Of a stretch of DNA of 64,000 nt, positions 1 to 64,000 are shown piece by piece (the stretch's first letter is position 1; every line of letters starts with the position of its first letter). Location: contig NZ_LT835159.1 of assembly GCF_900169715.1 (NCBI RefSeq), forward strand, positions 62,001 through 126,000. Direction: 5' to 3'. A model generated the notes under the pieces. The model was not told the origin of the DNA. It saw only the letters and a program-made list of their open reading frames with translations, and did not search any database. The DNA comes from Kocuria massiliensis (GTDB taxonomy: Bacteria; Actinomycetota; Actinomycetes; Actinomycetales; Micrococcaceae). The position numbers and the translations under genes were made by a program.

Positions 1-151
1 TCACGCCGGTGACGCGACGCGCACGGATCTTGCCGCGGTCGGAGATGAATTTACGCAGGAGAGCGACATCTTTGTAGTCGATCTCGGTGACTTCAGCAGC
101 CTTGAGCGGGTTCTGCTTTGGTTTGGGCTTACGGATTTCAGCCTTAGCCAT
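1..151 (-). CDS. rpsR: 30S ribosomal protein S18 (3' end outside window)
   Basis: First 50 codons of a gene running off the left edge, starting with ATG at 151. It is preceded on the minus strand by a GAAGGAG ribosome site. The product begins [20 protein letters not shown] and continues with the conserved S18 segment [20 protein letters not shown]18 binds S6 and 16S rRNA in the small-subunit platform. It lies downstream of ssb and rpsF in the usual rpsF-ssb-rpsR order, so it is probably co-transcribed with them. The C-terminus is not visible. Confidence 0.95.
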
Positions 152-236
152 CGTGGTGCTCCTTCAGTGTTGTGGAGCCCGCGGATTTCACACCGCGGGA
201 TGGGTTAATACATGGATCGGAAGGTTGCGCCTCGGT

Positions 237-854
237 TTAGAACGGCGGTTCGTCGTCCTGGCCAGCACTCCAGTCGTAGTTTCCACCGGAGTTCTGACCC
301 CAGGGATCCGCCGCGGGAGCCTGCTGGCCACCCCGCTGGTTTCCACCCTGGTTAAAACCGTTGCCGCCGTACCCGTTGGAGCCGCCGAAGTTTCCTCCGG
401 TACCTCCCTGGGCACCACCCGCAGCTTGGCCTTGACCGGTGTTTCCACCGTATCCGCCCTGGCTGCCCCCGAAGTTTCCTCCTCCGGAGCGCTGGTTACG
501 GTTGACCGACGCGGTGGCGAAGCGGAGCGAGGGGCCGATTTCATCGACATCCAGCTCCATCGAGGTGCGGCGCTCGCCCTCCTTGGTTTCATACGACCGT
601 GCTTTGAGACGACCCTGTGCGATCACACGCTGTCCCTTGGTGAGGGACTCGGCGACGTTCTCCGCAGCCTCGCGCCAGATCGAGCAACGAAGGAACAAGG
701 CTTCTTGATCCTTCCACTCGCCGCTCTGACGGTCGAAAGTTCGCGGAGTCGAGGCGATCGTGAAGTTCGCGACCGCGGCACCCGAGGGGGTGAACCGCAG
801 TTCAGGGTCGCCGGTGAGGTTTCCGACAACCGTGATGATGGTTTCTCCAGCCAT
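237..854 (-). CDS. ssb: Single-stranded DNA-binding protein
   Basis: Single-stranded DNA-binding protein of replication, recombination and repair. An N-terminal OB fold (about residues 1-110, with '[16 protein letters not shown]') is followed by a long Gly/Asn/Gln-rich flexible linker. It ends in the acidic tip DDEPPF, which recruits partner proteins. The 205-residue length suits actinobacterial SSB. Two adjacent ATGs exist (857 and 854); AGGAGGT sits only 2 nt from the first and 5 nt from the second, so 854 is preferred. It lies between rpsF and rpsR in the conserved operon. Confidence 0.95.
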
Positions 855-940
855 CATGACCTCCTGAGTCGTATTGAATAGTGCTTCCAGTCAACCACCG
901 GTTCCTGCCCCATGGGACGGTTCCGGCGCAATTGTGGAAA

Positions 941-1240
941 CTAGGAGATCTTCTGCTCTTCCGGGCGGATGATCTTGGTGCGCATGATGGACTCGTTCAA
1001 GTTAAGAACGCGGTCCAGTTCCTTGGCGACGTCCGGCTCGGACGTGAAGTTGACGACGGCGTAAATGCCTTCGGTCTTCTTCTGGATTTCGTATGCCAGA
1101 CGGCGACGGCCCCAGATGTCGATGTTCTCGATGGTGCCGTTGTTCTTACGGACCACATCGAGGAACTTGTTGAGGGTCGTCTCAACGGCGCGATCGTCAA
1201 CCTCGGGGTTAATGATGGCCATGAGTTCGTATTCACGCAT
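941..1240 (-). CDS. rpsF: 30S ribosomal protein S6
   Basis: Small-subunit protein that pairs with S18. The 99-residue product begins [20 protein letters not shown] and carries the S6 core '[20 protein letters not shown]'. A GTG at 1252 would extend the frame by four codons but lies inside the AGGAGGT ribosome site, so the ATG at 1240, 10 nt beyond that site, is chosen. First gene of the rpsF-ssb-rpsR operon. Confidence 0.95.
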
Positions 1241-1431
1241 GTTTGAACCCACCTCCTTTGGTCTTTGGCGGCTACGGTATTTCCGTAGCAGGAGGTTCGC
1301 ATGTGCGTTGCCTGATCACTCGGGGATTGACCGAGTCGACACAGACCTACACGACTTTACAGCACCCGCTATCTAAAGAGCACCCCTCTGGGAGCCATGT
1401 CACCCGCCTGGGCGCGCGGCGTCGTCGGGCC

Positions 1432-1773
1432 CTAGAAGCGGCGGTTGTTCAGACGGGCCGTCTCCCCCGCGTTAATAAGGCCCACACGGAAGGGCATTGT
1501 GAAGAGGTCGATGAACATCAAGAGCCCCAAGATTCCAAAGAATATATAGCCGATAAGGATCGGCGCGAGGAGCCATCCCAGTCCGTGAAGGATCAGGTAG
1601 AAGACTCCCATGAAGGGTGCGCGCAGGTAGAACTTGTGGATACCGAAAATGCCCAAGAAGAACCAGAGCACGTAAGAGAGCACCAGACTCTTCCTCACCA
1701 CATATACCGGCCGCGCACTGCCGTTGGAATTGATGTACTGCGGCGAATGGTGCTCGGGCTGCGGGTGGCTCAT
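1432..1773 (-). CDS. TM2 domain-containing membrane protein
   Basis: A 113-residue protein with a polar His/Pro/Gln-rich N-terminus (about 25 residues) and then the TM2 pattern: a helix 'LSYVLWFFLGIFGIHKFYLR', a turn, and further hydrophobic segments 'FYLILHGLGWLLAPILIGYIF' and 'GILGLLMFIDLF'. The G-x-H-xFYL motif after the first helix is typical of TM2 proteins, whose function in bacteria is largely unknown. The ATG at 1773 follows GAGGAG. It stands alone between rpsF and the ABC transporter, all on the minus strand. Confidence 0.8.
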   Translation of the reverse strand: MSHPQPEHHSPQYINSNGSARPVYVVRKSLVLSYVLWFFLGIFGIHKFYLRAPFMGVFYLILHGLGWLLAPILIGYIFFGILGLLMFIDLFTMPFRVGLINAGETARLNNRRF

Positions 1774-1973
1774 GGCTACTCCTCAATTCGGTCCAATATC
1801 CCCGCAGGCTACGGGATTACTAGATTATCGGTCGGCATGGTTGGGGTGGCATCCTGGCGCTTGATTTTCGCGATGCGTGGACGATTCGCTCCGCTTCGGC
1901 ACCTGGAGACACCGATGGCGACGGTGAAACACCGCCGCCATCGTTCGCTTGCTACCGCAAAGGGTCGCTCACA

Positions 1974-2864
1974 TTACTTGGGGTCGCGCTGAGTGAAGGA
2001 GAAGTATCCAAGAATCAGCGGCACGACAGCCCACAGGGCATACCAGAGGCCTGCCTCCACGTACTTCGGGTCGCTCTGCGGCTCGAAGGGGTTGGTGAGG
2101 ATGCCACTCAACTGCTGAGGAATGTAGCCCTGGAAGTCCCGGACCCACTCCCACTGGAAGGGCATCAACAACAGGGGCAGGATAAACAGCAGGACCACCA
2201 AAATCACGATGGCGCCCGCGTTATTCCGGATGATCGCGCCCAGACCAATGCCCATCCATGCCGTCAGCACGAACACCACGATCAGACCCACGATGTTCAT
2301 CAGGGTTTGTTCCTCAAAGAGGCCGAAGGTGAGATCCACCGGGGAAAGCACCAACTGAGCCATGAGCCAGGCGAGGACCCCGGAGATGATGGCGGCGATG
2401 ATCGCCACGATGGTGATCTGCACGGTCTTGGCGACGTACACCATGCCGCGACGAGGCGTTGAGGTGAGCGTCGAGATGACCGACTTATTGGCAAATTCCG
2501 AGGCGATGAAAACCACGGCCATCGAAGCCAAAATGATATAGGCGAAGATATATCCCGAATCGACGGCTTGCCGTGCCACGTCGGCAGGGTTACCCACCTG
2601 CATGAGGTAGGGGTCGGGCTGTTTCCCGTTTTGGATGGCGTCGTCCAGAGCCTTCTTGACCGTACGGGCCTGAGCTGCCGTCAGGGCGGAGAACCCCGCC
2701 ATCAGCACGATGGTGATGGCCAACATGACCCAGCTGGACACCAAAGTGCGGAATTTCAACGACTCAGAACGGAGAACGCCAAAGAACGACAATTTGTGCT
2801 TCGCTTCGTTGGAGTGGGCAGGTTGGGATCCCTGCCGCCCACGTGAATCTACGGTTGTGCTCAT
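1974..2864 (-). CDS. ABC-2 type transporter permease
   Basis: A 296-residue membrane subunit with about six hydrophobic segments: one near residues 45-65 (VMLAITIVLMAGFSALTA), a large extracytoplasmic loop, then five more in the C-terminal two thirds. This is the ABC-2 (drug/lipid/bacteriocin exporter) permease layout. It starts 3 nt after the stop of the ATPase gene upstream, with GGAGGAG as ribosome site, so the two form one operon and one exporter. The substrate is unknown. The N-terminal 25 residues are polar and cytoplasmic. Confidence 0.85.
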   Translation of the reverse strand: MSTTVDSRGRQGSQPAHSNEAKHKLSFFGVLRSESLKFRTLVSSWVMLAITIVLMAGFSALTAAQARTVKKALDDAIQNGKQPDPYLMQVGNPADVARQAVDSGYIFAYIILASMAVVFIASEFANKSVISTLTSTPRRGMVYVAKTVQITIVAIIAAIISGVLAWLMAQLVLSPVDLTFGLFEEQTLMNIVGLIVVFVLTAWMGIGLGAIIRNNAGAIVILVVLLFILPLLLMPFQWEWVRDFQGYIPQQLSGILTNPFEPQSDPKYVEAGLWYALWAVVPLILGYFSFTQRDPK

Positions 2865-2867
2865 TGC

Positions 2868-3929
2868 TTACTTCTCCTCCTGATTCCAGGGGGTGGCCTG
2901 TTCGGTGGAGTGCTCCGGGGTGTAGCCGGAAGACTGTGGTTCGTTATTCACCTGTACCTGATCCGGTGTGTGCGCGCCCCCAGGATTCTGGCCGGGCTGT
3001 GCACCTCCGGAGCTGAGGCCCTGGTTCGGGTCCGACGAGCGGTACTCGACGGAATCCTTCGTCATCGACATGTAAACCTGCTCGAGGCTGGCCTGTTGCG
3101 GGGTAATTTCCCACAGCAACGCACCATGCGACTGCGCCCGTTGGGCCACCTCGCGACCGGTGCCGTTGACCAACAAGGAGCCGTCGCTCTGCTGCGTCAC
3201 GCCAACTTGATCTCGCCGCAAAGCCTCGGCCAAAGCGTTGGGATCGTCGGTACGAACCAACACTCGGTCGTCTCCAGCTTGATTCAGGAATTCATTCAAC
3301 GGCTGATCCGCCAGAACCTTGCCCTGACCGATCACAATCAAGTGATCTGCGGTCTGCGACATTTCCGACATGAGGTGCGACGACAAGAAGACCGTCTTGC
3401 CTTCCGAAGCCAAATACCGGGCCATCTGACGAACCCAAATGACGCCCTCGGGGTCGAGGCCGTTGACCGGCTCATCCAGAATCACGGTGGTCGGATCGCC
3501 GAGGATCGCGGTGGCGATGCCCAGTCGTTGTCCCATACCCAAGGAGTAGCCGCCGACCTTCTTATTGGCCGCGCTGCTCAACCCGGTGATCTCGATGACC
3601 TCGTCCACGCGGGACTTCGGGATGCCGTGTGTGAGGGCCATGGCCCGGAGATGATTCACACCGCTGCGACGAGGATGTACGGCTCGCGCTTCGAGCAACG
3701 CTCCAACACTCGTCAGAGGCGAGGAAAGTTCGCTGTATCGCTTTCCATCGACGAGCGCCTCGCCCGCCGTCGGTTTCTCCAAGCCCAGGATCATGCGCAT
3801 CGTCGTCGACTTGCCGGCGCCGTTCGGTCCCAGGAATCCGGTGACCTTACCCGGCTGGACGGCAAAGGAAATATTGTCGACGGCACGTTTGGACCCATAC
3901 TGCTTGGTGAGGCCAGAGACCTCGATCAT
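2868..3929 (-). CDS. ABC transporter ATP-binding protein
   Basis: ATPase of an ABC-2 exporter, 353 residues. Walker A GPNGAGKST (residues 34-42), signature SLGMGQR (about 129-135), Walker B TTVILDEP (147-154) and switch His in FLSSHLMSEM (about 185) are all present. The last 60 or so residues are Gly/Pro/Gln-rich and probably disordered, which is unusual for the family. The frame is open eight codons further upstream, but ATG 3929 is preceded by GAAGGAG at proper spacing and begins with the family-typical MIEVSGLTKQYG. Operon with the permease downstream. Confidence 0.9.
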   Translation of the reverse strand: MIEVSGLTKQYGSKRAVDNISFAVQPGKVTGFLGPNGAGKSTTMRMILGLEKPTAGEALVDGKRYSELSSPLTSVGALLEARAVHPRRSGVNHLRAMALTHGIPKSRVDEVIEITGLSSAANKKVGGYSLGMGQRLGIATAILGDPTTVILDEPVNGLDPEGVIWVRQMARYLASEGKTVFLSSHLMSEMSQTADHLIVIGQGKVLADQPLNEFLNQAGDDRVLVRTDDPNALAEALRRDQVGVTQQSDGSLLVNGTGREVAQRAQSHGALLWEITPQQASLEQVYMSMTKDSVEYRSSDPNQGLSSGGAQPGQNPGGAHTPDQVQVNNEPQSSGYTPEHSTEQATPWNQEEK

Positions 3930-4127
3930 GGTGGCTCCTTCCTTGCCCGGCACTGACCGGGGTAAATGTCGTCCGTAACCAGCCTAAGGGCTAAGTCCTT
4001 GACATTCCCTGGCAATTCACGGACCGGAGCATATTTCATACCTGGGTATGAGTTCGCACTGGTGCCTAGCACTACCCCAAGCGGATTCTCTTCGCTCTGT
4101 GGACATTCTGTGACGTCCCAGGAACCG

Positions 4128-5549
4128 TTAATTCACCGTGTTGGATTCGGCCCACCATTGCTTCAAGCGCCGTTCCGCTTCTTCGGGCCCTAAGCTTCCT
4201 TCATCCAAGCGAAGATTGAGCAGATAGTTATATGCCTTGCCGACCATAGGTCCAGGTTCGATCCCCAGAATGCTCATGATCTGCTGGCCATCAAGATCAG
4301 GCCGCATCGAGTTAAGTTCTTCTTGCTCCGCCAATTCGGCGACCCGGCGCTCCAGGTCGTCATACGCCTTTCGGAGGCGTTGCACTTTGCGGCGATTGCG
4401 GGTCGTGACATCCGATCGGGTGAGTCGGTGGAGTCGTTCCAGTTGATCGCCGGCGTCTCTCACGTACCGGCGTACTGCCGAGTCGGTCCATCCGGCGTCG
4501 CCATATCCGTAGAACCTCATGTGCAATTCAACGAGCCTGGTCACGTTCTTGATGGTTTCATTGTCGAATCGAAGCGCCCGCATTCTCTTCTTCACGAGTT
4601 TGGCCCCGACGACGTCGTGATGACGGAAGCTCACTGCGCCATTGGTGTCGATCTTTCGGGTGGCGGGCTTGCCGACGTCGTGCATGAGGGCGGCAAAGCG
4701 CAACGTGAAATCTGGTGCAGGCACGGCACCATCAGGTCCCGTTTCGAGATCCACGGCTTGCATCATGACCGTCAAGGAATGTTCATAGACATCCTTATGG
4801 TGATGGTGCTCGTCCGTTTCCATTTGAAGCGCCGGGATTTCGGGCAGAACATGTGCAGCGAGCCCGGTGTTGACCAGCAACTCTATGCCTCGCCGCGGGT
4901 TCTTCCCGATGATGAGTTTGACGAGTTCGTCGCGCACCCGTTCCGCGGAGATGATGGTGATGCGCTCCGCCATGTCGTTCATGGCTTGCACAAGTTCCGG
5001 TGCGGGGGTGATGTCCAGGCGAGAAACGAATCTCGCGGCTCGCATCATGCGCAGCGGGTCATCCGAGAACGAGTCTTCGGGCGTCCCCGGCGTGCGGAGC
5101 ACGGCAGCGGAGAGATCTTTCACACCGCCGTACGGATCGACCAACTCGAGGCTCGGTAGCCTCAACGCCATCGAATTAATCGTGAAGTCCCGGCGGAAAA
5201 GGTCGTCCTCCAATTTTCGCCCGAAAGCAACGGTTGGCTTCCTCGAGTCCGCGTCGTAGGCCTCAGCGCGATACGTCGTCACCTCGATCATGGCATCACC
5301 CTTGCGCAAGCCAATGGTTCCGAAGTCTCGGCCAATCTCCCAGTGAGCGTCGGCCCAATCGCTCGCCACATCAAGGGTTTCGTCAGGTGTGGCATTCGTC
5401 GTGAAATCCAGATCCAAGGCAGTTTCACCGAGGAAAAGGTCGCGGACGGGGCCACCCACCAGGGACAGCTCGAATCCTCGCTGCTCAAAGAGCTTGCCGA
5501 GTGCTAGAGCGACGGGGTGGATCGATGAGCTGTCAAAGAGGTTTGCCAT
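4128..5549 (-). CDS. cca: CCA tRNA nucleotidyltransferase
   Basis: Adds or repairs the 3' CCA of tRNAs. The 473-residue product has the nucleotidyltransferase head with GGPVRD (residues 32-37), the metal-binding DLD pair (46-48), the RRDFTINSMAL motif, an RNA-binding helical region and an HD phosphohydrolase domain (MHDVGKPATR, FRHHDV). This is the actinobacterial PcnA-like arrangement. Longer in-frame starts exist up to 5714, but residues before ATG 5549 do not resemble the family and would overlap the divergent Nudix gene. It is divergently arranged with that gene, as in mycobacteria. Confidence 0.9.
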   Translation of the reverse strand: MANLFDSSSIHPVALALGKLFEQRGFELSLVGGPVRDLFLGETALDLDFTTNATPDETLDVASDWADAHWEIGRDFGTIGLRKGDAMIEVTTYRAEAYDADSRKPTVAFGRKLEDDLFRRDFTINSMALRLPSLELVDPYGGVKDLSAAVLRTPGTPEDSFSDDPLRMMRAARFVSRLDITPAPELVQAMNDMAERITIISAERVRDELVKLIIGKNPRRGIELLVNTGLAAHVLPEIPALQMETDEHHHHKDVYEHSLTVMMQAVDLETGPDGAVPAPDFTLRFAALMHDVGKPATRKIDTNGAVSFRHHDVVGAKLVKKRMRALRFDNETIKNVTRLVELHMRFYGYGDAGWTDSAVRRYVRDAGDQLERLHRLTRSDVTTRNRRKVQRLRKAYDDLERRVAELAEQEELNSMRPDLDGQQIMSILGIEPGPMVGKAYNYLLNLRLDEGSLGPEEAERRLKQWWAESNTVN

Positions 5550-5674
5550 AGTGCTTAAATCGTGCCAGAAATCCACGACGACGGTGCGCGCCTCTGTCAC
5601 CGTCCGAGACAAGGGCACCTTCACACGGGTGCCGTTCCCGCACGTGTCAAGGTCGAACTCTGTAAGGTGGACGT

Positions 5675-6175
5675 ATGACTTTTCCAGTTCCCCGGGCGCC
5701 GAAGAAGCGGGCATTCACCCCGCCTTCGCCCTTGCCCACGGTGGAAGAAGTCTCTGCCGGGGGTATCGTTGTCGATCTTGAGACCACGGATCATCCCGTC
5801 GCCATCATCGCGCGCATCAATCGCGGCGGCAGGCTCGAATGGTGTCTTCCCAAGGGTCATCCGGAAGGCGAAGAGACCAACGAGGAAGCCGCGTGTCGTG
5901 AGATCGAGGAAGAAACGGGCATTGCCGGACGCGTCCTCGCACCCCTCGGATCCATCGACTACTGGTTCACCGTCGCCGGACACCGTGTCCACAAGACGGT
6001 TCACCACTTCCTCCTTCAAGCAACCGGTGGTTACCTAACCACCGAAAAAGACCCTGATCACGAGGCCATTGACGTCGCCTGGTCCAATATCGATGACCTC
6101 GGTCGAAAATTATCGTTCCCCAATGAACGGCGTATCGCAGACATCGCCAGGGAATACATCATCCATCAGCTGTAG
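5675..6175 (+). CDS. Nudix hydrolase
   Basis: A 166-residue Nudix-fold pyrophosphatase. The full Nudix box G-x5-E-x7-REUxEExGU is visible at residues 61-83 (GHPEGEE...REIEEETGI), preceded by the WCLPKGH substrate-side strand. The substrate cannot be read from the sequence. It lies divergently from cca and directly upstream of murJ, a conserved actinobacterial position (compare Rv3908 next to MviN in M. tuberculosis). Confidence 0.88.
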   Translation: MTFPVPRAPKKRAFTPPSPLPTVEEVSAGGIVVDLETTDHPVAIIARINRGGRLEWCLPKGHPEGEETNEEAACREIEEETGIAGRVLAPLGSIDYWFTVAGHRVHKTVHHFLLQATGGYLTTEKDPDHEAIDVAWSNIDDLGRKLSFPNERRIADIAREYIIHQL

Positions 6176-6238
6176 AACCGTGTGGGTGATGGCCCGGCAA
6201 AGGTCACTCCCATTCCTCCATCGTTAGGCAGAACAGAT

Positions 6239-7873
6239 ATGGCACGTACCGGTGCACGTTCCAGCGCCATTATGGCTGCAGGAACCATGGTCTCCCGCGT
6301 TCTGGGCTTCGTGAAGACGATGCTCCTGGCGGTGGCCATTGGCGCTTCCACCACCACCGGTAACGTCTTCGCCCTGGCCAACACCTTGCCGAACCTCATC
6401 TATGTCCTCGTGGCTGCGGGCATGTTCAATGCGGTGTTAGTTCCGCAAATCATCAAGGCATCCAAAAAGCCCGACGGAGGCGCGGACTATATCTCGCGTT
6501 TGCTCTCGTTGGCAGTGATTGGATTGGCTGTCATCACCCTCCTGGTGGTGTTGTGTGCCCGACCCATCATTTCGGTCATGGCCAGCGATTGGTCCCCGGA
6601 AAAGCTGGACATGGGCACCACGTTCGCCCTTTGGTGCTTCCCCCAAATCTTCTTCTACGGCCTGTACACCGTAGTCGGCCAGATCCTGAATGCTCGCGGT
6701 GCCTTTGGTGCGTATATGTGGGCTCCGGTACTCAATAACGTCGTCGCCATCGCCTCGTTGCTGGTATTCATCGCACTGTTCGGCACCTGGCAGACCGGAC
6801 AACACGACCCCTCGCATTGGACCACCGACAAGACGTTCTGGCTCGCCGGAATGGCAACGATCGGAGTGGCGACTCAGGCCATCATCCTGTTTATTCCTCT
6901 CAAGGCATTGAAGCTCGGATTGGGTCTCAAGCTGGGGTGGCGTGGCATCGGTCTCGGCACCGCTGCCCGGCTCGGTAGCTGGACCCTCGCGACCGGCGTC
7001 GTTGCCAACCTGTCCTTCCTTTTCCTTGCACACATCGCTACGACGCCCGAAGGTTTCCAGGAACAGTTCAACCATCCGATTGCGGGTAACAACATGCTCG
7101 ATCAATCGACCATGCTGTATCAGTTGCCCCACGGCGTCATTGGTTTGTCCATCGCAACCGTGCTGTTCAATCAAATGTCTCGTCACGCGGACAATAATGA
7201 CGACGCCTCGCTCGTCCAAACACTGTCGCAGGGCCTGCGCATCAGCTCCGTGGCGACCATATTTTGCGCGGTGGCCCTCGTGGTCTTCGCCGGCCCGGTC
7301 GGAATGCTCTTTGGCGGCGGCTCCCCCGCTCAAGGTGCCGTGGTGGGGCAGGTGATTTCGGTGATCGCCCTCGGCGGTCCCTTCCTGACCATCGCCTTCA
7401 TGATGGGACGCGCGTTCTACGCTCACGAGGACGCCAAAACTCCGCTGGTCAATCAAGCCATCTCCGCAGTTTTGGTGATCGTCCTCGGATTCCTGGTTGG
7501 GCGTATTCAGCCCCAATACATTGTTTTCTGCCTCGCTGGGCTCTACGCGGGGCAAAACATTCTGGCAACGCTTCTGTTCCACCGAGGCTTGAAGAAGTGG
7601 CTCGGAGATTACGACCTGGCGAATATCGTCAAGACTCACCTCCGGGTATCCATATCGGCGATTTTTGCTGGCGTTTTTGGATATATCGCCCTTCGGCTCA
7701 TGGGCGGAGGTTCCTTCGAGGGCTTCGCGTGGCACAGCCAAATCACCGCGTTCATCACGGTGATTGTTGGCGGATTAGTCATGGGCGTGGTGTATCTCGG
7801 CGCCCTGCGAATGTTCCGTGTGAGGGAACTTGACGGAATACTTCGTCCTGTCTTGGCACGATTTGGACGCTAG
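6239..7873 (+). CDS. murJ: Lipid II flippase MurJ (MviN family)
   Basis: Polytopic membrane protein (544 residues, about 14 helices) of the MOP superfamily that flips lipid II for peptidoglycan synthesis. The N-terminus SSAIMAAGTMVSRVLGFVK is the conserved first helix of MviN proteins, and the Asn/Pro pattern NTLPNLIYVLVAAGMFNAVL follows. The frame is open back to a GTG at 6182, but there is no ribosome site there; ATG 6239 gives the family-like N-terminus. The mycobacterial protein carries a pseudokinase and an extracellular domain on the same chain. Here those parts seem to be the next gene. Confidence 0.88.
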   Translation: MARTGARSSAIMAAGTMVSRVLGFVKTMLLAVAIGASTTTGNVFALANTLPNLIYVLVAAGMFNAVLVPQIIKASKKPDGGADYISRLLSLAVIGLAVITLLVVLCARPIISVMASDWSPEKLDMGTTFALWCFPQIFFYGLYTVVGQILNARGAFGAYMWAPVLNNVVAIASLLVFIALFGTWQTGQHDPSHWTTDKTFWLAGMATIGVATQAIILFIPLKALKLGLGLKLGWRGIGLGTAARLGSWTLATGVVANLSFLFLAHIATTPEGFQEQFNHPIAGNNMLDQSTMLYQLPHGVIGLSIATVLFNQMSRHADNNDDASLVQTLSQGLRISSVATIFCAVALVVFAGPVGMLFGGGSPAQGAVVGQVISVIALGGPFLTIAFMMGRAFYAHEDAKTPLVNQAISAVLVIVLGFLVGRIQPQYIVFCLAGLYAGQNILATLLFHRGLKKWLGDYDLANIVKTHLRVSISAIFAGVFGYIALRLMGGGSFEGFAWHSQITAFITVIVGGLVMGVVYLGALRMFRVRELDGILRPVLARFGR

Positions 7874-7944
7874 ATAGAGCCACTCGGCCGGTCCGCCGGT
7901 ATCATCGAACTGTTACTTCGACCCAAACAGCGCGGGGGTTTCTT

Positions 7945-9417
7945 TTGACGCAGGCTATCCAACTCGGCTCCGTTCTGGGCGGCCGCTATAAGGTGACCGG
8001 TCAGATCATCACGACCGCCGCGCAAGACCAGGTTCTCGACGGCAAGGATCAAGTCCTTGAGCGCAAGGTCTCGATCCTCGTCGCCAGCCCCGAGCACAGT
8101 GACCTCCTGATCGAGAATGCTCGCGACGTCGCCACAGGGTCTCGGTCCGGGTCCCTCCAGGTGCTCGACCTTGGTCAGTCGGACGACATCACCTACCTGA
8201 TCACGTCTCACACCCAGGCGAATGACCTCCTTGATCTCCTCCTGACCGATCATCAGGACAACACCTCGTCCGAGAATGAGGAGCTGGGAGGCGAAATTTT
8301 CGGAGGCTCTGATGCTCCGACGGCGCCTTCCTCCGATTATGAGCAGGTTGGCACGGAAACTTCGCCGCAGGCCAAGCTCGACGAGCGGAACCAGGATTCT
8401 CCAGGTGTTACCGAGTGGACCGACGCCGACTACGAGGCTTTCGGCGAGGAACCTCCGGCCCGCCGTTCGTCTCGAGGGTCCTCGAGGGGTGGTTCACTCT
8501 TTGATCGGGCCGCTACCGACGTCGCAGGTGGAGCCGCCGGTGCCTCGGCCGCGTCATGGCGTGATGCGGATTCGAGCTACAACGATGACAGCCGCTACGA
8601 CTTTGACGACGACTTCAGCGGCTCCCATGACGCCCACGACGAGTACGATTCCCCTGAGCACGACACCTACGAGGACGAGCCCTATGAGGGCGAGTACCCC
8701 GAGGATGATGGCCAGTACTACGACGATGACGACTACTACGACGACTCTGAAGACAACCGTCGTCGCGGTAGCTCCATCGGACTGTGGATCACGGCCATTG
8801 TCATCATCATTTTGCTGTTGCTCTTGGTGGTATTCGGTTTTAGCCGCCTCGGCAAATTAGTTTCAGGGTCGGAATCGGTTCCTAGTGGAACGGTGACCTC
8901 TGCACCAAGCCAATCAGCGTCGGAGGCCTCCGACTCGTCCAGTAATTCGTCAGGAGCCTCACCTACGATCGCCTCGGTCTCTCGCCTCGTGCCCGACCGC
9001 CCCGATTTTATGGCGGACCAAGATGCCACGCTCACCAAAACCTTTGATGGCAACGCTTCCTCATATTGGACGAGCTACGGTTTCTCTTCCCCCGACTTTG
9101 GGGGCCTGGTCTCGGGCATCGGGTTGGCCATCAAGCTTCAGGAACCGACTAAAGTCTCTCAGCTGACCGTTGATGCCCCGAAGAGCACAGGTGGGCAGTT
9201 CACCGTTTTCACCAACGACTCCCCCAGCTTGGATGGAGCCACCAATGCCGGGCAGGGAACATTCGAGAACGGGAAGACGACCGTTGATCTCTCGGATGAA
9301 GCCAAGTCCAAGTCGAGCCAGTACGTCATGTTGTACATCACGAAGCTTCCTCAGGTGTCGTCACCCATTGGCGGATACAACAACGGTGTCCACATTGGCG
9401 AAATCGGGTTGAAGTAG
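7945..9417 (+). CDS. Membrane-anchored pseudokinase-like protein with discoidin-like ectodomain
   Basis: A 490-residue single-pass protein starting at TTG 7945 after a G-rich ribosome site. The N-terminal ~90 residues (SVLGGRYKVTGQIITTAAQD...) resemble the first lobe of a Ser/Thr kinase, but no catalytic HRD or DFG is visible. A long acidic, Tyr/Asp/Glu-rich linker follows (about 110-270), then one TM helix (about 277-299), a Ser/Thr linker and a C-terminal beta-rich domain of about 150 residues resembling the F5/8-type fold. The modules correspond to the C-terminal half of mycobacterial MviN, so this is probably a split partner of MurJ. Confidence 0.65.
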   Translation: MTQAIQLGSVLGGRYKVTGQIITTAAQDQVLDGKDQVLERKVSILVASPEHSDLLIENARDVATGSRSGSLQVLDLGQSDDITYLITSHTQANDLLDLLLTDHQDNTSSENEELGGEIFGGSDAPTAPSSDYEQVGTETSPQAKLDERNQDSPGVTEWTDADYEAFGEEPPARRSSRGSSRGGSLFDRAATDVAGGAAGASAASWRDADSSYNDDSRYDFDDDFSGSHDAHDEYDSPEHDTYEDEPYEGEYPEDDGQYYDDDDYYDDSEDNRRRGSSIGLWITAIVIIILLLLLVVFGFSRLGKLVSGSESVPSGTVTSAPSQSASEASDSSSNSSGASPTIASVSRLVPDRPDFMADQDATLTKTFDGNASSYWTSYGFSSPDFGGLVSGIGLAIKLQEPTKVSQLTVDAPKSTGGQFTVFTNDSPSLDGATNAGQGTFENGKTTVDLSDEAKSKSSQYVMLYITKLPQVSSPIGGYNNGVHIGEIGLK

Positions 9418-9662
9418 CCCTCTCACGTGGCGGGATGCTGAGTGGTCTCTCTGAAGGGCGCTGCGCGGCATAGGTGGCCACGTGTGCCTTATGAGCGTCG
9501 TCTTACCCTGATTCCATGCGCTGGGAGCCCTCTGCCTTCTACTGCGGAATATTCCGAGGGCCCCGTAGGTTTCACCATCAGATCTTCAACGAGTCGAGTC
9601 ATCACACAGTCTTCGACTCTTGGTAGCCGCCGCCAGTTCATGGCCGTCATGAAAGGAACTCA

Positions 9663-10682
9663 GTGACCGATAGCGTCTTTTCACAAGGTGCCGCTCCGTT
9701 GATCAACCTCTCCGGTAAGGAAGCGGAGACTCCGCATCAGTCCGGTTCTGAGGAGAATAACGTGCACGACGTCGCCATCATCGGATCCGGACCTGCAGGA
9801 TATACCGCTGCCGTATATACGGCGCGGGCCAACCTCAAGCCCGTCGTCTTCGCGAGTTCCGTCGCGGCCGGTGGTGACCTCATGACCACCACCGAGGTTG
9901 AAAACTACCCGGGATTCATCGAGGGAATCCAGGGCCCTGAGCTCATGGCGAATATGCAGCAACAGGCCGAGCGCTTTGGGGCCGATATCCGGTACGAGGA
10001 CGTTGAAAGCGTCAATCTCACAGGCGACCTCAAGGAGATCGTTCTTCAAGATGGCACGGTCCACCACGCCAAAGCCGTCATCATCTCGACCGGTTCCGAA
10101 TACCGCAAGCTCGGCCTCGACGACGAATCACGCCTTTCGGGCCACGGAGTGAGCTGGTGCGCAACCTGTGACGGTTTCTTCTTCAAGGAAAAGCCCATCG
10201 CCGTGGTGGGTGGCGGCGACTCAGCCCTCGAAGAAGCCCTGTTCCTCACCAACTTCGCGTCCAACGTCACGATTATTCACCGCCGCGATACTCTCAGGGC
10301 TTCCGAAATCATGCAGGATCGGGCCCTCAACCACCCGAAAATCACCTTTGTGTGGGATTCGGCCGTGGTAGGCATCGAAGGTGAGAACAAGACGGAGGCT
10401 CTCCAGGTGAAGAACCTCAAGTCCGGTCTCTCCCAGCGCCTCGAGGTCGACGGCCTGTTCGTGGCTATTGGGTCGGACCCCCGTACCGACCTTGTCAAAG
10501 GACAGCTGGACCTCACTGCGGAGGGAACGATTGCGGTACAGGGTCGTTCATCCAAAACCAACCTGCCTGGCGTCTTCGCGGCCGGCGATGTCATCGATCC
10601 GACCTACCGACAAGCGATCACAGCAGCCGGCTCCGGTTGTGTGGCCGCCATTGACGCCCAGCACTACCTCGAATCCCTGTAA
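9663..10682 (+). CDS. trxB: Thioredoxin-disulfide reductase
   Basis: FAD/NADPH enzyme that reduces thioredoxin. The FAD motif GSGPAG lies near residue 42, the redox motif CATC at C166/C169, and an NADPH motif GGGDSALEEA follows. The GTG at 9663 has AAAGGAA upstream. A second GTG at 9762 has a better site (GAGGAG, 6 nt) and would remove 33 non-conserved residues, giving the usual ~306-residue enzyme; either start is possible. It is directly upstream of trxA, as in other actinobacteria. The sigM gene found before trxB in mycobacteria is absent. Confidence 0.93.
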   Translation: MTDSVFSQGAAPLINLSGKEAETPHQSGSEENNVHDVAIIGSGPAGYTAAVYTARANLKPVVFASSVAAGGDLMTTTEVENYPGFIEGIQGPELMANMQQQAERFGADIRYEDVESVNLTGDLKEIVLQDGTVHHAKAVIISTGSEYRKLGLDDESRLSGHGVSWCATCDGFFFKEKPIAVVGGGDSALEEALFLTNFASNVTIIHRRDTLRASEIMQDRALNHPKITFVWDSAVVGIEGENKTEALQVKNLKSGLSQRLEVDGLFVAIGSDPRTDLVKGQLDLTAEGTIAVQGRSSKTNLPGVFAAGDVIDPTYRQAITAAGSGCVAAIDAQHYLESL

Positions 10683-10721
10683 CTCCACGATCACGACAGA
10701 ATTCATCTGAAAGGAAATTCC

Positions 10722-11048
10722 ATGAGCAACGCTAAAGCAGTATCTGACGCTTCATTCGAAGAGGATGTCCTCAAGAGCGACCGTCCGGTCATCGTAGATT
10801 TCTGGGCCGAATGGTGCGGTCCCTGCCGCCAGGTTGGACCCGTTCTGGACCAGATCGCCGAGGAGCACGCTGACAAGGTAGACGTCGTCAAGCTCAACGT
10901 CGACGACAATGGAGAAACCGCTGCCAAGTATGGCATCACCTCTATCCCCGCCATCTACGTCTTCAAGGACGGAGAGGTTGCCAAGACCTCCGTGGGAGCC
11001 AAGCCCAAGGCAATTCTCGAGAAGGAATTCGCGGACTTCCTCGCGTAA
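10722..11048 (+). CDS. trxA: Thioredoxin
   Basis: A 108-residue thioredoxin with the active site WCGPC at residues 31-35 and the cis-Pro segment 'GITSIPAIYVF'. It is reduced by TrxB, encoded 39 nt upstream. Ribosome site GAAAGGAAA before ATG. The gene ends in a strong hairpin terminator that unusually contains a parS palindrome. In mycobacteria cwlM follows; it is missing here. Confidence 0.95.
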   Translation: MSNAKAVSDASFEEDVLKSDRPVIVDFWAEWCGPCRQVGPVLDQIAEEHADKVDVVKLNVDDNGETAAKYGITSIPAIYVFKDGEVAKTSVGAKPKAILEKEFADFLA

Positions 11049-11060
11049 CCCAAATCAACT

Positions 11061-11105
11061 AAAAAGTCCCGGTGCGTTTCACGTGAAACACACCGGGACT
11101 TTTTT
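11061..11105 (+). terminator. trxA terminator enclosing a parS palindrome
   Basis: A perfect 14-bp inverted repeat (AAAAAGTCCCGGTG at 11061-11074 with its complement at 11091-11104) ends in a T run. The region between the arms, 11076-11089, is GTTTCACGTGAAAC, itself palindromic, so the transcript can fold as one long hairpin. The flanking A and T runs would allow termination from both sides. Confidence 0.85.
11076..11089. promoter_or_regulatory. parS site 1 (in terminator loop)
   Basis: Perfect 14-bp palindrome GTTTCACGTGAAAC, the core of the conserved chromosomal ParB-binding site. It occupies the apex of the trxA terminator, about 120 bp beyond the 3' end of parB. Confidence 0.85.
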
Positions 11106-11208
11106 GTCATCTAGGCCCCATCCGTGACGTCGAGACGCCCTCGCACTCAACGCACGGATCAACCTTCAGACAGGAGCAGGTTCGCTCAGAGAACCAGCCT
11201 CCACTCCC

Positions 11209-12786
11209 CTACTGGTCCTTCTCAATCTGCGGATCAAGAACGGAAATAATCCGATTCAGGTCGTCAACCGAGGCAAATTCAATGGTCATCTTTCCTTTAC
11301 GGGCTCCGAGATTGATCTTGACGCTCGTATCAAGTTTGTCGGCAAAAGCGTCGGCGATGTAGTCCAACCGCTCGTGATGGCGATGCGGGGCGACAGGCTT
11401 ACGTGCCGGCTTCGCGGACTTTTCAGCAGAACCTGACTGGATAATCTCTTCCACAGACCGAACGGAAAGGCCTTCTGCCACGATCCGCTGCGCGAGTCTC
11501 TCCATCGATGCCGGGTCACTGAGGCTTAGGAGTGCCCGAGCATGACCCGCCGAAAGAATTCCCGCAGCTACCCGCCTTTGGACCAGAGCCGGCAACCGCA
11601 AGAGTCGAATGGTGTTGGAGATCTGTGGACGGGAACGACCAATGCGCTGAGCCAGTTCATCCTGCGTCGTCCCAAATTCGTTCAGCAGCTGCTGGTAGGC
11701 GGCGGCCTCTTCCAGCGGATTCAACTGACTCCGGTGCAAATTCTCTAGAAGTGCATCACGAAGTAGGTCTACATCCTGGGTATTTCGAACAATAGCCGGA
11801 ATCGTGTCGAGACCGGCACGTTGGGTCGCCCTCCAACGACGCTCACCCATCACCAGCTCGTACGATTCGGGTCCCTGCTCGGCGCTAGGCCGCACCACGA
11901 TGGGTTGAAGCAACCCAATCTCTCGAATCGAATGGACGAGCTCTTCCATCTCATCTTCATCGAATTCCTGACGCGGTTGCTTCCGATTGGGGTGGATGTC
12001 CCCTACCGGGATTTCGCCAAATTTCGCACCAGGAACATTTACCAGCTTGGTTCCGTCGGTGCTACTTTCACTCTGCCCGTCCGAGGCTGCAGCATGAGCA
12101 TTTGCCTTCGATGCCGCGCCGTCCTCATTCGTGGGCGTCGTTTCACGTGAAACCTCGTCACGGCCAGCCCAAGGAGTTGCCTCTTGACTCTCTGACGCTT
12201 GATCAGACGGAGCCTTGACGGATTCCTGTGCTGCTGTCGAGGGTTGGAAGAAGAAGTCCACCGGACGCCTACCACCGGAGCTCTTACGCAATGCGGCACC
12301 CATATCAGCCCTGGCGTTACCGGATTTACGGTTACCGGCCTTGGACGTCACCTCATCAGTGTTCTCGGTGCCTGCTGCCGATGTTTCACGTGAAACGGGA
12401 GCAGCCTTCTGGCTACCACCGTCGTTGGTCGCCTTGGCGCCACTACCTGAAGCCGATGACTTCTTTGATTTCGCAGTGGATTTGGACGTTGTCTTGGTCG
12501 AGGTCACTTTTGCCTTTGTGGCGGAGTTCTTCGACTCACTCGTCGCTTGCTCAGAAGAAGAACTCTTCTCAGCTGTGGCATTCTTAGCAGCTTGACCCTT
12601 CCGGGCGGTCTTCTGAGAAGAGCTCTGTTCGGGCGTTTCACGTGAAACGCCTTGACTCGATCCGCTCTTGCCATTGGTGTCTACGGCTTGTTGTTCGTTG
12701 GCTTGTCTACTTTTGGCCTCTTGTTCGGGTGCTGTCGGGATGAGAGATCCCAACCCTCTTCCAAGTCCACGACGTCGTTCTGCCAC
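11209..12786 (-). CDS. parB: Chromosome-partitioning protein ParB
   Basis: CTP-dependent DNA clamp that loads at parS. At 525 residues it is much longer than usual (about 300-380). The start (GTG 12786, GAGGAG upstream) gives the classical [18 protein letters not shown]. Residues ~20-245 are a low-complexity Ser/Lys/Ala/Glu region, probably disordered. The ParB/Srx domain follows with the GERRWRA motif, then the HTH ([21 protein letters not shown]) and the C-terminal dimerisation domain. Three parS palindromes lie inside the disordered part and all encode VSRET in the same frame. Confidence 0.93.
12140..12153. promoter_or_regulatory. parS site 2 (inside parB)
   Basis: Perfect GTTTCACGTGAAAC inside the parB linker, read as Val-Ser-Arg-Glu-Thr on the coding strand (context DEVSRETTP). 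Confidence 0.85.
12383..12396. promoter_or_regulatory. parS site 3 (inside parB)
   Basis: Perfect GTTTCACGTGAAAC with the outer T kept on one side (TGTTTCACGTGAAACG). Encodes VSRET in the parB linker (context APVSRETSA). Confidence 0.85.
12635..12648. promoter_or_regulatory. parS site 4 (inside parB)
   Basis: Perfect GTTTCACGTGAAAC near the 5' end of parB, encoding VSRET (context QGVSRETPE), in the same reading frame as sites 2 and 3. Confidence 0.85.
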
Positions 12787-12899
12787 GATGCTCCTCTAAA
12801 TTGTGCTGACTACCAACAGTCTATCCGGCCCCGTGCGTGTAGTCGGCAGATTTCCACATTCAACTGGATTTTTGCGGCTACAAGTTGCCATTTTGTGAC

Positions 12900-12913
12900 G
12901 TTTCACGTGAAAC
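12900..12913. promoter_or_regulatory. parS site 5
   Basis: Perfect GTTTCACGTGAAAC about 115 bp upstream of the parB start, so bound ParB could affect its own promoter. Confidence 0.85.
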
Positions 12914-13023
12914 GTGGCGCTTAGTGAGTACAACGTGGCCGCACGCGATACAGAAACGAAAAGCAACTCCGGATCGATCTCGTGCGTTGCCGCTGACTTT
13001 CCGCCTTTCCATCGCACGTCGGT

Positions 13024-13037
13024 GTTTCACGTGAAAC
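13024..13037. promoter_or_regulatory. parS site 6
   Basis: Perfect GTTTCACGTGAAAC (flanked as TGTTTCACGTGAAACG) in the parA-parB intergenic region. Confidence 0.85.
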
Positions 13038-13202
13038 GGCACAGTCGCCTCCCAATGACTCCCGGAGGCGGAAGTTTCTAATCGTTTTAGTCATATGACG
13101 TCAATTTGGTCGTGGCACTTAGAAGTTCGATCCCGCTTCACAGGGGAGTGCCATTTGAAGGGGATCCCGATGCAATGACTTCTTCGCTCAGGAAGGGGCA
13201 AT

Positions 13203-13216
13203 GTTTCATGTGAAAC
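13203..13216. promoter_or_regulatory. parS site 7 (degenerate)
   Basis: GTTTCATGTGAAAC, one centre base different from the consensus, but with both outer bases of the 16-bp site kept (TGTTTCATGTGAAACA). Probably a weaker ParB site. Confidence 0.65.
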
Positions 13217-13323
13217 ACTGCCTGGGCAGGGGAGTCGTGCCGGATTCGGGTTCCACGATCGCGTAGAACATGTAGTTACACGTCGAGCCTCGATCATTCG
13301 GCCAGATGGAGTATTAGAGCATG

Positions 13324-13356
13324 AAAAAGGGCCCGATACCTCGAGGAATCGGGCCC
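13324..13356 (-). terminator. parA terminator
   Basis: Stem GGGCCCGAT / ATCGGGCCC (13329-13337 with 13348-13356) followed on the minus strand by TTTTT. It lies 12 bp beyond the parA stop, so parA and parB are probably separate transcription units. Confidence 0.85.
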
Positions 13357-13367
13357 TCAATCTTGAT

Positions 13368-14399
13368 CTATTGGGCTCCCTTGTGCGCGATCTCAACTGC
13401 CGCTTCCAGGTAGGACAACGCGCCAGTGGACTGCGGGTCGTACGAGAGAACGGTCTGTTGGTAACTTGGCGCCTCTGAGATCCTGACAGACCGCGGAATT
13501 ACCGCGTCCAGAACCTGCTTCGGGAAGTGTTCCCGCACCTCGGAAGCGACCTGGGAAGCCAGGTTGGTGCGTCCGTCGTACATTGTCAGCAAAATGGTAC
13601 TGACACTCAGCGTCGGGTTGAGGTGCTTCTGTACCAACTCGATGTTCTTAAGGAGCTGGCTAAGCCCTTCCAGTGCATAGTATTCGCACTGAATCGGTAT
13701 AAGAACCTCTTTGGCGGCCACAAACGCGTTGATGGTGAGGAGGCCGAGCGACGGCGGGCAATCAATAAAGATGTAGTCCAAGCGGGGGAGTCCCTGCTCT
13801 TCCCTATACTTTGCATACTCCTGGAGCGCCCTGTCCAAGCGTTGCTCCCTGGCAACCAGTGACACCAACTCGATCTCCGCGCCAGCCAAATCAATGTTGG
13901 AAGGAAGGCAATAGAGGTTCGGATACTCTGGGCACTGTTTGACGACGTCGCTCATGGGTGCCGCATCAATGAGGACGTCATAGGTGGAATCCACCTCGAC
14001 TCCATGCTCAATATTGAGCGCCGTCGAGGCGTTCCCCTGGGGATCGATATCTACCACCAAGGTCTCTAAGCCCCGATCAGCCATTGCGGCCGCCAGGTTA
14101 ACGGCCGTGCTGGTTTTCCCAACACCGCCCTTTTGATTGCTGATGGTGAAGACTCGGGTCTCGGCGGGCCGAGGAACCGGTTGTTTCGCCAACTTCTTCC
14201 ATCGCTTCTTTTCGTTCATCAGCTCTCTCGCAACGGGGTACTTCAGGCGATCCGTAATTTTGATTTTGGACGTCAGGGAATCGACCGTTTCACGTGAAAC
14301 ATGACGACCTTGATCTGGCACAACCGGATCAGATTGGTCCTGAGGGTTGGGCGGCATACCCGCATCTGTTGGATCGGGAGCCCTATGTCGTCCTGCCAC
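13368..14399 (-). CDS. parA: Chromosome-partitioning ATPase ParA (Soj)
   Basis: Deviant Walker ATPase that moves ParB-parS complexes. The 343-residue product has an N-terminal extension of about 80 residues, then the deviant Walker A KGGVGKTSTAVNLAAA, Walker A' 'VVDIDPQGNAS' and Walker B 'DYIFIDCPPSLGLLT'. The GTG start gives MAGRHRAPDPTDAG. The extension contains VSRET, encoded by a parS palindrome. A terminator follows immediately. Confidence 0.93.
   Translation of the reverse strand: MAGRHRAPDPTDAGMPPNPQDQSDPVVPDQGRHVSRETVDSLTSKIKITDRLKYPVARELMNEKKRWKKLAKQPVPRPAETRVFTISNQKGGVGKTSTAVNLAAAMADRGLETLVVDIDPQGNASTALNIEHGVEVDSTYDVLIDAAPMSDVVKQCPEYPNLYCLPSNIDLAGAEIELVSLVAREQRLDRALQEYAKYREEQGLPRLDYIFIDCPPSLGLLTINAFVAAKEVLIPIQCEYYALEGLSQLLKNIELVQKHLNPTLSVSTILLTMYDGRTNLASQVASEVREHFPKQVLDAVIPRSVRISEAPSYQQTVLSYDPQSTGALSYLEAAVEIAHKGAQ
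14287..14300. promoter_or_regulatory. parS site 8 (inside parA)
   Basis: Perfect GTTTCACGTGAAAC in the 5' part of parA, encoding VSRET (context RHVSRETVDS), the same frame choice as the sites inside parB. Confidence 0.85.
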
Positions 14400-14579
14400 C
14401 AGTTATGTCCCTTTCACGATCCGAGAATAGATTCCACATCACACCAGAGTACCCGCAACCTCGAATTGATATACAGCCATTCCCTTCAGATGTGGATCAC
14501 CGGTCGCCAAACGATACGGAGAACTCGACGGATCGCCTGACCCAGTTCGGGCAATCCGACGAGGGAATCACAGCAGGAA

Positions 14580-15218
14580 CTACAGCTCGACGCGTACGAC
14601 CGTCGTCGGTTGCTCCAGAATCGACTCACCAACCGTCAGGATTTCCGTTGACCGGGCGCCATACTTGTTCAGCTTCTTCTGCGCCTTCAAAATTTCTTCG
14701 TCAGCGGTCTTTCCCTTGAGGGCCAGTAGTTTGCCGGTACCGCGCAGAAGCGGCAGCGTCATATCCACCAGGCCCACCAAAGCGGAGACCGCACGAGCCG
14801 TGACGACGTCGACCTCGAGATCGCCCACAAATTGTTCCGCGCGACCGCGCAGCAATTCCACATTGTCGAGACCCAAGTCGTCGACGACTTCCTCCAGCCA
14901 GATAATCCGACGCTCGAGGGGCTCAATCAACGAAATCTCCAGGTCTGGCCGGGCAATAGCCAAACAGAGGCCAGGCAACCCGGCCCCAGAACCAACGTCA
15001 GCAACGCGTGCCTCGCGCTCAATGAGACCCTCCACCACGGCGCAGTTCAGCACATGGCGGGACCACAGCCGGGGGACCTCCCGCGGGCCAATCAGCCCGC
15101 GTTCAATCCCGCTGGTGGCCAGGTGTTCGACGTACCGCTCCGCAAGGTCCAGGTTGTCCCCGAATACCGCTTCCGAGGCCTCGCGTTCAGCACCGACCAA
15201 CTCGGTTTCCGAATTCAT
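14580..15218 (-). CDS. rsmG: 16S rRNA (guanine-N7) methyltransferase RsmG
   Basis: SAM-dependent enzyme (GidB) that methylates G527 of 16S rRNA. The 212-residue product has the motif 'RVADVGSGAGLPGLCLAIA' and a later RGRAEQF. Its ATG overlaps the jag stop by 4 bp, so the two are translationally coupled. Position between jag and parA is conserved. Loss of this gene gives low-level streptomycin resistance in other bacteria (family knowledge). Confidence 0.95.
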   Translation of the reverse strand: MNSETELVGAEREASEAVFGDNLDLAERYVEHLATSGIERGLIGPREVPRLWSRHVLNCAVVEGLIEREARVADVGSGAGLPGLCLAIARPDLEISLIEPLERRIIWLEEVVDDLGLDNVELLRGRAEQFVGDLEVDVVTARAVSALVGLVDMTLPLLRGTGKLLALKGKTADEEILKAQKKLNKYGARSTEILTVGESILEQPTTVVRVEL

Positions 15219-15856
15219 TCGGAGGCTCCATTGGACTGCGGGGACGTAATAACGATGTGTCGACGTGAGCCTTCACCCTCCGACTCCGAATGGAACCCGT
15301 GTTCGGCCACGACGTCGTGCACCAGTTTGCGCTCATAGGGGCTCAGCGGCTTGAGGTGGCAGGGTTCACCGGTATCCTTCACAGATTCAATGGCATTCAC
15401 GGCCATATCCCGGAGTTCTTTCCCTCGACGATCGCGGTAGCCTGCGACGTCGAGAATCAAGCGGGTACGTTCACCGGTCGCAGCCAAAACGGAGAGCCTC
15501 ACGAGCTCTTGAAGGGCGTCCAGGACTTCGCCACGGCGTCCCACCAGGAGTTCAAGGTCTTCTTCGTTCTCGTCCGTCACGACCGAAAGATAGGTCCGGT
15601 TCTGGCGAACCTCGATGTCAATGTCGCCATCCAGATCCGCAATGTCGAGGAGCTCTTCCAAGTAGTCGGCGGCGATTTCGCTCTCATCTTCGGCTTCATC
15701 GGCAAGAACCTCATCGGCGGACGTCTCGTCGACGGTGTCGTTCTCCGACGAGGCAGAATTCTCCTGGGTACCGCCGGTCTGCTGATCCGCGACGGGGCCC
15801 GTGGCCTCTACCGCATCCTCGGTGGTCTCTGCGCGATCTTCGTGATGATCAACCAT
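15215..15856 (-). CDS. jag: Jag/KhpB-type RNA-binding protein (KH + R3H)
   Basis: A 213-residue RNA-binding protein. The acidic N-terminal ~80 residues (many Glu/Asp/Thr) are followed by a KH domain (GRRGEVLDALQELVRLSV) and a C-terminal R3H domain (ESEGEGSRRHIVI). The frame is open to 15973, but ATG 15856 has AGGAG 6 nt upstream and starts MVDHHEDRAE. It lies between yidC and rsmG in one leftward operon, the usual setting; in other bacteria it links cell-wall growth and RNA. Confidence 0.9.
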   Translation of the reverse strand: MVDHHEDRAETTEDAVEATGPVADQQTGGTQENSASSENDTVDETSADEVLADEAEDESEIAADYLEELLDIADLDGDIDIEVRQNRTYLSVVTDENEEDLELLVGRRGEVLDALQELVRLSVLAATGERTRLILDVAGYRDRRGKELRDMAVNAIESVKDTGEPCHLKPLSPYERKLVHDVVAEHGFHSESEGEGSRRHIVITSPQSNGASE

Positions 15857-15979
15857 GTACATCTCCTGCTTCCGCGGCCGGTGCTCCGGCGCAGCTATCC
15901 GTTTGGGCACCTGACGCGCCCACAAGGGACTCAAGACAACGGTGTCCGGCCCCATCCTGCTGGGCCGGACCACGTTGCA

Positions 15980-16948
15980 CTACTTCTTCTTTTTCTGCCT
16001 ATTCTTACTGACCGGCTGCTTCCGCTGCCCGCCTTTGGCACGCTCACGCTGCTCTTCGAGTTCCGCCTCGTGCTGTTCCTTAGTCTTACCAACCGGGGGG
16101 AGGCCCTTCTCCGCACGACGACGGTTGAGCTCCTTTTCGGCTTCGGAACCGGGAGTCGGGTTGTTGCGAATGACCCACCACTGCTGGCCCATGGCCCAGA
16201 AGTTCGACACGGTCCAGTAGACCAACACACCGAGCGGGAAGTTGATGCCACCGATAGCGAAGATGATCGGGAACAGGTACATCAGCATCTGCTGCTGACG
16301 GTACATCGGCGATTCTTTGGCCTGTGCGCTCATGTTCTTCGCGGTGAGCTGTCGCTGAGTGAAGAACTGCGTCAACGACATCGCGATGATCATGACGATC
16401 GCCATCGTGACGGTGGCGACGTGATTGCCGTTGCCCGGCTGCATGAGCGTCGAGAACAAGGGCGCACCCAAGATGTACGCGTCATTGAACTGGTGCACCA
16501 TGTCCGCAGAGAGAACGAGAATTCCTTCATGGTTCTGCGACGCCGCCGGGACGCCTCGGAGCACCTGCAACAGACCGAAGAAGATCGGCATCTGAACGAT
16601 GATCGGGAAGCACGAGGACAGCGGGTTCGCGCCCTTGGACTTGTAGAGGGCCATCTGCTCCTGAGCCATGGCCTGACGAGACAGCTGGTCCTTTTTACCC
16701 TTGTACTTGGCCTGAATCTTGGCCATTTCGGGCTGAAGTTCCTGCATCCCGCGCATAGATTTGATCTGCTTCATGAAAAGCGGAACCGTGAGGATACGCA
16801 TCACGAAGGTCATGAACACGATGGCCAGCACCCAGGTCCAGCCGTTTGCCGGATCCATGCCGATGGCAGTGAACAGACTGTGGAAGACCCAGAGGACGGC
16901 CGAAACAATCCACTTGAAGGGCCACAGAATGATGTCGATTGGATTCAT
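15980..16948 (-). CDS. yidC: Membrane protein insertase YidC
   Basis: A 322-residue Oxa1/YidC insertase of the Gram-positive type. It has five hydrophobic segments, the cytoplasmic hairpin 'ELQPEMAKIQAKYKGKKDQL' between the first two, and a very basic C-terminal tail rich in Lys/Arg/Gln that binds ribosomes. It starts MNPIDIILWPFKWIVSAV. It works with the YidD and Jag neighbours in the rpmH-rnpA-yidD-yidC-jag-rsmG operon. Confidence 0.95.
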   Translation of the reverse strand: MNPIDIILWPFKWIVSAVLWVFHSLFTAIGMDPANGWTWVLAIVFMTFVMRILTVPLFMKQIKSMRGMQELQPEMAKIQAKYKGKKDQLSRQAMAQEQMALYKSKGANPLSSCFPIIVQMPIFFGLLQVLRGVPAASQNHEGILVLSADMVHQFNDAYILGAPLFSTLMQPGNGNHVATVTMAIVMIIAMSLTQFFTQRQLTAKNMSAQAKESPMYRQQQMLMYLFPIIFAIGGINFPLGVLVYWTVSNFWAMGQQWWVIRNNPTPGSEAEKELNRRRAEKGLPPVGKTKEQHEAELEEQRERAKGGQRKQPVSKNRQKKKK

Positions 16949-16961
16949 CAGGAATTGACTC

Positions 16962-17396
16962 CTAGCCCCGAGGCTTGTGGGGCGTCGTGTACTCCGCCAT
17001 CGGCGGATGGTTCAACAGCAAAATCTTGGGCTCGGTGCCCGGCGTGAAAGTTCGCCGGCCAGGAGGTACGGGATCCACACCACCGGTCGCCCAGGGGTGG
17101 CACCGAATCAATCGTCTCACGGTCAGCCCGATACCGCGGACCGTCCCGTGAACCGTCACGGATTCCAACCCATAGGCCGAGCACGTAGGGAAGAAGCGGC
17201 AGACGTCGCCATACAGCGGCGAGATCAACCGTCGGTATAAGCGGAGAAATCCGATCACCAGGTTTTGGGGGAGTGTCCACACGGCTTCTCCCAGACTCCG
17301 CGGTCGGACGTATTCCCTAGGTGCCGCCTGCAGGCGGTCATCGAGGGGATCTGAAGCCGGGTGTCCGGCGGAAAGATGTCCGGTGTGATCGGTCAT
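16962..17396 (-). CDS. yidD: Membrane insertion efficiency factor YidD
   Basis: A 144-residue protein with the YidD core: 'LRLYRRLISPLYGDVCRFFPTCSAYGLESV...RLIRCHPWATGGVDPVP', including the conserved Cys residues. Its ATG at 17396 overlaps the rnpA stop as ATGA. The ~45-residue N-terminal and ~30-residue C-terminal extensions are longer than in most YidD proteins (about 70-110 residues). Assists YidC-dependent insertion. Confidence 0.92.
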   Translation of the reverse strand: MTDHTGHLSAGHPASDPLDDRLQAAPREYVRPRSLGEAVWTLPQNLVIGFLRLYRRLISPLYGDVCRFFPTCSAYGLESVTVHGTVRGIGLTVRRLIRCHPWATGGVDPVPPGRRTFTPGTEPKILLLNHPPMAEYTTPHKPRG

Positions 17397-17779
17397 TGCG
17401 CCTTCTCCAGGGTGGGGCCAGAAGACACATCCACATCGATCTTTCGGGACACACTCGACCAAGCGGCGTCGTAGTCCTTCGACAGTTCCTCCCAGGAGGC
17501 TTCCGCCGCAGGAGGGAGAGCCCGGACGACGATGCTCAGACCGGAAGGAAGGCCTTTGATGGTGACGGCCACGAGTTCACGCAACCGCCTCTTGACGAGG
17601 TTTCGCGTCACGGCATTGCCCACCGCCTTTGACACCACGAAGCCACATACGGTGGGGGTTGTTTCCTCAGGCAGAAGGCGCGCATATAGAACTAAGTTCC
17701 GGCGTCCACTGCGGACGCCGGAACGTGTAGTTGCTGAGAACTGTTGAGAAGTCCTCATCCGGTGCTGTTGTGCCAGCAC
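17393..17779 (-). CDS. rnpA: Ribonuclease P protein component
   Basis: A 128-residue basic protein of RNase P that matures tRNA 5' ends. It carries the signature 'VSKAVGNAVTRNLVKRRLRE' and starts MLAQQHRMRTSQQF, typical of the family. GTG start with AAGGAG 7 nt upstream. It lies between rpmH and yidD and overlaps the latter. Confidence 0.95.
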   Translation of the reverse strand: MLAQQHRMRTSQQFSATTRSGVRSGRRNLVLYARLLPEETTPTVCGFVVSKAVGNAVTRNLVKRRLRELVAVTIKGLPSGLSIVVRALPPAAEASWEELSKDYDAAWSSVSRKIDVDVSSGPTLEKAQ

Positions 17780-17876
17780 GTCAAGGCTCCTTCTACGCAG
17801 ACCGGTATGGCGTCTGGCATCGAAGCTCCGAGAAGAAGCCTCCGACCAGAAGAGATCCCCTCAAAGAGGGAGTCAG

Positions 17877-18014
17877 TTACGCCGAAACCGAAGCGCGACC
17901 CTTGGCGCGACGGTTAGCCAAGATGGCACGACCGGCGCGGGTGCGCATACGAAGACGGAAGCCGTGCTTCTTGGCACGACGGCGGTTATTCGGCTGAAAA
18001 GTCCGCTTGCTCAC
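17877..18014 (-). CDS. rpmH: 50S ribosomal protein L34
   Basis: A 45-residue, very basic protein starting with GTG at 18014: [20 protein letters not shown], then [19 protein letters not shown] and ending ASVSA. This is the complete L34 sequence pattern. It is divergent from dnaA across the shared regulatory region and first in the leftward operon. Confidence 0.97.
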
Positions 18015-18675
18015 TGTAATAACTCCAAAGACTGTTGGTTGGGCCTACCCTGCTGTGGGTCCGCGTGGACCACATCCCGATCAGGAACAGAAGATGGGCG
18101 CTGTCGGTTCAGCCGCGCTGTCGGTTCATCCAGCCCATTTCCCCGCACCTTGCAGGGGCGGTTTCGGGCAGGTGGACATAGTCCAACGCGCAGTTGACTA
18201 ACAAACTCTACGAGCCAGCGCGTGAAACGGTCAAGTCATCTGAGGCGAAAACTCGCACAATAGACGCACGCCACACCCATATTCGACTGGGAGATGTGAC
18301 ACTTCTGTAGACCAACTGTCAACATCCCCAGCCTGTGTGTATCCAAGTGTGCACAGCTGTGGATAATCCGAAAAAAATTTTGCCCTCCCCAAGCGCGAGA
18401 TGCCGCGGAACTACAAAGTTGTGATTACAGAATTCCCCGAATTTGAGGGCCTGAGGGGCCTTCTCATGCCCTAAGCTATCTAGAGTCGTCCGAGGTTTTC
18501 CACAATATCCACAGGTGTGGACAAACGTGTGGAGAACCTGGGTAGAGCACGTGGAACACCGCCGGCACCCCTTCGATGTCCGATCGTTCTTGAGCCCCTC
18601 AGGGCCCGAGAAAGGACGGAAATTCAAGGGAGGCCACGTTTCGTACCGGAAGCCGTCCCGAGACCTAGGAGAACA
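18015..18675. promoter_or_regulatory. rpmH-dnaA divergent regulatory region with DnaA boxes
   Basis: Intergenic region carrying the rpmH and dnaA promoters. DnaA-box-like 9-mers are visible at 18358-18366 (TGTGGATAA), 18496-18504 (TTTTCCACA), 18505-18513 (ATATCCACA), 18516-18524 (TGTGGACAA) and 18528-18536 (TGTGGAGAA). The tight cluster 18496-18536 lies about 140-180 bp before the dnaA start and suggests autoregulation. Confidence 0.75.
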
Positions 18676-20361
18676 GTGAGCATTCAGGGCAACGACGAGG
18701 TTCAAACCCGTTGGGATGCGTGCATCTCCGAACTTCGCGCGAATGTGAATCTGGCCCGGCGCCTTCGAGCCTTTTTGCCACTCGCTCAGCCTCAAGGTCT
18801 CTTTGGAAACACCCTGATCATCGCGGTTCCCAACGAGTACACCCGCGATATCTTCCAGACGGAAATGCATCAGGCCTTTAAAGAGTCCATCGCGGCGTCT
18901 TTCGGCCAAGACATCACCGAGGCATTCGTCATCGATCCGGAGCTCGATAGCAGCGTTCCGCAGTCGTCGACCACGCCGGCCCCGTCCTCACAGCGGCAAT
19001 CGTCATCATCTTGGGGCGACGCCGAGCCCCAAACCGCCGGTTCCAACCGCGATCTCCCGCCCGAGCCATCTTTGCGACACGAGAATTCCGTGACGGTCTC
19101 CGGTTCGTCGATGCCTCCCATCAGCGAATTGGAAGCCGAGCGTGGCCATGCGGCGTCTCACTCTTCGCCCGTGGACGTTCCGCGCATGGATGAGGAGGGT
19201 CCCTCACGGATCCAAAGCGCCGGAGTCGATCTTCCCGCACCGCGTGTGAACGGACCGGATCGCGGTGGAGATATTCCTCGTGACGCATACGATCGTGGCC
19301 AAGAAGAGATCGTGTGGGACAGCTCGGCTCGTCTGAACGACAAATACATGTTCGACACGTTTGTGATCGGCCAGTCAAACCGTTTTGCCCATGCTGCCGC
19401 CCTCGCCGTCGCCGAAAACCCGGCCAGTGCGTATAACCCGTTGTTCATCTACGGTGACTCCGGACTGGGTAAAACTCACCTGTTGCACGCGATCGGTCAC
19501 TACGCCAAGCGTTTTTACCCCAACCACCGCGTTCGGTACGTCAATTCAGAAGAATTCACCAACGACTTCATTAACTCGATTCGCGACGACGAAGGCTCCA
19601 GCTTCAAGCAGATCTACCGCAATGTTGACCTGCTGCTGATCGATGACATCCAGTTCCTGGCAGGCAAGGAACACACGCAAGAAGAGTTCTTCCATACGTT
19701 CAATGCCCTGCACAATCACAAAAAACAGATCGTCATTACCTCGGATCTTCCTCCGAAACAGCTCTCGGGCTTCGCCGAACGCATGCGTTCGCGATTCGAG
19801 TGGGGACTCATCACCGACGTCCAACCCCCAGAGTTGGAAACTCGCATCGCGATCCTTCGCAAGAAGGCTCAGAACGAGGATCTCGATGCCCCCGACGACG
19901 TCATGGAATACATCGCTTCCAACATCACGACGAATATCCGTGAGCTGGAAGGCGCCCTGATCCGGGTTACGGCGTTCGCTTCGCTCAATAAGCAGCGGGT
20001 GGACCTTCCCTTGGCCGAACTGGTGCTCAAAGATCTCATTACCGACGACGGCGTCCCGGAGATCACTTCATCGGCCATCCTCGGACAAACCGCCAACTAC
20101 TTCGAGATTTCTCTGGATGAGCTCCGCAGCAAATCCCGTAACCGAACACTTGTCACCGCCCGTCAGATCGCCATGTACCTGTTGCGGGAACTCACGGACA
20201 TGTCTCTTCCGAAGATCGGCCAAGAATTCGGGGGACGAGACCACACGACCGTGATGCACGCAGATCGCAAGATTCGGAAATTGATGGCTGAACGACGCCA
20301 GATCTTCAACCAAGTCACCGAGCTGACCAACAGGATCAAGCAGCAACAACGCGAGGGCTAA
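18676..20361 (+). CDS. dnaA: Chromosomal replication initiator DnaA
   Basis: Initiator ATPase, 561 residues. Domain I is at about 1-90, a long low-complexity domain II (~90-215, Ser/Pro/Glu rich) follows, then the AAA+ domain with Walker [12 protein letters not shown] and Walker [13 protein letters not shown]. The C-terminal DNA-binding domain has the signature [15 protein letters not shown]. An upstream in-frame ATG at 18517 exists, but GTG 18676 has AGGAGAACA directly before it and begins [12 protein letters not shown] like relatives. Confidence 0.95.
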
Positions 20362-20791
20362 GTTATCCACAGGTCCCAAGAATCGGTGGAAAACCTGTTT
20401 ATTAACACCTGTGGATGAGAGTGTGGATTTCTCCCGAGGAACTGTGGACCTTAAGGGGACAACCTGCCGGCCTCTGTGGAAACGACGCTGAGGACCCAAA
20501 ATTCCTGCACAGACCGTCCACGACGACGATCTTCTTCTCCCACAATCTATCTACAGCCTCGACCCTACTGCCGGCAGTGATGTAAGGGGTTATCCACAGA
20601 ATCCACATGCGTTATTAACACTACTGATCCTTTAAAGAGATCATTCCAAATAACAAATCTCCGATCCGAAACCCGCCGGCAGGGCCTCCAGGATCTCTGG
20701 AGTTCTGAAATTACAAGAATCCTACGGATGCCTTCTCTCCGGTAGGCTCAACCTAGAGACCAACCACCTTCCAGAGAGGGACTTCGCGCAC
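20362..20791. other. oriC (dnaA-dnaN intergenic origin)
   Basis: 430 bp without a gene between dnaA and dnaN, the standard actinobacterial origin. DnaA boxes: TTATCCACA at 20363-20371 and 20590-20598 (both perfect), GGTGGAAAA 20385-20393, TGTGGATGA 20410-20418, TGTGGATTT 20422-20430, TGTGGACCT 20444-20452, TGTGGAAAC 20475-20483. An AT-rich stretch (about 20609-20665, with TTATTAACA and TTTAAAGAGATC) after the last boxes is the likely unwinding element. Confidence 0.9.
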
Positions 20792-21916
20792 GTGAAATTC
20801 TCAGTTGATCGAGACGTACTCGCCGAAGCTGTCACTTGGACAGCTCGTTCCCTCTCTCCCCGCCCTCCGGTACCCGTGCTTTCCGGTCTTCTCATCAAGG
20901 CCTCCGGCAACGAAGTGTCAATCGCCAGCTTCGATTACGAAACCTCGGCAAAGCTCAACATCGCCGCTGAGGTCATGGAAGAAGGCGAAACTCTCGTCTC
21001 CGGCCGTCTCCTGGCAGATATCTGCCGCTCTTTGCCTTCGGCACCCGTCGAAATCGAGACGCACGATTCGAAGGTCTACCTGAACTGCCGTTCCTCGAAG
21101 TTCAACCTCGCGGCCATGCCCGTTTCTGAGTACCCAGAACTTCCCGGACTTCCTGAAATTTCAGGAACGGTCGACGGAGCGGCCTTCGCACACGCGATCT
21201 CTCAGGTCATCATTGCCGCTAGCCGCGACGACACCCTTCCGATCCTGACCGGCGTCCGCGTCGAGATCGAAGGTTCCACCATGACCCTCTTGGCAACGGA
21301 CCGTTACCGCCTGGCCATGCGCGAGCTCACCTGGGAACCCACCAACCCGGAGATCTCCACGGCCGCCCTGATCAAGGCAAAAACCCTCAATGAAGTGGCT
21401 AAAACCTTGGGCAATGCCGGTCTGTTGAAGATCGCCCTCTCTGATTCTCACGAACTCGTCGGTTTCGAATCGGGCGGTCGTCGCACCACTAGCCTGCTCG
21501 TCGACGGCGAATACCCCAAGATCCGCTCGCTCTTCCCGGATCAGACCCCGATTCACGCCGTCGTCAAAACTTCGGAGCTGGTCGAGGCCGTTCGCCGTGT
21601 CTCGCTCGTTGCAGAGCGGAACACCCCGGTTCGCCTCGCCTTCACTCAAGGCCAACTCACCTTGGATGCGGGCACCGGCGAAGACGCCCAAGCCAACGAG
21701 GTGCTCGATGCCCGTCTCGACGGCGACGACATTACGGTTGCCTTCAATCCTGTGTACCTGAGCGAAGGGCTCCACGTATTCGGAAGCGATTACGTACGTT
21801 TCTCGTTCACGACGCCGCCCAAACCCGCGGTGTTGTCAGCTCAAGACGATCTCGACGGCGAAGATGGCAAGGATTACCGTTACCTTCTGATGCCCGTTCG
21901 CCTCCCGAATCAATAA
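20792..21916 (+). CDS. dnaN: DNA polymerase III sliding clamp (beta)
   Basis: Ring-shaped processivity clamp, 374 residues in three similar domains. It starts with GTG: MKFSVDRDVLAEAVTWTARS, followed by 'PPVPVLSGLLIKA' and, near the end, the C-terminal 'YRYLLMPVRLPNQ', the P-M-R-L region that forms the partner-binding pocket. Ribosome site GAGAGGGA. First gene rightward of oriC. Confidence 0.96.
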   Translation: MKFSVDRDVLAEAVTWTARSLSPRPPVPVLSGLLIKASGNEVSIASFDYETSAKLNIAAEVMEEGETLVSGRLLADICRSLPSAPVEIETHDSKVYLNCRSSKFNLAAMPVSEYPELPGLPEISGTVDGAAFAHAISQVIIAASRDDTLPILTGVRVEIEGSTMTLLATDRYRLAMRELTWEPTNPEISTAALIKAKTLNEVAKTLGNAGLLKIALSDSHELVGFESGGRRTTSLLVDGEYPKIRSLFPDQTPIHAVVKTSELVEAVRRVSLVAERNTPVRLAFTQGQLTLDAGTGEDAQANEVLDARLDGDDITVAFNPVYLSEGLHVFGSDYVRFSFTTPPKPAVLSAQDDLDGEDGKDYRYLLMPVRLPNQ

Positions 21917-21928
21917 AGGGGCCGCGAG

Positions 21929-23170
21929 GTGTATATGGATCACCTCTCGCTCATGGATTTCAGAACCTACGGGTTCCTGGATCTTCCGCTGACCACCGGA
22001 CTGACCGTCATGGTGGGGCCGAATGGCGTGGGCAAAACCAATATTGTCGAGGCCATCGACTACACCGCTAACCTGTCGTCACACCGGGTCAGCAACGATG
22101 CGCCGTTGATTCGCGTGGGATCCGAGCGTTCCTATATTCGTTCCCGTGTCATTCGCGGCGGTCAACAGACCGTCATGGAACTCGAACTCGCGCCCGGTAA
22201 AGCCAATAGAGTCAGAATCAACCGGGCCGCACCGGTTCGCGTTCGCGAAGCCCTCGGCATCTGCCAGACGGTCTTGTTCTCCCCGGAAGACCTCGAACTC
22301 ATCAAGGGTGAACCTGCTGGGCGGCGTCGTTTTATTGATGACCTTGCGGTATCGCTGCGGCCCATTATCGGTGGATACCGGGCCGACTATGAGAAGGTGC
22401 TGCGTCAGCGCAACGCCCTGCTCAAGTCTTTGCGCAAACGAGGTGCGGGGAAGTCCTTGGGCGACGACGACCGGGCGACCCTCGAGGTCTGGAATGGGCA
22501 GCTCGTGAATCTTGGCGCGCGCATGATGCAGGCACGGTTTCAGGTGCTGGCCGGCCTCTTGCCTCACGCGGATCGCGCATATGATCAACTCACCGACGGC
22601 GGGAAGACCCTCGGTTTTGTGTACGAATCGGCGGCCCTCGGTCGACGGTCCGGCGCCAACGTCGCGGAGCTCTCGCGTATTCCGCTTCAGGAATTGGGCG
22701 CGATGTTGGAGTCAGCACTCGAAGAGCGGGCCTCCGACGAGGTGGAACGTGGCATGAGCCTCGTAGGCCCACATCGTGATGAAATCAGCTTGATCCTGGG
22801 AGATATTCCCGCTCGAGGATATGCTTCGCACGGGGAAACATGGTCATACGCCCTGGCCCTGCGGTTGGGCTCTTGGTATCTGCACCAGGCAGATCACGAC
22901 GACGCCGCGGCCTGCCCGATCCTGATCCTCGACGATGTCTTTGCCGAACTCGACGCGACGCGACGTTCCCGTTTGGCACGGATCGTTTCCGGGGCGGAAC
23001 AAGTGCTTGTGACGTGCGCGGTGGAAGAAGACCTCCCGGACGAACTGGATCATTCGCGCCGTATCGTTCGAGTATCACCGGGGCAGGCGGTCGTCGTCGA
23101 CGACGAGACGCTCAACAACTCAGCTCTCGAAGATCCTCCGGCGTCGTCGAGAGGCGAAGGGGCGGAATGA
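21929..23170 (+). CDS. recF: DNA replication and repair protein RecF
   Basis: SMC-like ATPase that helps load RecA at gaps, 413 residues. Walker A GPNGVGKTN near residue 31, the signature region 'LVGPHRDEISLIL' and Walker B 'ILILDDVFAELD' are visible. The GTG at 21929 gives MYMDHLSLMDFRTYGFL, matching the family's MY(I/V)xHL start; the ATG at 21935 is two codons in. It overlaps dciA by 4 bp. Confidence 0.95.
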   Translation: MYMDHLSLMDFRTYGFLDLPLTTGLTVMVGPNGVGKTNIVEAIDYTANLSSHRVSNDAPLIRVGSERSYIRSRVIRGGQQTVMELELAPGKANRVRINRAAPVRVREALGICQTVLFSPEDLELIKGEPAGRRRFIDDLAVSLRPIIGGYRADYEKVLRQRNALLKSLRKRGAGKSLGDDDRATLEVWNGQLVNLGARMMQARFQVLAGLLPHADRAYDQLTDGGKTLGFVYESAALGRRSGANVAELSRIPLQELGAMLESALEERASDEVERGMSLVGPHRDEISLILGDIPARGYASHGETWSYALALRLGSWYLHQADHDDAAACPILILDDVFAELDATRRSRLARIVSGAEQVLVTCAVEEDLPDELDHSRRIVRVSPGQAVVVDDETLNNSALEDPPASSRGEGAE

Positions 23171-23802
23171 GCATGACCCCGGGAGACGATATCGCTGGTG
23201 AGGAGGTGCGCCGCGACCTGGAACGAAACCAGGTCGATGCGCCGGCCGCGTTGCTGCAGCGGCTCCGAACCGCCGCTCTTGCACGGGGTGAAGGAAGGTT
23301 GACCGGCCACGCCGCCAAAAAGATTATTCGCGATTTCGGTGAGGTGGTCTCTGCCGAACCGGGCCAGTCGAAGGTGCGGCGGTGGCGTGAGGAAGGCTGG
23401 GACCCGCGCACTCTGGGCGGGTACACGGGACCGGGTAAATCCTCGCGAGATCCGCAGAATCTGGGGTCGGTCTTGACCCATATGATTTCTTCCCGGGGAT
23501 GGAAGGAACCCGTCGCGGTCAGCAGCGTCTTGGCTCGGTGGACGGACCTCGTTGGTCCCTCGATCGCGGCGCATTCCCACCCCGAGAGTTACGAGGACAC
23601 CGTGGTGGTGATTCGGTGTGATTCCACGAATTACGCGACCACTTTGCGCACCATGATCCCGCAGCTCATGAGGACCTTCGAGGAGGAACTGGGCCGGGGA
23701 ATCGTCACCAAGATTAGCGTTCTCGGGCCCAATGTGCCCTCGTGGCGGAAAGGGCGCAGGGTCGCTCCCGGCGGAAGAGGTCCCCGAGACACCTACGGTT
23801 AG
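23167..23802 (+). CDS. dciA: DciA-type helicase-associated protein (DUF721)
   Basis: A 211-residue DUF721 protein. The charged N-terminal part (residues 1-100) is followed by the DUF721 core: 'VLARWTDLVGPSIAAHSHPESYEDTVVVI' and 'YATTLRTMIPQLMRTFEEELG'. The family interacts with the replicative helicase DnaB in many bacteria. ATG overlaps the recF stop (ATGA). The position after recF is the actinobacterial standard (Rv0004-like). Confidence 0.85.
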   Translation: MSMTPGDDIAGEEVRRDLERNQVDAPAALLQRLRTAALARGEGRLTGHAAKKIIRDFGEVVSAEPGQSKVRRWREEGWDPRTLGGYTGPGKSSRDPQNLGSVLTHMISSRGWKEPVAVSSVLARWTDLVGPSIAAHSHPESYEDTVVVIRCDSTNYATTLRTMIPQLMRTFEEELGRGIVTKISVLGPNVPSWRKGRRVAPGGRGPRDTYG

Positions 23803-24662
23803 GCGAAGTTGGCTTCCGTCGCATCGACGTCGGAGACAATCCGCTCATCGCCGCTGTAGATCACGAATCGGTGGTCCCGAACGAACCCCGCAAGGGTCAT
23901 GCCGGCGTCCTTCGCGAGCTCCACGGCGAGGGAGGACGGCGCCGACACGGAGGCCAACATCGGTACGCCCGCCATGGCGCATTTCTGTGTGAGTTCGAAA
24001 CTCGCTCGACCGGACACCATGAGCACATGCTGGCGCAAGGGAAGTTTGCCCTCGAGTAGTGCCCAACCCAGCACTTTGTCGACCGCATTGTGTCGGCCGA
24101 CATCTTCGCGCACCGCCACCAGTTCACCTGTTCGACCATCGAAAAGCCCGGCGGCGTGCAGGCCACCGGTGTGGTCGAAGACCTTTTGCCGGTCGCGCAG
24201 CACCTGAGGCATTCGGAGGACAAACTCCTCTGACAAGCGCAAAGGATCCTCCGAGGTGGAGAACTGCGATTTTTGGTGCACCTGATCGATGCTGGTGCGG
24301 CCACACATGCCGCACGCGCTGGACATCATGACGTTCCGCTCCTGGAAGGGGAGAGGGGGCAAGACCCATGGCTGTAGGACGACGTCGATCGTGTTGTCTC
24401 CATCTTCCGCGCCGGGACCAAAGTCCTTGCGGCAGTACCGAATCGAGGAAATTTGCTCGCCGTCGGTCACCACTCCTTCGCTCAACAGGAAGCCCGCGGC
24501 TAGGGAAAAATCTTCGCTAGGGGTGCGCATGGTGACGGCGAGGCGTCGACCGTTGACCCGTATTTCCAGAGGTTCTTCCGTGGCAAGCATGTCGGCGCGG
24601 GCGTCGCGGGTGCCGTCGTCGGTGACACGGATGACTCGGGTGCGTTTTTCGCTACGGGTCAT
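23799..24662 (-). CDS. fdhD: Formate dehydrogenase accessory sulfurtransferase FdhD
   Basis: Sulfur carrier that sulfurates the molybdenum cofactor of formate dehydrogenase. The 287-residue product contains the active loop 'SSACGMCGRTS' with two Cys and the conserved 'SEDFSLAAGFLLSEGV' and 'LVAVREDVGRHNAVDKV'. It runs convergently to dciA, with the two reading frames overlapping by 4 bp at their 3' ends, and overlaps the DUF6457 gene upstream by 4 bp, so those two are coupled. Confidence 0.93.
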   Translation of the reverse strand: MTRSEKRTRVIRVTDDGTRDARADMLATEEPLEIRVNGRRLAVTMRTPSEDFSLAAGFLLSEGVVTDGEQISSIRYCRKDFGPGAEDGDNTIDVVLQPWVLPPLPFQERNVMMSSACGMCGRTSIDQVHQKSQFSTSEDPLRLSEEFVLRMPQVLRDRQKVFDHTGGLHAAGLFDGRTGELVAVREDVGRHNAVDKVLGWALLEGKLPLRQHVLMVSGRASFELTQKCAMAGVPMLASVSAPSSLAVELAKDAGMTLAGFVRDHRFVIYSGDERIVSDVDATEANFA

Positions 24663-24976
24663 TCTGAATCGGCCTCGTCTTCTAGCCCCGCTTCACGCCG
24701 AACCGTTGTGACCAGTTCAGAGACTCGACGCGTGAGGTCTTGTAGTCGTTCGGTGGTCGAAGCCTGTCCGTCGTCGGCATGTTCGGCCATGCTCAGGCCC
24801 AATGCCACCCCCACCAAATACGAGCTGGTGGGCGCTCCGGGGCGGATGACCCCGTGAGCGACGTCCTTGGTCATGGCAAGAATCGGGCCCGGAATCACGA
24901 CGTCGCTGGGGATCTCGAGTTCCTCGGCAACTCGGTTCAACCACTCTTGGAGTTGAGGTAGTGAATTTTCGGTCAT
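24659..24976 (-). CDS. DUF6457 domain-containing protein
   Basis: A 105-residue acidic helical protein with a core 'LNRVAEELEIPSDVV' and 'VAHGVIRPGAPTSSYLVGVALG', the pattern of small actinobacterial proteins encoded beside molybdenum-cofactor genes. The ATG at 24976 follows AAAGGC. It overlaps fdhD by 4 bp, suggesting a link to molybdoenzyme maturation; the exact role is unknown. Confidence 0.75.
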   Translation of the reverse strand: MTENSLPQLQEWLNRVAEELEIPSDVVIPGPILAMTKDVAHGVIRPGAPTSSYLVGVALGLSMAEHADDGQASTTERLQDLTRRVSELVTTVRREAGLEDEADSE

Positions 24977-27386
<2,410 letters not shown>

Positions 27387-27479
27387 CCGACATTGAATAT
27401 TCCCCTTGAGGCATTTATTGCCTCGGGATAGCCGATATCGCGCGATGGACGACATTCACCAGGACGGAACGAAGACAGC

Positions 27480-30152
27480 ATGAGTACCGAAGACAACGGT
27501 TCGACGAATGACCCCCAGGGCGGGGAACCTATCGAGGGCGAGGTCCTCGGTGGTGACCTCGAAGGCACCCCGACGATGACCGATCGCGTCGAACGCATCG
27601 ATCTCCAAACCGAGATGCAGCGGTCCTATCTCGACTACGCGATGGCCGTGATCGTGGGCCGTGCACTCCCTGATGTGCGCGATGGGCTCAAGCCCGTTCA
27701 CCGCCGCGTGATCTACGCGATGTACGACGGCGGCTACCGGCCGGACCGTTCGTTCAATAAGTGCGCGCGCGTCGTCGGCGAGGTCATGGGGCAGTACCAC
27801 CCCCACGGCGACACCGCGATTTACGACACCTTGGTTCGCCTGATTCAGAAGTGGATCATGCGGTATCCCCTCGCCCTAGGACAGGGAAACTTTGGTTCCC
27901 CAGGCAACGACGGCGCGGCCGCCCCCCGTTACACCGAGTGCAAGATGGCGCCGCTGGCCATGGAGATGGTCCGGGACATCCAAGAAAACACGGTGGATTT
28001 CCAGGACAACTACGACGGCAAGAACCAAGAGCCCGTAGTTCTTCCCGCTCGCTTCCCGAATCTTCTGGTCAATGGTTCCTCCGGCATTGCCGTGGGTATG
28101 GCCACCAACATTCCGCCGCATAACCTCCGCGAGGTCGCCGACGGCGTGCAGTGGTACTTGGACCATCCGGAAGCCGGTAACGAGGAACTCCTCGAGGCAC
28201 TCCTCCAGCGCATCAAGGGGCCCGATTTCCCCACGGGCGCGCAGATTCTCGGCCATAAAGGCATTGAGGATGCTTACCGCACGGGACGCGGCTCGATCAC
28301 CATGCGTGCCGTCGTCAATGTGGAGGAAATTCACGGGCGCACCTGCCTGGTGGTGACGGAACTTCCGTACCAGGCCAACCCGGACAACCTGGCCATCAAG
28401 ATTGCCGACCTCATCAAGGACGGAAAAATCTCTGGCATTGCGGATATCCGGGATGAAACCTCGGGCCGCACCGGTCAGCGCCTGGTGATTGTGCTCAAGC
28501 GCGACGCCGTCGCCAAGGTCGTGTTGAACAACCTCTACAAGCACACCCAGCTCCAGGAGAATTTCTCCGCCAACATGCTCGCGATTGTCGACGGGGTGCC
28601 TCGCACGCTGTCGCTCGACGCCTTCATTCGGCATTGGGTCCACCACCAGATGGACGTCATCGTGCGTCGGACCCAATTCCGCCTGCGTCAGGCCGAGGAA
28701 GAAGCCCATATTCTCCGCGGCTTGCTCAAGGCGCTCGACGCGTTGGATGAGGTCATTGCCCTGATCCGTCGCTCGCCCACGGCGGACGACGCCCGCACCG
28801 GGTTGATGGAATTCCTCGACATTGACGAGGCCCAGGCTCAGGCCATCCTGAACATGCAGCTGCGCCGTCTGGCCGCCCTGGAACGGAAGAAGATCCAGGA
28901 TCGTCACGACGAGCTCATGCGCCTGATCGAGGAATACAAGTCGATTATTGCTTCGGAACAGCGCCAGCGTGAGCTGATTTCGGAAGAACTCGGCGACATC
29001 GTGAACCGCTACGGCGATGACCGCCGCACACAAATCCTCATGGGTTATGACGGCGACATGTCCGTCGAGGACCTCATCCCCGAGGAAGACATGGTCGTCA
29101 CGATCACCCGAGGCGGCTACGTCAAGCGCACTCGAATCGACCAGTACCGTTCGCAACATCGTGGTGGCAAGGGCATTCGAGGTGCCCAGCTACGCGGGGA
29201 TGACCTCGTCGAGCACCTCGTCGTCACCACCACACATAATTGGATTCTGTTCTTTACCAATTTCGGGCGGGTGTATCGCACCAAGGCCTACGAACTCATT
29301 GAGGCCGGTCGTGATGCCAAGGGTCAGCACGTCGCGAACCTGCTGGCCTTCCAACCGGGCGAAACCATCGCCCGTGTGATGGCTTTGCGGACGTACGAGG
29401 ATGCACCGTACCTGGTGTTGGCCACCAAGCACGGTCTGGTGAAGAAGTCGCGACTCAGCGACTACGACACCAATCGCACCGCCGGTGTCATCGCCGTGAA
29501 CCTGCGTGAGGATGACGAACTCATCTCCGCACAGCTCGCCCACTCAGACGACGATCTCATGCTGATTTCCCGTAAGGGACAATCGTTGCGCTTCACGGCC
29601 AGCGATGAGGCCCTGCGCCCGATGGGTCGCGCCACCAGTGGCGTCACTGGCATGAAATTCCGTGATGGCGATGAGCTGTTGGCCGCGAACGTGGTGAGCG
29701 ATGACTCCTACGTGTTTGTGGTGACCGAGGGTGGCTACGCCAAGAGGACCAAGGTTCAGGAGTACCGTGTTCAGGGCCGCGGTGGTTTGGGCATCAAGGT
29801 GGCCAAGCTCGTCGAGGACCGAGGAGACCTTGTTGGCGGTCTGATTGTTGGGGAAGACGACGAAGTCCTGGTGGTCATGCAGTCCGGCAAGGTGGCTCGT
29901 TCTCACGTCTCGGAAGTTCCCGCCAAGGGTCGCGACACCATGGGCGTGATCTTTGCCAAGCCGGCCAAGAACGACCGCATCATTTCGATCGCTCGGAATC
30001 AAGATAAGGGCGTCGACGAGGGACAACAGATTGCCGAAGATGGTTCGGTTGAAGTGTTGGATGCCGAAAATGCAGTACCGTTGGACAACAGTAGTGAACA
30101 GACCGATACTCCGGCCGAGTCGGAATCTTCATCACACGGAGGTAATGAGTGA
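27480..30152 (+). CDS. gyrA: DNA gyrase subunit A
   Basis: DNA-cleaving subunit, 890 residues. '[20 protein letters not shown]' precedes the quinolone region [13 protein letters not shown] (Thr112 and Asp116 at the usual Ser83/Asp87 positions of E. coli) and the catalytic Tyr in APRYTECKM. The C-terminal half has six beta-pinwheel blades with a GyrA box-like '[11 protein letters not shown]'. An acidic tail follows. GTG of the next gene overlaps the stop. Confidence 0.97.
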
Positions 30153-30760
30153 GCACTAATAAACCTGGGAATGCGGCAGGCAGGTCTTCCGCCGCCCCCG
30201 GCTCCTCCGCGCGCAAGCCGGCCGACAACCGCCGGCAACCCGCAGCGGGTGGTTCGTCCCGCGGGGAATCGGTGACCGCCACGAAGAAGGCATCCCCGAA
30301 TGGTCCTTCGAAGGCTCCCGCTAATGGACCGGCAAACGGTGCCAATCGGCGTCCGGCGTCGAGCTCCCGCCCGTTGGTGCGTCCGGCGCCTCGGTCGAAG
30401 GTTCGTCGTGCGCACCTGACCGTCGCGAAGGTGGACCTGTGGTCGATCGCCAAGCTGGTCTTCCTGTTGTCGGTGGCCGTGGGCATCGTCGTCGTGGTGG
30501 CGACCGTGATCCTGTGGCTCGTTTTCGACATCACGGGAATCTTCGGCGGCGTGGATTCGGTTCTCTCGATGCTCTCGAGCCAGGGCAACGCGGTGTCGAT
30601 TACGGACTACCTCTCCCTCGGTCAGGTGGCCTTGTACGCAACGATCTTGTCGATTGTGAACGTCGTCTTGATGACGCTTCTCGGCGTGATTTCGGCCTTC
30701 CTGTACAACATCGCAGCCAAGCTCGTGGGTGGCATCGGGGTCACCCTGACGGACGACTAA
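30149..30760 (+). CDS. DUF3566 transmembrane protein
   Basis: A 203-residue protein with a long basic, Pro/Ser/Asn-rich N-terminal tail (about 90 residues), then a DUF3566 core: '[20 protein letters not shown]', a TM helix (about 105-130), an extracytoplasmic segment and a second TM (about 165-190). It overlaps gyrA by 4 bp (GTGA) and always follows gyrA in actinobacteria, but its role is unknown. Confidence 0.85.
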
Positions 30761-30777
30761 TCCTCTCCAGTATCGTG

Positions 30778-30813
30778 TCCCGGTGACCCGCTCTGTGGGT
30801 GAGGTCACCGGGA
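30778..30813. other. Hairpin after the gyr operon
   Basis: Inverted repeat TCCCGGTGACC / GGTCACCGGGA with a 14-nt loop just after DUF3566. No T run follows, so it may be a weak terminator or an RNA 3'-end stabiliser. Confidence 0.45.
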
Positions 30814-30871
30814 AACGATTTGGCGGTTGGCTGGTCGTCCTGTAGTGTTTTATTTCGGCCCAAGGCCATGA

Positions 30872-30945
30872 GGGCGTATAGCTCAGACGGTTAGAGCGCT
30901 TCGCTGATAACGAAGAGGTCCCAGGTTCAATTCCTGGTACGCCCA
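30872..30945 (+). tRNA. tRNA-Ile (GAT)
   Basis: 74 nt folding as a full cloverleaf: acceptor GGGCGTA with TACGCCC, D-arm AGCTC, anticodon loop with GAT in CTGATAA, T-arm GGTTCAATTCC. The CCA is not encoded (discriminator A followed by CAG). Directly downstream of the gyrBA operon, as in other actinobacteria. Confidence 0.96.
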
Positions 30946-30971
30946 CAGAGTCTTTCTCTAAGGAGGTTCCC

Positions 30972-31091
30972 ATGCGGAAGATCCTGGCGGCCCTCGCGGC
31001 CGGTACGGTTGCCTTCGTGGTGACCAAGCGAGTAAAAGATTCTCAGGAGACCAAGAGGACGTGGAAGGAATCCACGGACACGGTCATCTGA
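30972..31091 (+). CDS. DLW-39 family small protein
   Basis: A 39-residue gene between tRNA-Ile and tRNA-Ala. Start ATG 30972 has a perfect AGGAGG site 5 nt before it. The peptide begins MRKILAALAAGTVAFVVTKR and continues with charged residues to ...TWKESTDTVI. Length, position after gyrA and the N-terminal hydrophobic helix fit the actinobacterial DLW-39 family, although the name-giving DLW is replaced here (RTW). It is probably a tiny membrane-associated protein of unknown function. Confidence 0.75.
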   Translation: MRKILAALAAGTVAFVVTKRVKDSQETKRTWKESTDTVI

Positions 31092-31095
31092 CTTT

Positions 31096-31168
31096 GGGGG
31101 CGTGGCGCAATTGGTAGCGCATCTGCTTTGCAAGCAGAGGGTTAGGGGTTCGAGTCCCCTCGCCTCCA
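31096..31168 (+). tRNA. tRNA-Ala (TGC)
   Basis: 73 nt cloverleaf: acceptor GGGGGCG / CGCCTCC, D-arm GCGC-AATTGGTA-GCGC, anticodon arm TCTGC-TTTGCAA-GCAGA with TGC, T-arm AGGGG-TTCGAGT-CCCCT. CCA follows in the genome (31169-31171). Confidence 0.97.
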
Positions 31169-31174
31169 CCACGG

Positions 31175-31216
31175 AAAAACCCGGGGCATCGTACGCACGA
31201 TGTTCCGGGTTTTTTG
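31175..31216 (+). terminator. Terminator after tRNA-Ala
   Basis: AAAAACCCGG...CCGGGTTTTTT hairpin with an inner ATCGT/ACGAT stem, ending in a run of six T. Works in both directions by appearance. Confidence 0.85.
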
Positions 31217-31325
31217 TGAATACATCACGGCTCGACGGTCGAAACTCGCGTTCGATCCATTGCATGCTGTAAGCTGTACGAGGTCCTGTTGACGTGGGGA
31301 GATCCACGGAAGCGGGGACAACTTC

Positions 31326-31398
31326 GGGGGTGTGGCGCAACTGGTAGCGCAGCTGCCTTCGGGCAGAAGCTAGAGGTTCGAGTCCTTTCGCCTCCACC
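31326..31398 (+). ncRNA. tRNA-Ala-like element with UUCG tetraloop in place of the anticodon
   Basis: A near copy of the tRNA-Ala outline: acceptor GGGGGTG / CGCCTCC, the same D-arm GCGC-AACTGGTA-GCGC and T-arm AGAGG-TTCGAGT-CCTTT. The part between D and T arms has only 21 nt instead of 23, and folds as CTGCC-TTCG-GGCAG, an extra-stable cUUCGg hairpin without a 7-nt anticodon loop. The 3' end is ACC, not ACCA. It cannot decode a codon. It may be a decayed tRNA or a tRNA-like RNA; the compensated stems argue against random decay. Confidence 0.55.
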
Positions 31399-31408
31399 GA
31401 AGAAAGCA

Positions 31409-31440
31409 CAATGGCCTCTCCCAACAGGGAGGGGCCATTG
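31409..31440 (+). terminator. Hairpin after tRNA-like element
   Basis: CAATGGCCTCTCCC / GGGAGGGGCCATTG, a 14-bp stem with one G-U type mismatch and an AACA loop, 10 nt after the tRNA-like element. The following bases are CTATATCC, so termination would be imperfect. Confidence 0.6.
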
Positions 31441-31554
31441 CTATATCCGAAACCATATATCGGGACCAGAAGCACCGAGCCGAGTGCCACCTCACTAGGG
31501 CAAACTGTCTACTTTACGGACAACATTGTTAAAATCACAGGTACACGGCACCGA

Positions 31555-31572
31555 GTTAACCTGCTGTTCACC
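31555..31572 (+). promoter_or_regulatory. PHO-box-like direct repeat upstream of pit
   Basis: Two units, GTTAACC at 31555-31561 and GTTCACC at 31566-31572, start exactly 11 bp apart. This matches the actinobacterial PhoP-binding direct repeat (GTTCACC with 4-bp spacer). It lies about 45 bp before the phosphate transporter start. Confidence 0.5.
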
Positions 31573-31616
31573 TAAGTCAGGGTTGGACTTTAGATACACG
31601 TCGGCATAATTTTCGT

Positions 31617-33188
31617 GTGACACCTGAACTCATCATCCTCGCAATTGTCATCGTTACGGCATTGGTCTTCGACTTCACCAATGGCTTTCACGACACCGGC
31701 AATGCCATGGCCACATCCATCGCTACCGGTGCTCTCAAGCCCAAGGTCGCGGTTGCACTTTCTGCCGTCCTGAACCTCGTCGGTGCATTCCTCTCTATTG
31801 AGGTTGCCAAGACGGTCGGCAAGGAAGTCGTCAACCTTCAGCTCACTTCTGGCAGCGACCTGATGATTATCGTGTTCACCGGCCTGGTCGGCGGTATCAC
31901 GTGGAACCTTCTGACTTGGCTCCTGGGTCTTCCCTCGAGCTCCTCCCACGCACTCTTTGGCGGTTTGATTGGTGCCACCATCGCCGGCCTCGGTGTCAGC
32001 GGTGTCTTGTGGACCGGAATCGTTGCCAAGGTCATCATCCCCGCCGTCGCCGCCCCTATTGTTGCCGGAATCATTTCCACTATTGGTACGGCGTTGATTT
32101 ACCGCTTGACCCGCAAGGTGGGAGACACGGAAAAGGAACGTGGCTTCCGCTGGGGACAGGTGGGCACCGCTTCGCTGGTTTCGTTGGCACACGGAACCAA
32201 CGACGCCCAGAAGACGATGGGTGTCATCTTCTTGGCCCTCGTTGCCTCGTCCTCGATCGATCCGAGCGCGGATATCCCGTTCTGGGTCAAGCTCACGTGT
32301 GCCGGGGCTATTGCCTTGGGTACCTATCTCGGTGGTTGGCGCATCATTCGAACCCTTGGCAAAGGGCTCGTCGAAATCGATTCCCCGCAGGGTATGGCCG
32401 CCGAGGGTGCTTCCGCCGCCATCATCTTGACCTCTTCACACTTCGGTATGGCTCTGTCGACGACGCACGTCGCGACCGGTTCAATCCTCGGTACGGGCCT
32501 GGGCCGCAAGGGTGCTCAAGTTCGCTGGGGTGTGGCTGGTCGCATGGTTGCCGCCTGGGTCATCACGATCCCCGCAGCGGCCATCGTCGGAGCCATCACC
32601 TGGTTTATTGGACACCTCGTCGCTATGGTCTCCAACGAACTCGTCGGCGCGCTCGTGGTCTTCGCCCTGCTGATCGCGCTCTCCGGATACATGTGGCTTC
32701 GTTCCCGCAAGACTCCGGTCACTCACGACAACGTCAACGACGAATGGCAGGGTGAAGCGGCCTCTCTCGACGCTGCCACCCCCAACCCTGGCGACCCGGA
32801 AAGTTCCTTGAACGGACCCCTGGTTCCCCAGAAGGTTGGCGAGATGATTGGGGCAAGATGCCACGGGCAGCTCGCACCAGGCCGGATCCTCGAATCGATA
32901 GACACGAAGGAACCTCATGAATTTTCTCCACTTGCTGTCGAATCTGATCCCCGTGACCATTGCGGGCATCATCTTGGGTGCCGGGCTCCCCGCGCTCTTC
33001 GCCTTCGGAATGCGTCTGACCGCGGGTCGGACCCAGGTCCAGGAGGACGGTTCTGTGGTTCAGATTCGCCCGGCCGCGGCGCCAATGCGAATTCTTGGAT
33101 TCATCATTTTCGCGCTGATTATCGCTGCCATCCTTGCGGGGATTCTGTGGATCGCGAAAGATTTCCTCTTTCATTTGACCGGATTTAA
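31617..33188 (+). CDS. pit: Inorganic phosphate transporter, PiT family (3' end probably frameshifted)
   Basis: Sodium/proton-type phosphate permease. Signature 'DFTNGFHDTGNAMATSIATG' at the N-terminus and its repeat 'SLAHGTNDAQKTMGVIF' in the second half, with about ten TM helices; GTG start. Real PiT similarity ends near 'GYMWLRSRKTPV' (about residue 370). The open frame then runs through the next gene for ~270 bp as a nonsense-like Arg/Gly/His-rich tail. One other frame stops at 32918-32920, overlapping the ATG of the next gene, which would be the natural ending if a frameshift lies near 32750-32850. Confidence 0.8.
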   Translation: MTPELIILAIVIVTALVFDFTNGFHDTGNAMATSIATGALKPKVAVALSAVLNLVGAFLSIEVAKTVGKEVVNLQLTSGSDLMIIVFTGLVGGITWNLLTWLLGLPSSSSHALFGGLIGATIAGLGVSGVLWTGIVAKVIIPAVAAPIVAGIISTIGTALIYRLTRKVGDTEKERGFRWGQVGTASLVSLAHGTNDAQKTMGVIFLALVASSSIDPSADIPFWVKLTCAGAIALGTYLGGWRIIRTLGKGLVEIDSPQGMAAEGASAAIILTSSHFGMALSTTHVATGSILGTGLGRKGAQVRWGVAGRMVAAWVITIPAAAIVGAITWFIGHLVAMVSNELVGALVVFALLIALSGYMWLRSRKTPVTHDNVNDEWQGEAASLDAATPNPGDPESSLNGPLVPQKVGEMIGARCHGQLAPGRILESIDTKEPHEFSPLAVESDPRDHCGHHLGCRAPRALRLRNASDRGSDPGPGGRFCGSDSPGRGANANSWIHHFRADYRCHPCGDSVDRERFPLSFDRI

Positions 33189-33213
33189 CTTCCTGGGCCT
33201 CGCCAAAAAGTAG
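32917..33213 (+). CDS. Small two-TM membrane protein downstream of pit
   Basis: A 98-residue protein beginning MNFLHLLSNLIPVTIAGIIL, with TM segments at about 8-30 and 58-80, separated by a short basic/polar loop (RLTAGRTQVQEDG). ATG has GAAGGAA upstream. It lies inside the 3' part of the open pit frame, but in a better-coding frame, so it is the real gene there. Function unknown; probably co-transcribed with pit. Confidence 0.75.
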   Translation: MNFLHLLSNLIPVTIAGIILGAGLPALFAFGMRLTAGRTQVQEDGSVVQIRPAAAPMRILGFIIFALIIAAILAGILWIAKDFLFHLTGFNFLGLAKK

Positions 33214-33248
33214 GGTTTCTCTCCAGAGCTCTCAGAAAGGAGGCGTAG

Positions 33249-33527
33249 ATGCGCAATATCGCTGCCTCCGTGCTCAGATGGCTTAGGGCCGGATATCCGA
33301 ATGGAATGCCTTCACAGGATTACATTCCGCTGGTTGCCGTTTTACGTCGTCGTCTCGGCGATGATGAAGTGGTGGACATCTGTCGGCAACTGAAGGCCGA
33401 AGGCGTCATTCCCGCAGAAACCGTGGACATTGGCGTTGAGATCACTAAGGTCACCGATGAAATGCCGTTGCCCGAGGACGTCGTGCGTGTGGAAGAACGC
33501 CTACGTCACGGTGGATGGGATCTCTAA
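33249..33527 (+). CDS. DUF3349 domain-containing protein
   Basis: A 92-residue protein with the DUF3349 pattern: 'VLRWLRAGYPNGMPSQDYIPLVAVLRRRL', then 'VVDICRQLKAEGVIP' and a C-terminal 'RVEERLRHGGWDL'. Ribosome site AAAGGAGG. The family is small, helical and of unknown function. Last gene of the pit cluster. Confidence 0.85.
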   Translation: MRNIAASVLRWLRAGYPNGMPSQDYIPLVAVLRRRLGDDEVVDICRQLKAEGVIPAETVDIGVEITKVTDEMPLPEDVVRVEERLRHGGWDL

Positions 33528-33644
33528 GCCTGATTGGGCTGATGTGATTCGGTAAGGGCCTCTTCCCTGGACGACGTCGCACCATGCACGGTCTTGGAAT
33601 TCGGAGACTGAACCTAAGGCGTACTGATCGCGACCTTAAGAAAT

Positions 33645-33688
33645 AAAAAAACGACGCCGCCGCGCTGAATTCAGCGCGGCGGCGTCGT
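33645..33688 (-). terminator. Terminator between convergent genes
   Basis: 19-bp perfect stem ACGACGCCGCCGCGCTGAA / TTCAGCGCGGCGGCGTCGT at 33651-33688. On the minus strand it is followed by TTTTTT, so it mainly ends the leftward gene at 33708. Confidence 0.85.
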
Positions 33689-33707
33689 TGGTCAGTGGGG
33701 AAGAACC

Positions 33708-34538
33708 TTAGTTCTTGCCGTCCTGATCTGTCTTCGGAGCCTCGTGCTTGCCGGGGCGAGCAGGCTTCTCGGCCTGACCCTTGGCCTCGGCATCCTTGGC
33801 GTCGGGAGTGCCCGCGACCGGCTTGGCCGGCTTATCCATCGGGGCACCCGGAGCCGGGTGGCTGGTGTTCTTCGGGTCATTCAGCGACTTGACCTCTTGG
33901 TTGGCCGGAGCCGGTGCCGAAGAGGGCTTGGTGACCTTCTGATCAGCGGAATTGGCCTGTGCGGCAACGCCGGGCTGATCGTTCTTGGCCGGGTCCGGCT
34001 TCTGGTTGGCATCCGCCGGAGTCTTCCAGGGATCCTCCACCGGACGGGATGCGCGCCAAGCGGCGACACCCGCGGCGGTTGCCGCAGCCAACAGACCGAA
34101 GACGAGAAGGCCCTTGTGGGACTTCTTGTTGGCCTTTTTCTGCTGCTTCGCGAATTCCTGGGCGCGCTTGGCAGCGGCCTTCTGAGCCTTCTTGAAGTTC
34201 TTCTTGTTGCCGGTGACCTTGGCAGCCAAAGCCTCAACCTGCGGGTTGACCTCGGCGGAGTTCAACTTGTCGGCCAAAACGCCTGCCGCTTCGCCAGCCT
34301 TTGCGCGAGCGTTGGACACTGCGTTCTCAACGGCCGGGGTGGCACGGTCGATCTGCTCCTGAAGACGGGGAGCGACCTCCTTCTGTGCCCAGTCGTTAGC
34401 CTGGTCGGCGCGCTTCTGCAGCTTCGTCGTCAGGTCGTTGACCTTGTCGACACCCTCGGAGTAACGAGCGTTTGCCGACTTACGGGCCTGCTTTGCGGCC
34501 TGCTTGGCCTTCTTTTCAGCCTTCTTCTGGCATCCCAT
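33708..34538 (-). CDS. Lys/Ala-rich single-TM protein of unknown function
   Basis: 276 residues. Residues 1-140 are Lys/Ala/Glu/Gln-rich and predicted helical, probably coiled coil (KKAEKKAKQAAKQARKSANA). One TM helix (about 143-163, GLLVFGLLAAATAAGVAAW) follows, then a Pro/Ala/Asp-rich disordered tail of 110 residues. Similar 'tail-anchored' proteins occur at this position in related actinobacteria, but no function is known. It lies opposite ppiA, whose promoter it shares. Confidence 0.75.
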   Translation of the reverse strand: MGCQKKAEKKAKQAAKQARKSANARYSEGVDKVNDLTTKLQKRADQANDWAQKEVAPRLQEQIDRATPAVENAVSNARAKAGEAAGVLADKLNSAEVNPQVEALAAKVTGNKKNFKKAQKAAAKRAQEFAKQQKKANKKSHKGLLVFGLLAAATAAGVAAWRASRPVEDPWKTPADANQKPDPAKNDQPGVAAQANSADQKVTKPSSAPAPANQEVKSLNDPKNTSHPAPGAPMDKPAKPVAGTPDAKDAEAKGQAEKPARPGKHEAPKTDQDGKN

Positions 34539-34744
34539 GAGTTACCTCCTCGTGGACCGGTGCGCAGACAGCATCTCTGCCAACGCCACCCGTCACTTGG
34601 GACGGGCAGTTTTTACCGAGTCAGTTTTAGTCCTCTCCCAGGATAGATAATGAGGAGTACGGTGTCCCCACCTCATCGGCGAGTTGCCCCCGTGTTTTCA
34701 CTGAAGGCGGAACACTATTGGGAGCTCAGGGAGTGCATGGAAAA

Positions 34745-35296
34745 ATGGCTGGCATGACTGCGATTCCCACTGCAAAAGCGACCATTCACACCAACCACGG
34801 TGACATCGTGGTTAATCTGTTTGGCAACCATGCGCCGAAGACCGTCAAGAACTTCATCGGTCTGGCCGACGGTTCCCAGGAGTGGACCGACCCCAAGACG
34901 GGCGAAAAGAAGAACACCCCTCTGTACGACGGCGTGATCTTCCACCGCATCATCCGTGACTTCATGATCCAGGGCGGCGATCCGCTGGGTCAGGGCATTG
35001 GCGGACCGGGTTACCAGTTCGATGACGAGATCAGCCCGGACCTGAACTTCAACGAGCCGTACATGTTGGCCATGGCCAACGCCGGAATCCAGAACGGCCG
35101 CGGAACCAACGGTTCCCAGTTCTTCATCACCACCGTTCCCACCACCTGGCTTCAGGGCAAGCACACCATCTTTGGTGAGGTTGCGGACGAAGATTCCAAG
35201 AAGGTCGTCGATGAGATTGAAGGCGTTGCGACCGGCATGATGGATCGTCCGGTGGAGGACGTCGTCATGAAGAGCATCGACATCGAGAATCTCTAA
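34745..35296 (+). CDS. ppiA: Peptidyl-prolyl cis-trans isomerase (cyclophilin)
   Basis: A 183-residue cytoplasmic cyclophilin. The active-site segments 'VIFHRIIRDFMIQGGDP' and 'NGSQFFITTVPTTWLQGKHT' are complete, including the catalytic Arg and the binding Trp. The frame is open back to a TTG at 34718; ATG 34745 (MAGMTAIPTAKATIHTNHGD) better fits the family. Its position between the pit cluster and rhomboid is conserved in the order. Confidence 0.93.
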   Translation: MAGMTAIPTAKATIHTNHGDIVVNLFGNHAPKTVKNFIGLADGSQEWTDPKTGEKKNTPLYDGVIFHRIIRDFMIQGGDPLGQGIGGPGYQFDDEISPDLNFNEPYMLAMANAGIQNGRGTNGSQFFITTVPTTWLQGKHTIFGEVADEDSKKVVDEIEGVATGMMDRPVEDVVMKSIDIENL

Positions 35297-35338
35297 GACT
35301 CCCAATATTTTCCGCGGAACCCCGTTGGTTCCGCACGT

Positions 35339-35376
35339 ATGAGGCCCTTCCGCACAGCGGTGGGGCCTCATTTTTA
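35339..35376 (+). terminator. ppiA terminator
   Basis: ATGAGGCCC / GGGGCCTCAT stem with a 14-nt loop, followed by TTTTT, about 45 bp beyond the ppiA stop. Confidence 0.85.
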
Positions 35377-35414
35377 ACCTGAATACTCTGCGTCAAAAGA
35401 AGAGGACACCACTC

Positions 35415-36227
35415 ATGGATCACGAACCACCCCGCTACGGCCAGCGGGACGAGTCCCTCGAGGGAGACCCGAACGGTCGGCCCGTGTGCCCACGGCATCC
35501 GGATCGGGTCTCGTACGTGACGTGTGCCCGATGCCAGCGTCCAGCGTGCCCGGAATGTCAGGTTCAGGTTCCAGTCGGCGTGCAATGTGTTGATTGTGTC
35601 AGGGAGGTTCAGGAACATCGCAGCGGGCGCAACCCGTTGCTTCCGGGTGGGGCAGGGCTCGCCGTGACGTGGACGCTCATCGCGGTGACGGTCCTGGTAT
35701 TCGTGGCGCAGTGGGTATTGCCCCGGCAGCTGGTTCTGAATCACCTGGCCTATGCGCCAATTTTGACCGAGGTACAGCCTTGGCGGATGCTCACCAGCGG
35801 TTTCGTCCATTCTCCAGGAAATCTCCTACACATCGCCTTGAATATGTACACGCTGTACATCTTTGGTGCGGCCTTGGAACCCAGGATGGGCAAGTGGCGG
35901 TTCTTGGCGGTGTATCTGCTGTCGATCATCGGCGGTTCCGCGGCCGTGTACCTGTTGGCGAGCCCGTACACATTGGTCGTGGGTGCTTCGGGCGGAGTCT
36001 TCGGGCTATTCGGCGCGCTCTTCGCGTGGACCCGATTCCGCGGGGGAGATACCCGAGGACTCTTGGTCCTGGTGGGGATCAACTTGGTCTTTGGGTTCGT
36101 GGTTCCCGGCATCGCATGGCAAGCACACGTCGGAGGACTGGTTGTGGGTGCGGTCATCGCGTTGCTGTTTGACCTCACCACGCACCGGCGGTCCCGAAAG
36201 CGTCAGGGGAAGAGGCCGAGCCAGTAG
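35415..36227 (+). CDS. Rhomboid family intramembrane serine protease
   Basis: A 270-residue rhomboid. The N-terminal ~55 residues form a Cys/His zinc-binding B-box-like region (CPRHP...CARCQRPACPEC...CVDCV), common in actinobacterial rhomboids. Six or seven TM helices follow with the catalytic Ser in 'VGASGGVFGLFGALFAW' and catalytic His in 'WQAHVGGLVVG'. Last gene of the conserved block; crgA and the pknB cluster that often follow are absent here. Confidence 0.92.
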   Translation: MDHEPPRYGQRDESLEGDPNGRPVCPRHPDRVSYVTCARCQRPACPECQVQVPVGVQCVDCVREVQEHRSGRNPLLPGGAGLAVTWTLIAVTVLVFVAQWVLPRQLVLNHLAYAPILTEVQPWRMLTSGFVHSPGNLLHIALNMYTLYIFGAALEPRMGKWRFLAVYLLSIIGGSAAVYLLASPYTLVVGASGGVFGLFGALFAWTRFRGGDTRGLLVLVGINLVFGFVVPGIAWQAHVGGLVVGAVIALLFDLTTHRRSRKRQGKRPSQ

Positions 36228-36482
36228 GGTTCCGGATTTTTGTGATTACACGATTCTCGCGTCGGATCGCAGTTATCCACAGGAGTTACCCACAGCTGTT
36301 AATAACTACAGGCCTGTAACTTCACACCTGTTAATAACCCTGTGGATGACAATATTCCGCGGAAACACGGGGCCGACGCCGTCGGAGGCGCTAGGGGAGG
36401 GTACTGCTTATCCACTCCTGTGGATAACTTTGTGCACTACTGGGGATGAGTGGGGATGTGAATCGGATGGCGATTCTTGTGA
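36228..36482. promoter_or_regulatory. Second DnaA-box cluster
   Basis: Intergenic stretch with five DnaA-box-like 9-mers in about 155 bp: TTATCCACA 36273-36281 (perfect), TTACCCACA 36286-36294, TGTGGATGA 36341-36349, TTATCCACT 36408-36416 and TGTGGATAA 36419-36427 (perfect). Two copies of TGTTAATAAC lie between them (near 36298 and 36329) and resemble the oriC text. No gene is seen. Confidence 0.6.
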
Positions 36483-36695
36483 TTCCCACCGGGATGGGTC
36501 TCTGATGCGGCCCTTCAGGCGTCCCTTGAGGCCAACGGTGAGTCCGCGTCACGTCAGCATCTGACCATTAATTCCCCGCAGGTCAAGGGCCATCCGCCGA
36601 CGTCCGGATACGCCGATGACCCGGTTAACACAGCCACCGGTAACTTCATTGAGCCCGAAACTGATCTCGAGTTTTATGGCCCAAGAGGACTTTGA
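36483..36695 (+). pseudogene. Remnant of the RHS toxin N-terminal region (DUF6531-like)
   Basis: In one frame, with no start codon, this stretch reads DDPVNTATGNFIEPETDLEF, the hallmark that opens the YD-repeat body of Rhs-type toxins. The frame stops at 36695, while the YD repeats continue in the next frame. The usual ~60-residue segment between this motif and the first repeats (with the Tyr-Asn-Ser pattern) is missing. A deletion plus frameshift therefore separates the real N-terminus from the long gene. Confidence 0.75.
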
Positions 36696-39600
36696 CGGTC
36701 ACATTCTGTCCGAAATGACTGAGCTTCTGGCACAGCACGAGGGCCAGAAGAACACCGCCCGCTCCGGCTGGGTGATTCGAGATAACGAGGGTGGCTGGTC
36801 CGCCTTTACTCTCAGTGGACAGTGGATGGGAGCCGGATCCGGCCCTGGCGCCACCATTGCGGCGTTGCGCGATCAGGACGGGGAAATTACCCGGCTTATT
36901 CACACTCGTGGACGATTCATCGATATTGAGTACCTTGAGGGGCGAGTGGCGGTGGCGAGGGCCTCCGACGGGCGTCGTCTCGAATACTTGTATGACGAAA
37001 ACACGAATCTGGTGCAGGTCCGTACCGAGGTCGGTACTCGCGAATACCGGATCGATGAGCAAGGACTCATTGCTGCCGTCGTTGCCGAAACAGGCGTCGT
37101 CGAGGTCACCAATACCTATGATCAGCAGGGTCGGGTGACCGGTCAGGTTTCCGAACATGGGCGTCGGATTCGGTATGGGTATTTGCCGGGCCGTGTCACG
37201 GTGGTTTCGGACGAGGACGGTGGCAATTCCAATACGTGGATCGCCGACCAGCGTGGTCGAGTGGTGGGAATCATCGATACGGATGACAACCGCCAGTCCA
37301 TGGCGTACGACAGCTTCGGTAACCGCGTCTCCGTGACCGAGCGTGATGGTTCGATCACCGTTCGTGGTTTTGATGAACGTGGTCGGATGACGCGTGAGGT
37401 GACTCCCGAGGGTGGGGACTTCACCTACGGATACGATGAGCAGGATCGTCCGACGACCGTCGTCACCGACTCCGGCGCCGTCGTGCAGTACGAGTATCAA
37501 GACGACGTCGAACGGAACCCCTCGGTCATCGTGGACCCTGCCGGCGGGCGTAGCGAACTCACGTGGGAGGACGGGCTCCTGCAGCAGGTTCAGGACCCGG
37601 AGGGTGTGTCGGTTCGTTTCGGCTACGACTCCTTGGGTGACCTCGTTTCGACAACCAATGCCGCCGGGGACACCGCACGATTGGTCCGCGACGACGCGGG
37701 CCGCGTGATTGAGGCTATCTCGCCGTCGGGTGCGCGCACTGCGTACGAATACGACGCCCTCGGATTGCTGACGTCGCGCGTTGATGCTGACGGCTCGCGC
37801 TGGCGGTTCGAACATGGCGCCGGGGGCCGAATCACGGCCATCGTGGATCCCGCTGGTGCCCGCACCGAATTTGAGTACGGCCCTTCGGGCGACCTGGTGG
37901 CGACGGTCGATCCCCTCGGACGTCGCATGTCACGCGTCTTCGACGAAATGGGCAACGTTGAGTCGCTGATCCTCCCTGACGATTCGGCATGGTCGTTTGT
38001 TCACGATGGGCTCTCGCAGGTCCGGAAGATTGTGGATCCCGCCGGTGGTACATGGTTGCGGAACTATGACCGCAATGGTGCGCTGACCTCGGTGACCGAT
38101 CCGACCGGCGTGACGGAGAGCGTCGACTACGACCGCACCGCGCGCTTTGACCAGGTCCGGGACGCCTTTTCTTCGGTTCGCACCGACTACGACCAATACG
38201 GTCGACCGAAGAAGACCACCGACGCCGATGGATCAGTGGAGCTGATCTCGTACGACGAGTGCGGTCGACCCGTGGAGTTGGTCGACGCCGAGGGTGGCTT
38301 GACCAAGATCGAGTACGACCTCGCGGGTCGAACCACGGCAATCACCACCCCCGGAGGCAAGACGTCTCGCTTCACCTACGACGCGTGTGGCCGTCCACAG
38401 ACTGAGGTAGAGCCCGACGGTGCCGTCACGCGCCTGGTCTACGACGCCGACTCTCGCGTGATTCAGCGGATCTTGCCGAGCGGCGACGTCGAGTCGGTGA
38501 TCTACGACGTCATGGGCCGGGTTGTTGAAGCGACCTCTGCCGCTGGCACCACGGCAAAGTACGGGTACGACAAGGTCGGGAACCTGGTCTACGTATCCGA
38601 CGGACGTTATGGGCAGCGCCGGTTCTCCTATGACGAGGCCGGCCAGCTAGTTCAAGCAATCAATGGCCTGGGCGGAAAGACTCATTTTGAGTACGACGCC
38701 CGCGGTCGACTGGTCCGCGTCACCGACCCGATGGGTGCGGTGAGCCGTCGCGTGTACAACGAGATGGACCAGGTCGTCGAATTGGTGGACCCGGCCGGAC
38801 GTGTCACCACCGGTGGTTATGACGCAGCCGGCCGTCAGCTCTGGCAGGTCGAACCGACCGGTCAACGCACGGAGTGGGCTTTTGACGAGGCGGGGTACGA
38901 GAAATCCGTGACTGTGGATGGCCGGTTGATTGCCGAGTCCATCCGCAATTCCGAATCACGCGACGTTGTACTGAACGACTACACATGCCCCGAGGCTAAG
39001 GCCGTTCACACGCTGAGCTACGATCGTCTAGGACGATTGATCCGCCGTGACCTGGAAACCCAGGGAGAACGTACCTCCATGGCATGGGGATACGACGCCG
39101 ACGGCGCTCGCACCTTCATGGACACCCCCGTTGGGCGCACGACGTATTCCTACGACGACGCCGGTCGCGTGGTTTCCGTTGATGCGCCTGAAGCCGGCGA
39201 AATCACGTTGAAGTACGACGCCGCAGGTCGCTTGGTGAAGTCCGTTTCTGGAGCCGGTGAGCAAACCTGGGAATACCGGGACGGGCAGATGGTGACCCAC
39301 CGGAGGGTTTCGCAGGAGGGCGAGTCGAGCACAACGCAGGTCTCCTACGACGGCGCTGGTCGGGTGGCTTCGGTTGATGAGTCTGACGGTGGTTTGACGG
39401 TCTACTCCTACGATGAAGCGTCGCAGCTGGTGGGGTCAAAGACCTCCGGGGCCGAGCGTATGGATCGCACGTGGGTCTATGACGTGGCGGGGCGCTTGGT
39501 CCGAGAATCACGCGATGGTGTGGAATTCTCGTACACCTACGACGTGGCTTCGCAGTTGTTGTCGGTTGTGGGTTCGGATGGTTCGGAAGCGTCGTTTGTG

Positions 39601-41196
39601 TATGACGGTTTGGGCCGTCGGGTTCGTGAGGTTCGTGCGGATGGTTCTGTGCGTGAGTTTGCGTGGGGTCCGACGGGGTTTGTGGAGTCTGTGGCCACCG
39701 AGGCTGCTGATGGTGGGTCGGTGTCTGCGGTGGATGTGTGGGTTGATGCGACTGGTGAGCCGCGTTGGGTGAATGGCACGGAGTTGCTGTGGGATTCGGC
39801 GTCGGTGGTGCCGGCATTGGCTGGTTTTGGCCAGCTGTCTGTGGTGGTTTCTGTTGCTGGTGTGGCTGTGGGGGATTCGTGGTCTGTTGCGGGGTGGAAG
39901 CCTGCTCGTGTGACGGAGGTTTCTGATCCGTGGTCGGTTCCGGTGGTGGGTGCTGATGTTGCTGGTTTCTTGGGCCGGGACTCTGCTGTTGGTCTGACGG
40001 CCGGTGGGGCTTTGAGTTTGGGTGGTTTGGAGTGGATGGGGGCTCGGGTGTTTGACCGGGGTTCTCGTGGGTTTTTGTCGGTGGATCCGTTGGATCCTGT
40101 GGTGGGTGCTGGTTGGTCGGGTAATCCGTATTCGTTTGCGGGGAATGATCCGGTGGGTGCGTTGGATCCGTTGGGGTTGTCTCCGATGTCGGCGGATGAG
40201 TTGCATGCGTATACGGAGGCGCGGAAGTCTCCGTTGGAGAAGGCTGCTGGTGCTGTAGGTAACTGGTGGAAAGATAATTGGGAGTATGTGGCCGCGGGGG
40301 CGGCCATTGTTGGCGGCGTCGCGCTGATGTGTACTGGAGTGGGTGGCGTTGCCGGTGTGGCGTTGATGGCTGGTTCTGGTGCGTTGCTCTCTGGCGGTGT
40401 TTCCGTGGCGTCGCAGAAGGCCACTAACGGAAGCGTTGATTGGAAGGCTGCTGGAAAGGACGCCCTGATCGGTGGGGCTACTGGCGCCATTGGTGGCGTG
40501 GGTATGGCCGTTGCCAAGGGAGCGACTGCGGGGATGGCTTCCGGTGGAACTCAGCTGGCGAAGGCTATGGGAGTTAATGCTGGTGTTCATGGCGCTGCTG
40601 GCGGTGTAGGGTCATCATTTCAGTATTTGGCAACCCATGGGTGGAAGATTGAGAATGGCCGAGACTTTGCGGGTAGCGTCGCAGGAGGCACTATATCCTC
40701 AGCAGCAGGAGCTAACTTGGGCCAGGCAAGTGGAAGTCTTGTGAAAAAATTCGGGCCGTCTGTGGAGAATAGTTCTGCCTTTAAGTCACTTCCGAGTAGT
40801 ATAACTAAAAAAATAGATCTACAAAAATCAACCGGAAATGTCGCCACTTCAGTAAACACTTTAGGATCGATGGGCGCCGGAGCAGGCGGATCTGTAGTTA
40901 ATGACGTTGTATCTGGCCGTGAGATAAATGGAGGGAATGCCCTTAGATCTGCAGCAACTTCAGGTGTATCAACCAAGGTCGGAGACAAGATTAACCACAT
41001 ACCTGGAGTCGGAAAGTATACAAATCAGACTGGAGTAACGACGCTCAAACAGATGCAAAATTTTGCACCAAGGTCTTGGAATGGAATGACAGACCTTTCC
41101 AAGAAAAATACCTACACCATGTATGGATCTGCAATCTCGGGCACGACGATAGGCTTGTCGGTAGATGCGGCCACAACAGCAATCATAGGCGGGTAA
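36616..41196 (+). CDS. RHS/YD-repeat polymorphic toxin, 5'-truncated
   Basis: A 1526-codon open frame. About 900 residues of YD repeats (YDxxGRxxxxxxxDG pattern, e.g. YDEAGQLVQAINGLGGKTHF) form the toxin-enclosing shell. The RHS core ends with 'RGFLSVDPLDPV', 'NPYSFAGNDPVGALDPLG'. The ~380-residue tip has a hydrophobic Gly/Ala-rich part (GALLSGGVSVASQ) and a variable Ser/Gly-rich end with no nuclease motif visible. The first ATG is out of frame with the true N-terminal motif, so expression as drawn is doubtful. A candidate immunity gene follows 5 nt later. Confidence 0.85.
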   Translation: MTRLTQPPVTSLSPKLISSFMAQEDFDGHILSEMTELLAQHEGQKNTARSGWVIRDNEGGWSAFTLSGQWMGAGSGPGATIAALRDQDGEITRLIHTRGRFIDIEYLEGRVAVARASDGRRLEYLYDENTNLVQVRTEVGTREYRIDEQGLIAAVVAETGVVEVTNTYDQQGRVTGQVSEHGRRIRYGYLPGRVTVVSDEDGGNSNTWIADQRGRVVGIIDTDDNRQSMAYDSFGNRVSVTERDGSITVRGFDERGRMTREVTPEGGDFTYGYDEQDRPTTVVTDSGAVVQYEYQDDVERNPSVIVDPAGGRSELTWEDGLLQQVQDPEGVSVRFGYDSLGDLVSTTNAAGDTARLVRDDAGRVIEAISPSGARTAYEYDALGLLTSRVDADGSRWRFEHGAGGRITAIVDPAGARTEFEYGPSGDLVATVDPLGRRMSRVFDEMGNVESLILPDDSAWSFVHDGLSQVRKIVDPAGGTWLRNYDRNGALTSVTDPTGVTESVDYDRTARFDQVRDAFSSVRTDYDQYGRPKKTTDADGSVELISYDECGRPVELVDAEGGLTKIEYDLAGRTTAITTPGGKTSRFTYDACGRPQTEVEPDGAVTRLVYDADSRVIQRILPSGDVESVIYDVMGRVVEATSAAGTTAKYGYDKVGNLVYVSDGRYGQRRFSYDEAGQLVQAINGLGGKTHFEYDARGRLVRVTDPMGAVSRRVYNEMDQVVELVDPAGRVTTGGYDAAGRQLWQVEPTGQRTEWAFDEAGYEKSVTVDGRLIAESIRNSESRDVVLNDYTCPEAKAVHTLSYDRLGRLIRRDLETQGERTSMAWGYDADGARTFMDTPVGRTTYSYDDAGRVVSVDAPEAGEITLKYDAAGRLVKSVSGAGEQTWEYRDGQMVTHRRVSQEGESSTTQVSYDGAGRVASVDESDGGLTVYSYDEASQLVGSKTSGAERMDRTWVYDVAGRLVRESRDGVEFSYTYDVASQLLSVVGSDGSEASFVYDGLGRRVREVRADGSVREFAWGPTGFVESVATEAADGGSVSAVDVWVDATGEPRWVNGTELLWDSASVVPALAGFGQLSVVVSVAGVAVGDSWSVAGWKPARVTEVSDPWSVPVVGADVAGFLGRDSAVGLTAGGALSLGGLEWMGARVFDRGSRGFLSVDPLDPVVGAGWSGNPYSFAGNDPVGALDPLGLSPMSADELHAYTEARKSPLEKAAGAVGNWWKDNWEYVAAGAAIVGGVALMCTGVGGVAGVALMAGSGALLSGGVSVASQKATNGSVDWKAAGKDALIGGATGAIGGVGMAVAKGATAGMASGGTQLAKAMGVNAGVHGAAGGVGSSFQYLATHGWKIENGRDFAGSVAGGTISSAAGANLGQASGSLVKKFGPSVENSSAFKSLPSSITKKIDLQKSTGNVATSVNTLGSMGAGAGGSVVNDVVSGREINGGNALRSAATSGVSTKVGDKINHIPGVGKYTNQTGVTTLKQMQNFAPRSWNGMTDLSKKNTYTMYGSAISGTTIGLSVDAATTAIIGG
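39355..40033 (+). repeat. 679-bp direct repeat, copy 1 (RHS core)
   Basis: The last part of the RHS body and core. The same sequence occurs at 49153-49831 on the same strand with no difference noticed in the stretches compared; the translations are identical. The edges are sharp: GCTGGTCGGG on the left and GGTTTGGAGT on the right. Confidence 0.85.
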
Positions 41197-41201
41197 GATC
41201 A

Positions 41202-42038
41202 ATGAAATTGAGTAGGCTAAAGCATGCGATCTTGCCGCTGGTAACCCTCGGAATTGTCTTTGTTCCATGGAATCGTTTAGATTTTTTAATGATCATTTCG
41301 CTGTCCGGATCTTGGATTATTGGTGCAGCAATTTCCATGATGTTAATTGGCACCCTGAGGAGAACAAAAGCTGCTCCGCTTATTTATTTCATCATGATTG
41401 CGTCTGTATTTGTCTTCATGAGCCTTGGGATTCGAGTGCATGGACGGAGTTTGAACCTGGCCTACCTAATGGGGGTCATGTCCGCGCTAAATCTATATAA
41501 TTTAATATTCGGCCCGGTGGTTGCAGACAAATATGACAAAAAAATTACATCTCTAAAAACTCCAAATGATGAATCCGATGGTCTGAGGCGGAATAGTTTG
41601 AAGTCTCAAACTCGGACATTGACGTCCAGAGTTCGAGTTCTGGATAAATGTTCTGGTGAATTTCATACAGGACAAATTGCGCAATTTGAAATGATTTTCC
41701 ATAGAGGGGCTTCCGAACTTGATAGTTCAAAGATTTCTTTGGAAGTTAACGGCACCCATGAGGAGTTCTGGATGCACGAATTTCTTGAGAAGCGATTCAA
41801 GAGTGGAAACGTAATTGAGCCGTGTGATGCGGGCTCTGAATCAATTTTCTCGCTGGTCTACCAAAAGGACCACGATGGATCGGACCTCGTGAATTGGCTC
41901 GACGAGTCGTCCTATGGCAACCTGATCTTCTTTTACCCGGACCGAAGTCGTGGAACGGCAATAGAGCTTGATGAGAGTCAGACATCTCGCTTCTTCGATT
42001 GGGTCGAAGGCATGGCATCTGCGCAATCTAAGGCATAG
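41202..42038 (+). CDS. Candidate immunity protein A (multi-TM + soluble domain)
   Basis: A 278-residue product. Four hydrophobic segments in the first ~100 residues (LPLVTLGIVFVPW, MIISLSGSWIIGAAISMMLI, IYFIMIASVFVFMSLGI, YLMGVMSALNLYNLIFG) precede a ~170-residue soluble domain ending 'FFDWVEGM'. It starts 5 nt after the Rhs stop, and its AT-rich codon use differs from the host. A homologue (51643-52434) follows a closely related Rhs tip. Immunity function is inferred from position and co-occurrence only. Confidence 0.7.
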   Translation: MKLSRLKHAILPLVTLGIVFVPWNRLDFLMIISLSGSWIIGAAISMMLIGTLRRTKAAPLIYFIMIASVFVFMSLGIRVHGRSLNLAYLMGVMSALNLYNLIFGPVVADKYDKKITSLKTPNDESDGLRRNSLKSQTRTLTSRVRVLDKCSGEFHTGQIAQFEMIFHRGASELDSSKISLEVNGTHEEFWMHEFLEKRFKSGNVIEPCDAGSESIFSLVYQKDHDGSDLVNWLDESSYGNLIFFYPDRSRGTAIELDESQTSRFFDWVEGMASAQSKA

Positions 42039-42296
42039 GTATTTTTGGTTCGAAGTCCTGCGAAGAAATTGCACAGAGAAAAGCTTAATAAATGACCGTC
42101 CGATCGATTTTGATCCTTCCAGAAGCCAGACTAATGTACACATATCGGCAGCATTTATACTAGACGCATTGGCCTACTGGTTTCTTCGGCCAAAATTTTG
42201 TTGCAGGTCCAACGACCCGCAGCGGTTCAACCTAAGGCAGGTGTGGCGGATACCAAGGAGTTTACTCCGGTGGTCGGTAAGGTATGTCAGAAGATG

Positions 42297-42304
42297 AGAT
42301 TGGG
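42297..42304 (+). repeat. 8-bp target-site duplication, left
   Basis: AGATTGGG directly before the left inverted repeat, repeated at 43740-43747 after the right end. An 8-bp duplication is typical of ISL3-family insertion. Confidence 0.85.
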
Positions 42305-42328
42305 GGCTCTTCACAGATGAGGGTGTAG
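42305..42328 (+). repeat. ISL3 left inverted repeat
   Basis: GGCTCTTCACA then a few mismatches then GGGTGTAG, matching the complement of the right end. Confidence 0.85.
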
Positions 42329-42425
42329 CTGTGGTGCGACCTGGGGCGGCGCGTCGGTGTCGGGGTGAGGGTCGAGGTCTTCCGATGATGGGAGTTCTCA
42401 CACAACCCGTCCGGAAGACCTCGAC

Positions 42426-43733
42426 GTGCCTGACGCTACCTTCACGCGCCCTGACCTGACTACCTTCACCCGCCTCGACGGCCTCGGTCTGGAGGTCACC
42501 GGCCAGCTGCTCGAGCCTGACCGGTCCGTGCTGGCGTGCCGGGTCGTGGAGCCGGACGACTGGTGCAGGCGGTGCGGCTGCCAGGGCGTGCCCCGTGACA
42601 CGGTGAGCAGGGAGTTGGCGCACGAGCCGTTCGGGTGGCGCCCTACCACGCTGGTGCTCACCGTGCGCCGCTACCGCTGCAAGGAGTGCTCGCACGTGTG
42701 GCGTCAGGACACCACCGCTGCGGCGCCGCCGCGGGCCAAGATCTCCCGCGCCGGCCTGCGGTGGGGTCTGGTCGGGATCGTCGTCGGCCACCTGTCGATG
42801 GCCCGAGTTGCCGAAGGACTGGGCGTGGCGTGGAACACCGCCAACGACGCGGTCCTGGCTGAGGGCCGGCGTCTGCTCATCGAGGACCCGACCCGCCTGG
42901 ACGGTGTCAAGGTCGTCGGGGTCGATGAGCACGTGTGGCGGCACACCCGGCGCGGTGACAAGTACGTCACCGTGATCATCGACCTCACCCCGGTCCGGGA
43001 CGGCACCGGGCCCTCACGCCTGCTGGACGTGGTCGAAGGTCGGTCGAAGAAGGCGTTCAAGGACTGGCTGGCCGAGCGGGACCAGGCTTGGCGCGATGGG
43101 ATCGAGGTCGTGGCCATGGATGGGTTCGCGGGCTTCAAGACCGCCACCACCGAGGAGCTGCCGGACGCCGTCACGGTTATGGATCCCTTCCACGTCATCC
43201 GGTTGGCCGGGGACGCTCTCGATGAGTGCCGCCGCCGAGTCCAGCAGGAACTGCACGGACACCGCGGACGCAAGGGCGACCCGCTCTACACCGCGCGGCG
43301 GACCCTGCACACCGGGGCTGACCTGCTCACCGACCGCCAGCACGAGCGCCTTGACAAGCTCTTCGCTGGGGACCGGCACGTGCAAGTCGAGTGCACCTGG
43401 GGGATCTACCAGCGCATGATCTCCGCCTACCGTCACCCCGACCGGGCAGCCGGCCGCGTCGAGATGAGCTCCGTGATCGACGCCCTCGCCGACAGTGTGC
43501 CTGAGGCGTTGGTAGAACTGCGCAAGCTCGGCCGCACCCTGACCAGACGCGCCTGCGACGTCCTGGCCTACTTCGACCGGCCGCGCACGAGCAACGGACC
43601 TACCGAAGCCGTGAACGGTCGCCTCGAGCACCTGCGTGGCCTGGCCCTCGGCTTCCGCAACCTCACCAACTACATCGCCCGCGCACTCCTCGAAGCCGGC
43701 GGATTCAGACCACACCTACACCCCGAATTGTGA
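42426..43733 (+). CDS. ISL3 family transposase
   Basis: A 435-residue transposase. The N-terminal zinc-finger-like part CRRCGC...RYRCKECSHVW is followed by an HTH (MARVAEGLGVAWNTANDAVL) and the ISL3 catalytic core: first Asp in VVGVDEHVWRH, second in VVAMDGFAGF, Glu in GPTEAVNGRLE. It ends 6 bp before the right end of the element, so the frame reaches into the terminal repeat. Confidence 0.93.
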   Translation: MPDATFTRPDLTTFTRLDGLGLEVTGQLLEPDRSVLACRVVEPDDWCRRCGCQGVPRDTVSRELAHEPFGWRPTTLVLTVRRYRCKECSHVWRQDTTAAAPPRAKISRAGLRWGLVGIVVGHLSMARVAEGLGVAWNTANDAVLAEGRRLLIEDPTRLDGVKVVGVDEHVWRHTRRGDKYVTVIIDLTPVRDGTGPSRLLDVVEGRSKKAFKDWLAERDQAWRDGIEVVAMDGFAGFKTATTEELPDAVTVMDPFHVIRLAGDALDECRRRVQQELHGHRGRKGDPLYTARRTLHTGADLLTDRQHERLDKLFAGDRHVQVECTWGIYQRMISAYRHPDRAAGRVEMSSVIDALADSVPEALVELRKLGRTLTRRACDVLAYFDRPRTSNGPTEAVNGRLEHLRGLALGFRNLTNYIARALLEAGGFRPHLHPEL

Positions 43734-43739
43734 AGAGCC
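43716..43739 (-). repeat. ISL3 right inverted repeat
   Basis: CTACACCCC...TGTGAAGAGCC, inverted partner of 42305-42328; overlaps the last codons of the transposase. Confidence 0.85.
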
Positions 43740-43747
43740 AGATTGGG
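43740..43747 (+). repeat. 8-bp target-site duplication, right
   Basis: AGATTGGG, identical to 42297-42304. Confidence 0.85.
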
Positions 43748-44208
43748 TGCGGCTCAAGGAAACATCCAGAATACTGGATCGTACCTGAATCAAGAAGGGT
43801 CACATGATTTTGGAGGAGCAGCACAGGCCTTTACAACTGGAGGGGTAGTTGGTGGGTATCCCCTCGATCCGAGGACCAAAACTCAGGGGTGTATCTGGGG
43901 CGAAAGGACGTGCTCCAACTGGTCTCGAAGCAGGAGGAGTTCGAAGCGGGTTTACGGACATGGGCATAAGCTCCATTCAAGGAAGTATCGCCGTGTCGTT
44001 GAACTATGCCGGGACGCCACGGGATAAAGGATTTGATCCTGTCACGGTAGGAGATAGCTTCATTAAGGGTTCCACTATGTCTGACGGGAAATGTGCATTG
44101 AAGAGTTTTGCGCCCGTAATGGGAGACGCCACTATGCAGGGGGAATGGTCGTGATAAGGGTACTGCTCAAAATTTGGTGAATCCCCTGGGGATTATGAGG
44201 TAATTAAC

Positions 44209-44592
44209 GTGCAAAATAAATATAAATTACCCTGGTTTCAACGAGCTCGAACGTACTGGATCCCCATTGGTGTTATTTTCATGATAATTGCGTCCGTTAT
44301 CGGAATAAATAAGCTGACTCATAGAATTGAAATATGTACAGTTGAAAGTTCCAGTTCGACAATGGGAACAAATGGGATCGCAGGTGGGGAAATTAGTGGC
44401 ATTAAAATTGTTAATAAAGACTGTCCGGATATATCAATAGGCAAAAGCAATTGGAGTAAAGGGGAGTCGGAAAATCAGGCGAAGCGCCTCACGCCTGGAA
44501 AGAAATATAAATTCACGATTGATACCATCCAGTTTAATTGGATTTTCCATACTTGGGTTGGGAAAGATTTTGAGGGTCCTGTGCAAGAGTAG
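44209..44592 (+). CDS. Candidate immunity protein B (single-TM, two-Cys family)
   Basis: 127 residues, GTG start with GAGG upstream. One TM helix (about 17-35, IPIGVIFMIIASVIGIN) is followed by a soluble domain. Two cysteines, C43 and C72, are 29 residues apart and flank a Gly-rich stretch (GIAGGEISGIKIVNKDC). The end has KKYKFTIDTIQF. The same layout recurs in six other genes of the array. It lies 54 bp after decayed tip B. Very AT-rich. Confidence 0.65.
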   Translation: MQNKYKLPWFQRARTYWIPIGVIFMIIASVIGINKLTHRIEICTVESSSSTMGTNGIAGGEISGIKIVNKDCPDISIGKSNWSKGESENQAKRLTPGKKYKFTIDTIQFNWIFHTWVGKDFEGPVQE

Positions 44593-44968
44593 GTCGTCCC
44601 ACATGCAGTGCATCGATGGCAGTAATGGTCTATGGCACAGGATAGCCGGGCTAGTAGCCGTAAGGATTGATGTGACGGGATAAAATAACCACCTGCCCTA
44701 TGGTAATTCGAAAGTAGGGCAGCTTCCGATTGCATTCCAATTATGCGGTGTGAATAATATTGATTCTCGGGTTTAGACACAAGGTAAATGGATCGATATC
44801 GGCCGAGTGGAGTTATAGTTTATAGGATGTAAGCTTGTTTGTAATTGGGCGGACGGCGAAACAAAGTCGCGCGAACGAGTAAGCCATCAAATAAATAAAT
44901 ATGCAAAACAGATATTTATTTTGACAAGTTCGCATGCCTGCCTTCTGGGGTGGGCGAATCGAATAGGG
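44593..44968. other. Spacer without recognisable gene
   Basis: 376 bp of AT-rich text between immunity B and Rhs fragment C. Only short open frames without ribosome sites; no repeat or hairpin of note. Confidence 0.5.
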
Positions 44969-46352
44969 CCTCCGGCCAGCTGTCTGTGGTGGCTTCTGTT
45001 GCTGGTGTGGCTGTGGGGGATTCGTGGTCTGTTGCGGGGTGGAAGCCTGCTCGTGTGACGGAGGTTTCTGATCCGTGGTCGGTTCCGGTGGTGGGCGCTA
45101 ATGTTGCTGGTTTCTTGGGTCAGGGTTCTGTTGTTGGTCTGACGGCCGGTGGGGCTTTGAGTTTGGGTGGTTTGGAGTGGATGGGGGCTCGGGTGTTTGA
45201 CCGGGGTTCTCGTGGGTTTTTGTCGGTGGATCCGTTGGATCCTGTGGTGGGTGCTGGTTGGTCGGGTAATCCGTATTCGTTTGCGGGGAATGATCCGGTG
45301 GGTGCGTTGGATCCGTTGGGGTTGTCTCCGATGTCGGCGGATGAGTTGCATGCGTATACGGAGGCGCATAAGAGTCCGTTGGAGAAGGCTACTGGTGCTG
45401 TAGGTAATTGGGTGGGGGATAACTGGAAGTATGTGGGCGCGGGGGCGGCGATCGGTCCCGGCATTGTGGGTGCTGCGTTGACGTTTACCGGAGTTGGGCG
45501 CCGGTTGGGTTGGCGTTGATGGCTGGATCGGGCGCGCTACTTTCGGGTGGCATTTCGCTTGCGAGTCAGAAGGCGCAGGATGGGGTGGATTGGGGCCAGG
45601 TGGGTAAGGATACGTTGATTGGTGGCGTATCTGGTCTTGCCGGTGGCGGCGCGGCTATGACGGCAGGCAAGATAGCTGGCGGTGCTATTTCGACGGTGGG
45701 AAGCAAAATTGTTCCATCCGGTTCAGTCGTGCAAAAGATTGGGACGGGCGCGTCGAAGGCTTGGGCAGCTACCAAGAACTTCATAAAGAAACCAATTCCA
45801 TTCACGAAGGTGTCAACACCCGGGGTCAATTGGGTTACCAAGGCTGGAGGTGGCATCGAAGCTAAAGGTCAAGGGGTCATGCAGAAGGGAATGGAGGTAG
45901 CTCAACAGCATCACTTCCGGCGGACCCTACCTGGCCAGATGATTGAGGGAAGCGTTGGGAACTCTGTCAACAATGCGCTTAGTTATGCAACCGGTCCTGG
46001 TCCGCATACACCGGGAGGCTTAGTTGGTTCGGCGGCAGGGGGAGTGGCAACAGGCTCCATGTCTCCCGTATCTGGAAAGATGCTCAAGGTGGCTTCTCCT
46101 AAAATTATGGGGAATACCGGTCCCGATGGTTCGGTAATAAACCGGGCCTTAAGCTCTGAAGCATCGACGGGAGTTACCAATTGGGTCGGTAGTAGAGGCA
46201 TCGACTATGGATCCGGAGTTAGTAACTATTATCTAACGGACCACCCAGGAGCGGACGGAGGCTCGTGGCATGATGCCAATCAGGCGGGACTTAAAAGCGC
46301 TGCTAAGGGACAATCCAAGGCGTTTTCGAAGAAAATCATTGATGCTAGATAA
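44969..46352 (+). pseudogene. Displaced Rhs core + tip C (frameshifted)
   Basis: Begins abruptly inside the RHS core (GQLSVVASVAGVAVGDSW) and reads through GFLSVDPLDPVVGAG, NPYSFAGNDPVGALDPLG and SPMSADELHAYTEAHKSP. The frame is lost near 45500 (TGVGRRLGWR, stop 45519) and resumes in another frame from 45510 (MALMAGSGALLSGGISLASQ) to 46352. The tip ends with TNWVGSRGIDYGSGVSNYY and a Lys/Ala-rich tail. No promoter or start for the core. A related, more decayed tip lies before immunity I. Confidence 0.8.
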
Positions 46353-46358
46353 TATAGG

Positions 46359-46787
46359 ATGATGATGTCTAAATCAAAGAGCGCGAAAATCGCTTGGAAG
46401 GATAGACCGCTTTCGTATAGGATTTTCAGAACAATCCTGAGTATACTAATATTTCTCTGTTTTATTATTGCGCTATTGGCATTTCCGGGAGTTAATATAG
46501 CAAATACAGTAGTTAATAAATTCTACCATCAGAATATAACCTGTACGGTTGAAAGCTCAAATCTGACTGCGCAGTCCGGCAGTGGAAATGTATCCGCGAC
46601 AACTAAGAGCATATATATCAGAACCAAGGAATGCGGGTTGGTGGTCATGAGTAACACACACGAAAATCGTTCACTGCAAGAGGTGTCGGATGCTCTAAAT
46701 AATAACAAAGGTAATAAGGTTGAAATGCAAGTAGGTGGATGGCAATTGCATAAAAATGAACACACCGCGTATAGAATTAAAATATGA
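46359..46787 (+). CDS. Candidate immunity protein C (single-TM, two-Cys family)
   Basis: 142 residues; three ATGs in a row (46359, 46362, 46365), the last being 5 nt from AGGA. A basic N-terminus precedes a long TM helix (about 24-45), then C62 and C92 (30 apart) around SGSGNVSATTKSIYIRTKEC, and a C-terminal 'VEMQVGGWQLHKNE'. It starts 6 nt after tip C. Closest relative in the window is gene I (57209), with which it shares the KECGLVVM motif and a downstream tiny peptide. Confidence 0.7.
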   Translation: MMMSKSKSAKIAWKDRPLSYRIFRTILSILIFLCFIIALLAFPGVNIANTVVNKFYHQNITCTVESSNLTAQSGSGNVSATTKSIYIRTKECGLVVMSNTHENRSLQEVSDALNNNKGNKVEMQVGGWQLHKNEHTAYRIKI

Positions 46788-46850
46788 TTAGAATGTGCCA
46801 GTCGAGCCATTTGCCAAACCTAGAGATTCTACGATGAGGCGATACATCCA

Positions 46851-46943
46851 ATGCCCAAAGAAAAAGTGAAATGGTGGAAGCTGATTGTCTATAGTTTGCT
46901 AACTTCCGCATCAATGATATTCATTATTTGGCTAATGGGGTAA
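46851..46943 (+). CDS. Tiny membrane peptide C' (30 aa)
   Basis: ATG 46851 encodes MPKEKVKWWKLIVYSLLTSA then SMIFIIWLMG and stop. A basic N-terminus is followed by one TM helix. GAGG lies 13 nt upstream. It is 63 bp after immunity C. A similar peptide (57786-57890) ends FMIWLIS and follows immunity I, the closest relative of C; this pairing supports a real gene. Confidence 0.5.
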   Translation: MPKEKVKWWKLIVYSLLTSASMIFIIWLMG

Positions 46944-47012
46944 GTATGCGAAATACACAGTAGCATATGCCCAACCACTGGAGATCCACTGAGTTCAGGC
47001 ACCCTGGTATAG

Positions 47013-48005
47013 GCGGGTTCTGGTTGGTCGGGTAATCCGTATTCGTTTGCGGGTAATGATCCGGTGGGTGCGTTGGATCCGTTGGGGTTGTCTCCGATGT
47101 CGGCGGATGAGTTGCATGCGTATACGGAGGCGCATACTCCACTCGGGATTGTGAAAAACTGGGCGAATGAACACGCTGACGCAATAGCAACTACGGCAAT
47201 GATTGCGGGTGGCGCGTTGATGATCGCAGGAGCGATCGCGACTGGCCCTGTTGGGATGATTGCCTTGGGCGCGGCGTCAGGGGCGTTGCTGTCGGGGGGA
47301 ATTTCGGTACTCGGTAACAAGAATGCGGACGGAACAGTAAATTGGGGGCAAGTCGGAATAGACACACTAATTGGAGGAGCAACCGGCGCGCTTGGTGGTG
47401 CTAGAACGGCAGTGGGGAAGGGTATTGCTGCAACAGTGAGCAATACCGGAAGGGTTGCAAGAGCCGTTGGAATAAACGCAGGAATTAATGGCGGGACCGG
47501 CGCAGTGAGCGGCGGAGCTTCGTATTCTCTCACCCACATGAATAATTGGAATGCGCGAGAATTTGCTGGAAGCATCGCTGGCGGGGGTCTTGCTGGGGCT
47601 GGGGGAGGACTTGCACGACCAGGAGCCGGATCGATCGCACAGCAAGTCTTTAAGAGCGGAACTTCCGGTAAATTGGCCACGAAAGTTCTTACTCCAACAA
47701 TAGAATCTGTAACTAGCGTTGCGGGTACTAAATTGGGAAACGACATTTCAGGTAATAAGACAAGTATGCGAGACGTGACAATATCGGCAACTACTCCACA
47801 TGTGGGTAAAATACTCCCCAATGCAAAAGGACCAAATAATGACGCAAGTATAAAACAATTTGCAAGAGGCAACCCTTCAACTATCTCGGGTGCGATTCAT
47901 GGAGTTAATGGACCCCGTGCAATGCGGTCTGCACTGACGTCCAACGCATGGGGTGTTGGACTGGATGTTGGAAAATCGGAAGTCTTGGAAAAATTTACAC
48001 CCTGA
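47013..48005 (+). pseudogene. Displaced Rhs core end + tip D (open but without proper start)
   Basis: The fragment opens at the last RHS core motif (SGWSGNPYSFAGNDPVGALD) and stays open for 331 codons through SPMSADELHAYTEAH, a hydrophobic part (MIAGGALMIAGAIATGPVG...SGALLSGGISVLGNK) and a variable tip ending GKSEVLEKFTP. The only starts are internal (GTG 47064), so it is an orphan tip. Multi-TM gene D follows 11 nt later. Confidence 0.75.
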
Positions 48006-48016
48006 AATTGGTAAAA

Positions 48017-48394
48017 ATGAAGAATAAAATCGAGCCATTTGAAAAAATAAGCAAATCCACCCTATTGTGGGGGATGATCCTCACTCTATGGGGGATTGCT
48101 TTACCGCTGATCATATCTAGCGGGCGGCTTGTGTCGAGTATGGAAGCCATACTAGTTGCTACATTGGTAGGATTTACCGTTTCCTTTGCTGTATATTTAT
48201 TTGCCCCGCCTCGCGCTTGTATTTATATAGTTGTAATAGTTTCATTTATCGCCACTTTTGTTCTGAGTACACCATTGCGCCCGTACTATTATACGTTTTT
48301 ACCGTACTATTTTGCGCTGGGCGGTGGAGGCGTGGTTGGAGGATATATTAGAAATAGACTCTCAAAAAAGAAGAATACTAGCAGCGCAACTTAG
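48017..48394 (+). CDS. Candidate immunity protein D (short multi-TM)
   Basis: 125 residues with four hydrophobic segments (LLWGMILTLWGIALPLIIS, AILVATLVGFTVSFAVYLF, CIYIVVIVSFIATFVLS, FLPYYFALGGGGVVGGYI) and a basic tail. It is unlike the other array genes: no soluble domain and no Cys pair. Position immediately after tip D suggests immunity. Not recognised otherwise. Confidence 0.65.
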   Translation: MKNKIEPFEKISKSTLLWGMILTLWGIALPLIISSGRLVSSMEAILVATLVGFTVSFAVYLFAPPRACIYIVVIVSFIATFVLSTPLRPYYYTFLPYYFALGGGGVVGGYIRNRLSKKKNTSSAT

Positions 48395-48605
48395 TAGAAG
48401 TTTATATAACTTGGTGGCGTCAGGACGGAATTCTAGATGCCAAATATATATGATGTTTACTTCCAAACTGTTTATACTTCTCATATATTTTTTCGGAAGA
48501 TAATTCGGTTAAAAATGCACAAAATCATCTGCGAATCTTTCGTTAATCCGCAGTCGGGTACCTGTTTGAAAGGCGACATGACGCTAACTCAAGCGATGCA
48601 ATCTC

Positions 48606-48728
48606 CGGTCCTCAACTTGGCCCGCAACCAAGACCACCCTGGAGGAAGCTAAGACGGAGCTCGAGGAGCTTTGCACTCAGCTGGGGAAGATCTCCATGGA
48701 CATCTTCACTACGGATGGTGGCGCGTAA
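48606..48728 (+). pseudogene. 3' remnant of a WXG-type helper gene
   Basis: Reads TKTTLEEAKTELEELCTQLG then KISMDIFTTDGGA and stop. The helical, Glu-rich end resembles small WXG100-like proteins encoded just before Rhs toxins in related bacteria. The 5' part is missing. It precedes the detached Rhs N-terminal domain, so this is probably the original upstream flank of a complete toxin gene. Confidence 0.5.
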
Positions 48729-48860
48729 ATACCGCGCCCGTTCCAGCAGGGTGGGGCTGATGTGATGGGTTGGTACGAACGGTCTCGCACCAGCCCCATT
48801 TTTGCTGTTCCTATCTACTTAAAATAAAAGTTGAAATGCTAGCTTCAGGAGAAGTGTCCC

Positions 48861-49175
48861 GTGTCTGATGCCCTCAAGGGAATTGGCAGCGATGTCAAAT
48901 TCGACTTTGGCGTTGCCGAAGACGTCATCTCGGCGTTCAATAACTGTGCCCAACTGATCGATGGGCAGAAGTCTTCTCGGTCTGGTGATGTCGAGACGGG
49001 CAAGAAAGACTTCAAGGGACATTTCTCTACTCTATTTGCGGAGAATGCCAGGACCGCGGCCTTGGACGCGGACGAGCTGTGCACGCAATTGCGTCAGGTT
49101 GCGACGTCTGCCGGTGAACTGCGGGACTTGGCGAAAAAAGAGAACGAACGCTGCTGGTCGGGTGGCTTCGGTTGA
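48861..49175 (+). pseudogene. Detached N-terminal (WXG-like helical) domain of an Rhs toxin
   Basis: GTG start with AGGAG upstream; 104 residues: MSDALKGIGSDVKFDFGVAE ... 'KKDFKGHFSTLFAENARTAA' ... 'VATSAGELRDLAKKENER'. This four-helix, WXG/ESX-like domain is the usual N-terminus of actinobacterial Rhs toxins. At 49153 it is joined to the RHS core out of frame and stops after WSGGFG. The long gene at 36.6 kb lacks exactly this domain. Could still be made as a free 104-residue protein. Confidence 0.65.
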
Positions 49176-49831
49176 TGAGTCTGACGGTGGTTTGACGGTC
49201 TACTCCTACGATGAAGCGTCGCAGCTGGTGGGGTCAAAGACCTCCGGGGCCGAGCGTATGGATCGCACGTGGGTCTATGACGTGGCGGGGCGCTTGGTCC
49301 GAGAATCACGCGATGGTGTGGAATTCTCGTACACCTACGACGTGGCTTCGCAGTTGTTGTCGGTTGTGGGTTCGGATGGTTCGGAAGCGTCGTTTGTGTA
49401 TGACGGTTTGGGCCGTCGGGTTCGTGAGGTTCGTGCGGATGGTTCTGTGCGTGAGTTTGCGTGGGGTCCGACGGGGTTTGTGGAGTCTGTGGCCACCGAG
49501 GCTGCTGATGGTGGGTCGGTGTCTGCGGTGGATGTGTGGGTTGATGCGACTGGTGAGCCGCGTTGGGTGAATGGCACGGAGTTGCTGTGGGATTCGGCGT
49601 CGGTGGTGCCGGCATTGGCTGGTTTTGGCCAGCTGTCTGTGGTGGTTTCTGTTGCTGGTGTGGCTGTGGGGGATTCGTGGTCTGTTGCGGGGTGGAAGCC
49701 TGCTCGTGTGACGGAGGTTTCTGATCCGTGGTCGGTTCCGGTGGTGGGTGCTGATGTTGCTGGTTTCTTGGGCCGGGACTCTGCTGTTGGTCTGACGGCC
49801 GGTGGGGCTTTGAGTTTGGGTGGTTTGGAGT
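49153..49831 (+). repeat. 679-bp direct repeat, copy 2 (RHS core)
   Basis: Second copy of 39355-40033. The translation from SVDESDGGLTVYSYDEASQL to GGALSLGGLE is identical. Here the frame is open but has no start, and ends at 49869 (KVRGNWGSV). Confidence 0.85.
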
Positions 49832-50213
49832 TGATGGGGAAGGTGCGCGGCAACTGGGGGTCGGTGTAGCAACTGGTGGGGCTTTCAAGGGAGGTCATAC
49901 GGCCATCAAGCCATCAGGCCAGTCACTTGTTGGGGACCTAGAGTCTAAATTGAAACTAGGTTCAGTTGGTGACGGATTAGTTGGTCCATCACATAAAGCG
50001 TCATGGGGCCAAGTTGCACTCAGAAAGACATCCAATACTATGTATGATTCGATGTTCTCAGGTACGCAATCTTTCTCGAATACGAAGATGAATGTCGGAG
50101 ACTTTTCAAAGGCTAAACGAGATGGAGCTGAATCAGTGCTAAGCATGGCAATAACTGGAAATGTACCGGTCAACACAGGGCTCGGAAAGCGTGCCACTGC
50201 AGCATCGAACTAA
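49832..50213 (+). pseudogene. Displaced Rhs tip E (frameshifted from core)
   Basis: Right after the core copy, a different frame reads GVGVATGGAFKGGHTAIKPS, then 'SLVGDLESKLKLGSVGDGLVG' style text, and ends NTGLGKRATAASN at 50213. The hydrophobic pretoxin part is missing. A decayed relative lies at ~55.9-56.28 kb (shared: MIGEDFSKTQRDG versus MNVGDFSKAKRDG). Confidence 0.65.
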
Positions 50214-50231
50214 CGTAGTGAAAGGTCAATT

Positions 50232-50612
50232 GTGGGAGAAAAAAATGGCAATGTTGTAGGTAAAGTAGTTTTTTTGATAGTAGCTATATCTGGATTGATA
50301 CTTGTTATAACAACATTATTTGGAGTTCCAATAAAAAACGCTTACAATAAAAATCACTATTCTGAACAAGCGTGTAAAGTTACACATGTTGAGAAAGTGC
50401 AGACGGGGACCCCCAAGAGTGGAGGTAGCGGCAGCGTGAATATCGAGTCTAGCGATTGTGAACCCATTGAGATGATAAAAACAGTTGATGGAAAATCAAT
50501 CAACGACGTGGCTAAACAGGTCAAGCCTGGTCGCGAATACAAGTTCCAATTCGGCGATATTCAGTGGCTCAATAATCCAAAGGTAGCTCAAAAATTTGAG
50601 GAAATGCACTAG
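50232..50612 (+). CDS. Candidate immunity protein E (single-TM, two-Cys family)
   Basis: 126 residues, GTG start with AAAGGT 6 nt upstream. TM helix at about 10-31, then NKNHYSEQACKV with C48 and C76 (28 apart) around PKSGGSGSVNIESSDC, and the C-terminal 'GREYKFQFGDIQW'. Very close to gene H (56305). It starts 18 nt after tip E. Confidence 0.72.
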   Translation: MGEKNGNVVGKVVFLIVAISGLILVITTLFGVPIKNAYNKNHYSEQACKVTHVEKVQTGTPKSGGSGSVNIESSDCEPIEMIKTVDGKSINDVAKQVKPGREYKFQFGDIQWLNNPKVAQKFEEMH

Positions 50613-50784
50613 GCGACCCAATTTTCGCAGTCACTCCCACCCGTTTCTAGATGATTCTGGATAGTGGAGGCTGATCGAACACAACCTAGATGGCTTAGCA
50701 ATGTGCTACTCCAAGCGTGCGCCAAACGTTCATTATCGAGATTAGAGGAGTTGCGCTAAGCGAATCGGAGTTGGTCGCGTTACC

Positions 50785-51643
50785 AGCGTGGCGTTGATGG
50801 CTGGTTCTGGTGCGCTGCTCTCTGGCGGTGTTTCCGTCGCGTCGCAGAAGGCCACTAAAGGAAGCGTTGATTGGAAGGCTCCTGGAAAGGATGCACCAAT
50901 TGGTGGGGCTACTGGCGCCATTGGTGGCGTGGGTATGGCCGTTGCCAAGGGAGCGACTGCGGGGATGGCCTCCGGTGGAACTCAGCTTGCGAAGGCAATG
51001 GGAGTTAATGCTGGTGTTCATGGCGCTGCTGGCGGTGTAGGGTCGTCATTCCAGTATTTGGCAACCCATGGGTGGAAGATTGAGAATGGCCGAGACTTTG
51101 CGGGTAGTGTCGCGGGAGGCACGTTGACTTCAGCTGCTGGCGCGAACATTGGTCAGGCAAGTGGAAGTCCCGTGAAAAAGGTCGGACCGTCTATTAAGAA
51201 CAGTTCTGCCTTTAAGTCCATGCCTAGTAGCGTCACGAGCAAAATCGATCTAAAGACTTCTACTGGGAATGCTTCGAATGCCATTAAGACACTCGAGGAC
51301 ATGGGAGTTGGCGCTGGAGGCTCGGTTGTCTCAGATGCAATCTCGGGCAGAGAAATCAGCGGCAAGAGTGCATTAGTGTCCGCAGGAACTTCCGGTATGT
51401 CATCGAGGGTTACAGACTATACCGCTAATAAATTCGACGTAGTCGGAAATATGACCAGTCAAACGGGCGTGAACACATTGAATCAAAATGAAGGTGGGTA
51501 CTCCACATAGCCGGAACGGATTAACAAATCTTCAGGGACACAATACAAAGACTCTATATGGGTCTGCGATTTATGGCACAGGGGTTGGAACTGGAATATT
51601 TATGGCTGCTGACAAGTTACAAGAAATTGCAGGGGTAAACTAG
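50785..51643 (+). pseudogene. Displaced Rhs tip F (frameshift near end)
   Basis: Starts within the hydrophobic pretoxin part (GVALMAGSGALLSGGVSVAS equivalent) and matches the tip of the long Rhs gene over its length (HGWKIENGRDFAGSVAGGT). The frame stops at 51510; the correct end continues in another frame (TKTLYGSAIYGTGVGTGIF ... QEIAGVN) to TAG 51643, which overlaps the GTG of gene F. No core or start remains. Confidence 0.8.
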
Positions 51644-52434
51644 TGCGAGTTGCTAAACACTGCCTTGCGCTTTCTGTCTGCTTTGCGATAGCCATGTATC
51701 CATGGAGCCATCTGACTGCTCACGTGGTGTTCGTGAAAATCGGGGTTTGGTTGCTCGGAATTGCGATTGCTGTTTGTGTGATGCGCATATTTGGCCATAC
51801 CAAATATGGGTTCCTGGCCTACATTTTTGTGTTTGGGACATTGTTTGTCTACATATCACTCAACCTGCGCGTAGAAGGCGTTCCGACAAGTATCTCCTAC
51901 GCAGCTGGAATATTCGCATATATGGATGTCTACTCCCTTATTTTTGTTTCAAAAAAATCTAAAAATACCAAAATCTCTACGAGAAATGAAATTTACCAGC
52001 CCAAAAGACCAAACTTAATAATCGTAGGATTCGAAATTTCGAAACAAGGGGACGTATCGCCTGAAGCAACTCCGGTCGAGTGGAGTATTGACGTGGAATC
52101 GTATATGGATAAACGTTTCATGACAAGGGCGTCGATGAATTCCTCGAAGCATACGTTAGAATTCTACCTGTCGGAGTTGGACGCCGACTTTTTCGAAAAA
52201 GGTAAAATCGTAGAGGATTTCAGGAATCCAAAAGACGTCACATTCATAACTATTTACAGACAAAAATATCATTCGGGAACAGATTTGGAGTCATATTTTG
52301 GAGATTCTAAATCGGGCAGTCTCTCGATATACTCTCCTGAGAATGTAGATAGTATGGGAATATTATTTAAGAAAGATTCGACTGACGAATTTATGACATG
52401 GGTTTCAGAACTTTTGCAGGGAACGAACAAGTAG
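51643..52434 (+). CDS. Candidate immunity protein F (multi-TM + soluble domain)
   Basis: 263 residues, GTG overlapping the stop of tip F. Four hydrophobic segments in the first 100 residues and then a soluble domain. Aligns with gene A: Pro-Trp in the first segment (FAIAMYPWSHL versus FVPWNRL), the patch IYRQKYHSGTDL versus VYQKDHDGSDL, and the end FMTWVSEL versus FFDWVEGM. Because A and F follow the two related tips, tip and partner have diverged together. Confidence 0.72.
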   Translation: MRVAKHCLALSVCFAIAMYPWSHLTAHVVFVKIGVWLLGIAIAVCVMRIFGHTKYGFLAYIFVFGTLFVYISLNLRVEGVPTSISYAAGIFAYMDVYSLIFVSKKSKNTKISTRNEIYQPKRPNLIIVGFEISKQGDVSPEATPVEWSIDVESYMDKRFMTRASMNSSKHTLEFYLSELDADFFEKGKIVEDFRNPKDVTFITIYRQKYHSGTDLESYFGDSKSGSLSIYSPENVDSMGILFKKDSTDEFMTWVSELLQGTNK

Positions 52435-53330
52435 TTTCTGTGGCACGGGTAAAATATAAAATTCTCATTATTGCCGCCCGAAAACACTTTGCAATAAGGT
52501 CGTCACAAGTAGGGGTACCTATTGTAGATAGAGGCGTCAGTTTCTAATTAGAGGAAAGTTCCGGCTGACCGGCATTCGGAGCCGCATGACGGGGCGGTTG
52601 CAATGAGGCGGCCTCGCTTGCCCTGTCTCACATTTACAACAGCGTGGCCTGAAGGCCGAGGGATCATGCACATGCACCTTAGGTGCGGGGTTTCCTCGGT
52701 CCTGAATACTTTCCTGTTCATCAATGATGATGGTGTTAGGTGGATCTTTGACGAGGATCGACACATGATTTCCTCTTATGCTCGACCAGACTGGGTCTGC
52801 GGCGAAGCAGAATTGTTCTGGTTTGTCGTGGAAACAGGCGATTAGGCCCGGTTCTGGGAACCGTCCCGATAGGTGCTCCAGTCAGGCGCGGATGATGAGG
52901 ATTCGGTCGCCAAGGTTCGCGCAATTCTCGAGAACGTGGACTCTTGGATGGCTTCTGCCCGCAGCAGCCGTATATCGGGAATCGATCCAGTGACAGGAAG
53001 ACACGGTGGTGCACGAAGCACTGATAAGACGGCTTTACCCGCTTTGTCCACGAGCGGGGCTGGTCGGCCGATCCTGAACATACTTCGGAACGCGTCGTCG
53101 TGGCACGTGCCTCAGAAGGTAAGCGAAGGGACAACCTCTGCGACGAAAACATCTAAGTGGTGAAAGCCTTCTAGAAGCCCGGCACCCAGGAATGTGACAG
53201 TCGCCCGGCTAACCATAGAAGCCCCGTCCGATCGGAGAGGGTATTCCTGAATGCCGCCGGCTTATTGGTGCCTGTCCGAAGGCTAGTTGGCAGCCGGGTG
53301 GCCCCGGTTGAACTGTCTGGTGGTCTTACA
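52435..53330. other. Unexplained segment between modules F and G
   Basis: About 900 bp with no gene that can be supported. Part of it (52600-53160) is more GC-rich than the modules, has open frames on both strands (e.g. 52603-52845 +, ending WVCGEAELFWFVVETGD) and looks like worn coding DNA of foreign or host origin. From 53340 onward decayed RHS core text begins. Confidence 0.4.
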
Positions 53331-54490
53331 GCTTACCTAACGACGAAGCTTCGCAGTTGTTGTCGGTTGTGGTTACGAAATGGTTCTGTGCGTGGGGTCC
53401 GACGGGGTTTGTGGTGTCTGTGGCCACTGAGGATGCCGATGGGGGGTGTTGCAGGGTGGAAGCCCGCTCGTGTGACGGAGGTTTCTGATCCGTGGTCGGT
53501 TCCCGTGGTGGGTGCTGGTTGGTCGGGTATTCCGTATTCGTTTGCGGGTAATGATCCGGTGGGTGCGTTGGATCCGTTGGGGTTGTCTCCGATGTCGGCG
53601 GATGAGTTGCATGCGTATACGGAGGCGCGGAAGTCTCCGTTGGAGAAGGCCAGGGGCGCTGTATGGAATTGGGTGGGGGAGACTGGGAGTACCTAGCCCC
53701 AGGGGCCTCGATAGTTGGCGGTGGATTTTTGATGGCTACCGGGGTTGGTGGACCCATTGGAAATGGCGATGTGGTTCGGCGGATTTAATGTTGCTTCGAA
53801 GAAATTCACCACCAGAGAAGTTAACTGGAAGTCGGTTGCTGTGGATACTGGGTTGAGGGCTATGGGAGGGCCGATTCCTAAGGCGGTTGGGCTAGTAGGA
53901 AAGCAGGCTGTTTCATCTCTCACGAAGGGGACAGGTAGGGCGCTGATCTCGAAGGTGAGTGTTGGGGTGGCTGAGAAGTCTGCTTCGAAGGTGGGGCAGT
54001 TCGCCGGTAGTAGGACTGCTAGGGAAGTTGGAAAGGCTAATTCAGGCGGCATTGAGCAGGGAAATCAAATGCCCTCAATTACGACGTAGTTACAGATGAT
54101 CCAAATAGGACATATGCCGAAGGGTGCAGGCAAGACCCAATTGAAGCGGTGACAGGAAGAGTATTTAATGGTGGGCAGAAAGCAACCAAGCCATTAATCA
54201 GTAAGGTATTTTCAAAATTGGATTCAGTAAAGGAGTTTGGTGCGGAAAAGGCGGAACTGGTCTAAAAAAGCATACTGCTAATAACATGAATATCGTTACA
54301 AAAAGACTGGAAAAACTCTTGGAAATTCGTCAATAAATAGTGGACCAACATTCGGAAATACTCTATTAACTACGGAGATATTGATAAGACAACAACGCCG
54401 TCCGGTTCGTCTGCCGTGAAGTCAACCCTATCGACACACATTCCAGATAATACAAGCTATGGATTTTCAGCCAATGCTACGCATAAATAG
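53331..54490 (+). pseudogene. Displaced Rhs core + tip G, heavily decayed
   Basis: Pieces of RHS core with internal deletions (SQLLSVV, GWKPARVTEVSDPWSVPVVG, then PYSFAGNDPVGALDPLG) lead to SPMSADELHAYTEARKSP, then a frameshifted pretoxin part and a tip (53745-54089, GGFNVASKKFTTREVNWKSV). Further frameshifted text continues to TAG at about 54490. At least four frame breaks. Confidence 0.7.
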
Positions 54491-54519
54491 GGTTTATGAA
54501 AGGATCTTACAAATAAAAA

Positions 54520-54903
54520 ATGAAAAACGAAAAAAAGAATCAATTATACGGAATTACGCTACTGATAGCCATCGTCTTGGGTGCATTGATACTGGCATAT
54601 TTTACTGTTTGGCCACTAATTATTCAACAATACAATAAGAGCCATTTTGTTGAAAAGACTTGCCGCGTAGAAGAGGCTAATTATACAGACGGTGGAAGTT
54701 TTACTGGTGGTGGGGGTGGAGCCTGGTTGGAGTTAAAGACCAAAGAGTGCGGGGATATTAAGATGCGAAAAACAAATGACGGTAAATCGGTAGGAGACCT
54801 AAGGAAAATGGTTAAGAGTGGCAAGGTCTACAAATTCCAATTTGGCGACCTCAAATTACTAGGATCCAGGGACAAGGCCCAAAATGTGCAAGAGATAGAC
54901 TGA
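54520..54903 (+). CDS. Candidate immunity protein G (single-TM, two-Cys family)
   Basis: 127 residues. TM at about 10-34, then YNKSHFVEKTCRV with C48 and C77 (29 apart) around a Gly-rich loop (FTGGGGGAWLELKTKEC), and the C-terminal KVYKFQFGDLKLL shared with genes E and H. It remains fully open although its tip is badly decayed. Confidence 0.72.
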   Translation: MKNEKKNQLYGITLLIAIVLGALILAYFTVWPLIIQQYNKSHFVEKTCRVEEANYTDGGSFTGGGGGAWLELKTKECGDIKMRKTNDGKSVGDLRKMVKSGKVYKFQFGDLKLLGSRDKAQNVQEID

Positions 54904-55700
54904 TGCCCTAAAAATGCAACTATTGTCGAATTTTCGAACAGTAATGAGTTTGGTACCTTGCGTCGGTGTTGGAGACGTCAGAGCGCACTAAAAATGCAAA
55001 AAACCTTCTTCACATTGATCAATTCATGTGAATTGATCAGATGCGGTCGATGAAGTCCCATAATGAGTCTGTGAAATAAATGCAATAAAATAGCAATTTT
55101 TCAGATAGATTTATCCTACGGCGCGCGACTGCCGCGGCTGAATTGGCGCGCCGGTTATTTGAGGCAGGGAGAGAGCCCGATAGATTCCTCACGCTCGTCG
55201 AAAAATGCCATGAAAATTTTGGCCGGCTTATACTTGGATTATGACTACGAATGCTTCTGGCCAAGCGCTGACTAATGGCGAATTAATTGCATGATGTCCG
55301 GTGAATCTTGGTTAACGAACGAGCCCGAAATCAAAGGAAGGATTAGCGAATCATCTTGTAAAGTAGAGGTTCTAATCTAGGATGTGCCGATGTTGGCGGA
55401 CTAGTAACCTCTGGCGTCGATGAGGGTGGACAAGGAGTATCTAGTGCACGGCGGCAATCGGAAAGTAGGTAAAATTGAGATTAGATTCTAGACGCAGCAG
55501 GCTTACATGAATTGCTTGTCGAGTTGCAAGACGCATTAGATATCTCGTGATTAAAATAGCGGTCCTGACGTTCAACAAGTGGAAACTCTAATACGATCTA
55601 ACAGGATAGTGCCATTCGGTTGCACGAATAAATAAACGACCCAAGTTGTTGGAATATAGGTGGAGTGAATTTTCAGTGCGGCGTGTTAGGGAACCCGATT
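54904..55700. other. Decayed spacer between modules G and H
   Basis: Nearly 800 bp without an intact gene. On the plus strand 55105-55241 a frame without start reads AAAELARRLFEAGREPDRFL then TLVEKCHENFGRLILGL and stop, a protein-like fragment not recognised. The rest has frequent stops in all frames. Confidence 0.45.
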
Positions 55701-56281
55701 CTTGTGGTGGATGATTGGCTTGATGCACGGTGATGATGCCGGTTGCTGGTGTGCCTGCGGGGATGCGTGGGAAGCGATTGGTGACGAAGGGCGACTCGGT
55801 GTTGGGTTCTGGAAGTGGGGTGCGTCGGTCAAGTCGGCAGCCGGTGGTAGTGCGGAACAGAGGGGCGTCGAAGGTGGGGAACTATGTGGTTCCTGATGAG
55901 ATATATCCTTTCGGGAAGGCGCAGGGTAATTGGGTATCGGTGTGGCGACTGGTGGGGTCTTCAAAGGGGAGGGGGTAGGGCCCTAACGCCTACGACCCAG
56001 AAGACAATAGGAATGGTTGATTCTAAACTCGATTTAGGTCCCGTAAAGGGGCTCCTGGACAATCATTATCATAAAGCGTCTAGGGGGTGCCCTGAGAAAG
56101 ACAGTGAATGCGGGGATGGATTCGACATCCTCAGGTATGCGGTCGTTTTCTAATACGTATATGATTGGTGAAGACTTTTCAAAGACTCAACGAGATGGAT
56201 TCGGATCGGCGCCAATTACGCGAATCGCGGACGATTTACCGGATAATACAGAACCTGGAAAACATGCGGTCAAGGTCGTCA
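55701..56281 (+). pseudogene. Displaced Rhs tip H, heavily decayed
   Basis: Scrambled pieces resembling tip E: a segment near 55935-55960 (GVATGGVFK-like), HHKAS equivalent near 56075, and MIGEDFSKTQRDGFGSAPIT to EPGKHAVKV. Several frame breaks, no core. Followed by gene H. Confidence 0.6.
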
Positions 56282-56304
56282 ATTACAAAAATGGGAGGAT
56301 ATTC

Positions 56305-56685
56305 GTGAAAGCAAAAAGAGAGGGGGTGCTAGGATCAATAATTGTGCTTACCTTAGCTGCGCTAGGCATATTGCTTCTTGTGGCGATGCTTGTAGGGATG
56401 CCGATTAAGAACGTTTATAATAAGAGTCACTATTCTGAACAAGTGTGTAAAGTGACGAAGGTTGAAGAACACAGCGGGGGAACCCCGAAGAGCGGCGGTT
56501 CAGGTCGGGTCGACATTGAGTCGAGCAACTGCGACAAATTTGAGATGCGAAAAACCGTCGATGGAGAATCGATTAGCGATGTAGCTCAACAGGTCAAGCC
56601 AGGTCGCGAGTATAAGTTCCAATTCGGAGATATTCAGCTGACCAGCAACCCAGCGACAGCTCAGAAATTCGAAGAACTTCACTAG
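56305..56685 (+). CDS. Candidate immunity protein H (single-TM, two-Cys family)
   Basis: 126 residues from GTG 56305, with GGGAGGA 6 nt upstream; the frame is open further upstream but through decayed tip text. TM at about 10-31, YNKSHYSEQVCKV with C48 and C76 around PKSGGSGRVDIESSNC, and GREYKFQFGDIQL at the end. Very close to gene E, with several substitutions spread over the length, so an old duplication. Confidence 0.72.
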   Translation: MKAKREGVLGSIIVLTLAALGILLLVAMLVGMPIKNVYNKSHYSEQVCKVTKVEEHSGGTPKSGGSGRVDIESSNCDKFEMRKTVDGESISDVAQQVKPGREYKFQFGDIQLTSNPATAQKFEELH

Positions 56686-56699
56686 CCAACCTCATCTAC

Positions 56700-57208
56700 T
56701 TCAGTCATCCTCATTCTGCCGTCGACCTATCATAGATAGACGCTGGCCGGGCGCATGCGCAGGCCTCCTAGCCATGCTGCGTACCAGGTGCGTCGAGAAA
56801 ATTCGACTCATCGGTGGGAAAGGGGCTCGATGGAGCCGATTTGGCGGTGTCCTCGGCGGTGGGGGTGTTTCAATGGTTCTAGCCGACCCGTGAAAGACAC
56901 GCGAGGAAACTCAACCCCCGACTCTCTTATGAGAAAGTTTGGGTTGGAAGATCTAATTCTATTTATCTCTACAAAGTTTGATGCAGTTAAACGTATAACA
57001 AACTGGACCGTTAGTGAGAGTGTAGACTACGGGTGGGGCTAGGAACCTGCATAACTAGCGGCCTGGACCCAGGTGGGAACCACGATTCTGAGGTAAATTT
57101 AGCCGAAGTAGAAGAAATCGTGACGGTGTACTCCCGGGGAAGCGTAGCGGCCCAGAGCAGGAGAATATTACGGAACACACCAGAATGGCAAAAGGGTGAA
57201 GAAAAAAT
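56700..57208 (+). pseudogene. Displaced Rhs tip I, heavily decayed
   Basis: Little is left. A readable part, 'ITNWTVSESVDYGWG', matches the end of tip C (TNWVGSRGIDYGSG). The surrounding text is frameshifted. It precedes gene I, the closest relative of gene C, so the module pair C/I is recognisable on both sides. Confidence 0.55.
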
Positions 57209-57592
57209 TTGCATAAAAAACGATCCCTAAAGGGAGCCGTAGGACTATTTGTTACTGCCTGTCTGCTAATAGCGGTTATAGCATTTCCCGGAATCAATAT
57301 TGCCAGTATGATCATAAACAAATTTATCCACAATACGATTACGTGTACGATAATAGGGTCGGAGATCACTAACCAGTCCGGGGCGGGAAGTGTTTCTGCA
57401 ACTACCAGAAGTCTTCATATCAAAACGAAAGAATGTGGTTTGGTGGTCATGGGAAGGACCCACGTCGAAGGTCAGTCACTAGAGAGCCTGTCAGACTCGT
57501 TAAAGGAAAGAGTCGGAGACCAGGTGCAAATTGAGGTTGGGGCATGGAGCCTGCGTAAAGACGAAAAGTCTGGATATAGAGTTGATCTTTAG
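57209..57592 (+). CDS. Candidate immunity protein I (single-TM, two-Cys family)
   Basis: 127 residues, TTG start with AAAGGG about 9 nt before. TM at about 9-36 (VGLFVTACLLIAVIAFPGIN), then NKFIHNTITCTI with C46 and C76 (30 apart) around SGAGSVSATTRSLHIKTKEC, KECGLVVM and a C-terminal VQIEVGAWSLRKDE. The TTG could instead be a later start, but none fits the TM start better. Confidence 0.7.
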   Translation: MHKKRSLKGAVGLFVTACLLIAVIAFPGINIASMIINKFIHNTITCTIIGSEITNQSGAGSVSATTRSLHIKTKECGLVVMGRTHVEGQSLESLSDSLKERVGDQVQIEVGAWSLRKDEKSGYRVDL

Positions 57593-57785
57593 TCTCGATA
57601 GAATAATTATAAATGCACTAGGCGCTTGCAGTATCCGGAGATGTCGTTCCGAGTTTGAAGGTCTGACGGTATTGGTCAAGCGTTCTATCGGTTCGTGCAG
57701 CTTGATAGTATGATTCACTTTATGGTCTGTAATACATTTAGATTTATGTTCTTTTCCTAGTTGAATGCGGAGGTCAATTCGAGCG

Positions 57786-57890
57786 ATGGAAAATAGAAGG
57801 AGGCCGCCAAAGTTTGGGTGGAGGTTTAGGGTGCTGGAAGGCCTATTTGTGGTCATGTTTTTTGTATTCATGATCTGGTTGATCAGCTAA
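57786..57890 (+). CDS. Tiny membrane peptide I' (34 aa)
   Basis: ATG 57786 encodes MENRRRPPKFGWRFRVLEGL then FVVMFFVFMIWLIS and stop. Basic N-terminus, one TM helix; GGAGG 13 nt before ATG. Same style, end (MIWLIS versus IIWLMG) and position as peptide C' after gene C. Too short for certainty. Confidence 0.45.
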   Translation: MENRRRPPKFGWRFRVLEGLFVVMFFVFMIWLIS

Positions 57891-57899
57891 TTGGTTTTT

Positions 57900-58329
57900 C
57901 CTCGCGACTGGTGTGGCAACAAGGAATGCTCGTCGGCTGCATTGGCGTTGATAGTTGGTCCCGGTGTGCTGGTTTGTTCGTGGGTACTTCTCTTGCGACC
58001 CAGAATGCACACGGTGACGCGGACTGTGGCAAGGTTGGTAAGACCGCCGGCTGGGCGATACAGACGGTGGGCTGAGTAAAGAATTCTATGAAGAATCCGG
58101 TTTAAGAGCTGAAGGCATCTACTCCTGGCGCGAAAATGACGGCGGAGGTCGGTCGGGAACTCTCTGGTAAGGGTCTGAATACATTGAAACACGTGGGTGG
58201 GGCGGCCGATCAGTAGTGGCTCCGGACGACGGTCACGGGTTCGATGATCGTGAGTCGAACCAGCGGGTCGTCCATTAACGGCATGAACAAGTCTCTGAGC
58301 GGGTACCATCCGAAGGGCGAATATCGAAG
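57900..58329 (+). pseudogene. Displaced Rhs tip J, heavily decayed
   Basis: A frameshifted echo of the pretoxin part (57938-58060: GCATTGGCGTTGATAG... corresponds to the VALMAGSGALLSGG segment) and of tip C (58080-58150: KNSMKNPV / STPGAKMTAEVG matches KNFIKKPI / STPGVNWVTKAGG). Many stops. Confidence 0.6.
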
Positions 58330-58749
58330 ATGAAAACGATAGATAAAAAGCCAAAGAAATTAAGAGTTTTGAATAAGATCCTAATACTTTTGGCATTCGC
58401 TGCATTTTTCGTTCCGGTTACTATGTTTTTTGGTGGGGGAGTTTTATATAAGTATATAAACGACCATTTTCAAGAAAATAAAGACTGCAAAATTAATTCC
58501 GTGGAACTTCGGGATGACAACGTCGGAGGTGGTTCGGTATCAGTAACGAAGAAGGTTATTAGTGTAAAGACCGCAGACTGCGGGGATGGATACATAGATA
58601 ATGTAACTGACCAAGGTGTTACCTTCAAAGAACTTGCCGACATCCTTGAAAGGAATGAGGGGGAATCTGTAAGCCTTTCCATTGGAATATTGAACTGGGA
58701 TGGAGACTCTTATATCAAGAAGGTCAATGGTTTAGATCAATTGAGGTAG
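58330..58749 (+). CDS. Candidate immunity protein J (single-TM, two-Cys family)
   Basis: 139 residues, ATG with GAAGGG upstream. Basic N-terminus, long TM (about 16-40), then FQENKDCKI with C53 and C84 (31 apart) around DDNVGGGSVSVTKKVISVKT, and a C-terminal 'VSLSIGILNWDGDSY' like genes C and I. Last member of the array. Confidence 0.72.
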   Translation: MKTIDKKPKKLRVLNKILILLAFAAFFVPVTMFFGGGVLYKYINDHFQENKDCKINSVELRDDNVGGGSVSVTKKVISVKTADCGDGYIDNVTDQGVTFKELADILERNEGESVSLSIGILNWDGDSYIKKVNGLDQLR

Positions 58750-58786
58750 TTCCTGGGGATCAACCTCATTTCACGCTCTTTTGTCA

Positions 58787-59170
58787 TTAATGGATCTGGC
58801 TGACCGGAGCGGACAGGCAAGCTCGCGCTCGGCTAACGCTCTTGGGAACGTGTCGACGTGTCCGTTGGGGGAGTCTCTCGTATCCCTTATTTTGGCTAGA
58901 TACTTTGCTCATTGGGATGTTTTTTAGTGTCAAGTAGACGTTAACTTTACAAAACGGAAGGCCCTTTGTCGCAGGTTGCGGAAGAGCTTCAACCTGGAAT
59001 CTGTAAATGACATCGCCCTGTTCGCCTTCCTCTTTCTTATGATTGGCGCTGGGGGCAAAAGTTTTAATTGAAGCAAAGTCCATGACCTGGACGTGTTCGC
59101 CGATTCCGTTGAAATTAGCGTTCTGGTGGTCAATGCTTCTTTGTAATTGGTCGAGGTAGAAGGCGGGGAA
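58787..59170 (-). pseudogene. Remnant of an unrecognised protein
   Basis: On the minus strand, a frame without start reads GPFPAFYLDQLQRSIDHQNA, GIGEHVQVMDFASIKTFAPS, 'GDVIYRFQVEALPQPATKGL' and KVNVYLTLKN, which looks like real protein, before fading into junk. The upstream part is frameshifted. Not recognised; it may be what the island inserted next to. Confidence 0.4.
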
Positions 59171-59328
59171 CGGGCCTCAGCCGCCGTCGATGTGATCACT
59201 TGTGGTCGTCTATGCCCTTAGCTCGTAGTCCAAGCGTTTCAAGCAAACATCGCGTTCTGTCCGCCGGCTTTCAGCCGTCACCTGGTAGGCGGTGCAACGA
59301 AGTTCTTACGTGTAACCCCGGCGTCGTT

Positions 59329-59371
59329 AAAACACTCATGGCGGCCCACCCCGGAGGGGGACCGCCATGAG
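59329..59371 (-). terminator. CsbD gene terminator
   Basis: CTCATGGCGG / CCGCCATGAG stem (59335-59344 with 59362-59371) extended by further pairing; on the minus strand it is followed by TTTT. About 20 bp beyond the CsbD stop. Confidence 0.8.
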
Positions 59372-59392
59372 CAGGCAAGTAAGGTCGCCTAA

Positions 59393-59587
59393 TTAGCCCT
59401 TGAGCTTGTCGCCGATGTTGCGAGCAGCGTCCTTGACCTTCTCTGCGCCATCCTTGACGGCGGCGGAGAGCTGGTCGCCCTTGCCTTCGTTTTTCAGATC
59501 ATCGTTGCCAACAGCTTCGCCAACTTTCTCCTTGGCGTTACCGGAGGCGTCCTGAAAGGCGTTGTTTGCCTTGTCCTCGATACCCAT
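59393..59587 (-). CDS. CsbD family stress-response protein
   Basis: A 64-residue, highly charged, probably unfolded protein: MGIEDKANNAFQDASGNAKE, 'KVGEAVGNDDLKNEGKGDQL', ending NIGDKLKG. This is the CsbD-like pattern (G-x-(V/A)KEKVG...DDxLxxEGxxDQ). The family is induced by general stress in other bacteria; function unknown. ATG with AAAGGAG upstream. Confidence 0.88.
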   Translation of the reverse strand: MGIEDKANNAFQDASGNAKEKVGEAVGNDDLKNEGKGDQLSAAVKDGAEKVKDAARNIGDKLKG

Positions 59588-59662
59588 AGCGGGACTCCTT
59601 TCGTAAGGTTCCCCAAGGTATTACCCGAGGGGTCAGCATGATTCTTTGTAAGGAACCGTGAC

Positions 59663-59809
59663 TTAGTTGCCGAACTTGTCGTTCAAGGCATCCTTGGCCT
59701 TATCGACATGCTCGTCCTTGACGGTATCCTTACCGGTCTTGTCATTGACGGCATCCTTGCCCTTGTTTAGAGCGTCGTCAACCTTGTCGTTATTCAGATC
59801 GAAACCCAT
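59663..59809 (-). CDS. MT0933-like (Rv0909 family) small antitoxin-type protein
   Basis: 48 residues: MGFDLNNDKVDDALNKGKDA, VNDKTGKDTVKDEHVDKAKD, ALNDKFGN. Repeated Lys/Asp/Gly helical units are typical of the MT0933-like family, annotated as putative antitoxins although often alone. ATG 59809 with AAAGGAG upstream. No toxin partner is adjacent; it lies 76 bp upstream of the CsbD gene on the same strand. Confidence 0.7.
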   Translation of the reverse strand: MGFDLNNDKVDDALNKGKDAVNDKTGKDTVKDEHVDKAKDALNDKFGN

Positions 59810-60023
59810 ATTCGGCTCCTTTCGTTGCGGCAACCCTTTGAATTTTGTGCTCTGGGTCGCCTCTTGGTGATCACACTAGGCCAAGCGTCCGGGCAATGTG
59901 AACCGTCCGCCGCCAGATTCCGGGATTGTTCACCCCTGGCAAAACGTCGTCACTGAATCGTGACCTCATTTTCAGCCAATGTGGAGATAGTTCCCTGGAA
60001 GCATTGGTGAATTGGGCTCCTCA

Positions 60024-61139
60024 TTACCGTGCGGCCCGATAGAACTGCCCGGGCGACTCGATGTCTTGGCGCAACTCACGAGCGGCACGCCATGCCCACC
60101 GCGGGTCGCGAAGCGCCTCGCGGCCAATGCTCACGGCGTCGGCTTGTCCACTCGCAACGATGTGCTCGGCCTGTGTGGGATCCGTGATGACTCCGACGGC
60201 GCTCGTCACGATGCCGGTCTCTTTGCGGATGTGCGCAGCAAATTCCGTCTGGTAGCCCGGCCCCGGCTTCACATGAGGCTGCGGCAAGTTCCCGCCGGAC
60301 GAAACATCCACCATGTCGACGCCGAGCTCGCCGGCCTGGCGGACGAACTCGGTGATCTCAGCGAGATCGTCGTCGTTAGCGCGGCGTCCGGCGTCGGTGC
60401 CCCATTCTTCCTTCCAATCCACCGCCGAGACCCGCAACAAGAGCGGCATCTCATCAGGCAGTTCCGCGCGAACACGGCGGATGACCTCAAGGGGGAAACG
60501 CATGCGGTTTTCCAGTTCCTCTCCGCCCCAGCGGTCATCGCGGGTGTTGACAGCCTTCTGGAGGAATTCATGCAAGAGGTATCCGTGGGCCGCGTGAATC
60601 TGCACCGTATCGACGCCGGCCTGCACCGCCCGACGCGCGGCGTCGGCGAAAGCCTGGGCGGTCTCCAAGATGTCGTCCTCGGTCATAGCGCGCGGAGCGT
60701 CAAAGGGGCCGAAAGGCTCATCTGTGGGGGCGAAGGTTTCCCAGGCGCCGTCTTCGGAAGCCAAAGACCCCTCTGGGTAGCCCGGTAGCGCATGGTAGGT
60801 GGACGCCTTTCGGCCTGCGTGGGCCAGCTGAATGCCGAAGGCGGCACCTTGGCCGTTCTCGTGGACGAAGTCCGCGATCCGCGAGAAAGCGCTGACCTGG
60901 TCATCGCTCCACAGACCCAAATCGCCTGGGGAAATACGGCCCGCGGGAGTGACGCCGGATGCCTCGGCGAGAACAAGGGAGAAACCACCGGTAGCGAAGG
61001 ACCCAAGGTGGGCAAGGTGCCAATCGGTGGGCACGCCGTCGTCGGCCGCGCTGTACTGACACATCGGAGCGATCAAGGCCCGGTTCTTGAGAGTCAGACC
61101 ACGAAGAGTCAGAGGTTGAAATAGATGGGAGTAGGCCAC
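60024..61139 (-). CDS. NADH:flavin oxidoreductase / old yellow enzyme (YqjM type)
   Basis: FMN-dependent ene-reductase, 371 residues from GTG 61139 (GAAAGG upstream; the open frame extends 16 codons further). Start 'YSHLFQPLTLRGLTLKNRAL' and active-site patterns 'APMCQYSA' (Cys-26-type), IQLAHAGRKAS, 'IHAAHGYLLHEFLQKAVNTR', 'DRWGGEELENRMRFPLEVIR' and the C-terminal ADAVSIGREALRDPRW are those of the YqjM class. Confidence 0.93.
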   Translation of the reverse strand: MAYSHLFQPLTLRGLTLKNRALIAPMCQYSAADDGVPTDWHLAHLGSFATGGFSLVLAEASGVTPAGRISPGDLGLWSDDQVSAFSRIADFVHENGQGAAFGIQLAHAGRKASTYHALPGYPEGSLASEDGAWETFAPTDEPFGPFDAPRAMTEDDILETAQAFADAARRAVQAGVDTVQIHAAHGYLLHEFLQKAVNTRDDRWGGEELENRMRFPLEVIRRVRAELPDEMPLLLRVSAVDWKEEWGTDAGRRANDDDLAEITEFVRQAGELGVDMVDVSSGGNLPQPHVKPGPGYQTEFAAHIRKETGIVTSAVGVITDPTQAEHIVASGQADAVSIGREALRDPRWAWRAARELRQDIESPGQFYRAAR

Positions 61140-61538
61140 GAGGAAACCTTTCCGAGGGGATAGTTCTGAAGTTTTCCTCCACACCAACGACGCTTTTGTG
61201 GTGTTTTATTCCCCCTAGATGCCGCAAAGAGACACACCCTGCTGACGCGACGCGAATTTGCCGGAAAAAAGAAGAACTATGACGCTTCTTCGGTCAAGGT
61301 TTGGTAAAGAATCCCGCGCCGCATTGGTGTTTTGTACTCACGAGTGTTTTATACTGAATTGTCGATATCGACGAGATGTGCGAAGGCTTCGCGCATGCCG
61401 TCATGTGCGCCTGCAGCGTGACGGTTCTATGGGAGACGAACCACGTGAGACAGGCAAGAAGGCGGGACGCGTTGCGCGTCCCGCCTTACTTCTTTAACTA
61501 TTGGAAGGCTCTGCAACTAGCCCGGGATGTCCATAGCC
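61140..61538. other. Intergenic region with promoter-like signal and hairpin
   Basis: 400 bp between the flavin oxidoreductase and galK. It has a TATACT box near 61350, a 12-bp palindrome GTCGATATCGAC at 61361-61372 and a strong hairpin at 61456-61490. No convincing protein gene. Confidence 0.45.
61456..61492. terminator. Strong hairpin downstream of galK
   Basis: AAGGCGGGACGCG / CGCGTCCCGCCTT stem with a 3-nt loop, followed on the plus strand by ACTTCTTT. It may end galK (minus) or a short plus-strand RNA. Confidence 0.6.
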
Positions 61539-62915
61539 TCACACGTCCCGATTTGCGGGGCGGCCCGGTGCCAGAGGCAGAAAAACCGGAACCTCAAAAT
61601 CGCGCTGTGCAAAAGCGTCGGCAACCGCCTGGGCAATCTGGCCAGTGCGCTCTTGCGAAACCAAGGCTAAAACCGCGCCACCAAATCCGCCGCCCACGAG
61701 CCGGGCTCCGAGGGCCCCATTGTCCAGGCAGGTCGCGACGGCGACATCGAGTTCCTCGCGGGAAGCGCCCAGGTCGTCCCGCATGGAGCAATGCGACGTC
61801 GTAAAGAGCGAACCAAGCTCGGCCCAAGTTTCCGCGGTGGCGGGCAGGCGATCCGTGAACAGTGAACGGGCCCGCTCCACCAACATCATGTCCGTGAAAA
61901 TATGTTTCATCCACGAACGGAGTTTGGTGACGCCCACGCGGCGAACGACGGTGGGGTCTGCTGCGAGCCGTTCCAGGGTTTCCTCCAGGACTCGTTCCCT
62001 GGCGTCGCGGGCTTGCTCGGCGTTCAGGTCGGGAAAACCGATCTGCTCCGGTAGGAGATCGCGGAGGTGTTCGACTCCGGTGGCGTTCTGGAGAGCTTCG
62101 CACACGTCGCGGCGAGCCGAATACTGGCCATCCGCCAGATCATGCGGGGCACGGGTGTCGATCACCAGGAACGTTAGGCCAGCATCCGAAACGTTGACGT
62201 CCACCGGCTGGATCGAGAAGTCCCGGAAGTCGATGACTATGGCCTGCCCGGGCAGAGAGCGCAGGGACGTGGTTTGGTCAAGCCCACCGGTCACGGCGCC
62301 GGCCACTTCGTTCTCGGCCCGCATGCACACTCGAGCCAGGCGTGCGCGAAGTTCGTCGTTGTCCGGACCGCAGCCGCCCACGGGGAGGGGTTGCATGGAA
62401 GCTTCGGTGCGCAAGGGGCAGGAGAGCTCCAGGAGCGCCAAGGCTGTTGCACACTCGAGCGCGGCGGAGGATGACAACCCGCCTCCGACTGGGACGGTCG
62501 AGTCGATGAGGAGGTCGGCGCCAAAATCCGGCGGTAGGGCGATGTCGCCGCCGCCTTCCTGATTCATGGACCAGGCGACGCCGCCCACGTAAGAAAACCA
62601 TCCGCTCACGGTTCCGGGCGCGATCTCCGAAACGCGGTGTTGCACGGGTTCGCTCATCTGTAGCGACTCGGCGTGAAGGATGCCGTCTCGCCGGAGACGG
62701 CCGGCAATCAGCGTCCGGTACGGCAGGGGCGTGGGAAAACATGCGCCGCCGTTGAAATCGACGTACTCGCCCAAGAGGTTCAGGCGTCCGGGGGCTGACC
62801 AAACGCCGTCGGGCTCCGATCCGTACCTCTCAAGGAACGCTTCTCGCAGGGCCTGCACCTGCGCGGTGTGGTCCGGCAATCTGGCCCATCGAGCCGCGAT
62901 CGAGGCCTCGGTCAT
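61539..62915 (-). CDS. galK: Galactokinase
   Basis: GHMP kinase phosphorylating galactose, 458 residues. Motif 1 'APGRLNLLGEYVDFNGGAC' (sugar binding), ATP loop 'VPVGGGLSSSAALECATALA' and motif 3 'LGARLVGGGFGGAVLAL' are present; 'CMRAENEVAGAVTGGLDQTTS' holds the catalytic Asp region. Somewhat longer than usual because of an insertion (about residues 180-195, Pro/Gly-rich). No other gal gene is in view; the TetR gene is divergent in function but on the same strand upstream. Confidence 0.93.
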   Translation of the reverse strand: MTEASIAARWARLPDHTAQVQALREAFLERYGSEPDGVWSAPGRLNLLGEYVDFNGGACFPTPLPYRTLIAGRLRRDGILHAESLQMSEPVQHRVSEIAPGTVSGWFSYVGGVAWSMNQEGGGDIALPPDFGADLLIDSTVPVGGGLSSSAALECATALALLELSCPLRTEASMQPLPVGGCGPDNDELRARLARVCMRAENEVAGAVTGGLDQTTSLRSLPGQAIVIDFRDFSIQPVDVNVSDAGLTFLVIDTRAPHDLADGQYSARRDVCEALQNATGVEHLRDLLPEQIGFPDLNAEQARDARERVLEETLERLAADPTVVRRVGVTKLRSWMKHIFTDMMLVERARSLFTDRLPATAETWAELGSLFTTSHCSMRDDLGASREELDVAVATCLDNGALGARLVGGGFGGAVLALVSQERTGQIAQAVADAFAQRDFEVPVFLPLAPGRPANRDV

Positions 62916-63012
62916 GGAGCTGTACCTGAATTCTGTGTTGGACGTTGTGGGGAAAATGACGCGCGGTTCGGCCGTGGAGAGTCAGATTGGGGATTGGCGG
63001 AGACCGCGCGCA

Positions 63013-63651
63013 TCAATCATTGTAATGCGGTTCGGATCCGCTCTCAGGCGGCGAGAGTTTTGTGGACCGAAGCAGTCCGTCCACGGCAGCGCGAACGCCG
63101 AACTCGCAGGCGTCGGCCTCAAATCCGGCCACGCTGGCGCCATCGCCCTCCGCGCCTCCGGCCCGTGGCCCCGGTGATGTGAGTCGCGCACGATTGTGTT
63201 CGGCTGAGACAAACCCCAACACCGAGTAGAGCACCGTTCTGGCGCCCCAGTCGGCGTGGCGCTCGTCCAGACCGGCCGCATTCAGGCAACGGCGGACCTC
63301 CACAAAAGACCTGATGGACTCCGGGTGAGCCGCCATCGCCACCCCGACGACGTCGGCGCCGTCCGGATACGGAACGATAGCCTCCCGTACGGTCCTGGCC
63401 AGGGCGACAACGGCCTCCACGGTTTCGGCGGGATCGAGCGGGCCCGAGGGTTCCTCGATGCGTTCCGGAGACGCCAACATCCGCTCGGCCAGCAGGGTCA
63501 GCAATTCCTGCTTATTCTTCACGTGGTAGTACAGGGCACCCGGCGCGACGCCGAGTTCCGAGGCGACCCGACGCATCGACAAATCGCCCAACCCGTACTC
63601 GCTCAGCAGCGAGAGGGCGGTCGAGAGAATGCGTTCTTGGGTCAGGGCCAC
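63013..63651 (-). CDS. TetR family transcriptional regulator
   Basis: 212 residues. N-terminal HTH 'ILSTALSLLSEYGLGDLSMRRVASELGVAPGALYYHVKNKQELLTLL', the TetR pattern with recognition helix APGALYYHV, then a helical ligand domain of the TetR_C type. Located 98 bp upstream of galK on the same strand; may control galK or the PfpI gene. Ligand unknown. Confidence 0.9.
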   Translation of the reverse strand: MALTQERILSTALSLLSEYGLGDLSMRRVASELGVAPGALYYHVKNKQELLTLLAERMLASPERIEEPSGPLDPAETVEAVVALARTVREAIVPYPDGADVVGVAMAAHPESIRSFVEVRRCLNAAGLDERHADWGARTVLYSVLGFVSAEHNRARLTSPGPRAGGAEGDGASVAGFEADACEFGVRAAVDGLLRSTKLSPPESGSEPHYND

Positions 63652-63694
63652 GAAAAGAGTCTACCGAGGGTCTTCTCGCCCACGCTGCTGAGGC

Positions 63695-64000
63695 TTAGGA
63701 GAGGGCCTCAGAAATGGCGGCGTTGAAGGCATCGATGTCGTGGGGGTTGCGGCTCGTGATGAGGTTGCCGTCCACCACTACTTGCTCGTCCTCCCACGCG
63801 GCACCGGCGTTAATGAGGTCCGTAGTGATCGAGGAGAACGAGGTCAGGCGGCGTCCCCGTGCGAGGTCGGCCTGCGCAAGGATCCAGGGTGCGTGGCAAA
63901 TCGCCGCGACCGTCTTGTTCTGGTCGAAGAAGGCCCGAACGAAGTCCGTGGCGCCGTCGGCGATACGCAAAGCGTCCGCATTGAGGGTTCCGCCGGGAAG
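63695..64000 (-). CDS. DJ-1/PfpI family protein (5' end outside window)
   Basis: C-terminal 101 residues, entering from the right edge with LPGGTLNADALRIADGATDF and the nucleophile elbow 'VAAICHAPWILAQAD' (Cys followed by His), then 'GAAWEDEQVVVDGNLITSRN'. This is the PfpI/YhbO group of the glutamine-amidotransferase fold, linked to glycation repair or stress in other bacteria. Start codon not in the window. Confidence 0.9.
   Translation of the reverse strand, partial: LPGGTLNADALRIADGATDFVRAFFDQNKTVAAICHAPWILAQADLARGRRLTSFSSITTDLINAGAAWEDEQVVVDGNLITSRNPHDIDAFNAAISEALS

Follow-up and report, generated by a model that had tools for sequence, protein, structure and literature searches.

Orphan Rhs modules with orphan immunity genes reportedly occur in Salmonella and Serratia; these are Rhs tip-immunity modules like those considered here, in Gram-negative hosts and, in the Serratia case, said to belong to a T6SS. 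Homogeneous polyimmunity loci, as described by Zhang et al. (2012; PMC3482391), are tandem, same-strand arrays of paralogous immunity genes that form a stock against foreign toxins and are never interrupted by toxin cassettes. The orphan exiCD genes of staphylococcal T7SS antitoxin islands are described as membrane immunity genes carried by genomes that lack the toxin or indeed the T7SS structural genes (PMC12744356), and the esaG, tsaI and tipC strings as immunity genes for T7SS toxins in tandem, paralogous but not identical (PMC9484751). In the account of the Listeria T7SSb pair LrhA/LrhI, an Rhs protein with DUF6531 is encoded beside essC, and LrhI (261 aa) has one N-terminal transmembrane segment and an outer globular part, with orphan copies in other strains (PMC10327511). 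The pore-forming Tse5, by its description an Rhs shell with a membrane-acting tip, can be taken as a model for envelope-acting tips, although it is a T6SS protein (PMC10684867; PMC9637101).

The window (the whole 64,000-nt stretch of Kocuria massiliensis DNA analysed here) contains a long rhs remnant followed by displaced modules and ten partner genes, named A to J. It probably represents the remains of an EssC-linked (type VII-like) Rhs toxin locus that is becoming an immunity-only, or polyimmunity, locus. Like the loci described in PMC3482391 it carries tandem same-strand immunity paralogues; unlike them, it has tip remnants alternating with the partners, an intermediate arrangement. Compared by description, exiCD differs in that it concerns staphylococcal LXG toxins and polytopic immunity proteins, whereas here the toxin is an actinobacterial Rhs protein and the main immunity-like family (IMM1) is single-pass; the esaG, tsaI and tipC strings carry other names, are found in firmicutes and, in the account given in PMC9484751, come with no series of toxin decay. 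LrhI is set apart, again by description, by its length from the 126-140 aa of IMM1, and its orphan copies are presented in PMC10327511 singly and not as arrays. What looks new is not polyimmunity, tip displacement or orphan immunity to T7SS toxins, all of them known already, but IMM1 itself, the setting in actinobacteria and the stage between the two kinds of locus. A literature search, with most subscription journals outside its reach, found no description of the locus or of IMM1.

All ten partner ORFs, which lie on the plus strand, are open without a stop or frame break, as the initial annotation had noted. They fall into three families. Seven belong to IMM1: B (44209..44592), C (46365..46787, with a start codon chosen among several), E (50232..50612), G (54520..54903), H (56305..56685), I (57209..57592) and J (58330..58749). 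The second family consists of A (41202..42038), a membrane protein with a C-terminal domain, and F (51643..52434), together with the partner found in the same-genus genome G195; the third is the polytopic protein D (48017..48394). The partner catalogue had been called largely undescribed, and this holds for the libraries searched, but the genes (7 + 2 + 1) are not of many kinds. IMM1 members are predicted single-pass membrane proteins with a positive N-terminus inside and a predicted outer domain of ~85 residues that contains two invariant cysteines. The family set comprises 43 of 49 listed relatives, near-duplicates and two short ones being left out, plus the seven window proteins. Searches of these 50 members against Pfam and NCBIfam gave scattered single-member matches only, none better than E 0.002; PADLOC matched 0/10 window partners at E 0.1, and a PDB sequence search returned only weak matches to receptor transmembrane stretches (E 0.3 or worse). 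A fold search with the outer domain gave OB-like rows that lie within the described background of the tool. The seven would most likely work on the outside, by intercepting Rhs tips that act on the envelope or membrane. Gly-zipper motifs in the tips were not above shuffles, so it is the partners that point to a membrane action of the tips. A promoter and terminator scan was uninformative: the two strands together held 31 promoter-like sites, where shuffled sequence gave 20.0 (sd 4.9).

Next, we examined where partner homologues lie in other genomes. Of 78 Rhs-core loci, 29 contain IMM1 ORFs, 54 in total and every one on the Rhs strand; 51 of them follow the core match, 50 at ~5 kb or less. IMM1 abuts the tip stop in 26/76 tips, with distances measured to stop-bounded frames rather than start codons and with the G195 rhs gene counted twice (as loci L102 and L134), both times as a miss. 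In other genomes, then, the family shares the orientation of the tips and sits immediately behind them, as an immunity family is expected to do. For D, a single pair of neighbouring genes in locus L159 matches both tip and partner: the tip homologue is near full length, and the partner homologue, a weak match, overlaps the D-type rhs at its stop. Partner homologues are thus tied to Rhs tips elsewhere, for IMM1 and weakly for D, in keeping with the immunity-like role that the initial annotation had proposed. Each tip type seems to go with its own partner family: A and F tips with the second family, tip D with partner D, and C-like tips with IMM1. Six more genus genomes carry IMM1 with no Rhs match and no full EssC match; in one of them, G081, the IMM1 match is weak (E 6e-4). 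A class-wide search, with at most 10 candidates scored per genome, gave matches in 3/394 genomes, namely the own genome and two weak partial matches.

The displaced modules all lie on the plus strand downstream of partner A. Pieces of the 3' half of the main rhs gene (39.3-41.1 kb) are repeated at ~44.97, 47.0, 49.1-49.9, 50.8 and 53.4 kb with 61-100% identity, varying by piece. The repeated core text reported earlier was found again: the main ORF and modules C, D and G contain PYSFAGNDPVGALDPLG and SPMSADELHAYTEA, and modules A, C, D and F contain GALLSGG. An ISL3-family transposase gene (42426..43733, plus strand; Pfam DDE_Tnp_ISL3) separates partner A from a presumed module B remnant (43743..44154), whose open pieces do not all share a frame. 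Module C (44974..46352) consists of core and tip C with one frame change between them, the core having 97% identity with the main copy across 300 nt; module D (47013..48005) has a partial core and an open tip D. A true rhs 5' end with ~257 bp of upstream DNA is located at 48604..49150 (87% DNA identity to G195 14437-13891) and contains the ORF of the N-terminal domain (48861-49175). Module E (49150..50213) is an internally deleted rhs core joined to this 5' piece and followed by an open tip E remnant. Module F (50749..51640) carries an A-type tip with one frame change near 51.5 kb, and module G (52615..54265) a YD piece (G195 13225-12644), a core piece and tip G with at least two frame changes. 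The tip H remnant (55918..56298), homologous to tip E, has two frame changes, and tip I is a weak trace (56863-57039), a single 59-codon, 27% match to tip C. The count of about nine displaced tips in the initial annotation was partly inferred from the nine partners. It stands for tips C, D, F and G, which have homologues in other genomes, and for E and H, which are recognisable through each other; B and J were not recognised, and I has its one weak match. Two of the displaced units hold more than a tip: E includes the rhs 5' end with upstream DNA, and G a mid-gene YD piece. Tips B, E, H, I and J had no homologue among the matches listed (161 tip pieces of other genomes).

Decay is unevenly distributed between tips and partners. 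Frame changes are present in four of the six testable tips (C, F, G and H), tips D and E being without one, versus 0/10 partners with a stop or frame break (Fisher by hand, 15/1820 = 0.008), so the reported decay of tips beside retained partners applies to most, not all, testable tips. Counts of 5/7 versus 0/10 (p 0.0034) and 4/5 versus 0/9 (p 0.005) were replaced by this lower one, because the insertion sequence at module B may lie outside any tip. We estimated dN/dS for 18 pairs, hand-picked among the matches listed. Eight IMM1 pairs from four orphan genomes, which gave neither an Rhs nor a full EssC match, have values of 0.06-0.39, significantly lower than 1 in every pair (p<0.01), as averages that include time before toxin loss. 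The window pairs C/I and E/H and the pair of B with its G195 orthologue are well below 1; they are old and saturated, and the window values may reflect selection in donors. In Rhs-bearing genomes three pairs were distinguishable from 1 (0.16-0.17) and four were not (G200/G199, 0.56; Curtobacterium, 1.08, 0.56 and 1.27; dS 0.02-0.07). For the decayed E/H tips the lowest grid value was at dN/dS 0.2 (0.1 did not converge), and a value well below 1 fits these tips too, so dN/dS does not tell tips from partners. The partner values in the window and in the orphan genomes are thus low, as expected of the immunity stock that the initial annotation supposed to be kept by selection after toxin loss, but those of the window, from saturated pairs and beside E/H tips that are low as well, do not place the selection later than displacement. 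One could argue that the partners are under no selection at all and are intact merely through recent decay and the small target size of short genes. Identity between core copies and the main rhs reaches 99-100%, which suggests recent displacement, and intact partners could then partly mean little time; moreover, the G195 orthologue of partner B is broken by an in-frame stop, so partner retention is not universal. We consider this explanation unlikely in view of the contrast between broken tips and unbroken partners and of the low values in the four orphan genomes.

An archive for toxin switching, in which displaced tips and partners serve as recombination donors that restore old tips to rhs, is somewhat less likely again. 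With 80-100% identity to the main copy, the core pieces of modules C, E, F and G are similar enough for homologous exchange, and tips C and D are open to their ends. On the other hand, the tips are decaying, modules H, I and J have partners although no core match was found in them, and a switched tip would be undeliverable by the EssC route, since the main rhs is without its N-terminal part and EssC was not found.

The main rhs remnant (36498..41196, plus strand) carries RHS repeats (PF05593, E 4.7e-114) and tip A, and the window displays the features of the Rhs/YD class: YD/RHS repeats, a conserved core ending in DPxG and a variable C-terminal tip. The remnant had been taken for one long toxin gene, a description that does not survive comparison with the syntenic locus of G195. 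There, rhs is intact, starts at 14180 and has a conserved N-terminal domain; here, ~254 N-terminal codons are absent from the main copy, the piece adjoining the missing 5' end is out of frame when judged against the intact relative, and the longest ORF (36616-41196, 1526 aa) is without the N-terminal part of its relatives, a piece of which was displaced to the module E region described above. The domain is present in 74/75 Rhs ORFs of at least 1700 aa in relatives, a count that takes the G195 gene, the source of the query, twice (L102 and L134). A Pfam search assigned it to no family, and its WXG-like appearance was judged by eye only. DUF6531, present in G195 and L104, is not among the matches listed for the longest ORF of the window with a limit of E 1.

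The same comparison accounts for the upstream side. The order in G195 is flank, EssC island, intact rhs, partner, flank, and the window has the same flanks: a rhomboid-family gene (35415..36227, plus strand; Pfam Rhomboid) on the left, colinear with G195 up to 36485, and FMN oxidoreductase and galactokinase-like genes (59325..63997, minus strand) on the right, also colinear. At the junction (36485..36498) blastn joins G195 26508, on the rhomboid side, to 13418, inside rhs, so that both the island and the first ~254 rhs codons are absent. The G195 island (~12 kb, directly upstream of rhs) encodes an EssC-type ATPase with FHA and FtsK domains, a Ser/Thr kinase and a DUF805 protein; two small ORFs upstream of rhs had no Pfam match. 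A search of the own genome with the G195 protein found no full EssC, linked to rhs or elsewhere, and only two FtsK-type matches, both of kinds found across the genus. EssC-type ATPases are present in 12 of 35 genus genomes, G195 among them, defined by a near-full-length match to TIGR03924 (E 1.6e-95 or lower) in an open frame of ~1430-1480 aa and set apart by a gap from partial FtsK-type matches (best E 6.7e-61); by its own cut-off this EccC model matches in none of the 35. Rhs is found in 10/12 EssC-positive versus 3/23 EssC-negative genomes (Fisher p 8e-5). YukD (PF08817) had no match in the own genome and is a poor marker, having matched only B. subtilis among 14 controls; EccB (PF05108) matched none of the 35 genomes, but none of the controls either. 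We call the island type VII-like on the strength of one ATPase, and the connection between EssC and Rhs is one of gene linkage, making secretion of Rhs by the EssC system putative. That the locus is still a working weapon, its 1526-aa ORF translated from an internal start and leaving the cell another way, would fit an uninterrupted ORF of this length that carries tip A and has a partner beside it, and is nevertheless very improbable, given the missing domain that nearly all long relatives have, the missing DUF6531 match and the failure to find EssC.

Under the preferred reading of an EssC-linked Rhs locus turning into an immunity-only one, rhs cassettes of tip and immunity gene would have been gained by recombination in the conserved core, and the EssC island and toxin start lost later. 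With both lost, the toxin would not be exportable by the EssC route; the tips would then decay, and the partners would persist because they protect against related toxins of neighbours. We lean slightly towards a more general view, namely that polyimmunity loci can arise by subtraction from an EssC-linked Rhs locus: the machine and toxin start are lost, the tips decay, and immunity genes are kept under selection until toxin-free arrays such as that of genome G132 result, with the window as an intermediate and the single-pass, two-cysteine family guarding the outward side of the membrane against a class of Rhs tips common to several actinobacterial genera. The locus thereby suggests how bacteria may acquire stocks of antidotes against weapons that they no longer use, and with it one can test whether protection against an abandoned weapon is still paid for. 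It also draws attention to IMM1 as an undescribed, immunity-like family that has a simple signature and follows partner rules. The stage seen in the window, for which an intact syntenic relative is available, connects displaced toxin cassettes with toxin-free immunity arrays, which had been described apart. In G132, six IMM1 genes form a run (L112) that has no match to the window core, pretoxin or YD queries, although a ~1.1 kb gap (9828-10913) could hold a core-less decayed tip. This six-gene run fits the description of homogeneous polyimmunity loci given in PMC3482391.

Comparison with the syntenic locus of a same-genus relative, G195, indicates how the rhs array of the window differs from an intact one. 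The flanks are colinear on the left (about 3.1-36.5 kb of the window) and on the right (59.3-64.0 kb). Between these flanks G195 carries an island encoding an EssC-like ATPase (1430 aa, with FHA and FtsK domains), a serine/threonine kinase, a DUF805 protein, and two more large proteins; on the basis of the ATPase alone, the island is provisionally assigned to a type VII system. The island is followed by an intact rhs of 1899 aa, and then by a partner gene of the A/F family and a gene of the family named here IMM1, the orthologue of partner B with an in-frame stop (L102:7142-7660), which adjoins the intact rhs. The left flank of the window stops at 36485 and homology resumes at 36498, which is 762 bp inside the G195 rhs; G195 13249-12917 has no counterpart at the window main rhs, and the first piece of the latter lies in a different reading frame from the long ORF (36616-41196). 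What the initial annotation took for one long toxin gene is thus broken and lacks its 5' end when compared with the intact G195 gene. Among relatives, 74 of the 75 Rhs ORFs that reach 1700 aa (the query's own gene counted twice) have an N-terminal domain that is absent from the window main ORF. A Pfam search with the window copy of this domain returned no family, and it appears WXG-like by its look alone.

The displaced rhs 5' end and the roughly 257 bp that precede it are found at 48604-49150 (87% identity to G195), fused at 49150-49839 to a segment from late in the gene. Since the 5' end is joined to this segment, module E represents an rhs gene with an internal deletion. Module G contains a mid-gene piece at 52615-53193. 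Simple tip displacement was rejected as the origin of modules E and G, since it leaves just core 3' ends and tips and both modules carry more.

A near-full-length EssC/EccC-type match is present in 12 of the 35 genus genomes. Rhs was found in 10 of these 12, versus 3 of 23 EssC-negative genomes (Fisher p 8e-5): K. massiliensis itself, G197 (one fragment), and G217. The EssC-positive genomes without an Rhs match are G147 and G212 (72% complete). The K. massiliensis genome (rated 99.78% complete, 4 contigs) gave two partial FtsK-type matches of kinds seen genus-wide and no near-full-length EssC/EccC-type match; the G195 EssC as query detected only the same two. Judged from the sequence, the secretion machine is apparently gone from this genome.

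IMM1 occurs in 16 of the 35 genus genomes, nine with EssC and seven without. Six of the seven (G081, G101, G132, G207, G208, and G218) are also without an Rhs match, K. massiliensis being the exception. G132 has six IMM1 genes within 4 kb, and the 18 kb around this run gave no match to the core, pretoxin, or YD queries from the window. An IMM1 run is syntenic between G206, where it lies about 6 kb from an EssC gene, and G207, which has no Rhs or EssC matches; this pair may be another instance of the loss seen in the window. Adjoining the G207 run (L093:9798-15242) are repeated membrane-protein genes of about 220-270 aa, several starting like MRTFLIIFWG, which are possibly another immunity family; similar repeats occur in a G101 locus (L090). 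At family level, 16 of 197 genomes, belonging to 6 of 32 genera, have IMM1; at class level, a run of lower sensitivity detected it in 3 of 394, namely K. massiliensis and two genomes with weak partial matches.

The expectation that partner homologues accompany Rhs tips in other genomes was borne out for IMM1. An Rhs-core scan found 129 relatives, and 78 loci from actinobacterial records were kept. IMM1 ORFs are present in 29 of the 78 loci (by record title, Curtobacterium, Microbacterium, Frigoribacterium, Frondihabitans, Leucobacter, Arthrobacter, Enteractinococcus, and one Microbacteriaceae isolate); all 54 ORFs are on the Rhs strand, and 51 follow the core match, 50 of them at no more than about 5 kb from it. 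In genus and scan loci together, IMM1 frames begin no more than about 120 nt from the tip stop, or overlap it, in 26 of 76 tips. Among the matches listed and examined, seven tips resemble tip C along the greater part of its length, and six of these are directly followed by IMM1 (L104, L105, L109, L110, L114, and L120; the exception is L173). Tip D matches the tip of locus L159 nearly end to end (39% identity), and partner D has its best match elsewhere, a weak one (E 1e-3), in a frame that overlaps the stop of that tip. In L164, L166, and L170, from Curtobacterium records and a Microbacteriaceae isolate, a single long rhs ORF is followed by a tight tandem run of four to five IMM1 ORFs.

Selection was estimated by pairwise codon likelihood on 18 pairs of our choosing. 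Within the window, omega is 0.09 for C/I and about 0 for E/H (dS not bounded), and it is 0.10 for B against the interrupted G195 copy. Eight pairs from G207, G132, G208, and G101 gave 0.15, 0.39, 0.15, 0.11, 0.11, 0.06, 0.13, and 0.23, each of them below 1 (p<0.01). For seven pairs taken from genomes that carry Rhs, the values were 0.17, 0.17, 0.16, 0.56, 1.08, 0.56, and 1.27, the last four not different from 1 (dS 0.02-0.07). Neutral evolution of the partners, which the initial annotation had set against immunity retention, disagrees with all eight pairs from genomes without an Rhs match and is compatible with four of the seven Rhs-bearing pairs. The omega averages also cover time before toxin loss. 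For the window, the contrast in lesions is the better evidence: tips C, F, G, and H carry frame changes, versus none seen in tips D and E or in the ten partners (modest, p about 0.008, computed by hand). Recent displacement could account for part of this contrast. The retention rule is not simple, as the partner B orthologue of G195 is broken.

Partners B, C, E, G, H, I, and J can be aligned as a single family, IMM1. A and F (25% identity to each other) form a second, with a member in G195 and no match outside the window and G195 among 113 loci searched; D is a third. The seven window IMM1 proteins have a net positive N-terminus and one predicted TM helix, followed by a domain. An alignment of 50 members shows two invariant cysteines, together with two glycines that are almost invariant. 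For partner C, AlphaFold predicts a helix (16-53) and a beta domain (mean pLDDT of the model 84.8); the structural matches are OB-like, at background level. Pfam and NCBIfam searches of the 50 members gave scattered single-member matches only, and PADLOC matched none of the ten window partners. Left of the locus, an ORF at 33708-34538 (minus strand, opposite another ORF) has a sub-threshold Imm49 match of 20.7 bits against a cut-off of 30.1, which could be chance. Most likely, each partner would be anchored in the cytoplasmic membrane, its domain predicted to face outside, where it may stop an envelope- or membrane-acting tip sent by a related EssC-positive neighbour, both target and protection being putative. 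The same reasoning is applied to Listeria LrhI, described as having a TM segment near the N-terminus, a globular part outside, a likely envelope target, and orphan copies elsewhere (PMC10327511).

The concept itself is known from accounts of polyimmunity loci (PMC3482391), of orphan T7SS immunity genes carried by genomes that lack T7SS (PMC12744356), and of tandem immunity strings (PMC9484751). Unlike these, the window is at a transitional stage in which remnants of tips persist among the immunity genes, and it adds an undescribed immunity-like family and an actinobacterial EssC-Rhs association.

The long Rhs ORF and recurring pieces of its 3' half lie within 36.5-58.7 kb. A DNA repeat search of the window gave nine repeat families with reference copies of 64-300 nt (smaller families down to 59 nt), the copies being 61-100% identical and spaced 1.7-10.4 kb apart; two of the families are partner E/H DNA. 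Modules C, D, and G share with the main ORF the core peptides quoted in the initial annotation; its GALLSGG text is found in A, C, D, and F, and all ten partner ORFs (A-J) are open as described. An ISL3-family transposase gene (42426-43733) lies inside the array. G+C is 41-49% in many 1-kb steps between 41 kb and 59 kb, versus 54-65% in the remainder of the window. GC skew is positive (up to 0.36) in the core repeats and module tails at 39-58 kb, exceeding that of the rest of the window.
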